Source: a virus. From it: a stretch of 28,053 bases of DNA. The DNA lies in IMG/VR virus record IMGVR_UViG_3300032242_001412, positions 1-28,053 of that record. One strand, 5' to 3'. Both the position numbers and the translations under genes were made by a program. This document shows positions 1 through 28,053 of this stretch, piece after piece (the first letter of the stretch is position 1; each line of letters begins with the position of its first letter). The notes below the pieces were generated by a model. It made no database searches. It had not been told where the DNA came from and saw nothing but the letters and a program-made list of their open reading frames with translations.

Positions 1-60
1 CAAGAGAGGTACAGGAATTCTACTCCTGATTCTGGAGGTTATTTAATTGCAACAAATTAA
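1..60 (+). CDS. 3' end of an upstream gene (partial)
   Basis: Frame 1 is open from the left edge to a TAA at 58-60 and reads as the last 19 residues of a protein ending GGYLIATN. Its codons (AAT, TCT, ACT, CCT, GAT, GGT) match the style of the neighbouring genes, whereas the other two frames stop sooner and look less gene-like. It overlaps the next start by 14 bases, as is usual in this tightly packed block. By position it would be a capsid or capsid-associated gene, but too little is present to name it. Confidence 0.5.
   Translation, partial: QERYRNSTPDSGGYLIATN
34..38 (+). promoter_or_regulatory. Ribosome binding site fixing a TTG start
   Basis: GGAGG lies 8 bases upstream of the TTG at 47. 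The reading frame that follows has no ATG for about 165 codons, so this strong Shine-Dalgarno sequence is what identifies TTG as the start of the adaptor gene. Confidence 0.7.
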
Positions 61-991
61 TAGCGGTGATTTTGAAAAACTTGAATTAGTTATTATTCAA
101 AATGGTTCGGAAGTTAATGCTGACGGTACTGTAAATATTTCTCTTTATAATGCTGATGATTCTTCTAATACTGTTTTGTCTAGTGGTTCTGCAACTAATG
201 AACCCCCGTTTGGTATTTATACTTATCAAGTTACTCCAACTGTTACTTCTTTAAATCAAGTTATTCGTGCTGATTGGTCTTATAGTATTAATAGTACTTC
301 TGTAGTTCAATCTACTTTTCATGAAGTAATTACTCCTTATGCTACTGTTTCTGACATTATTGATTATTACAATTTTGGAACTAGTCCTCAGGATTTAAAC
401 TATAAACCTTATGAGCAGATTCGTCAGGCTGAAAGATTGGCTAGAACTGTTATTGAAGGTTATGCTGGTCAAAAATTTGGTAGAAGAAATGGATGGCAGG
501 AAGTTTTTGGTGTTGGTTCTGATGCTTGTTTCTTAACTGAACCTATGTTGCAATTGAATCGTATGTATGAGAATGATATTCTTGTTTATGATAAACTTTC
601 TAGTCCTTCTGTTAATCAATTTGGTTTTGAATTGATGCTTACTCAAACTAATAAAACTGTAAGAATTGTTAATGCTGGCTGGGATGTTCGTTATGATAAT
701 AATATTGACCCTTCTATTCTTTACTATGGCCGCTTTAGAAATAATTCTCGTTATAAGTTTGAAGGAATTATTGGATGGAATTATGTTCCCCCTAATGTTA
801 AATTGTCTGCTATTTTGCTTGCTGGCGATTATTTGGCTAATGATGCTGCTTGGAGAATTAAGTATTTGAATGAGATTTCTTTGAGCGAGGTGTCATTTAA
901 GATGACATCGGGAGCATTTAATGGTACTGGTAATCTTCTTGTTGATAATATGCTTGATATGTATAGAAATGTTGGAATAGTGATTATCTGA
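47..991 (+). CDS. Head-to-tail adaptor (gp6-like connector) with an extra N-terminal beta domain
   Basis: This 314-residue protein probably forms the ring beneath the portal that starts the head-tail connector. Residues from about 100 on (TVSDIIDYYNFG, then the helix around IRQAERLARTVIEGYAGQKF) resemble the gp6-like adaptors of siphoviruses: a helical start, a beta-rich middle, and a C-terminal helix ending in DNMLDMYRNVG. The first 95 residues form a separate beta-rich segment (SGDFEKLELVI, then TVNISLYNADDSS) that recalls BppU-type N-terminal domains and is not part of the usual adaptor. The start is TTG, chosen because GGAGG sits 8 bases upstream and no ATG occurs until far inside. The stop TGA overlaps the next ATG. 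The call rests on sequence style and on gene order ahead of the stopper and terminator. Confidence 0.6.
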   Translation: MQQINSGDFEKLELVIIQNGSEVNADGTVNISLYNADDSSNTVLSSGSATNEPPFGIYTYQVTPTVTSLNQVIRADWSYSINSTSVVQSTFHEVITPYATVSDIIDYYNFGTSPQDLNYKPYEQIRQAERLARTVIEGYAGQKFGRRNGWQEVFGVGSDACFLTEPMLQLNRMYENDILVYDKLSSPSVNQFGFELMLTQTNKTVRIVNAGWDVRYDNNIDPSILYYGRFRNNSRYKFEGIIGWNYVPPNVKLSAILLAGDYLANDAAWRIKYLNEISLSEVSFKMTSGAFNGTGNLLVDNMLDMYRNVGIVII

Positions 992-1437
992 TGATTAATT
1001 CAATCATTGGCAGTATTATGAATATGAAGTGTGATATTTATATTCAACAGAATGCTCAGTCTAGTAGTGGTAATATTACGCGAGAATGGGTTTATGATAG
1101 AACGATTGATTGTAAAGTCGAACCTTTAAAAACTGGCGGTGCTATGAATAAAGGTGATAATAAAAATTATGATACTGGCAATGAGAATAGATATACAGAA
1201 CATTTTCAATTAAAAATTAAATCACCTATTCCTATTTCTCGCCGCGCTAGAATTTCTTCAATACGTGATAATGCTGGTAATGTTATTTATAAAGAATTAG
1301 ATAGGTATAATCAACCGGATATGATTTTTGATGTTACTTCTAATCATGCTGAAATTGATCCATTAGGTAAAATTTGTTATTACGAAACAACTATTCAGAG
1401 AGTTGAAGTGCAACATAATGACTCAACTTCAAATTAA
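991..1437 (+). CDS. Head-to-tail stopper (head closure protein)
   Basis: This 148-residue protein is probably the stopper ring that closes the neck channel after DNA packaging. It has the size and beta-rich pattern of the SPP1 gp16 / HK97 stopper group: an opening strand around MKCDIYIQQNAQSSSGN, a central IPISRRARISSIRDNAGNVI segment, and a final barrel strand pair ending YYETTIQRVEVQ. The start ATG at 991 overlaps the preceding TGA. An internal ATG at 1018 (MNMKCDIY) is an alternative, and neither has a strong ribosome site. Its place directly after the adaptor and before the neck and terminator genes supports the call. Confidence 0.55.
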   Translation: MINSIIGSIMNMKCDIYIQQNAQSSSGNITREWVYDRTIDCKVEPLKTGGAMNKGDNKNYDTGNENRYTEHFQLKIKSPIPISRRARISSIRDNAGNVIYKELDRYNQPDMIFDVTSNHAEIDPLGKICYYETTIQRVEVQHNDSTSN

Positions 1438-2152
1438 AATTGATCCTATTAGTGTAAATAAATCACTAGATATTGTAAAAGAAAAAGTTGGTCAGGTAGA
1501 ATTAATTGTCAGTAAGAATTCTTTGACTGAAATTGGTAAAGCAGTTTTTACCATTACATCAAAAAGATTTTTGCAAGATCTTGCTATTGCAGCAATTGAA
1601 AATCCAGCAAAATATCATCATCTTTATGAATGGTCTGCATTGGGTAATGTTAATAAAAAATTATTTAAAATGAGGCAGGCTTCAGTAAGATATGGTGATG
1701 TTCAAATAGTTTTTATACCAATGAAATCTACTGAAAATGTTCCTATTTCCCCTACATTATTAGTTCCCGGCCCAACAGGAAAAACAGTTACTAGGAGAAG
1801 TATTTTTAGAGATAAAATGAAAATTATGGAAAGCGGTCAACAAATTCATATGGTAACTAAAAGAACCATAGCATTTCTTGACGATCAAGATGATTTATTA
1901 TTTTTACCTAAAAATACAGTAATTAATATTTTGCATCCCGGTGGAAAAGATACAACTAATGCTTTAAATAATTTTGCTGAAAATTGGTATTCTACAAAAG
2001 CCGCAATTGTTGTTTCTCAATCTAAACTTATAAAACAAATTGGTAATGCGGTGGCTAAAGAAATTAATACTGGAAATTCAACTCCTGCAAAAATACAGGC
2101 TACAATTAAAAAAGTTAATCAATCGTATTCTAGAGGAGCGACCGAATTCTAA
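1418..2152 (+). CDS. Probable neck / tail completion protein (HK97 gp10-like position)
   Basis: This 244-residue protein starts at ATG 1418 (MTQLQIKIDP). The frame could extend to a TTG at 1403, but ATG is the better start and both overlap the previous gene. It sits where HK97 gp10-type proteins lie, between stopper and tail terminator, so a role in joining tail to head is inferred. Visible features are an N-terminal helix region with FTITSKRFLQDLA, a YHHLYEW motif near residue 60, a beta-rich middle with a PGPTGK turn, and a C-terminal helical segment of about 60 residues rich in Lys. At 244 residues it is longer than typical gp10-like proteins, and I see no diagnostic motif, so the name is positional. 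Confidence 0.4.
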   Translation: MTQLQIKIDPISVNKSLDIVKEKVGQVELIVSKNSLTEIGKAVFTITSKRFLQDLAIAAIENPAKYHHLYEWSALGNVNKKLFKMRQASVRYGDVQIVFIPMKSTENVPISPTLLVPGPTGKTVTRRSIFRDKMKIMESGQQIHMVTKRTIAFLDDQDDLLFLPKNTVINILHPGGKDTTNALNNFAENWYSTKAAIVVSQSKLIKQIGNAVAKEINTGNSTPAKIQATIKKVNQSYSRGATEF

Positions 2153-2661
2153 TGACAGATTATTCTTCTTTAGCCGTTAATGATCTTAGATTATTTATCT
2201 GGGAACAATTAAAAAGTAATGGAATTTTAAATGAAAATGATTATTATGCTGATGGTTTTACACAACCATTAATTCCAATTATTCCTAGTCAACAAATTCC
2301 TGAATTTAATAATCTTTTACCCGGTAAAGCGTATCTTGTGTATGAAAGTGAAATTATGCCAATAGAAGAAAATTGGTGGATAATTAATGAATTAATGAGT
2401 GTAATGGTAATATCTCCAGATTATGATCAAATAAATACAATAATAAATTTTCTTACAGATTTATTAAGAAGATACGATAATTCTGCTACAGATATTAAAC
2501 AATCAAATATTTTATCAAATAATTTTTTCTTTCATTACACTTCTATTCATAGAATTAAATCACCACAGCCAATGAAACAAGAGGGCGGATTAAGAGTAGG
2601 AACAATAGCAATCCTATATTGTTACAGCAGAAAAAACAATCAATTTGGCCGCTTTGAGTAA
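2152..2661 (+). CDS. Tail terminator protein
   Basis: This 169-residue protein probably forms the ring that stops tail-tube growth and docks the tail to the neck. It shows the alpha-beta pattern of siphovirus tail terminators: an N-terminal helix (LAVNDLRLFIWEQL), then strands (KAYLVYESEI and SVMVISPD), a long helix (INTIINFLTDLLRRYD), and C-terminal strands (FFFHYTSIHRIK and RVGTIAILYCYSR). The ATG overlaps the previous TAA (TAATG), with AGAGGAG at 2132-2138 as the likely ribosome site. It lies immediately upstream of the major tail protein, which is the standard place for this gene. Confidence 0.6.
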   Translation: MTDYSSLAVNDLRLFIWEQLKSNGILNENDYYADGFTQPLIPIIPSQQIPEFNNLLPGKAYLVYESEIMPIEENWWIINELMSVMVISPDYDQINTIINFLTDLLRRYDNSATDIKQSNILSNNFFFHYTSIHRIKSPQPMKQEGGLRVGTIAILYCYSRKNNQFGRFE

Positions 2662-2729
2662 ATATTCTGATATTATATAAATGAGGAAGTACTAAACCAT
2701 CTTCTTTGACGAAAGAGAGGTGAAAAAAT

Positions 2730-3584
2730 ATGGCTGGTAATGCAAAAAATATTATTGTTGGTGCTGCACAGGTATTCATATCATATGGCGCTAATAACAA
2801 TCGTCCAGACGCAACTTCATCATCAGTTTTTCCATTTAGTATAAGTGGAAGCACAAATGGTGGTACAAATATTGCTGCTGTTTCAACCCCTAAGCATTTA
2901 TTAAGCACTGCTTCTTCATACTGGAGAGATTTAGGTTTTACATCAACTGGTGTTGACGTTTCATACGAACCCGGTTATTCAGATGTTGTGGTTGACCAAT
3001 TACTAGATGCTGCACGTTTATTCCAACAAAGTCTTAAGGTTATCATCAAGACAGAACTTGATGAAGGCTCATTTGAAAACATGAACTTTGTCTGGGGTCA
3101 ACAAGAAGTAATTCTTAATGCTGGTTCAGGGACGCAAACAGTTACTACACAATGGACAGCAAGTTCAAGTTCAGTTGCTGCTTCTGCTGCTGTGGCTGGT
3201 CTTAATATTGCTGCCGGTGCTTTGGGTATTACCCCTATGGAACGCTCCTTGGTGTTTGTTGGAAATGCTCCCGGTACTTTCGGTGGTACAACTTCTTACC
3301 CAGCAAGTGCAACAAGTGGTTCAACATCAGTCAGAACCATTGCAACACAAAGTGGTGCTTCAGTTGGTGCTTATACTGACGTATCAAGCATTAGAGGACG
3401 TGAACGTGTTTACTATGCTCGTAGAATTATTCAAGAGCAGACAACCGCACATGCCCTTAAGCGTGATGCTGCTACCGTGTTCCCTGTATCATTCCGTGCC
3501 CTTCCAGAAGCCGATCCTACAAGAGATTATACTTCAGGTTCAGAGTATGGTTTTATCATTGACCGCGTTTACAGCACTACCTGA
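2730..3584 (+). CDS. Major tail (tube) protein
   Basis: This 284-residue protein is the repeating subunit of the tail tube. The N-terminal half contains the pattern typical of actinophage-like tube proteins: LGFTSTGVDVSYEPGYSD followed by VVDQLLDAARLFQQSLKV. The C-terminal half has RERVYYARRII, then HALKRDAATVFPVSFRALP, and ends YGFIIDRVYSTT. Between them lies a Ser/Ala/Gly-rich stretch near residues 140-165. It has its own 68-base leader with a strong ribosome site (GAGAGG at 2715-2720) and is followed by a strong terminator, as expected for one of the most abundant virion proteins. Its codons include more C- and G-ending choices than its neighbours, fitting high expression. Confidence 0.85.
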   Translation: MAGNAKNIIVGAAQVFISYGANNNRPDATSSSVFPFSISGSTNGGTNIAAVSTPKHLLSTASSYWRDLGFTSTGVDVSYEPGYSDVVVDQLLDAARLFQQSLKVIIKTELDEGSFENMNFVWGQQEVILNAGSGTQTVTTQWTASSSSVAASAAVAGLNIAAGALGITPMERSLVFVGNAPGTFGGTTSYPASATSGSTSVRTIATQSGASVGAYTDVSSIRGRERVYYARRIIQEQTTAHALKRDAATVFPVSFRALPEADPTRDYTSGSEYGFIIDRVYSTT

Positions 3585-3601
3585 TAGTTCAATTTTGCTA
3601 T

Positions 3602-3646
3602 ACATAAATACCTCGTCTTTATGGCGGGGTATTTATGTTTTATAAT
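3602..3646 (+). terminator. Intrinsic terminator after the major tail gene
   Basis: ACATAAATACC at 3602-3612 pairs perfectly with GGTATTTATGT at 3628-3638. The stem extends inward to 3617/3623 with three further Watson-Crick pairs and two G-U pairs, leaving a 5-base loop (TTTAT) and a 16-pair hairpin. A short T run (3638-3641) and AT-rich sequence follow. It begins 17 bases after the tube protein stop and separates that gene from the chaperone and tape measure genes. Confidence 0.8.
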
Positions 3647-3653
3647 ACAATAT

Positions 3654-3662
3654 TGTTATAAT
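3654..3662 (+). promoter_or_regulatory. Extended -10 promoter for the chaperone/tape measure block
   Basis: TGTTATAAT at 3654-3662 is an exact extended -10 element (TGnTATAAT). The expected -35 position falls in the 3' arm of the preceding terminator and has no good match, which is normal for extended -10 promoters. Transcription would start near 3669, leaving a short leader that contains TTGGAGGA (3678-3685) before the ATG at 3690. A second TATAAT lies at 3641-3646 without the TG extension. Confidence 0.5.
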
Positions 3663-3689
3663 CAAATAGAGATTTTTTGGAGGATTTAA

Positions 3690-4016
3690 ATGGCTAATAC
3701 AGTCTATGAAGTTGTTGATATTCAATTGTCTAATGGTGAAGAAATTTCTGTTCGCCCTCTTACAATTAAGAATTTAAAAAAGTTTACTAAAGTTGTTGCT
3801 AAATTAGATGATCCTAGTGTTAAAACTGAAGATGATGCTATGGAAATTTTTATTGAAGCCGCTATGGTCTGCATGGAACAGTTTGCCCCTGACCTTGCAG
3901 AAGATAAAGAAAAATTTGAAGATGTAATTGAAGTACCAACATTGATGAAAATTCTTGAAGTTGCGGGTGGGTTAAAACTTAATGACCCAAATCTCGCAGC
4001 GACGGGTCTAGTATAG
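3690..4016 (+). CDS. Tail assembly chaperone, short (gpG-like) form
   Basis: This 108-residue acidic, helical protein (MANTVYEVVDIQLSNGEEIS, then VRPLTIKNLKKFTKVV) has the typical opening of siphovirus tail chaperones, with a short N-terminal beta hairpin followed by helices. It binds and solubilises the tape measure during tail assembly and is not expected in the finished virion. The start ATG has a good ribosome site (GGAGG, 3680-3684). Translation in the zero frame ends at TAG 4014-4016, just 21 bases after the slippery heptamer, the classic arrangement for a G/GT pair. It lies directly upstream of the tape measure gene. Confidence 0.8.
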   Translation: MANTVYEVVDIQLSNGEEISVRPLTIKNLKKFTKVVAKLDDPSVKTEDDAMEIFIEAAMVCMEQFAPDLAEDKEKFEDVIEVPTLMKILEVAGGLKLNDPNLAATGLV

Positions 4017-4321
4017 AAGATTTAGATCTAGTCGCTTTAGAAGGAGAAGTGTTTCTATTGGGTCGCTGGAAAAATTATGATGAACTAGAGGAGAGCCTCT
4101 GTTTTGAAGAATTATTAGCAACCATTAACGCTATACGCGAAAAAGAGGCGCGGGATAAAAAGTTCCTTGCCGCTCTTCAAGGTATTGATTTAGATGAAGA
4201 AAGTACTTCTTCATCTGGACAACAAGATTTGGGAGATATTAAAAATCTTCAAGGTTATTCTGCTGCTCAAGAAGGTTTTGGTATTGGAATGGGTCTTGGA
4301 TATAGCGAGTTGGTTGAGTAA
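3690..4321 (+). CDS. Tail assembly chaperone, frameshifted (gpGT-like) fusion
   Basis: A -1 slip on CCCAAAT (3986-3992) joins the first 101 codons of the short chaperone to a second frame that is open from 3986 to TAA 4319-4321, giving a 210-residue protein. The downstream part has the standard T-domain look: EGEVFLLGRWKNYDELEESL, then FEELLATINAIREKEARDKK, then an acidic tail and a Gly-rich end (GFGIGMGLGYSEL). This frame has no independent start of quality. The GTG at 4049 lies inside the LLGRW region and its upstream AAGGAGA is too close. The stop overlaps the tape measure ATG (TAATG), consistent with coupled translation. The T extension would recruit tail tube subunits to the chaperone-coated tape measure. 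Confidence 0.8.
3986..4036 (+). promoter_or_regulatory. Programmed -1 frameshift signal (slippery heptamer plus hairpin)
   Basis: In the zero frame the site reads C CCA AAT, so both tRNAs can re-pair on CCC AAA after slipping back one base. The -1 frame is blocked by TGA at 3983-3985 and opens exactly at the heptamer. Five bases downstream, AGCGAC (3998-4003) pairs with GTCGCT (4031-4036). A smaller inner stem, TCTAG (4007-4011) with TTAGA (4022-4026), gives a hairpin of suitable spacing to stimulate slippage. Confidence 0.8.
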
Positions 4322-7300
4322 TGGTTGATAATAGAATAACTTTTCAAGTTGATGGTACAGCCAATTTTCAATCTGTTTATAAAGAACTTGCTGCATTAAA
4401 ACAAGCCATTGCTGCTACTAATGCTGAAACTCAAAACTTGGGTAAAGCAAATGTTCGTTTTAGTCAAATTGAACAAGCAGAAAATACTTTTAGACAATTA
4501 GCATCATCTATTAGTGGTGTTAAAACAGAAATGGTTAATCTTTCTGCCGGGGCTGAACATTTAAGCCAAAGACTTTTAACTAATAAAAGATCTATGTCCG
4601 AAATGGTTTCTACTTGGCGGGCAGGGTCTAAAGCAATGGTTGGCGATATTCAAACTATCGCTGAACATCATGCCAAATTAAATCAATCATTAGTTATTCC
4701 AAGTTCAGTTCATAATGGTCAAGCAATGGTTCTTACAAATATGAAAGCCACTGCTGATCAAGTTTTAGTTGCTCAAAAAAGAATGCAGGCTTATAACACT
4801 GAAATGATGAACATGAGTAACCGAATGGTTAATTTCGGTAAAAATACTCAATGGTCCGGTCGTCAGTTAACCGTTGGCATCACAGTGCCCCTATTAGCCG
4901 CTACAGGCGCTCTAGGCGCTATGTATATGGATGTTGATAAAAACATGCGTAAACTTTTATCAGTGTATGGTGTGGGCGGTACAGCGCATGGAGCATTCTC
5001 CAACATGCTACCTTCACCACAGGAACTTGATAAGGTTAAGCAAGGCGTTGCTGATGTTTCTAGGCAAATGGCAGCAATGTATGGACAAACCGCAGCGCAG
5101 ACTACAGCGGTTGCCGCTGACCTTGCTGCTGCTGGTTATACACAACAACAACTACTTGATCTTACCAAAACTGTTTCTGATGCTATGGTTTTGGGAGAAA
5201 CTGATCAACAAACTGCCGTTAAGGCTACCATTGCAATTCAAAATACTTATAGATTAAGTACAAAACAAACTGCTGATTCATTAGCATTCTTTAGTGCTGC
5301 TCAGGCTGCTACTAGCACTACAATGAAAGATCTTATTGATGCTGTTCCTCGCGTTGGTCCTATTATGCAAAATCTTGGAGGAACTTATAAAGATACTGTT
5401 GCTTTACTTGTTGCTATGAAAGAAGGAGGAGTGGCGGCTGGTGAAGGTGCTAATGCTTTAAAGAATTCATTACAAAGAATTGTTGCTCCAACAAATACTG
5501 CTGTTAAACAATTAGCACAATTTGGTATTAATTTGAAAGAAATTGCTCATGCTGGTACTCCTATTCAAATGATTGAAAAACTACAGGCATCATTACAAAA
5601 ACTTGATCCTGTTGCTCGTCAGGTTGCTATTACTGATTTGTTTGGTAAATTTCAAGCAGCCCGTGTTACTGCTCTTTTAGATAACTTTAATAGAACTGGT
5701 ACGCAATCTGCAAAAGTTATGCAAATGATGGGTTTAAGTTCTCAACAATTGATGGACATTCAAAAACATCAACAAGAAACATTAATGCAATCTCCTTCTA
5801 TGAAATTTCAAGCAGCGATTGAATCATTAAAACAACAATTACTACCCATTGGTGAAAAACTTATTGAACTTGCTACTCCAGTGGTAAAAGCCATATCTTG
5901 GTTAGTTAATGCATTTCAAAATATGGGTCCATTGAAATATATTATTGCAGGATTTGCAGGATTATCTGCTATTGCTGGTCCAATTATTATGTTTGTTGGT
6001 TTGATATCTAACTTGGGTGGACAATTATTTAAAATTTCTCAACAAATGCGTATGTTTAGACAAGGTTTTGTAGATGGTGGTGGATTAAGTAAACCAATTA
6101 CTGGTTTTTGGAATGCTTTTAAAGAAGGTATTAAAGGTACTCAAAATTACTTGCAAGATTTTGATGCAGCAGAGTATGCTACTAAAAAAGCAACAGATTC
6201 ATTAACAGAATCTGCCGTAAGTCAGAAAGAATCTTGGGATAGATTAACAATAGCACTTGCTCAGTATAGACAAGAACTTGAAAGAATTAGAGCAATTTCT
6301 GGTTCTACCCCACTTGGTCCTGATACTGGTCCCGGCCCACTTGGCGGCGGTGGTGGTATATATCCAAGAGTTTCACCAGCAGGTCCAGTGTCTCCAGCAG
6401 GTATTGTTGGTGAAGCATCTCGTCCTGTTCATGTAGAAGCACTTAATGTAAATCTTGCTAATCAGAGAGGCAAACTTACTTTAGACGGCGGCGGAGAAGT
6501 TGAATTTTCTCATATGCGTCCAATGGAACAAACTAGACAGGGTTCGAATGTTCTTAATGAACCCGGCTATGATACTAGATTTAATGCTCAAGGTAATTTT
6601 GGAATTGTTCCCGGCTACTTAACTTCTGGTCTTGGTCAAACTATAAATAATCAATTAGGTAATCGTGGTCTTCCTGTTATTCCTACAAGTATGAATAGCG
6701 ATCAAGTTGCTCGTCACATACTTGAAGAATTAGGCATTCCAAATATTACAGATGCTATGGTTAAAAAAGCCATGCAAGAATTAAGTATTGAAAATATTGG
6801 TTCTTCTGAGGCTGGCAAAATTGCTCAAATGCAAGGTTTAGCAAGATTACAAAATAATCCTATTGCTATGAAACAATTTAAATCACTTGGTAGTAAAGAA
6901 GGTGCAACGGGTGCAGATGTAGAATCTTTCTTCGCCGCGCAACTTGGTCCAGAATGGGAAACTATTAAACAAAATGCTGCTAAACGAGTTTTAAATTTAT
7001 ATCAAAGGGCTGAACAACAAGTAGATCATGCAGTTAGATTTCAACAAGTTGCTCCATTTCAAAGTATTCAAGAACAACTTAGTTTAACTGGTGCAAGATT
7101 CTCAGAATTACTTTCTGAAGAATTTAATTATATTGTTCAAGGATATTCTCAAGCATTAAAAGATAGTTTAACTATTGCTTCTGATAATGTTGCTAATATT
7201 ACTGAACAAATGAAACGTAAAACAATGGTCAAACTTGTTAACGCTGGTGCTGCCTCTGAATCTATGATGAATCCTCTAATTTCCGCTATTGAAAGTCTTA

Positions 7301-10300
7301 TTCAACAAGTTCGTACAACAACAAATCAATTAACTGCTGAGGCTAAAACAGCAACTGCTCAAGTTGCTGCTATGGAATCTCGCGGTGCGGCACAAGGAGT
7401 TATTCGTACTCCTGAAATTGTTCCAATTCCTCCACGAGTTGCTACAGGAGGTAAAATTTCAGGACCGGGTGGACCTAAGGATGATAAAATTCCAGCCCTT
7501 TTATCTAATGGAGAATATGTTATACGGGCAGATGCTGTTGGACATTACGGTTCTGGTTTTATGGATGCCATTAATACTCGTAAACTTAAAGATGGAGGAA
7601 TAGCGCATTATTTATTAGGCAGTCCTGTTTTAAAAACATGGAATCCGCAAAGATTATGGGGGGCAACAGCAGGAGAAAATCTTTTAGTTAATGATATTTT
7701 TGGAAAATTTGGTAAATATACAGGATTTCGTGATCCAGTCATACAAGCAATTAGTAATTCTCTGGATCTTGAAAATCATGAAAAAGAATATTTAATAAGT
7801 CAATTAACTAACAACAGAAATCCATTAAATAAAGATAAACCGGGAATACAAGAAAAATATTCTTCTATATTAGAAAGAGAATTTGCTAACGGTACTTTTA
7901 GAACAATTCCCGGCACTGATATTCCAGTAAGTGAAGACTTTATTGGAAAATTAATGGCAACAATTCATGCTCCAAGATTTAGAACACAAGATTCAAAGTT
8001 TATTTCTGATATTGATCCAGAATTAAAAACATATGAGGGAAAAAGAAGTGCTAAGCAATCATTTAGGGATGCCTCCCTGCAAGGACATCTTGAATCTTTT
8101 GGATTATCGGGTAAAACTACTGAAGAACAAATAGCATGGTTTAAAGAAAATGTTATGCCAGATATTGAAAAAATGCTTCTTTTACAATATCAACCTGAAG
8201 AAATAGATTCAATTGTAAGAAAACTTTATGGTCAAACTTCTAACGGCGCAGCAAAAGGATATTTTCTTCAAAGAAATACAACACATTCTGCTAGAGGTGG
8301 AAATATTTCAGGGCCGGGTGGACCCAAAGACGATGTAATTCCTGCAATGCTTTCTAATGGCGAATATGTAGTTAATGCTGATGCTGTTAAACATTATGGT
8401 TCAAGTTTTATGGATGCAGTTAATGCTAAAAGACTTGCAATGGGTGGAGAAGTTGGACATTTTGCAGAAGGTGTTGATCTTTCTGGATTATCAGATGCTG
8501 AATTACAAAAAATGGCTAAATCTGGAAATCCTTCTAAACGTGGTCCTGCTGAAAAAGAATTAAATGCTAGATTGCAAGCAAGAAATAATATGCCAGTTGA
8601 AAATACTGTTCTTCAAGAAACTCCTGCTTATACCCGTCTTGGTGGGCAAAGTTTTAGAGGTCAATATGATGCTTCAATGCGTGCTAATGCTCAATTAGCA
8701 GAAAGCACAAATAAAGTTGCAGAAACATTAAACTCTGATGCAGCACAAATCATACAATATTCAGAAAGAATGCGTGCTGCTATTGATGATATGAAGATGC
8801 AATTTACTGATGCTAAAGAAAGTGTAAAATCTTGGGTTGTAGAAACTAGAGCAGGAATTGAAGATTCTTTAGCAAATCGTCGTGAAGCAAGAATGAATAG
8901 ATCTCGTTCCGCCGCTGATTTGGGACTTGTTGCAGGAACTCCGCAGGAAGGGGTAAGTCAACAAAAATGGCGACCCGCACCGGGTGGGTGGTTTGGAGAT
9001 TGGAGTTCTCCATATGCACCTACTCCAGAAGAACAAATGGCTGGACCGGGAATATTCTCAAGAATGAAAAATAATGCTGGTAAGGCAGGATCATGGCTTA
9101 AAAATTCTCAAGCGTTGAGAGGTCAGGGAGCAATGCTTGGCGGCATGATGGCTTCTATGGCAGGATCAATGGCAGCAGGTAATATGGAACAGAATGCTGG
9201 AGGTGCTACTGCTGGAAGTCAGGCTTTAAGTTATGGTAGTACAACCCTTGGTGCAACAGCAATGTTTGGTCCAGAAGTATTTATTCCAGCAACAATTGCT
9301 GCGGCAGGTTTTGGTGCGGCTATGGGTAATCGTGCTGAGCAAGATCGTCAACTAACTGATCAAATGAATAAATCTCATGATGCAGCAATGGGACTTGCTT
9401 CACAATTTAGTTCTACTGGTGAAGCAATGCAACAATTTGGTTTAAATATGCAAACAGTTTCTAGCATAAAATTTGGTTCTAGTACTCAAGAAACTGAAGC
9501 ATATGCTAAAGCAATTGATCAATTGACAACAGCAATGCATGATTCTCAGGATGTAACAACCCAACAACTTATAACTTATTTAAAAAATGCTACTCCTCAA
9601 GAACAAGCAGCGGCATTAAAAAATCAATATTTAGCAATTATTGGAAATAAAGGAACTACCGAAATGGCAGCGGTTAATGTTGCTGCCTTAGCAAATAATG
9701 CTGGTATATCTGCAAATGTTGCTAAAACAGTTGTAAATGAAATGCAGGCTAAAGAATCTAAAATTAAAGTTTCCAGTCAACAATCCACCGCCTTAGCAGA
9801 TTTAATTCCTAGTGCTAAAGCCGCTTCAAAAATTTATACTCCAAGTTCAGCATCTTATAATTTTGATTTGGCAAATTCGATGGCGGCTGGAACAAATACT
9901 TGGTATGGCGCTATCGCCTCTAAAGTATTTGGAAATTATAATGATTCTTTTAATAAAACACAATTTAATATTCCTGATGTATTGAAAGCATATAATTATA
10001 ATGGTTCTACGGGTATGCCAAAAGGCTTCCGTATAGGCGATATGATCCAATTTGCATCAGGTAAGTCAGTATCAGATATTTATCAAAATCAAAGTGCAAA
10101 AGAAATGCTTAATAATCAAGATACTAATATTGCTGGTATTTCAAAATTATCGGGCGTTAAAGAAGGAATGTCTGCTGAAGAAATAACAACAAAAATTAGT
10201 GCATATCTTCAATCTATTGAAGGTTTAGGAACTACTCTAAGAGGTGTTGCTCAAGACGCTCAAGATGCTTCTGATAAATTTGATAATCAATTTATTAATC

Positions 10301-13300
10301 CTATAAATTCTGCTATTCAAAATTTAAGTCCAAGTGATTTTAAAAAGTTTAGTGATGAGTTTAATAAAAATAATTCTATGATGGGTCAAAGTTTAGATGG
10401 ATTAGCACCTAAATATATGGGAATTCTTAATACACTTGCAACTAATGTTGATCCATCATTGGATGGATTTATTGAAAAACTTTCAAAGACCGGCGGCGCT
10501 GTCAATATGACCGCTGGAACTATAACAACAGCATTAAATGCTATATCTAATTTATCTAGAACTGGTTTCACATTTGCTCCCGGCTCAATTCAATCAACTC
10601 TGGCTGGTGCAGCAGCCAATCCTGAAATTGCTGCTGGATTAAATGCACAAGCAAGTTTTCTACAAGCGGGTCAAACAGCAGAATCCGGTTTTGTATCTGA
10701 TGCTCAATCAAAAGTCGCACAAGATCAACAAAAGAAAGCAGATCCATATAAACAACAATTATCTGATAATGCTGCTGCTCAAAAACAACTTTCTAAGCAA
10801 TATAAGTTAGATCAACGTGCGGCCAATGATGCTTTTAAAGCACAGCAAAAAGATGAAAATGCTAAAATTAAAAGTATTCAAAAAGAAATTGATACTCGTC
10901 AAAAACTTTGGGATGAAAAACAAAAAGGCATTGAACAAGATAAAACATTAAGAAATTTACAAAATGATATTTATAAGGCTCGCGCTACGGGTTCTTTGCT
11001 TGATATTGCTTCTGCTCAGGCTAATTATAATACTGAATTGCAAAAACAACAAGAGATTAATGCTAAAGATAAAGCAGATGCAAAAGATAAAAATAAAATT
11101 CAATCAATGCAAGATGAAATGCAAAGGCAACAAGAAGCATTTGATAATAAAATGCAAACCATGCAAGATGCTTATGATGCTGCTCAAACTAAATTGCAAG
11201 ATCAAAATGATGCTATTCAAAAAGCACAAGAAACTGCTACAAGTGTAGTTAATCAAAGTTCTACACAAATTGATGATAGTTCTACAAAAATTTCTGCGGC
11301 AATGAAAACTATTGATGATACTTTTACTGCTCATGCTAAAGATAAAGGCTGGGTTCCGTGGCAAGATGCTTCTGTCAAAGAAGCAATGGGTACTATTTCA
11401 ACTTATACGGGTAAATCTGTTCCTCAAGTTCAAGCATCACTTACAGGAGTTTATAATTCGTTATTAGAATGGCAAAAGCACCCGTTTGAACTTGATGGTC
11501 AAGGAAAACTTACAGATATTTTGCATCCTGATGTACAAATTACAATTGATCCAGCCAATGGAGCATTAAAATTTATTGGAAATGCAACTTCTTTTAAAAG
11601 TTTAGCCGATGATCTTGGAATAAAAATAACTAGCACTACTCCCGGTGCTGGACCATCAATTGCTACAACTACTGTAACTAAAGCAGATGGTGGTCATATT
11701 CGTGGACCGGGAACTGAAACTTCTGATTCTATTCCTGCCATGCTTTCAGATGGAGAATATGTCATTAAGGCTTCTTCCGTAAAGAAATATGGAACAGGAT
11801 TTATGAATGCTGTCAATACAGGTAGGTTAGATGGCGGAGGTTTTGCTCATGGTGGTCCAATTAGAGGTTATGCTACTGGTGGGCATGTAACTAAAAACAA
11901 AAAAACTAAACCTACTGACGGAGAAGATTTTGGTACTGGTAAACCAATGTCTGATAATGAAAAAGAAAAACTTAAAAATAAAAAACCAAGAAATGAAGCA
12001 GCAGTAGGTTCTGGTGGAAGCGGTGGAGGTTCTGGTGCCGTTGCTGGCCCAACTGGAAATCCCGGCGCTATGACAACTGGCGACGCTATTGCAGCGTATG
12101 CTAAAAAATTTGTTGGTGTTCCATATGTAGACTCTGCCACTATTAATGGTGAAGCAACTCCATCAACTGGCTGGGACTGTTCCACTTTTGTTAAATATGT
12201 TTACAAACAATTTGGTATGTCAGATGTAGTTGGTTATACTTACTCGCAACTTGATGATCCTAAATTTAAATTTGTTAATCATGGTAATGAAATGCCCGGT
12301 GACACTCTTTATTATATGAGAAATGGTATGCATCACGTTAGAATTTATACTGGTAATGGTCAAGCAATGGGTGCTGAAAACCCAAGTGTAGGAACAATTT
12401 CTACTACCGCTTTTGGTGATGGTTGGTCAAGTACTAATTATGGTGTTAATAATAATAATGATGGTTCTCGCCGCCGATGGGATGGTACTTTTACTGGTGA
12501 TTTACCTTCAGCAAATTATTCTGGTACATCAGGTGGTACTGCAATTGGACCAACTTATGCGACACCAACGTGGAATGATTTAACCACTGTTGGTAAAAAA
12601 GCAATTTTAGCATCCTTAGGTTTTTGGGGAGGAAGAGGAACATCAATTCCAAGCGACTTAGTTGTTGGTCAGGCTAAACAAATTTCTGGTGGCACAACAG
12701 GTTCAACTAGTACTGGTGGTCCTGCTGGAAGTGGTGGAACTCCAACTGGTAATCGTGCTATTGGTCAGCAGATGGCAGCCAAATACGGTTGGGGTTCAGG
12801 GGCACAATGGAACGCTCTTGATTTTATTTGGCAACATGAATCTGGTTGGTCAACCTCTGCTTGGGATTCTGCTCAAGGAAGTGCTATGGACCCACAAGAT
12901 CCAACTGGCACTGCTCATCTTACATGGGGAATTCCTCAAGCAAATCCCGGTCATAAAATGGCAAAATTTGGTAATGATTGGGTTACAAATCCTGCTACTC
13001 AAATTGCTTGGGGTCTAGATTATATTAAAAAAGGTGGTAACACTGGAAATATTGGTCCAACTCCTTTAGATGAATATAATTTTGGAATGTCAAAAGGCCG
13101 TCCCGGCGTAAATGATGGTTGGGGTTGGTATGCTAATGGTGGTCATGTGAGAGGACCGGGCGGTCCCAAAGAAGATCGTATTCCTGCTATGTTGTCTAAT
13201 GGTGAATATGTTATTCAAGCAGATTCTGTAAAACATTATGGTACTGGATTTATGGATTCTATTAATAAAGGACATTATGCAAAAGGTGGACTTATTAAGG

Positions 13301-15504
13301 GATATGCAACTGGTGGTAGTGTTTCTGGTAATAATTCTGGTAGTGGTGAATCATGGCTTAAACAATTTATTAATTCTCATAATGTTTCTGATGCTGTTGC
13401 CCATATACTTTGGGCAATTGGTATGCGTGAATCTGGCGGTGATCCGAAAAACATAAGTGGTCAAGATTATGGTGTTTGGCAGATTAATGATTCTCATTTG
13501 AGTGATATAAGAAAGATGTTTGGCTCTAGTGCTACAATGCGAGATATGCTAGACCCTGAAAATAATTTTAAATATATGCAACATATTAGTAAAAATTTCA
13601 CAGACTGGACTCCTTGGGGGTTGGCGGCTGATGGTAAAAGTTTTGATTGGAGTCAATATCCTCAAAGTTGGATAAATAAATATGCGGCTAATTCAGAAAA
13701 AGAATATTTGTCTTGGTACAATAAATATTCTTCATCTTCTTCATCTACTTCTGCAAAAACAAAAACAAAATCAGAGCCACCACCTCCCACTGAAACTGAT
13801 GTTGAATATTGGCAACATCCAAGGCCAATGACTAAGGCTCAAATTGCTGCTGCTAATCGTGCTGCAAGAGATGCAAGAAGAAAAGCAGCAAAACAAAAGG
13901 CACATCTTGCTCATCTAGCCCATTTAAAGCATATGAAAAATAAAAAGGGTAAAGGAAAATATTTAGATGGCGGTTTAGTTGAAGATGTTAATCTTACAAA
14001 AGAAGTATTTCATGATCCCTCACATCATTATTATCCAAAACCAAATTATAAAAAGAATAGAATTGCTGGTTATGACCTTATTAAGTTAATATGGGATTCT
14101 GGTTTTAGGGGTAAAGATATTGAAACTGCTTATGGAGTTGCTTTAGCAGAATCTGATGGTGAAAGAAAAGCAACTCATCCAAATGCTGATGGAAGTACAG
14201 ATTATGGATTGTTCCAACTTAATAATCCTTCCAATAAGACAGTTGGTCCAGATGGCACAGGGCAGAAAATTAGTTATGGTTCTAGAATATTTGATGCTGT
14301 TTATAATGCTAGAATGGCTAATGCAATTTTAAATAATCCCGGTTGGAAAAAATTATATAAAGATTCAAGGGGTAAGCATAAAGGTCCAAGACCTAATGAT
14401 ACTTCTGTTTGGATGGATTGGAATACTTATCAATTTAATGATTATTTGAAGAGGTTGAAAGATACTCCTATTGATCCTATGTGGCTTGTTTCTGCTATGT
14501 TTGAACCAAAATCATTTAAAGATGGCGGTAAGGTTTCTGATCCTTCTATTAGTAAGGGAACTATTCATAGAGATTACAAAATACCACTTCCTCAAAAAAA
14601 GACTCAACCAAAACCTTCTACAACTAAACCTAAAGCATTAGATATAAGACAACAAATAGCAAATTATGCAGCAGCGTTTGCTGGAAAAGTTGATTATTCT
14701 GGTCCTGCCGGATATGGCGCTCAGCATAGTAGAGCAGGTGGAGATGAAAATAGTGCTGCTATGCCAACTAAATCAAATACTTGGAAATTTAAAGGTGACC
14801 ATTTTGATCATATTGATGGCTCTGGAGATAAAATTTATACTGGTGGAATGGGCGGCTGGGGATGTTCAGAATTTACATGGAGAATTCTTCAACATTTCCG
14901 TAAACAAAAAGGGTATCATAATTCCGCAGAACTTTTAGATATAGGAAAACCAATATCAATTAAAGATATTTTGCCAAGTGATCTTGTAATTTATAGACAG
15001 GGTGATAAAGGTCACGTTCAAATGTATATTGGAAATGGAAGAACTGTTGGTGCCAATGGCTCTAATAATGGAACAACAATTATGAAAAATAAAACTAGCA
15101 AAGGGTTTAATTATTCGGAACCTTTTGTTGGAATTAGAAGAATGTTTGCTGATGGTGGACATATTTCTGGCCCCGGTGGTCCTATGGATGATAAAATTCC
15201 TGCTATGCTTTCCAATGGTGAATTTGTTGTTCGTGCCGCTTCAGTAAGTAAATATGGTTCTCAAATGCTTGATGCTATTAATAATGGTAAATTTGATTAT
15301 AGAGTATCTAAACCTATGGCTCGCGGCGGAATGGTTGGACCAAAAGATAATAATTCTAGTTCTTTAAGTAATACCAATATAGAGTATAATATTAATGTAA
15401 ATGTTGAGGGTTCTAACGCTACCCCCGAACAAATTGCTAATGTTGTTATTAAAACTATTAAACAAAAAGAGCGTGCGAACAATACTCATAGGAATATAGG
15501 ATAA
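4321..15504 (+). CDS. Giant tape measure protein with five predicted cell-wall hydrolase domains
   Basis: This 3727-residue protein sets tail length and is expected to be ejected ahead of the DNA. Residues 1-180 are helical. Near 180-202 and 541-568 are hydrophobic, Gly/Ala-rich segments. About 225-475 matches the phage tail tape measure (PhageMin/TP901 type) core, with KGVADVS-like helices and GGVAAGEGANALKNSLQRI. About 1600-1667 is another Gly/Ala/Met hydrophobic stretch, and 2135-2325 is a charged coiled coil. Five GPGGPxDD/IPAxLSNGEYV linkers lie at about 1043, 1326, 2457, 2940 and 3612. From 2583 on come NlpC/P60 (C2620, H2672), three lysozyme-like domains (E2840, E3037, E3277) and a second NlpC/P60 (C3515, H3565). 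The C-terminus (YNINVNVEGSNATPEQIANV) is typical of tape measures. The ATG overlaps the chaperone stop. The enzyme calls rest on visible motifs only. Confidence 0.92.
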   Translation: MVDNRITFQVDGTANFQSVYKELAALKQAIAATNAETQNLGKANVRFSQIEQAENTFRQLASSISGVKTEMVNLSAGAEHLSQRLLTNKRSMSEMVSTWRAGSKAMVGDIQTIAEHHAKLNQSLVIPSSVHNGQAMVLTNMKATADQVLVAQKRMQAYNTEMMNMSNRMVNFGKNTQWSGRQLTVGITVPLLAATGALGAMYMDVDKNMRKLLSVYGVGGTAHGAFSNMLPSPQELDKVKQGVADVSRQMAAMYGQTAAQTTAVAADLAAAGYTQQQLLDLTKTVSDAMVLGETDQQTAVKATIAIQNTYRLSTKQTADSLAFFSAAQAATSTTMKDLIDAVPRVGPIMQNLGGTYKDTVALLVAMKEGGVAAGEGANALKNSLQRIVAPTNTAVKQLAQFGINLKEIAHAGTPIQMIEKLQASLQKLDPVARQVAITDLFGKFQAARVTALLDNFNRTGTQSAKVMQMMGLSSQQLMDIQKHQQETLMQSPSMKFQAAIESLKQQLLPIGEKLIELATPVVKAISWLVNAFQNMGPLKYIIAGFAGLSAIAGPIIMFVGLISNLGGQLFKISQQMRMFRQGFVDGGGLSKPITGFWNAFKEGIKGTQNYLQDFDAAEYATKKATDSLTESAVSQKESWDRLTIALAQYRQELERIRAISGSTPLGPDTGPGPLGGGGGIYPRVSPAGPVSPAGIVGEASRPVHVEALNVNLANQRGKLTLDGGGEVEFSHMRPMEQTRQGSNVLNEPGYDTRFNAQGNFGIVPGYLTSGLGQTINNQLGNRGLPVIPTSMNSDQVARHILEELGIPNITDAMVKKAMQELSIENIGSSEAGKIAQMQGLARLQNNPIAMKQFKSLGSKEGATGADVESFFAAQLGPEWETIKQNAAKRVLNLYQRAEQQVDHAVRFQQVAPFQSIQEQLSLTGARFSELLSEEFNYIVQGYSQALKDSLTIASDNVANITEQMKRKTMVKLVNAGAASESMMNPLISAIESLIQQVRTTTNQLTAEAKTATAQVAAMESRGAAQGVIRTPEIVPIPPRVATGGKISGPGGPKDDKIPALLSNGEYVIRADAVGHYGSGFMDAINTRKLKDGGIAHYLLGSPVLKTWNPQRLWGATAGENLLVNDIFGKFGKYTGFRDPVIQAISNSLDLENHEKEYLISQLTNNRNPLNKDKPGIQEKYSSILEREFANGTFRTIPGTDIPVSEDFIGKLMATIHAPRFRTQDSKFISDIDPELKTYEGKRSAKQSFRDASLQGHLESFGLSGKTTEEQIAWFKENVMPDIEKMLLLQYQPEEIDSIVRKLYGQTSNGAAKGYFLQRNTTHSARGGNISGPGGPKDDVIPAMLSNGEYVVNADAVKHYGSSFMDAVNAKRLAMGGEVGHFAEGVDLSGLSDAELQKMAKSGNPSKRGPAEKELNARLQARNNMPVENTVLQETPAYTRLGGQSFRGQYDASMRANAQLAESTNKVAETLNSDAAQIIQYSERMRAAIDDMKMQFTDAKESVKSWVVETRAGIEDSLANRREARMNRSRSAADLGLVAGTPQEGVSQQKWRPAPGGWFGDWSSPYAPTPEEQMAGPGIFSRMKNNAGKAGSWLKNSQALRGQGAMLGGMMASMAGSMAAGNMEQNAGGATAGSQALSYGSTTLGATAMFGPEVFIPATIAAAGFGAAMGNRAEQDRQLTDQMNKSHDAAMGLASQFSSTGEAMQQFGLNMQTVSSIKFGSSTQETEAYAKAIDQLTTAMHDSQDVTTQQLITYLKNATPQEQAAALKNQYLAIIGNKGTTEMAAVNVAALANNAGISANVAKTVVNEMQAKESKIKVSSQQSTALADLIPSAKAASKIYTPSSASYNFDLANSMAAGTNTWYGAIASKVFGNYNDSFNKTQFNIPDVLKAYNYNGSTGMPKGFRIGDMIQFASGKSVSDIYQNQSAKEMLNNQDTNIAGISKLSGVKEGMSAEEITTKISAYLQSIEGLGTTLRGVAQDAQDASDKFDNQFINPINSAIQNLSPSDFKKFSDEFNKNNSMMGQSLDGLAPKYMGILNTLATNVDPSLDGFIEKLSKTGGAVNMTAGTITTALNAISNLSRTGFTFAPGSIQSTLAGAAANPEIAAGLNAQASFLQAGQTAESGFVSDAQSKVAQDQQKKADPYKQQLSDNAAAQKQLSKQYKLDQRAANDAFKAQQKDENAKIKSIQKEIDTRQKLWDEKQKGIEQDKTLRNLQNDIYKARATGSLLDIASAQANYNTELQKQQEINAKDKADAKDKNKIQSMQDEMQRQQEAFDNKMQTMQDAYDAAQTKLQDQNDAIQKAQETATSVVNQSSTQIDDSSTKISAAMKTIDDTFTAHAKDKGWVPWQDASVKEAMGTISTYTGKSVPQVQASLTGVYNSLLEWQKHPFELDGQGKLTDILHPDVQITIDPANGALKFIGNATSFKSLADDLGIKITSTTPGAGPSIATTTVTKADGGHIRGPGTETSDSIPAMLSDGEYVIKASSVKKYGTGFMNAVNTGRLDGGGFAHGGPIRGYATGGHVTKNKKTKPTDGEDFGTGKPMSDNEKEKLKNKKPRNEAAVGSGGSGGGSGAVAGPTGNPGAMTTGDAIAAYAKKFVGVPYVDSATINGEATPSTGWDCSTFVKYVYKQFGMSDVVGYTYSQLDDPKFKFVNHGNEMPGDTLYYMRNGMHHVRIYTGNGQAMGAENPSVGTISTTAFGDGWSSTNYGVNNNNDGSRRRWDGTFTGDLPSANYSGTSGGTAIGPTYATPTWNDLTTVGKKAILASLGFWGGRGTSIPSDLVVGQAKQISGGTTGSTSTGGPAGSGGTPTGNRAIGQQMAAKYGWGSGAQWNALDFIWQHESGWSTSAWDSAQGSAMDPQDPTGTAHLTWGIPQANPGHKMAKFGNDWVTNPATQIAWGLDYIKKGGNTGNIGPTPLDEYNFGMSKGRPGVNDGWGWYANGGHVRGPGGPKEDRIPAMLSNGEYVIQADSVKHYGTGFMDSINKGHYAKGGLIKGYATGGSVSGNNSGSGESWLKQFINSHNVSDAVAHILWAIGMRESGGDPKNISGQDYGVWQINDSHLSDIRKMFGSSATMRDMLDPENNFKYMQHISKNFTDWTPWGLAADGKSFDWSQYPQSWINKYAANSEKEYLSWYNKYSSSSSSTSAKTKTKSEPPPPTETDVEYWQHPRPMTKAQIAAANRAARDARRKAAKQKAHLAHLAHLKHMKNKKGKGKYLDGGLVEDVNLTKEVFHDPSHHYYPKPNYKKNRIAGYDLIKLIWDSGFRGKDIETAYGVALAESDGERKATHPNADGSTDYGLFQLNNPSNKTVGPDGTGQKISYGSRIFDAVYNARMANAILNNPGWKKLYKDSRGKHKGPRPNDTSVWMDWNTYQFNDYLKRLKDTPIDPMWLVSAMFEPKSFKDGGKVSDPSISKGTIHRDYKIPLPQKKTQPKPSTTKPKALDIRQQIANYAAAFAGKVDYSGPAGYGAQHSRAGGDENSAAMPTKSNTWKFKGDHFDHIDGSGDKIYTGGMGGWGCSEFTWRILQHFRKQKGYHNSAELLDIGKPISIKDILPSDLVIYRQGDKGHVQMYIGNGRTVGANGSNNGTTIMKNKTSKGFNYSEPFVGIRRMFADGGHISGPGGPMDDKIPAMLSNGEFVVRAASVSKYGSQMLDAINNGKFDYRVSKPMARGGMVGPKDNNSSSLSNTNIEYNINVNVEGSNATPEQIANVVIKTIKQKERANNTHRNIG
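7447..7599 (+). repeat. Tape measure linker repeat 1
   Basis: Residues 1043-1093 of the tape measure: GGKISGPGGPKDDKIPALLS, then NGEYVIRADAVGHYG, then GFMDAIN and a closing DGG. This is the first of five copies in the protein. It precedes an unrecognised 232-residue segment. Confidence 0.85.
8296..8448 (+). repeat. Tape measure linker repeat 2
   Basis: Residues 1326-1376: GGNISGPGGPKDDVIPAMLS, then NGEYVVNADAVKHYG, then SFMDAVN and a closing GG. It is the copy closest to repeat 1 and begins the long helical part of the tape measure. Confidence 0.85.
11689..11841 (+). repeat. Tape measure linker repeat 3 (divergent)
   Basis: Residues 2457-2507: GGHIRGPGTETSDSIPAMLS, then DGEYVIKASSVKKYG, then GFMNAVN and GGG. 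The GGPKDD core is replaced by GTETSD. A Gly-rich GYATGG segment follows, leading into the first NlpC/P60 domain. Confidence 0.8.
12067..12495 (+). other. NlpC/P60-like peptidase domain 1 of the tape measure
   Basis: Residues about 2583-2725. The helix AIAAYAKKFVGVPY leads to the nucleophile motif WDCSTFVKYVY (C2620). A GDTLYY strand and HHVRIYTGNG (likely catalytic H2672) follow. This is the standard Cys-His order of NlpC/P60 endopeptidases, which cut peptide stems of peptidoglycan. Confidence 0.75.
12754..13095 (+). other. Lysozyme/transglycosylase-like domain 1 of the tape measure
   Basis: Residues about 2812-2925. WNALDFIWQHESGW places the likely catalytic glutamate at E2840. TWGIPQANPGHKM and NPATQIAWGLDYI follow in the order seen in the soluble lytic transglycosylase-like domains common in actinobacterial and actinophage proteins. 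Confidence 0.7.
13138..13290 (+). repeat. Tape measure linker repeat 4
   Basis: Residues 2940-2990: GGHVRGPGGPKEDRIPAMLS, then NGEYVIQADSVKHYG, then GFMDSIN and KGG. It separates lysozyme-like domains 1 and 2 and is followed by GYATGG, as after repeat 3. Confidence 0.85.
13354..13728 (+). other. Lysozyme/transglycosylase-like domain 2 of the tape measure
   Basis: Residues about 3012-3136. ILWAIGMRESGGDPKN gives the likely glutamate E3037, and DYGVWQIND is the partner motif. The sequence is clearly different from domains 1 and 3, so this is not a recent tandem copy. Confidence 0.6.
14062..14460 (+). other. Lysozyme/transglycosylase-like domain 3 of the tape measure
   Basis: Residues about 3248-3380. 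ETAYGVALAESDGERKAT carries the likely glutamate E3277, and DGSTDYGLFQLN is the typical following motif. FDAVYNARMANAIL forms the next helix. It is the best match of the three to the SLT-like fold. Confidence 0.7.
14641..15147 (+). other. NlpC/P60-like peptidase domain 2 of the tape measure
   Basis: Residues about 3441-3609. GGWGCSEFTWRILQHF carries the nucleophile C3515, and GHVQMYIGNGRTVG carries H3565. A roughly 45-residue insertion rich in Gly, Asp and His lies between the first helix and the Cys motif, absent from domain 1. Confidence 0.7.
15154..15330 (+). repeat. Tape measure linker repeat 5
   Basis: Residues 3612-3670: GGHISGPGGPMDDKIPAMLS, then NGEFVVRAASVSKYG, then MLDAIN and a later RGG. 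It is the last copy and joins the second NlpC/P60 domain to the C-terminal 50 residues of the tape measure. Confidence 0.85.
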
Positions 15505-16589
15505 TGGCCTCTAAACCAATTTTACAAATTTATACTAGTGATCCAACTACAATTGGATCAACAGTTGTTCCTTATGTAATTACGGATCATAATCGTAGTT
15601 CCGCTCAAATTTCTTATGAAACTATTGAAAATTCTGCTCGTATGGCTAATGGTACGATGCGTAAATATGTTACTGCTAATAAGAAAAATATTGGGTTTTC
15701 TTGGACAGATGTTCCAGCCGCTGCTGGGTATCCTTTTACTTCTGATTCTAATTTAAGCGGAGCATTTTTAAAATCTTTTTATGAAGAAAATGTTTATAAT
15801 CCTGTATGGATTAAATTAACATATTCTGAAGAGGCTTGGCGTTTTTCCAACACTAATTCTGTTAATAGTATTAATTCAACTAATTTTAGTTTTAATCCTA
15901 CAGTTAGTAATGATCTTCCAAGCCCAAGGTCAATACCAGTTGCATCAGTTAATTTTACAGCAGTTGGTGGTACTTTTGGTAGTTATATACCAACTGGAAG
16001 TGCCGGTGTCAGTTCCATTGCGGTATATACTAAAATAGATCATGGTTTAACTTTAAGTACTACTCCAGAAATTTTTATAACAGGAGTTAATCAAATATTT
16101 AATGGAACATGGGTTCCATATACGTGTCATGATAATGTAATTGGATTTTTTTCTGGTTCAGGTGTGAATTCTGTTTTATCTTTTAATATAAATTCATATG
16201 TTCAAAATAATGAAACTGCTTTATTTAATGTTGATAGTAATAATTTTTTGCAACCGGGCGCAAGCATTACAATCCTTAATTCTAAAAATATTTTAGGAAG
16301 TCCAATTAATAATATGATTTGGTGTGTTACTGGCTCATATGGAAATAATATTATTACTGCTTCTACTAATTTTTCATATCAAACAGGTAAGGGTATATAT
16401 GGTAGTGCTTCAATTACCTCTACTCCGCTTTTTCAAAGATTAACAATAAATTCTGCTGGAGCATATATTGGAACTGCGGTTGTTTCTGATGTATTAAAAG
16501 TATTTATTACAGAATTTTCATATAATATTAAGAAAAGATATTCATTGACAGATATTGTTGATATGGATATTAAATTTACGGAGATTTAA
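15504..16589 (+). CDS. Distal tail protein / minor tail protein with an inserted domain
   Basis: This 361-residue protein directly follows the tape measure, the usual site of the distal tail protein that caps the tube and holds the hub. Residues 1-125 (MASKPILQIYTSD, YVITDHNRSSAQISYE, RMANGTMRKYVTANKKNIGF) and the end (FITEFSYNIKKRYSLTDIVD, MDIKFTEI) look like the split halves of actinophage-type distal tail proteins. Between them, about residues 130-320, lies extra beta-rich sequence. It includes a segment near 172-220 (DHGLTLSTTPEIFITGV) that resembles small domains in the hub and fibre of this phage. The ATG overlaps the tape measure stop (ATAATGG) and the stop overlaps the next ATG. Confidence 0.65.
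   Translation: MASKPILQIYTSDPTTIGSTVVPYVITDHNRSSAQISYETIENSARMANGTMRKYVTANKKNIGFSWTDVPAAAGYPFTSDSNLSGAFLKSFYEENVYNPVWIKLTYSEEAWRFSNTNSVNSINSTNFSFNPTVSNDLPSPRSIPVASVNFTAVGGTFGSYIPTGSAGVSSIAVYTKIDHGLTLSTTPEIFITGVNQIFNGTWVPYTCHDNVIGFFSGSGVNSVLSFNINSYVQNNETALFNVDSNNFLQPGASITILNSKNILGSPINNMIWCVTGSYGNNIITASTNFSYQTGKGIYGSASITSTPLFQRLTINSAGAYIGTAVVSDVLKVFITEFSYNIKKRYSLTDIVDMDIKFTEI
16020..16166 (+). repeat. Small beta domain, copy 1 (FCCH-like)
   Basis: Residues about 173-221 of the distal tail protein: DHGLTLSTTPEIFITGV, then NGTWVPYTCHDNVIGFFSG. The pattern of His-Gly, a short strand, an I-x-G turn, Asn-Gly-Thr and then a strand with Phe resembles the segments called FCCH-like in other phage proteins. 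It is the most divergent of three copies in the window. Confidence 0.4.
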
Positions 16590-19500
16590 TGCTCAAACTT
16601 GATGGTAATTCGGAGCAGGCTTTTGCTCAATTAAATGCTATTAATATGAATCCAGTAGTTTGGGCTGAATGGAATTATAATAGTTTAACAAAACCTTATG
16701 TTGTTACTTCTTCAGATGTAGGATCATATCAAAGTATTTCTAATGTTTTAAATAATCCAGATAGTTGGCAGGCACAATATAATCCTCAACCGGGATACCG
16801 AGTTGCAGGCGGCGGTCCAAATTTTGAAACTACTGGTCAACTAGATGCCATTGCCTTGTATAGTAAATCAAATTTAGAATATGAAAAATATTCTGCATTG
16901 TTTAGTCTTCGTTCTTCCGGTAATTATTTTAAAGCAGTTTTTTATGTCAAGGCTAATATGCCAAATGTTATTGGAAATCCTAGTGTAATAAATAATAGTT
17001 CAATAACTGCGGCATCTGTTGGTTCAACATCAATAAGTGCAAGAAATGTTTATTATAGAATTGTTCCAGTTTCTAAAAATGGTGTTAGGCCGTTATACGA
17101 TCCTAATGGTGCAGACATTAAAAAAGTTAGAAATAATACTAGTGCAAGCATTAAAATTACATGGCCTAAAGTTCCCGGCGCGGTAGCCTATGATATTTAT
17201 AGAAGTAATGGATATTCTGATGTATTACCGTGGATTACAACTATTAGTGATTTATCTTATGTTGATAATTTAAGTAATAATCCTACACAATATACTCCAA
17301 AAAACTTTGAAAATATGTCATTTTATTTTGGAGCAGCAGCAAGATTATTCAAAAATGGTAATTTTGTAGAATCAACACAATGTTTTACTAGATATGTTTC
17401 TGAAGAAACTGGAACATATACTTCAAAAAATAATTCTATTTATATTGATGGTGTTAAATATCAAAAAGTTGAATTATTTTTCGGATCAGATGATGATTTT
17501 GATGCTGTTAGATTTGATTTAGATTTTCATGGTTCATATAATTATTCAAGTATTTTAATTTCAAATTTTGAAGTATTTCCTATTGATTATTGGAATTTTT
17601 ATAATGTTGAATATTTTCCAATTGAATCTATATTTACTCCTCACCGTCCCGGCGAGGCATTATTACACCCATATTTGCCAGATTCAGATAAAGTTATTAA
17701 AAAATTTATGCAAAATACATTTATATATAAACCAGTTAATTTAGCATTTAATGCTGTTGATTATATAGATTCTGGAGTAAAACCTTTTACTCAAATTAGA
17801 AATTCTGTTTTTAATACTTATAAATATTATATTTCTGAAAACGCTCAAAATACTGATTATATAACTACTATTAGAGCGCAATATCATAACTATTTAGATG
17901 TTAATAAAATTGTTATTAAAAATGCAAATGGGGGAGCAATAGTTCATACAGCAAATGGATTAAGCAATAATATGGAGAATGTTGGCGGAGAGATAACCCT
18001 TCTTGGACCAAATAATACTATATTGACGACAATACCATTTTTCCCCGGCGATTATGATCCTCATGGAATTTTAACTCTTTATTATGATGGACTTACTTGG
18101 TCAACATCAAGGGGGGGCTGGAGTCCACCTAAATTAACTGATTCTGGTATTTTACAAAATGTAACTTCTAGTGTTACTGGAATAATTTATTATGCTACTA
18201 CTCCTCAAAAACTTAAAGAAAGTTACGATAGATCACATATAATTGAAATGTCTTTACGTCTAGAAATTGATTTAAGTGATATTACAATTGGTATAAAATG
18301 TGACAAAACAATAGATGATTCTGATTCTGTTGCTGGGTTCCCATTTGGATTTATTAATTCAAATAAGGGATCTGTAAATATTCATAATATTCCTGTTTAT
18401 AAAAATACTTTTGCTCATACTATTTTTGATCATATTTCAGATTCTGCAACTTTTTCAGATTTATTAAGGGAAGGTACAAAATTTACTGTTGGATTAACAT
18501 CGCCAAATCTTAGTTTTACAGAATCATTTATTCCATTTATGACAATGTTTTCTGATTCATGGGAAGTCCAAGATCTTAATTCTTTAACCGTAAACCTTTT
18601 TGACGCTTCTGAAACCTATTTAAAATCAATGGAAGCGCCTCCCTACTTATCTTGGAATGAAGATATTTTTCTTACAATAACAAATATTTTAAATGTGTCT
18701 GGATTTACAGATTATGATTATGATGGATTGTTAGAAATTTTAAAAAGAAAACAAAAATCAATTGTTGCTTTTTGGTGTGACAGAAATAAAACGTTATTTG
18801 ATGTTTTAAAAGAATTTTTTGTAGCAAATCAAATTGGAGCGGCATTTGATGAATATGGCGTTTTAAGATTTTATGATTTAGATTATTACATATATGAATA
18901 TACAAATTCATCTTTTAACCCTGATTTTATTGTTACTGATATTCCACAAATTTTTACAAATAAAGATAAATTAATAATTAATTATGAAGCAAATTTAGAA
19001 AAAGATTCTTATTCTGCACAAATGGAAAAGAAAATTGGTAAAGTAACAATTGACTATAAACAACCATCAAGAATTTTTACTCCTGATTCTACTCATATGA
19101 AAGAAAGTCCTTGGGGTAGAAGAGGATTAACTAAAAGACCTGTATATGTTGAAACTAATGATTCAACTTTAATAAAAAGTTGGACAAGTAAATCCGTGCT
19201 TGCCAAAGATAGAATTATGTATATTGATCCATATTTAATGACGGGAGAAAAAGTAGCGAACACTATTGGTGGATGGTCTGGGTATGCTTTTATGCAAGGT
19301 GAATTAATTTCTTGGAATGGTTTAGAATATAATTTTACTTACAATCTTCCGGCACAAGCAAATACTTTTACTAATACTAAAAATGTCACTATAACTGGAA
19401 GTTCCGCAACTAATTATTCTATAATTTTTAATACAGATGGACACCCATTTATTACTGGACAAAGAGTCAAATTACAAGGTTTGCCAACAACCAATCATTT

Positions 19501-21376
19501 GGATGAATTAAATTACACTAGTTCTGCCAATAACTATTATGCTATTGATAGTGTTCAAAATAGTTCTAGCGTAACAATCATTTATGAAAATAATTCTTCC
19601 AGCATAGCCGCAGGAAATATATCATTATCTAGTGGTTCAATAGTATGTGACGAAATAATTATTCCTTCTACTGCCAAAATGTCTTTAAATCAAGAAGAAC
19701 TTGACGCACAAATTAATGATATTATTGCTTCTAATCCTAATATTATTGGTGTGGAATTCAGTCCAACAGGTAAAGTTGGGGGGCTTCAAAGAGGTTTAAA
19801 GAATACTTCTATTAGAGATCATATTCTTTATGATGATACAACTTTAACTAGGTTGGGTAATTTAGATGGCTGGCAGACATCTTCTACAAGTTTTTATTTT
19901 TCTAAATTAGATAACAATGGATTGCGGTCATTTGATGGATCAAAAGAAAAATCTAGCATTATGTTTCGTAATAATACTTGCGAATTTGTTGTTCAAAAAA
20001 ATCAAAAATCTAATAAAGAAGCATTAGCAATTTCTCCAAAAAATATTACTTCAACTAAATATGCTCAAGTACCAACATCTGCATCAAGTTTTAACGAATT
20101 TAGTGCTGTTTTTCAAATTCCTGATAGTAGAAAAGCAATAATTTCTGAAGATGAAGAAACTATTGAAGTTGGTATTCATATTTATATGGGGGCACATGAT
20201 AAATTATTAATTGGCATGAGAAATAATCATAAAAATCATACAAATAAAGTATTTTTAGCATTTTCTAATTATTCTGATTACTATGATGTAGAGTTTAAAA
20301 GTTCAAATATGAAATTAATACCTAATGTTTTTGATGGAAGAAAACATAGGATATGTGTAACCACTGATTGGATACAGACTATTTGGATATATATAGATGA
20401 AAAATATTATGACAAAATTGTTTTAAATAAAAAATTAATAAAAAACAATGCTAACTACTGGGGTTTTTATGCAGAAAATCTTATTAAAAAAAGTACTGGC
20501 AGTGATGATACTCATAAAACAATATATGTTGATTTGCATGAATTATATGCTGTTAATTATAATAAAGCGCCATATAATCATAGCAGCACAACATTGGGAG
20601 AAGTAAATAACTATAGACATCATTGGTTAAATCCGCACTTTTTAAATAATCTTCTTAAAAATGAAAAAAATGCTGAACCAGATTATTATTTTTGGGGAGA
20701 TAATCTTTTAACTGGAGTAAAAATATATGATAAAGTTGAATTTTCTACATCTCCAGTTTTAGAACCGACTATTGAAATAGATGAATCATTTGGGTATACT
20801 CCAGAGAAAGTAGCACTTGGAGAAAGCCAGTATCATAAAACTACAATAAAAGATTTAAGTTATTCAAAAATTTTTACATCTCCATTTAATTTTTCTACAA
20901 TATTAGTTAATAATACTAGTGCTGGAGAAGCCATATGGATTGGAAAAAATGATTCTACTCTCAATGGTTCGACAGTAACTCCATTTACTATAAATGCTAA
21001 TACTTTCAAATTAACTGATTCTCATACATTTACAAAAACAATTAATCATTCAGAAATATCAAATTCAATAACATTAACAACATTATGGATACAAAATACT
21101 AGAGAAGCAGAAGAATTAATTAGACAAGTTGAATTAATGGCAGATTCATTTTCTGCACAAATAAGCGTTACAATTTTTGGAAATCCATTAATTCAAATAG
21201 GAGATATTTGTCAACTTATATATACTCCAAAGAAAATAGGCTATGATCCAGAAAATTCTCAAGCAAAGAAAATATACTGTATAGTCAAAAGTGTTAGTCA
21301 AGATTTTTCAGGTGGTTTAAAAACAAGTCTTTCATTACGTCCTTTATTAAAAACTAATTCCACCTCTTTGGTTTAA
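16589..21376 (+). CDS. Baseplate hub / tail tip protein with added binding domains
   Basis: This 1595-residue protein is probably the tip hub that closes the tail and carries receptor-binding parts. Residues 137-226 look like a fibronectin III domain (NVYYRIVPVSKNG, then IKITWPKVPGAVAYDIYRS). About 240-335 is a beta-sandwich ending in NFEVFPIDYW. About 650-830 has the hub core pattern: SLTVNLFDAS, ITNILNVSGFTDYDYD, LFDVLKEFFVANQIGAAF, DEYGVLRFYD. About 940-1004 is a small FCCH-like domain. About 1165-1330 resembles a concanavalin/laminin-G lectin (KHRICVTTDWIQTIWIYIDE). About 1505-1590 returns to a hub-type end (FGNPLIQIGDICQLIY, VKSVSQDFSGGLKTSLSLRP). It is much longer than simple hubs because of these insertions. 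The ATG overlaps the previous stop. Confidence 0.6.
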   Translation: MLKLDGNSEQAFAQLNAINMNPVVWAEWNYNSLTKPYVVTSSDVGSYQSISNVLNNPDSWQAQYNPQPGYRVAGGGPNFETTGQLDAIALYSKSNLEYEKYSALFSLRSSGNYFKAVFYVKANMPNVIGNPSVINNSSITAASVGSTSISARNVYYRIVPVSKNGVRPLYDPNGADIKKVRNNTSASIKITWPKVPGAVAYDIYRSNGYSDVLPWITTISDLSYVDNLSNNPTQYTPKNFENMSFYFGAAARLFKNGNFVESTQCFTRYVSEETGTYTSKNNSIYIDGVKYQKVELFFGSDDDFDAVRFDLDFHGSYNYSSILISNFEVFPIDYWNFYNVEYFPIESIFTPHRPGEALLHPYLPDSDKVIKKFMQNTFIYKPVNLAFNAVDYIDSGVKPFTQIRNSVFNTYKYYISENAQNTDYITTIRAQYHNYLDVNKIVIKNANGGAIVHTANGLSNNMENVGGEITLLGPNNTILTTIPFFPGDYDPHGILTLYYDGLTWSTSRGGWSPPKLTDSGILQNVTSSVTGIIYYATTPQKLKESYDRSHIIEMSLRLEIDLSDITIGIKCDKTIDDSDSVAGFPFGFINSNKGSVNIHNIPVYKNTFAHTIFDHISDSATFSDLLREGTKFTVGLTSPNLSFTESFIPFMTMFSDSWEVQDLNSLTVNLFDASETYLKSMEAPPYLSWNEDIFLTITNILNVSGFTDYDYDGLLEILKRKQKSIVAFWCDRNKTLFDVLKEFFVANQIGAAFDEYGVLRFYDLDYYIYEYTNSSFNPDFIVTDIPQIFTNKDKLIINYEANLEKDSYSAQMEKKIGKVTIDYKQPSRIFTPDSTHMKESPWGRRGLTKRPVYVETNDSTLIKSWTSKSVLAKDRIMYIDPYLMTGEKVANTIGGWSGYAFMQGELISWNGLEYNFTYNLPAQANTFTNTKNVTITGSSATNYSIIFNTDGHPFITGQRVKLQGLPTTNHLDELNYTSSANNYYAIDSVQNSSSVTIIYENNSSSIAAGNISLSSGSIVCDEIIIPSTAKMSLNQEELDAQINDIIASNPNIIGVEFSPTGKVGGLQRGLKNTSIRDHILYDDTTLTRLGNLDGWQTSSTSFYFSKLDNNGLRSFDGSKEKSSIMFRNNTCEFVVQKNQKSNKEALAISPKNITSTKYAQVPTSASSFNEFSAVFQIPDSRKAIISEDEETIEVGIHIYMGAHDKLLIGMRNNHKNHTNKVFLAFSNYSDYYDVEFKSSNMKLIPNVFDGRKHRICVTTDWIQTIWIYIDEKYYDKIVLNKKLIKNNANYWGFYAENLIKKSTGSDDTHKTIYVDLHELYAVNYNKAPYNHSSTTLGEVNNYRHHWLNPHFLNNLLKNEKNAEPDYYFWGDNLLTGVKIYDKVEFSTSPVLEPTIEIDESFGYTPEKVALGESQYHKTTIKDLSYSKIFTSPFNFSTILVNNTSAGEAIWIGKNDSTLNGSTVTPFTINANTFKLTDSHTFTKTINHSEISNSITLTTLWIQNTREAEELIRQVELMADSFSAQISVTIFGNPLIQIGDICQLIYTPKKIGYDPENSQAKKIYCIVKSVSQDFSGGLKTSLSLRPLLKTNSTSLV
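19406..19600 (+). repeat. Small beta domain, copy 2 (FCCH-like)
   Basis: Residues about 940-1004 of the hub protein: NTDGHPFITGQRVKLQGLP, then LNYTSSANNYYAID and SSSVTIIYEN. It is clearly related to copy 3 in the tail fibre. Confidence 0.6.
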
Positions 21377-21418
21377 TTTAGTATTTTTGATATTATTGTT
21401 TAATATAGGAGATTTTTT

Positions 21419-22087
21419 ATGGGAAAACCAAAACATAGCGGTAAGCCTGAACTTAGGACTACACATGTCGATAATAATACGGTTGAAATAACTAAAGATG
21501 ATCACCGTAATAATGATGATTTTCTAAAAAAACATCCACATGTAAAAGTTGTCGAAAAAAATTCTTCAAAAAAAATACAAAAAGCACATAGGCATGGTCC
21601 GGTAAGCAAACATCATGCAAGCACAAAAACAAAAAAACATTCATCTGGAACAAGTGTTTCGCATCATAAACCTAAAAAACCGGGACAGACTAAAGATATT
21701 TCCGTTAACGATGAAGATGAAAATTTATTAGATAACCCAGACTTACAAGATCCAGATAATTTGCAAGATAGAGAAGAAGAAAGTGAACGAGGAGAATATT
21801 TGCATCACGAAGTTGCATCAGAAGAACATGATCCAATGGCTGATCTAGAAAATTATGATGATAATACTAAAACTAGATATAAGCATGATGCTGGCCCATC
21901 AAATCATACTGAATTGGGAATTGATTTGCCCACAGACATGTCTATTGATCCAAATTCTTTCTTACCAATATTAGATTCAAGCGCAGGGACAACAACATTT
22001 AAAGCAAGTCTTATATTTAATCAAGATCCAGAAAAAATAATTAACTACGACGATTTTGATGTTATTATTTCACAGGTGACTACATAA
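21419..22087 (+). CDS. His/Lys-rich protein of unknown function in the tail tip cluster
   Basis: I do not recognise this 222-residue protein. The first 95 residues are very basic and His-rich (KKHPHVKVVEKN, KAHRHGPVSKHHAS, VSHHKPKKPG). Residues 96-150 are strongly acidic (DEDENLLDNPDLQDPDN, REEESERGEY). The last 70 (SFLPILDSSAG, TFKASLIFNQDPEKI, DVIISQVTT) look like a small folded beta domain. There is no signal peptide or membrane segment. It follows a 42-base gap with a good ribosome site (AGGAGA, 21407-21412, 6 bases from ATG), and its stop overlaps the next ATG. A virion or assembly role is inferred from position only. The charged N-terminal part is low-complexity and may be disordered. 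Confidence 0.6.
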   Translation: MGKPKHSGKPELRTTHVDNNTVEITKDDHRNNDDFLKKHPHVKVVEKNSSKKIQKAHRHGPVSKHHASTKTKKHSSGTSVSHHKPKKPGQTKDISVNDEDENLLDNPDLQDPDNLQDREEESERGEYLHHEVASEEHDPMADLENYDDNTKTRYKHDAGPSNHTELGIDLPTDMSIDPNSFLPILDSSAGTTTFKASLIFNQDPEKIINYDDFDVIISQVTT

Positions 22088-23463
22088 TGATAAAAGGATT
22101 CTATAGAGTAACATCAAATGGTGAGTTTGTTGCCGAATATGAAAATATGATTACTTCTAATGGGTTGCAAGCCATTAATGAATTTTTATGTGGAATGATA
22201 CCGGATTGGGCGGGATCTATAGCAATTGGAAGTTTAAATTCTAATCCAACAACTTCTAGTACACAATTTTTAGATTATGAATATTTAAGATATCCAACAA
22301 CATTAAAAGGATACGTTAGTTCATCGGCAATAAATAAAATTTCTTTAAAAACATCTCTTGACCCATCATTAACATTTCAAGCATATGAACTTGGAATTTT
22401 TCCAAATAGGGTTACAAGCAGTCGCATAGATCATGCTGAAATTTCTAATTTTTCTGGAATATCAAACGGTAGTAGTACTTGGTCGGTAGGTATTAATACA
22501 GATAATTTAATATTAAATCCCAGTTTTGAAACTGGTACTACTGCTAGTTGGACGTTTAATGGTGGATTAAATGTTTCAATAGTAACTTCATCAGCATATT
22601 CTGGAACATATGCTATGCAATTGCAAAAAAATAGTAATGTTTCCTCATTTGTTCAAAATATATATTGGGCACAACCTGCATTATTTAATTTAATTGGTGG
22701 AGTTTCTTATACTTTCAGTTTCTATGCAAAACGTGTTAGCGGAACAAATCCTATGCCCATAGATTTTTCATTGTTTAGTTTAGGTGCTGGAGGTGGATAT
22801 GTTGCAAATGGAGCAAATCTTACTAATGATTGGCAAAAAATTTCTATAACTCTTCCCGGCACATCAGTAGTCACTGGAACTGGAGTTGCTTATATTAATA
22901 TGAGTGGAGCGGTTCTTGGAGATACAGTATTAATTGATTCAGTAATGTTACAAGGACCATCTAGTCCAGCAATAACTGCTTCAGGAGCAAGATCTGATTC
23001 ATTAACAGTACAATTACCTGCTGGACAAACTGTTACCTCACCAATTTCTATGGGAACAGGGGCATATAATTTAAATGATAGAATAGATATTCTATATTAC
23101 ACTGCATTACCAATAACTTCAGTTTCAACTTTAACTGTTAATCTTATTGATGATTCTGCTAGTGCAAATAAATGGACGGCAGTAGCAAATATTGCTCCTA
23201 CCGCTAGTGGAATATATACTACTAGTCGTTTATTTTTTACTTCTGCTCCACCAGATGCATTTACAAATAATTTATCATCTTGTCAAGTAAAATTTGAAGG
23301 TAGTGGAACTATTTTGCTGGATCATATGAAAATGTCTACTGGCGAAACAAAAAATATAGATTCAATATTAACTAGTAGAATATATTCATCAAACTCATCT
23401 CCATTAATTACAAAAGCATATGGTCAACCAATGGAAATTGAATATTATATTCAGGTGACATGA
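22087..23463 (+). CDS. Receptor-binding-type minor tail protein with carbohydrate-binding-like domains
   Basis: This 458-residue protein is likely part of the tail tip that binds the cell surface. Residues 1-135 carry the attachment-type opening common in phage tail fibres: YENMITSNGLQAINEFL, then SIAIGSLNSNPTT and LRYPTTLKGYV. Residues 140-287 resemble a carbohydrate-binding beta-sandwich (NLILNPSFETGTTASWTF, SAYSGTYAMQLQ, NDWQKISITLPG, DTVLIDSVMLQG). Residues 297-440 look like a second, diverged sandwich that ends with ILLDHMKMSTGE. The ribosome site AGGTGA (22073-22078) lies inside the last codons of the preceding gene, and ATG overlaps its stop. The sugar-binding role is inferred from fold pattern, with no ligand evidence. 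Confidence 0.6.
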   Translation: MIKGFYRVTSNGEFVAEYENMITSNGLQAINEFLCGMIPDWAGSIAIGSLNSNPTTSSTQFLDYEYLRYPTTLKGYVSSSAINKISLKTSLDPSLTFQAYELGIFPNRVTSSRIDHAEISNFSGISNGSSTWSVGINTDNLILNPSFETGTTASWTFNGGLNVSIVTSSAYSGTYAMQLQKNSNVSSFVQNIYWAQPALFNLIGGVSYTFSFYAKRVSGTNPMPIDFSLFSLGAGGGYVANGANLTNDWQKISITLPGTSVVTGTGVAYINMSGAVLGDTVLIDSVMLQGPSSPAITASGARSDSLTVQLPAGQTVTSPISMGTGAYNLNDRIDILYYTALPITSVSTLTVNLIDDSASANKWTAVANIAPTASGIYTTSRLFFTSAPPDAFTNNLSSCQVKFEGSGTILLDHMKMSTGETKNIDSILTSRIYSSNSSPLITKAYGQPMEIEYYIQVT

Positions 23464-26400
23464 TGGCTGATAATAAAGATTTAGATAAATTAATACCGGG
23501 TGCTAAATACAATGTCAAAATTGTTCCAAAAAATCTTTCAGATGTTGATGCACATGAAGTTTCATCTTTTAATTATCAATTTGTAGTTCCCAATGATTGG
23601 CCGGTAGGATCAGGATCTCCAATTCCAAGTAACCAAACTGGAAAAAATACTTACACTGGTCCCGGCGGTACATATTCATCTAGCAATATGTTTATAAATA
23701 AAGATGGAATATTTGCTTATAAATCAGGTTCTGCAATATTAGATGTAAATCGAACTGTATGGATAGATGCCAATACTGGTAATGCATATTTTAGTGGATC
23801 AATTGTTGCTACTTCTGGTTCAATTGGTGGATTCACTATTGTTTCAGATAATTTATATGGATATATTAATGGAAAATATTCTGGTATCAGACCATCTTCT
23901 TTTCCATTTTATTCTGGAGCAAATAACACATTTGGCGACGGTGCAAAATTTAGTGTAGATACTTACGGTAATTTATATGCTCAGTCTGCATCATTTGCTG
24001 GAACTCTTACTGCACCAACAATTATTACTGGTTCTATTACGGCTAATGCTGCATCTTTTGGTTTTTCTAGCAATAGTCAACTTGTTGGTGGTGCCATATA
24101 TGTTCCTAATACAAGTAGTCCAAAATTTACTGTTGATTCTGCTGGTAATTTAGTTGCTCAGTCTGCTTCTATAACTGGACAAATAGTTGCACAATCAGGA
24201 ACTATCGGTGGATATACAATTCGTGCCACAGATTTATATGGAGGTACGGGTACAAGTTTTGTAGGTTTATCTGCATCAGGGACTTATTCAATTTTTTCTG
24301 GAGCAACTAATTCTACAGGATCAGGAGCAAAATTTAGTGTAACTCCTGCGGGAGATTTATATGCTCAATCTGCCTCTATTATTGGAGGAATAACAGCAAA
24401 TTCTGGATATATTGGAGGAACCGGCGGTTGGAAAATATCAACTGGTTATATAACATCAGGTGCCGGATCAGGATCAATTACGCTAGATGGTGCTAATAAT
24501 AAAATATATATAGGTTCAGGATCATACAACAATCCTAATACTTCATTCTATGTAGATGGTGCGGGACAATTTAGTTTAGGAAACAAACTAACCTTTGATA
24601 CTTCTGGAAATCTTTCAATTTCAGGATCAATAACTGCTAGTTCAGGAACAATAGCAGGATGGTCAGTATCTGGTCAAGAAATATCTAAAAATTCAACTAA
24701 TGGAACTCATATAGCATTAAACTCTGGTCCAATAAATCCTAAAATATATATTGGGCAAGGTAATCATGCATCTCAAGATACTGGATTTTATGTAGATTCA
24801 ACTGGAAGATTTTCATTAAGCAATCAATTATATTTTATTCCTGATAATGGTACTGCTCAAAGTTCTAGTACTGTTGCATCAACAAATATAAATTCATATC
24901 AAATTACTACAACAATAGATAATAGTTCAGGTTCAGTTCTTTATAAAGGAATATTGGCAATGGGGACGGATCTTGATGTTGATACTTATGCAGCAAGTGT
25001 TACTAATACAAATCCGGCCATTGTTGTTTTAAATAAATATCCTTTAAATACTAACGTTTCATCTTCTATTACTTTTAAAGCAGATAATTTTTCACAATTA
25101 ACAGTTACTGGAAAAATTAAAGGTGCAGTAGAATCTGTAACACCAATTCAATCTCCAAAATTATTTTCAACTATAACTAGTGCATCTGTTGGAGCCGATG
25201 GATCAGTAGTTATATTTAATACAACTGGTCATTCTTTTATATCTGGTGAACATTTAATTTTACAAGGATTATCAGCATCTGGTAATCTTTCTAATTTAAA
25301 TTATTCTGCTTCTTCTGGAAATAGTTATTCTATTATTTCAGCATCAAACAGTTCTAGTTTTTCAATTTCAATTCCCACATCTGCTAGTTTAATTGCTGGT
25401 AATTATACTCCCATATCTGGTTCTGTAAGTATTCAAGAATTAACAATGGGTCTACATCCATCTGAAGGATATGTTGGTACACCACCAACTTATGTTGACC
25501 GCGAATCTTGGTATCATGATGCCGGAATTGGTGTAAGACTTGATAAATATAATTGGTGGTTTACTAATAATCAATTCCGCGTCGGTACAGATGAAACTTC
25601 ATTCAAATGGGATGGGTCAAAATTTAAAGTTAAGGGCGGCGGTTTATACACTCTTGAAATGAGTGTTGGATCATCAGATACTAATAATTATTTTGCTATT
25701 TATAATTCTAATATTACAACATTAGGCTATGGAGATACTTATAGTGATACTTATTATGATAAAACTAATTTACCATTCTTTAATAATATAGACACACCAT
25801 TCTATGTAGATGCTACTGGAAAATTTAGTTTAGGTAATCAATTAACATGGAATCCTTCTACTTCTACATTAGCAGTTAAAGGAACAATTAATGGTCAATT
25901 TGTAGGTTTTGGTGGTCCAAATAGTGGTTCTACTAATGTTGCTTTAGGTGGAGATAGTCCATTATTTAATAATAATGGTGGTATATATAATATTGCAATT
26001 GGATCATCTGCTTTATATTCTAATATTCGTGGTATGCATAATATTGCACTTGGATATCAATCATTATTTTCAAATACCAATAATAATGGTGAATATAATA
26101 CAGCAATAGGCTATCAATCATTATTTAATAACACTAATGGTCAATATAATACAGCAATAGGATTTTGGTCATTATTGAATAATATTTCTGGCACATATAA
26201 TGTTGCCCTAGGTGCTCAAACATTACAATATAATACTACTGGTAATGCCAATGTTGCTATTGGAGAACAATCATTATTTAATAACACTACTGGGTATGGC
26301 AATATTGGTTTAGGGGTAGGAACTTTACGAGATAGTGCTTCGGGAGATTCTAGTATTGCTATAGGAAATAATGCAATAGGTAAAAATCTTATTTCTCGGT

Positions 26401-27866
26401 ATAACATTGCTATTGGGCAGGAATCACAATTTTATACGCAAGGTGATTATAATATTTCAATTGGATATCAATCATTATATAGTGCTTCTACAATTATTGT
26501 AGGTAGTGCAGTATATATAAATAATACTGGTTCATCAAATATTGCTATTGGTTATCAAACATTACATAATAATGTAACGGGAAATTTCAATACTTCAATG
26601 GGATCATCAGCATTATATTCTAATATTGACGGAGCGTATAATACAGCATTAGGTTATCAAGCCATGCGCGACAATACTTCAGGTCCATATAATATTGCTT
26701 TAGGATATCAAGCAATGTTACATAATACAATTGGGGATTCAAATATTGCAATTGGATATCAAGCATTAACAAGTAATGCTACTGGAGTGGCAAACATTGC
26801 TTTTGGTCAAGGTGCTTTGTTATATAGTAATGGTGATTATAATATTGGAATTGGAGACAATACTTTATCTAGTTCTTCTGGTACTCATAATGTTGCTATG
26901 GGATCATTTGCTTTATATTCAAGTTCTGTGGGAATTAACAATGTTGCTATAGGAAACTCAGCAATGCAATATTCTCAAAATAATGAAAATGTTGCTATAG
27001 GATATCAAGCATTAAATACTAATGTGACAGGATATCAAAATGTAGCAATTGGTACAAGATCTATGATTGGAATTTATTCTTCTTCCGGTGCTGGATGTAC
27101 TTTTGTAGGTTGGGAATCTGGATTAAATATAACTAATGGATATTATAATGTAGGAATTGGGCTTCAAGCATTTAAAAATTTAACGACTGGCGCTGATAAT
27201 ACTGCAATTGGTTGTTTTACTGGTCAATATCAGCAGGGCGGTAGTTTCAATACTTATGTGGGATTTGATGCAGGGGCTGCGTCCTCTACTCCAAATATTT
27301 CTCAAGCGGTGGCTTTGGGTCAGAGCGCGGTTTGTCAAGGTACATTATCAACAGCAATAGGTGCTACTGCTGTAGCCTCAGCAAATTATGAATTTGTTTT
27401 GGGAGTAGCGGCAAATAATGTGAGAATACCGGGAACTCTTACTACTTATGGAACAGTAACTTTGCCCGATGTGTATGCTAGAACGGTAGCAACTCCGCAC
27501 ACTGTTTATATTAATAGTGCGGGATTATTAGCAGGAGGCATATCTTCTTCAAGAAAATATAAAAATAATATTCAAATTAAAGATTATTCAATTGATACAT
27601 TAAAAAATATTGAAATTGTTTCGTTCAACTATAAAGAAGATAATTCTCCAGACGTTGGTGTTATTGCTGAACAAATAAATGAAAATGTTCCTGAATTAAA
27701 AGATTTTGTTTTAAAAAATAAAGATGGTGAAATTGAAAGTTTTGCTTATGATCGAATGGTAATGCCACTTGTTGTTTTTGCTCAAAAACAACAAAAACAA
27801 ATTGAATTATTGCAAGAAAAAATAGATAAATTAGAGAAACTTATTTCAGGATCAACGGTGGTATAA
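23463..27866 (+). CDS. Long tail fibre with YadA-like repeats and S74 self-cleaving chaperone
   Basis: This 1467-residue trimeric fibre probably performs host recognition. Two ATGs lie together at 23460 and 23463. AGGTGA at 23453-23458 is 1 and 4 bases away, so 23463 is preferred. Residues about 7-45 resemble the end of a fibronectin III domain (LIPGAKYNVKIVPKN). Residues 80-460 hold shaft repeats (FSVDxxGNLYAQSASITG, TASSGTIGG). Residues 577-638 are an FCCH-like domain. About 690-820 is mixed beta. About 824-1319 contains about 28 NxAIGYQAL-type repeats. From residue 1362 follows an S74 (endosialidase-type) intramolecular chaperone. It has the Ser-Lys pair in SSRKYKNNI (S1362, K1367), VGVIAEQ, and a C-terminal coiled coil (QKQIELLQEKIDKLEK). 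Self-cleavage after trimer folding is expected. Confidence 0.85.
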   Translation: MADNKDLDKLIPGAKYNVKIVPKNLSDVDAHEVSSFNYQFVVPNDWPVGSGSPIPSNQTGKNTYTGPGGTYSSSNMFINKDGIFAYKSGSAILDVNRTVWIDANTGNAYFSGSIVATSGSIGGFTIVSDNLYGYINGKYSGIRPSSFPFYSGANNTFGDGAKFSVDTYGNLYAQSASFAGTLTAPTIITGSITANAASFGFSSNSQLVGGAIYVPNTSSPKFTVDSAGNLVAQSASITGQIVAQSGTIGGYTIRATDLYGGTGTSFVGLSASGTYSIFSGATNSTGSGAKFSVTPAGDLYAQSASIIGGITANSGYIGGTGGWKISTGYITSGAGSGSITLDGANNKIYIGSGSYNNPNTSFYVDGAGQFSLGNKLTFDTSGNLSISGSITASSGTIAGWSVSGQEISKNSTNGTHIALNSGPINPKIYIGQGNHASQDTGFYVDSTGRFSLSNQLYFIPDNGTAQSSSTVASTNINSYQITTTIDNSSGSVLYKGILAMGTDLDVDTYAASVTNTNPAIVVLNKYPLNTNVSSSITFKADNFSQLTVTGKIKGAVESVTPIQSPKLFSTITSASVGADGSVVIFNTTGHSFISGEHLILQGLSASGNLSNLNYSASSGNSYSIISASNSSSFSISIPTSASLIAGNYTPISGSVSIQELTMGLHPSEGYVGTPPTYVDRESWYHDAGIGVRLDKYNWWFTNNQFRVGTDETSFKWDGSKFKVKGGGLYTLEMSVGSSDTNNYFAIYNSNITTLGYGDTYSDTYYDKTNLPFFNNIDTPFYVDATGKFSLGNQLTWNPSTSTLAVKGTINGQFVGFGGPNSGSTNVALGGDSPLFNNNGGIYNIAIGSSALYSNIRGMHNIALGYQSLFSNTNNNGEYNTAIGYQSLFNNTNGQYNTAIGFWSLLNNISGTYNVALGAQTLQYNTTGNANVAIGEQSLFNNTTGYGNIGLGVGTLRDSASGDSSIAIGNNAIGKNLISRYNIAIGQESQFYTQGDYNISIGYQSLYSASTIIVGSAVYINNTGSSNIAIGYQTLHNNVTGNFNTSMGSSALYSNIDGAYNTALGYQAMRDNTSGPYNIALGYQAMLHNTIGDSNIAIGYQALTSNATGVANIAFGQGALLYSNGDYNIGIGDNTLSSSSGTHNVAMGSFALYSSSVGINNVAIGNSAMQYSQNNENVAIGYQALNTNVTGYQNVAIGTRSMIGIYSSSGAGCTFVGWESGLNITNGYYNVGIGLQAFKNLTTGADNTAIGCFTGQYQQGGSFNTYVGFDAGAASSTPNISQAVALGQSAVCQGTLSTAIGATAVASANYEFVLGVAANNVRIPGTLTTYGTVTLPDVYARTVATPHTVYINSAGLLAGGISSSRKYKNNIQIKDYSIDTLKNIEIVSFNYKEDNSPDVGVIAEQINENVPELKDFVLKNKDGEIESFAYDRMVMPLVVFAQKQQKQIELLQEKIDKLEKLISGSTVV
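23760..24840 (+). repeat. Fibre shaft repeats (IGG / FSVDxxGNLYAQSAS type)
   Basis: Four to five imperfect units of roughly 80-100 residues. Each pairs a strand motif such as AKFSVDTYGNLYAQSAS or TSFYVDGAGQFSLGN with ITASSGTIAGW-like or VAQSGTIGGYTI-like turns. A related FYVDATGKFSLGNQL unit recurs at about 25800-25850. Such repeats usually build triple-stranded beta shafts. Confidence 0.7.
25191..25377 (+). repeat. Small beta domain, copy 3 (FCCH-like)
   Basis: Residues about 577-638 of the fibre: NTTGHSFISGEHLILQGLS, then LNYSASSGNSYSII and SSSFSISIP. It aligns along its whole length with copy 2 in the hub protein. Confidence 0.6.
25932..27419 (+). repeat. About 28 tandem YadA/Hep_Hag-like repeats in the fibre
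   Basis: Units of mostly 17 residues follow the pattern YNIAIGYQALxxNTTG. Examples are YNTAIGYQSLFNNTNGQ, ANVAIGEQSLFNNTTGY and SNIAIGYQALTSNATGV. Some neighbouring units are also close at DNA level, for instance GGATATCAATCATTAT near 26050 and 26463 and GGATATCAAGCATTA near 26755 and 27001. The last units (SQAVALGQSAV, LSTAIGATAVA) are closer to the bacterial adhesin form. The repeats predict a trimeric left-handed beta-roll. Confidence 0.8.
27546..27866 (+). other. S74 intramolecular chaperone (auto-cleaved C-terminal domain)
   Basis: The last 106 residues of the fibre. The Ser-x4-Lys dyad of S74 endopeptidases is present (S1362 and K1367 in SSRKYK). It is followed by SIDTLKNIEIVSFNYKED, the conserved VGVIAEQ, YDRMVMPLVVFAQKQQKQI and a terminal coiled coil. 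In this family the domain templates trimer folding and then cuts itself off before the Ser. Confidence 0.85.
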
Positions 27867-27885
27867 TTAAAATGGTGATATTTAC

Positions 27886-28053
27886 ATGAAAGAAATTAAC
27901 TATAATATAGTACAAGGAGATAGTTTTTTGCTATCTTTAACTTATACTGATTCTTCCGGTTCCGCCGTCAATTTGACAGGCGCATCTGCCTATATGGAGG
28001 TAAGAGATATGCCGGGAGGAAGAATTCTTTCTACCACCGCCTCAGGACTTGCA
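27886..28053 (+). CDS. N-terminal part of a further tail protein (partial, runs off the window)
   Basis: An open frame starts at ATG 27886 with GGTGAT (27874-27879) 6 bases upstream and continues 56 codons to the right edge. It begins MKEINYNIVQGDSFLLSLTY, then SSGSAVNLTGASAYMEVRD, then MPGGRILSTTASG. This matches the N-terminal beta domain common in baseplate or tail proteins of the BppU_N kind: a Gly-Asp-x-Phe opening, a strand, NLTG, and a strand ending in a charged turn. The gap after the fibre gene is 19 bases, so it is probably co-transcribed. The rest of the protein is not visible. Confidence 0.65.
   Translation, partial: MKEINYNIVQGDSFLLSLTYTDSSGSAVNLTGASAYMEVRDMPGGRILSTTASGLA

Follow-up and report, generated by a model that had tools for sequence, protein, structure and literature searches.

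Absence of CCWGG and AGCT sites in an uncultured tailed phage and its close relatives: synonymous site loss and the probable role of host restriction

Introduction

How does a phage that keeps proline-glycine dipeptides in its proteins come to lack CCAGG and CCTGG (together CCWGG) altogether, and what agent might have removed them? The question is raised by the window, that is, the whole stretch of DNA analysed here, a complete IMG/VR contig of 28,053 bases in which both of these words and AGCT are missing. Pro-Gly is encoded as CCN-GGN and always contains CCNGG, so that keeping it is compatible with the loss of CCWGG or of CCGG, but never of both. The initial annotation attributed the missing words to a host lineage with two restriction specificities, evaded by the phage through site loss; the loss of the W-centred site and of AGCT is borne out below, while the corresponding host enzymes are putative.

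Gene content and missing sites of the window

The open reading frames (ORFs) of the window, without exception late genes, come from a tailed phage. All ORFs described here lie on the plus strand. They begin with a head-tail adaptor (47..991; phrog_442) with relatives in Streptomyces phages at ~28-30% identity and no Pro-Gly, followed by a hypothetical-protein ORF of the structural module (1403..2152; phrog_11539; two Pro-Gly, both CCC), by the phrog_10194 ORF (2152..2661; one, CCC), which carries a tail terminator annotation on some Streptomyces homologues and served as the query yielding 55 related loci, and by an Ig-domain protein (2730..3584; phrog_2175; two, both CCC). The tape-measure position is occupied by a 3727-aa ORF (4321..15504), a putative tape measure judging by its size and by the gene order in Samisti12, with 19 Pro-Gly dipeptides (CCC 12, CCG 7, CCA 0, CCT 0); a viral-contig search with this protein returned no relatives. 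Downstream are located a 361-aa ORF (15504..16589; one, CCG) matched by phrog_1194 across part of its length, a 1595-aa ORF (16589..21376; four, CCC 3 and CCG 1), a 222-aa ORF without PHROG match (21419..22087; one, CCG), a tail protein (22087..23463; phrog_9983; one, CCC) and a 1468-aa ORF rich in repeats (23460..27866; three, CCG 2 and CCC 1), probably a tail fibre as judged by inspection. The named phages retrieved by protein search are Streptomyces phages, with ~28-32% identity for two genes among the matches listed.

Over the whole record (1..28053, assigned to neither strand) CCAGG, CCTGG and AGCT each count zero, CCSGG counts 36 (CCCGG 22, CCGGG 14) and GATC 88. Base composition predicts 14.8 CCWGG and the maximal-order Markov model 24.9, both above the ten or so presumed initially; CCAGG and CCTGG head the most-depleted 5-mers, and AGCT the 4-mers. 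Both sites are palindromic, like those of Type II systems. In 2,000 synonymous-codon shuffles of the 12 window ORFs of at least 100 aa, the observed zero for CCWGG compares with 30.9±2.8 (minimum 22) and the zero for AGCT with 129±8.5 (minimum 103), CCSGG is in excess (35 vs 8.1±2.6, maximum 17), and the GATC control stays close to expectation (87 vs 92). Relative to its composition and coding content the window is far below expectation for both sites, which is the mark of Type II site avoidance, and this avoidance is specific to the W-centred site plus AGCT, as was proposed from the outset together with the over-representation of CCCGG and CCGGG. CCGG is ~3x over-represented (54 vs 16 by an order-1 Markov model), in line with Pro-Gly codons moved into CCS-GG. 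The 34 Pro-Gly dipeptides of the window (the initial annotation counted 35, but was right about the 19 in the tape measure and about the codons) are all encoded with CCC (22) or CCG (12), whereas the main codons at other prolines are, as had been noted, CCA (170) and CCT (121), with CCC and CCG at 18 each. The absence of CCWGG and AGCT extends over all three codon phases; 27 of the 31 expected CCWGG fall in the Pro-Gly phase and 3.5 (2.5 + 1.0) in the other two.

Related contigs avoid different sets of sites

Two viral searches gave 72 loci. AGCT and CCWGG are both at zero in 15 of them (L002-L006, L055 and L057-L065), where L002 and L062 represent the same contig and the expected CCWGG is just 4 in L057 and 2 in L059. 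L007 lacks CCWGG and ACGT and keeps AGCT, L066 lacks AGCT and CCGG and keeps CCWGG, and the remaining 55 of the 72 are devoid of CCGG, usually also of CGCG and GGCC, GCGC, TCGA or ACGT. A portal search gave 80 loci, partly from contigs in the earlier sets. Among contigs of the window's kind G031 is the longest (102,989 bases); in it AGCT is found 0 times with 276 expected and CCWGG once with 83 expected, and in the codon-phase test one CCWGG site stands against 54.6 expected; taken as a stand-in for the rest of the phage genome, this relative contradicts the idea that CCWGG returns to normal frequency outside the window. G003 (47.5 kb) lacks AGCT and CCWGG entirely. G009, a long CCGG-avoider, has CCGG 0/85, GGCC 0/116 and ACGT 0/140, where the lower of two expectations is given. 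Sites were counted across 100,000 of the 100,657 bases of G009 and across the first 40,000 bases of G006, G014, G017 and G036. All 4-base words eliminated in eight long relatives are palindromic. Non-palindromic words are missing as well: CGACG and CGTCC in G009, CGACG in G008 and, in G031, 6-mers (e.g., CTCTTC, 0/37, and CTGAAG, 0/33). GATC is not avoided in the lineage. G041 displays an unexplained gradient along the contig.

Two exclusive states and the codon before glycine

Loss of a site was scored where at least 4 occurrences were expected and no more than 5% of them observed. Among 92 portal rows, three of which are contigs from metagenome-assembled genomes (MAGs), 20 fell short of being scorable for CCGG and CCWGG together (expected <4). 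The 72 lineage contigs scorable for the two sites comprise 53 without CCGG only, 17 without CCWGG only, none without both and two that have lost neither; the latter, G041 and L157, represent the same phage (99.97% across 7.1 kb). The 4.2-kb contig L149 shows an apparent loss of CCGG and CCWGG; with expectations of 5 and 4 it was treated as chance and dropped as a double avoider. On the portal tree, constructed without rows for the window, G023 and G025, the number of changes is 2 for CCWGG, 3 for CCGG, 4 for AGCT, 5 for ACGT, 6 for TCGA, 7 each for GGCC and CGCG and 11 for GCGC, these counts being partly noise from chance zeros in short contigs. With so few changes for CCWGG and CCGG, the exclusivity rests on few events.

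The codons of Pro-Gly follow the same division, being all CCC or CCG in nine CCWGG-avoiding contigs, all CCA or CCT in 24 CCGG-avoiding contigs, and mixed in G041. Protein alignment, covering proteins of up to 1700 aa and pairs with more than 40% identity, revealed a flip of the codon class in every one of 286 homologous Pro-Gly comparisons, which cover 67 distinct conserved positions. Such a flip sets word-level selection on DNA apart from protein need, translation and deamination. The dipeptide itself is at or slightly under chance in long contigs (46 vs 50.8 in G003, 82 vs 88.8 in G028 and 66 vs 89.4 in G034). We have found no description of the codon flip between sister clades, nor of a compulsory decision between loss of CCWGG and loss of CCGG.

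Candidate hosts and their restriction enzymes

WhiB is encoded by seven related contigs including G031 (detected by Pfam in one, by motif and cluster in the rest) and points to actinobacterial hosts, of which passages of two papers take it as a marker (PMC10202952, PMC6802176). One portal contig of 4.8 kb lies within an Actinomycetota MAG; two other MAG matches are labelled cyanobacterium and Cytophagaceae. WhiB and the one 4.8-kb MAG contig weakly suggest an actinobacterial host. In candidate hosts the codons before Gly are mostly CCA or CCT (148 of 191 in G066 and 129 of 186 in G123, 180 kb each), which is opposite to the phage bias and speaks against host genes sharing it.

A C5 methyltransferase above cut-off occurs in 29 of 151 genomes of the Actinomycetota MAG's family. 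The scan of ten genes neighbouring such methyltransferases gave one HpaII-family, one MvaI/BcnI-family and one NgoFVII C-terminal domain match, two MutH-like, one BglII-like and one weak BsaWI match (under cut-off), and three genes remained unmatched. The usual sites of the MutH-like and BglII-like proteins contain GATC. Direct search of the candidate host family retrieved HpaII in 2 of 296 genomes, MvaI/BcnI in 2 of 296 and EcoRII-C in 0 of 296, the EcoRII-C search being silent in control genomes too. NgoFVII matches in 33 of the 296 were rejected as partial-model matches, mostly in ~700-aa frames, that probably reflect another superfamily protein. AluI-type enzymes are not known to have a family model suited to such a search. 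Genome G066 has an MvaI/BcnI-family enzyme and G123 one of the HpaII family. The MvaI/BcnI family spans both CCWGG and CCSGG; the candidate host's enzyme of this family had 0 solved-structure matches, and the methyltransferase beside its gene gave Dcm-like matches across the catalytic part only. As far as family models tell, enzyme families fitting CCGG and CCWGG exist in the candidate host family, but are rare.

Modification and nuclease genes of the phages

C5 methyltransferases (PF00145) were absent from 30 related records and N6/N4 methyltransferases (PF01555) from 26 virus records, all six PF01555 matches lying within the MAG labelled cyanobacterium. A phage methyltransferase as the means of protection was set aside on these two models for the lineage records searched, and this gene content is consistent with evasion through site loss instead of DNA modification. 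Another WhiB phage, G352, does contain a C5 methyltransferase. PADLOC, covering 65 of 132 G031 ORFs, gave Cas4-like, homing-endonuclease and other matches, none of them to models of Type II restriction or modification. HNH-type genes, sought by motif, are sporadic and out of step with the motif sets. Among protein clusters, none is common to all six long CCGG-avoiders and missing from the nine CCWGG-avoiders, and the four exclusive to G004 and G031 are IMPDH, an M15-type peptidase and two hypothetical proteins.

Site loss in other viral contigs

Viral contigs drawn by an arbitrary 14-base word (at least 120 loci) served as controls, of which 96 of at least 5 kb were scored and 24 shorter ones excluded. 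Of the 22 palindromes tested, one or more is eliminated in 32 of the 96 and at least two in 15, among the matches listed; for the first 80 control loci, likewise among the matches listed, an eliminated palindrome was found in 24 of 63 contigs of at least 5 kb. Site elimination is common among viral metagenome contigs, and it is the switching inside one lineage that stands out. Other WhiB loci numbered 25, and 21 were scored after the exclusion of 4 (<4 kb). Eight of the 21 are without any eliminated palindrome. In WhiB contigs that have at most one protein in common with the lineage, as many as six 4-base palindromes are at or close to zero. In the six contigs of the L324 group AGCT, CCGG, GATC, GGCC and TCGA are at 0 and CGCG at 0-1, with TCGA and CGCG scored as eliminated in five of them; in the L322 group ATAT, CTAG, GTAC, TATA and TTAA are at or near zero. 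The L322 group amounts to a single near-identical phage; in the L324 group, protein similarity is 94-100% among five of six contigs.

A phage family without Pro-Gly

Two control contigs, L390 and L411, lack both CCWGG and CCSGG among the matches listed. In L411, the longer of the two (whole contig, 25,089 bases), CCNGG occurs once with 51 expected, and Pro-Gly is found 0 times vs 19.9±4.1 in residue shuffles, Pro-Ala and Gly-Gly being normal. A primase-helicase search assembled 27 loci of this family, the L411 contig included, and in all 27 CCNGG is at 0 or 1 (two keep one) and Pro-Gly at 0. After dereplication at 90% DNA identity, the 34,684 residues of the 12 contigs that remain include no Pro-Gly vs 87 expected. 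Stretches of distant named relatives keep the dipeptide (31 vs 30 in Pseudomonas phage P7869 and 9 vs 16 in Vibrio phage 1.133.O), and CCNGG in the latter amounts to 23 of 43 expected. At E 1e-5, none of three contigs of the family matched the window's lineage in any protein. Gly-Pro is also low in the family (10 vs 87), but is low in two outgroups as well (11 vs 30 and 7 vs 16), and its depletion was dropped as a family trait. The short control contigs L390 (CCGG 0/13.2, CCWGG 0/6.6) and L412 (CCGG 0/9, CCWGG 0/8.8) led us to abandon the statement that no genome avoids both CCWGG and CCGG; both are without Pro-Gly too, with just 1.6 and 2.7 expected, respectively, which is too few to be decisive.

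CCWGG or CCSGG alone is evadable via other proline codons before glycine, as in the window's lineage. Loss of CCNGG is beyond the reach of codon choice, since every Pro-Gly encodes it, and the dipeptide itself must go. In the L411 family it appears to have been purged where codons give no escape. We think it likely that restriction can forbid a dipeptide, and that phages keeping Pro-Gly choose between evasion of CCWGG and of CCGG.

Discussion

We infer that restriction by the host's own Type II enzymes, in hosts that are probably actinobacteria, is the agent evaded here by synonymous site loss, and assign this reading a probability of roughly 0.8. The lineage would infect hosts with enzymes cutting 4- to 5-base palindromes; site-bearing genomes would be destroyed, so that every AGCT and CCWGG would be removed and new sites selected out. 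Where the protein imposes constraint the removal would be synonymous, with CCA or CCT before Gly replaced by CCC or CCG, and sister lineages facing other enzymes (specific to CCGG, CGCG, GGCC, GCGC, ACGT or TCGA) would arrive at the opposite codon in the same positions. The lineage would thereby split into two exclusive states, the kept dipeptide implying loss of CCWGG or of CCGG. This reading is supported by zero sites in every codon phase as compared with shuffles, as well as by the palindromic nature of the 4-base words, the repeated clade-specific changes and the invariable codon flips. Against it count the weak host assignment, the rarity of matching enzymes despite near-universal CCGG avoidance outside the window's branch, the span of the MvaI/BcnI family over both CCWGG and CCSGG, the non-palindromic words missing from G009, G008 and G031, the MutH- and BglII-like neighbours in view of GATC being kept by the lineage, the two or three tree changes underlying the two-state pattern, and the C5 methyltransferase of G352.

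The same avoidance might be produced by nucleases of the phage itself, which would degrade host DNA at palindromes and leave a site-free phage genome intact, the clades differing in nuclease alleles. Near-absolute avoidance across the lineage, the alternation of CCGG and CCWGG resembling that of two alleles, and HNH, endonuclease VII and Cas4-like genes in some relatives would fit such a scheme, and genes may be missed in contigs that are incomplete or of uncertain completeness. Judged by gene content it was rejected, no cluster tracking the motif sets: HNH-type genes are sporadic, the clusters restricted to G004 and G031 are of the kinds listed above, the part of G031 covered by PADLOC is devoid of Type II models, and overlapping sets are avoided by WhiB contigs sharing next to no proteins with the lineage. 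A phage-encoded nuclease is thus unlikely. Most of the avoided sites are typical targets of C5 methyltransferases, and in this they agree with mutation rather than selection, that is, with erosion of sites through methylation followed by deamination or a repair of very-short-patch kind. Deamination of the methylated C in CCWGG would not, however, retain proline and alter the third codon base, which is the central base of the site and the one that differs at conserved Pro-Gly positions, nor is 0 of 276 expected from erosion alone; we regard this origin as very improbable.

Even less credence, practically none, is due to a host preference, at the level of codon pairs or translation, against CCA and CCT before Gly, a cause raised in the initial annotation. 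It would account for the Pro-Gly phase, where most of the expected CCWGG reside, but neither for the zero in the other two phases and the near-zero of G031, nor for candidate hosts that favour CCA and CCT, nor for sister phages with the opposite codon at the same positions, and was ruled out on these grounds. An artefact of assembly or library preparation, with sites lost by digestion or bias, is equally hard to credit: the lineage data are all metagenome contigs and G041 has its gradient, but contigs of one lineage lack different motifs with compensating codons, and the same clade-specific pattern emerges from many metagenomes.

If host restriction is the agent, the set of missing palindromes may act as a barcode of the restriction enzymes met by a phage lineage and, if so, could help to connect uncultured phages with their hosts, freshwater actinobacteria for example, where host prediction is hard because CRISPR-Cas is lacking (PMC10202952). 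The codon flip at homologous Pro-Gly positions reflects selection on the DNA word directly. The L411 result suggests that restriction can alter not only codon choice but the permitted amino-acid neighbours in phage proteomes. If true, degenerate palindromes fall into two classes under the genetic code, those evadable by codons and those not, and the choice between CCWGG and CCGG would split the host ranges of phages that keep Pro-Gly. Sequence data alone suffice as a test of dipeptide purging. No prior report of dipeptide purging or of barcode-like use was encountered in the literature searched, which covered few subscription journals.

Comparison with known systems

Long relatives of the window resemble Stanwilliamsviridae, e.g., Samisti12, in homologous head-tail genes and in gene order, with glycosyltransferase, ribonucleotide reductase, portal, protease, capsid, structural genes and a very long ORF arranged in common; they differ in sequence (~28-32% identity for the two genes matched, among the matches listed) and in GC content (0.34 here vs 0.50), and Samisti12 is instead devoid of GATC (0 vs 230 expected in the first 50 kb). 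Phages E7 and F5 of 'Ca. Planktophila', as described in PMC10202952, encode WhiB and infect freshwater low-GC actinobacteria that are without CRISPR-Cas and possess nucleases; by this description alone they are like the lineage in WhiB and unlike it in having 39-kb genomes.

The strategy itself, in which site loss lets a phage escape Type II restriction, is already known. According to Rusinov et al. (2018; PMC6286503), dsDNA phages eliminate (ratio <0.1) palindromic sites of orthodox Type II systems, complete or almost complete elimination being found in about one-tenth of viral genomes, and the sites of the host's orthodox Type II systems are under-represented in 27.2% and eliminated in 7.1%. 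The main text of that paper does not use the words synonymous, codon or amino acid. In comparison with that work, the lineage considered here is uncultured, with candidate hosts and putative enzymes, and is distinguished by clade-specific sets of missing sites, the codon flip and the exclusive choice between CCWGG and CCGG.

Sites eliminated in phages unrelated or distantly related to the lineage

In the phage family represented by locus L411 (whole contig, L466 plus L467, together with L478-L504), CCNGG is eliminated and the dipeptide Pro-Gly, always spelling this word, is absent in 27 of 27 loci; over 12 dereplicated contigs its count is 0 against 87 expected. No protein matches to the window's lineage were found for the three family contigs compared. 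Among contigs encoding WhiB, taken here as a marker of actinobacterial hosts, AGCT, CCGG, GATC and GGCC are all zero in L324, L328, L330, L335, L338 and L343, six contigs with 0-1 proteins in common with the lineage; five of these six are also devoid of TCGA and have at most one CGCG (0-1). Loci L322, L323, L327, L334 and L336 (whole contig L470 plus L471) represent one near-identical WhiB phage, which lacks all four TA-centred palindromes ATAT, CTAG, GTAC and TTAA, as well as TATA, and whose 32-kb contig encodes a C5 methyltransferase. Another WhiB phage, G353 (L472-L477, 106,615 bases), with a few proteins common to the lineage, has AGCT at 0 against 473 expected and CCGG at 26 against 143. 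In Streptomyces phage Samisti12 (L313, bases 1-50000), GATC is found 0 times against 230 expected.

Missing words within the lineage

Non-palindromic words are missing as well. CGACG/CGTCG is zero in lineage contigs G008, G009, G013, G014 and G020 (L085-L088, L102-L106, L126-L127, L128-L129, L132-L133), and the 102,989-base relative G031 (L223-L228) is devoid of several 6-mers, some of them non-palindromic: CTCTTC (0/37 observed/expected), CTGAAG (0/33), CATGTC (0/20) and GAGCCC (0/19). Contig G041 (L242, 1-15999) belongs to a branch adjoining phages that avoid both ACGT and CCWGG; its first CCWGG appears only at base 5550 and its first ACGT only at 9145, an unevenness that may reflect mosaicism or relaxed avoidance.

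Methyltransferase loci of the candidate hosts

In one candidate actinobacterial host family, loci L270, L271, L274, L277, L282 and similar ones carry a C5 methyltransferase of 420-470 aa adjoining a gene of 215-261 aa on the opposite strand. These adjoining genes possibly encode uncharacterised restriction enzymes: of three scanned against Pfam, two gave no match and one is BglII-like.

Follow-up and report, generated by a model that had tools for sequence, protein, structure and literature searches.

The C-terminal third of the tape measure protein (TMP) encoded by the viral record IMGVR_UViG_3300032242_001412 is an enlarged lysin block, in which we predict, in this order, an NlpC/P60 domain, an AggPromo transglycosylase-like domain, an SLT domain, a c-type-lysozyme-like domain and a second NlpC/P60 domain (hereafter D1 to D5). 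Five lytic domains in one polypeptide are exceptional within everything that was sampled. The best explanation, which we regard as likely, is that the TMP carries a lytic block made of two domain pairs (D1-D2 and D4-D5) plus D3, which would digest the cell wall locally, where the tail tip meets it, as the DNA enters. From the evidence laid out below, we infer the location at the tip, the enzyme activity, the use during entry and the acquisition as pairs. The window, that is to say the whole stretch of DNA that was analysed, is a linear fragment of the viral record, 28,053 bases long, with a GC content of 0.338.

Five predicted lytic domains in one tape measure protein

The TMP gene (4321..15504, plus strand, as are all features of the gene described below) is a single uninterrupted frame encoding 3727 amino acids that matches TIGR01760, PF10145 and the PHROG tape measure families. 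Its N-terminus scores 96.6 bits against TIGR01760 (cut-off 28.8), which places the protein among the TP901-type TMPs, and 98.3 bits against PF10145; the assignment is also indicated by the position of the gene, a long ORF lying 5' of minor tail genes. The conserved N-terminal region (residues 1-660; 4321..6300) has about 31% identity to Stanwilliamsviridae TMPs, the best resemblance being to Streptomyces phage TMPs (~31% across 570 residues), and it matched no bacterial or archaeal genome of GTDB. In IMG/VR, searches with the single N-terminal or C-terminal sequence of the TMP returned no relatives; relatives were retrieved from this database with an N-terminal alignment rather than with a single sequence, and for the C-terminus it yielded no close relative.

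The genes around the TMP encode a head-tail adaptor, connector-type proteins, a tail protein with an Ig domain and two small proteins, then the TMP itself, followed by large minor tail proteins and a tail spike with an S74 chaperone. The same tail gene order is found in Stanwilliamsviridae, in which these genes are annotated as head-to-tail adaptor, stopper, major tail protein, tail assembly chaperones and TMP. The source of the TMP is an uncultured, probably long-tailed phage with a Stanwilliamsviridae-like tail gene layout. The tail-spike-like protein (23460-27866 in the window) has 1468 residues with the S74 chaperone domain at its C-terminus, and in its gene a 51-base unit occurs in two tandem copies (26084-26182).

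To assign the lytic domains, D1 to D5 were excised and scanned individually against curated Pfam and NCBIfam cut-offs. Each segment passes a curated family cut-off, far beyond chance, in agreement with the original prediction of five domains of two chemistries in one TMP: D1, D3, D4 and D5 pass in Pfam, and D2 in NCBIfam. D1 (residues 2583-2710; 12067..12450, residue 2583 starting at base 12067) scores 37.8 bits against NLPC_P60 (PF00877; cut-off 23). D2 (residues ~2812-2930; 12754..13110) scores 61.1 bits against AggPromo_Cterm (NF052397; cut-off 40) and falls under the Pfam SLT cut-off (15.2 vs 21.3 bits), whereas its homologues in loci L114 and L104 pass that cut-off, scoring 34 bits across the same domain. 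D3 (residues ~3018-3125; 13372..13695) scores 37.0 bits against SLT (PF01464; cut-off 21.3), as expected of an SLT/GH23-like domain. D4 (residues ~3250-3360; 14068..14400) scores 49.3 bits against SLT_3 (PF18896; cut-off 27) and stays below the cut-off of the c-type lysozyme family PF00062 (19.2 vs 27 bits), to which it is similar but does not belong. Finally, D5 (residues ~3470-3612; 14728..15156, residue 3609 ending at base 15147) scores 26.9 bits against NLPC_P60 (PF00877; cut-off 23) and has a phmmer match to MepS/Spr at 8e-6.

Single-sequence HMMs of D1 to D5 gave almost nothing in relatives, and Pfam and multi-sequence HMMs were used instead. An NlpC profile built from homologues matches solved NlpC/P60 structures at 1e-30, the profile of the D4 group matches solved c-type lysozymes at ~1e-13, and a two-sequence profile of D3 matches c-type lysozymes and EtgA; for D2, sequence profiles gave no convincing solved relative. 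Two AlphaFold models were examined, each covering two domains (D1-D2 and D4-D5), with a mean pLDDT of ~52 in both. The D1 model superposes on the solved NlpC/P60 structure 7cfl with a Z of 17.2 and an rmsd of 2.1 over 117 residues, consistent with a papain-like fold, and the D4 model on hen lysozyme with a Z of 11.1 and an rmsd of 2.7 over 112 residues, its catalytic half being modelled at a pLDDT of 80-91. The folds anticipated by the original prediction were thus recovered for D1 (NlpC/P60) and D4 (lysozyme), whereas the D2 and D5 parts were modelled with low confidence: for the D1-D2 model, structure matches are listed only for the D1 part, and the D5 part of the other model (m4f8fe7c69442) gave short Foldseek matches to MepS (E ~0.006). 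Fold comparison on these models strongly backs the identity predicted for D1 and moderately that predicted for D4; the putative identities of D2, D3 and D5 rest on profiles.

Active-site residues and proposed action at the tail tip

Seven residues had been named beforehand as catalytic, and all of them are found at the predicted numbers: C2620 and H2672 in D1, E2840 in D2, E3037 in D3, E3277 in D4, and C3515 and H3565 in D5. D2, D3 and D4 each retain the catalytic Glu together with a downstream GxxQ hairpin. In D2, E2840 is accompanied by a GxPQ motif, with WGIPQ conserved among homologues; in D3, E3037 lies in an ES motif that is followed by GVWQ, with Asp-3049 as a further candidate residue. 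In D4, Asp-3294 is located 17 residues past E3277 within DGSTDYGLFQLN (DGSTDYG motif), a spacing that matches that of E35 and D52 in hen lysozyme. Given this arrangement of Glu and Asp, a hydrolytic lysozyme mechanism is likely for D4. Judging from these residues, D2 to D4 are likely active.

The situation differs for the NlpC/P60 domains, in which the Cys and His are intact in both cases but the third catalytic position, 12 residues past the His (H+12), is occupied by a Gly (Gly2684 in D1 and Gly3577 in D5), so that neither has the full triad. The earlier claim that the key residues are visible is therefore right for the Cys/His pairs and the Glu residues and does not extend to the third NlpC residue. 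Furthermore, the residue preceding the catalytic Cys is an Asp in D1 and a Gly (Gly3514) in D5. In RipA, the third triad residue is Glu444, and every residue of the triad is essential, a change to Ala abolishing activity; Asp382 of the same enzyme, located before the Cys, contacts gamma-D-Glu (PMC6628586). The activity of D1 and D5 is uncertain because of the Gly at the third triad position, and D5 also lacks the Asp that would contact the substrate. From these residues we consider that activity of D1 is plausible and that of D5 doubtful. The proposal that all five domains cut is accordingly weakened.

These substitutions give some weight to another reading, in which D1 and D5 are catalytically dead and bind the peptide stems, holding the tail tip in place while the three glycosidases cut. 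The model for such a role would be RipD, a non-catalytic NlpC/P60 protein that binds peptidoglycan and that appears among the structural matches of the D1-D2 model. The Gly found at H+12 in both domains and, in D5, the Gly that replaces the Asp preceding the Cys point in the same direction, as does the fact that the commonest H+12 residue in the counted homologues is a His (22 of 48). However, this position varies among phage NlpC homologues (H, E, A, N, Q, G, S or D), the Cys and His are kept in both domains, D1 retains the Asp before the Cys and, going by the title of a paper cited in PMC12067865, SagA needs only the catalytic dyad. On balance, we hold it rather unlikely that D1 and D5 serve for binding only.

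In the preferred explanation, a lytic block acting at the tail tip, the position of the block follows by analogy with TP901-1, in which the last 60 TMP residues are essential and binding of these residues to the tail-tip initiator has been proposed (PMC5099701). The TMP studied here ends with a C-terminal tail, NIEYNINVxVEGSNA...THRNIG (residues 3660-3727; 15298..15501), which it has in common with the TMP of locus L012 and which, by the same analogy, is a probable anchor to the tail-tip initiator. This tail would be located at the tail tip, and the lytic block would sit directly above it. On adsorption, the TMP would leave the tube tip first, and the lytic block would reach the wall ahead of the DNA. 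There, the glycosidases D2 to D4 would cut the MurNAc-GlcNAc bonds and the NlpC/P60 domains D1 and D5 the peptide stems, the combined cuts opening a local hole for the tube and the DNA.

Rarity of the five-domain block and its possible origin

The comparison set comprised 354 loci retrieved by similarity to the TMP N-terminus or to the individual domains. In this non-random sample, in which lytic domains were counted from similarity searches and near-duplicates were included, 349 ORFs have lytic domains: 303 have one, 45 have two, and only the TMP studied here has five. Pfam adds a VanY domain at L186, which brings the number of lytic domains to three there; this 1069-residue phage protein (L186:336-3542), with VanY, NlpC/P60 and SLT_3 domains, is the next most loaded lysin seen. 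The 2490-base contig L103 contains three AggPromo-type domains (234-584, 1217-1567 and 1811-2161), each in a separate ORF, which are possibly tandem lysin genes.

Among 48 TMPs related through the N-terminus (24 + 24, a few of them incomplete), a Pfam lytic family was detected in 3, with one domain each, located C-terminally as in the TMP studied here: NLPC_P60 in 1 and M23 in 2 (L082 and L086, to which the M23 domains were assigned by profiles built for this analysis). No Pfam SLT was detected in any of these 48 TMPs. In the isolated-phage set, two members match SLT, one of which is Gordonia phage PokyPuppy, and each of the five Streptomyces phage TMPs sampled has a lysozyme-like domain and an M23 domain. 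The claim that the number of domains is unusual is borne out by these figures, the isolated-phage relatives having two. It is also in line with a 2017 review according to which most virion lysins have a single lytic domain and only five were counted with two (PMC5380687); in the open papers of the literature, no TMP with three or more lytic domains is reported, which is weak evidence of absence.

Several tail proteins offer partial parallels. CwlP (YomI) of the Bacillus prophage SP-beta, for which lysozyme and endopeptidase activities are listed (PMC5380687), is likewise a very large and probably tail-located lysin, but it has two domains and its endopeptidase is of another type. A precedent for the use during entry is the TMP of mycobacteriophage TM4, which also has a hydrolase motif inside it (motif 3); this motif is dispensable but helps the phage to inject its DNA into cells in stationary phase (PMC1796659). 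The TM4 protein differs from the present TMP in that its motif is single and of another kind. A transglycosylase is combined with an NlpC/P60 domain in the diffocin hub (PMC10996793).

The lytic domains are associated in a regular way: of the 45 ORFs with two of them, 44 combine a peptidase with a glycosidase. The order NlpC, AggPromo and GEmI-type motif, which is that of D1, D2 and the motif that follows them, recurs at L126, L114, L104, L111, L132 and others, in phage proteins that differ from the TMP by their size (~1000-1180 amino acids) and by having two lytic domains, and that may or may not be tape measures. Similarly, the order SLT then NlpC/P60, which is that of D4-D5, recurs at L188, at L182, in gp119 of Rhodococcus phage E3 (L091/L183) and in more proteins; gp119 has two domains and, unlike the present protein, is annotated as a baseplate protein and not as a tape measure. 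Alignments of the pairs were built from rows that naturally have two domains, and the mixed multi-domain alignments A10 and A11, which contained misplaced fragments, were discarded.

As D1-D2 and D4-D5 recur as two-domain units elsewhere, whole pairs may have moved, and a block composed of two common pairs, to which a further lysozyme (D3) is added, fits better than five separate acquisitions. The original prediction had reasoned that the three lysozyme-like domains are too different to be recent duplicates and that this suggests separate acquisition. Its first part agrees with our comparisons, in which D3 and D4 show a distant likeness only (z 3.8) and D2 resembles neither (z below 1); the second is not borne out as worded, given the recurrence of the pairs in other phages. 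An origin in which five single domains were each acquired independently does draw on the strong differences between the three lysozyme-like domains and on the NlpC tree, in which D1 and D5, clearly homologous with 27/91 identical residues, form long unresolved branches that join each other, apart from the NlpC domains of known pairs. Yet both pairs exist ready-made in other phage proteins, with their domains in the same order, two-domain ORFs nearly always combine a peptidase with a glycosidase, and the TMP of L012 has a lone NlpC at the position of D5; five independent acquisitions consequently appear improbable to us. The GC3 of D1 to D5 (0.170) is close to the values elsewhere in the gene (0.147-0.183), and the acquisition is therefore not recent, or the sequence has ameliorated.

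The GEYVI motif and the closest relatives

A segment of ~55 residues, GGxxxGPGGPxDDxIPAMLSNGEYVIxAxSVxxYGxGFMDAIN, occurs in five copies in the TMP. Copy 1 (GPGGPxDDxIPAxLSxGEYVI; residues 1036-1089; 7426..7587) and copy 2 (residues 1317-1373; 8269..8439) are found upstream of the lytic block, which copy 3 opens before D1 (residues 2447-2504; 11659..11832) and copy 5 closes after D5 (residues 3606-3659; 15136..15297), copy 4 being located between D2 and D3 (residues 2937-2987; 13129..13281). The motif has no match in Pfam. With the profile built here, it was detected in 52 of the 55 full-length TMPs of the group, in one to five copies each. The ~227 residues between copies 1 and 2 (residues 1090-1316; 7588-8268 in the window) have no Pfam match and could be another inserted domain.

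The closest complete relative is the TMP of L012 (IMGVR_UViG_3300032242_002098), whose N-terminal 650 residues are ~43% identical to those of the TMP studied here. Besides the C-terminal tail, it shares with it an NlpC/P60 domain placed between two motif copies, and it differs in its length (2915 amino acids) and in having one lytic domain only. The Stanwilliamsviridae TMPs (MeganTheeKilla, BillNye, StarPlatinum, Coruscant and Patelgo) have a homologous N-terminus and a similar gene order, and their lytic domains are also C-terminal, with motif-like segments before and after both of them in the TMPs of the Streptomyces phages. In contrast to the present TMP, they have ~2100 amino acids and only two lytic domains, lysozyme-like and M23, without NlpC/P60. 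Other domains were observed in this group of TMPs. According to Pfam, three of the IMG/VR relatives have an OmpA domain of the peptidoglycan-binding type, which in L054 (incomplete) is located downstream of a motif copy; its assignment to L059 and L072 follows from the count of three and from their close similarity to L054. The TMP of one member of the L019-L089 set (alignment A3) matches HAD-type phosphatases (HAD_PNKP at 8e-13, and Acid_phosphat_B), an odd cargo.

That the repeated motif led to the fusion of two tape measure genes during assembly is very unlikely. The five motif copies in the gene and the metagenomic, fragmentary nature of the record speak for such a chimera, but exact matches between copies extend to 15 bases at most, too short to mislead an assembler, the frame is clean over 3727 codons with a similar GC3 throughout, and the single TMP N-terminus and single C-terminal tail both match the same relative, L012.

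The placement of the motif in these sequences suggests that it marks a slot for exchangeable domains. A bolder proposal combines this slot with activity of all five domains: the motif would frame a modular cargo slot near the tail tip, in which catalytic or envelope-binding domains (NlpC, M23, lysozyme types and OmpA) are swapped in beside or between motif copies. In the TMP studied here, two neighbouring slots would be filled, and the resulting five-enzyme device for opening the wall would be present in several copies per virion. We put forward this joint proposal tentatively and would not expect it to hold in full.

The lytic block of this TMP amounts to a well-known wall-piercing device in enlarged form, and it extends the number of known tail-borne wall-cutting enzymes per polypeptide from one or two to five. 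The residues named above make the contribution of each domain directly testable. Furthermore, the analysis brings out a testable regularity, namely that lytic units combining a peptidase and a glycosidase are found next to, or between, copies of a very common and uncharacterised TMP motif. Should this motif indeed mark a slot in which domains are exchanged, it would help to account for the way in which phages replace the enzymes that they use to enter the wall.
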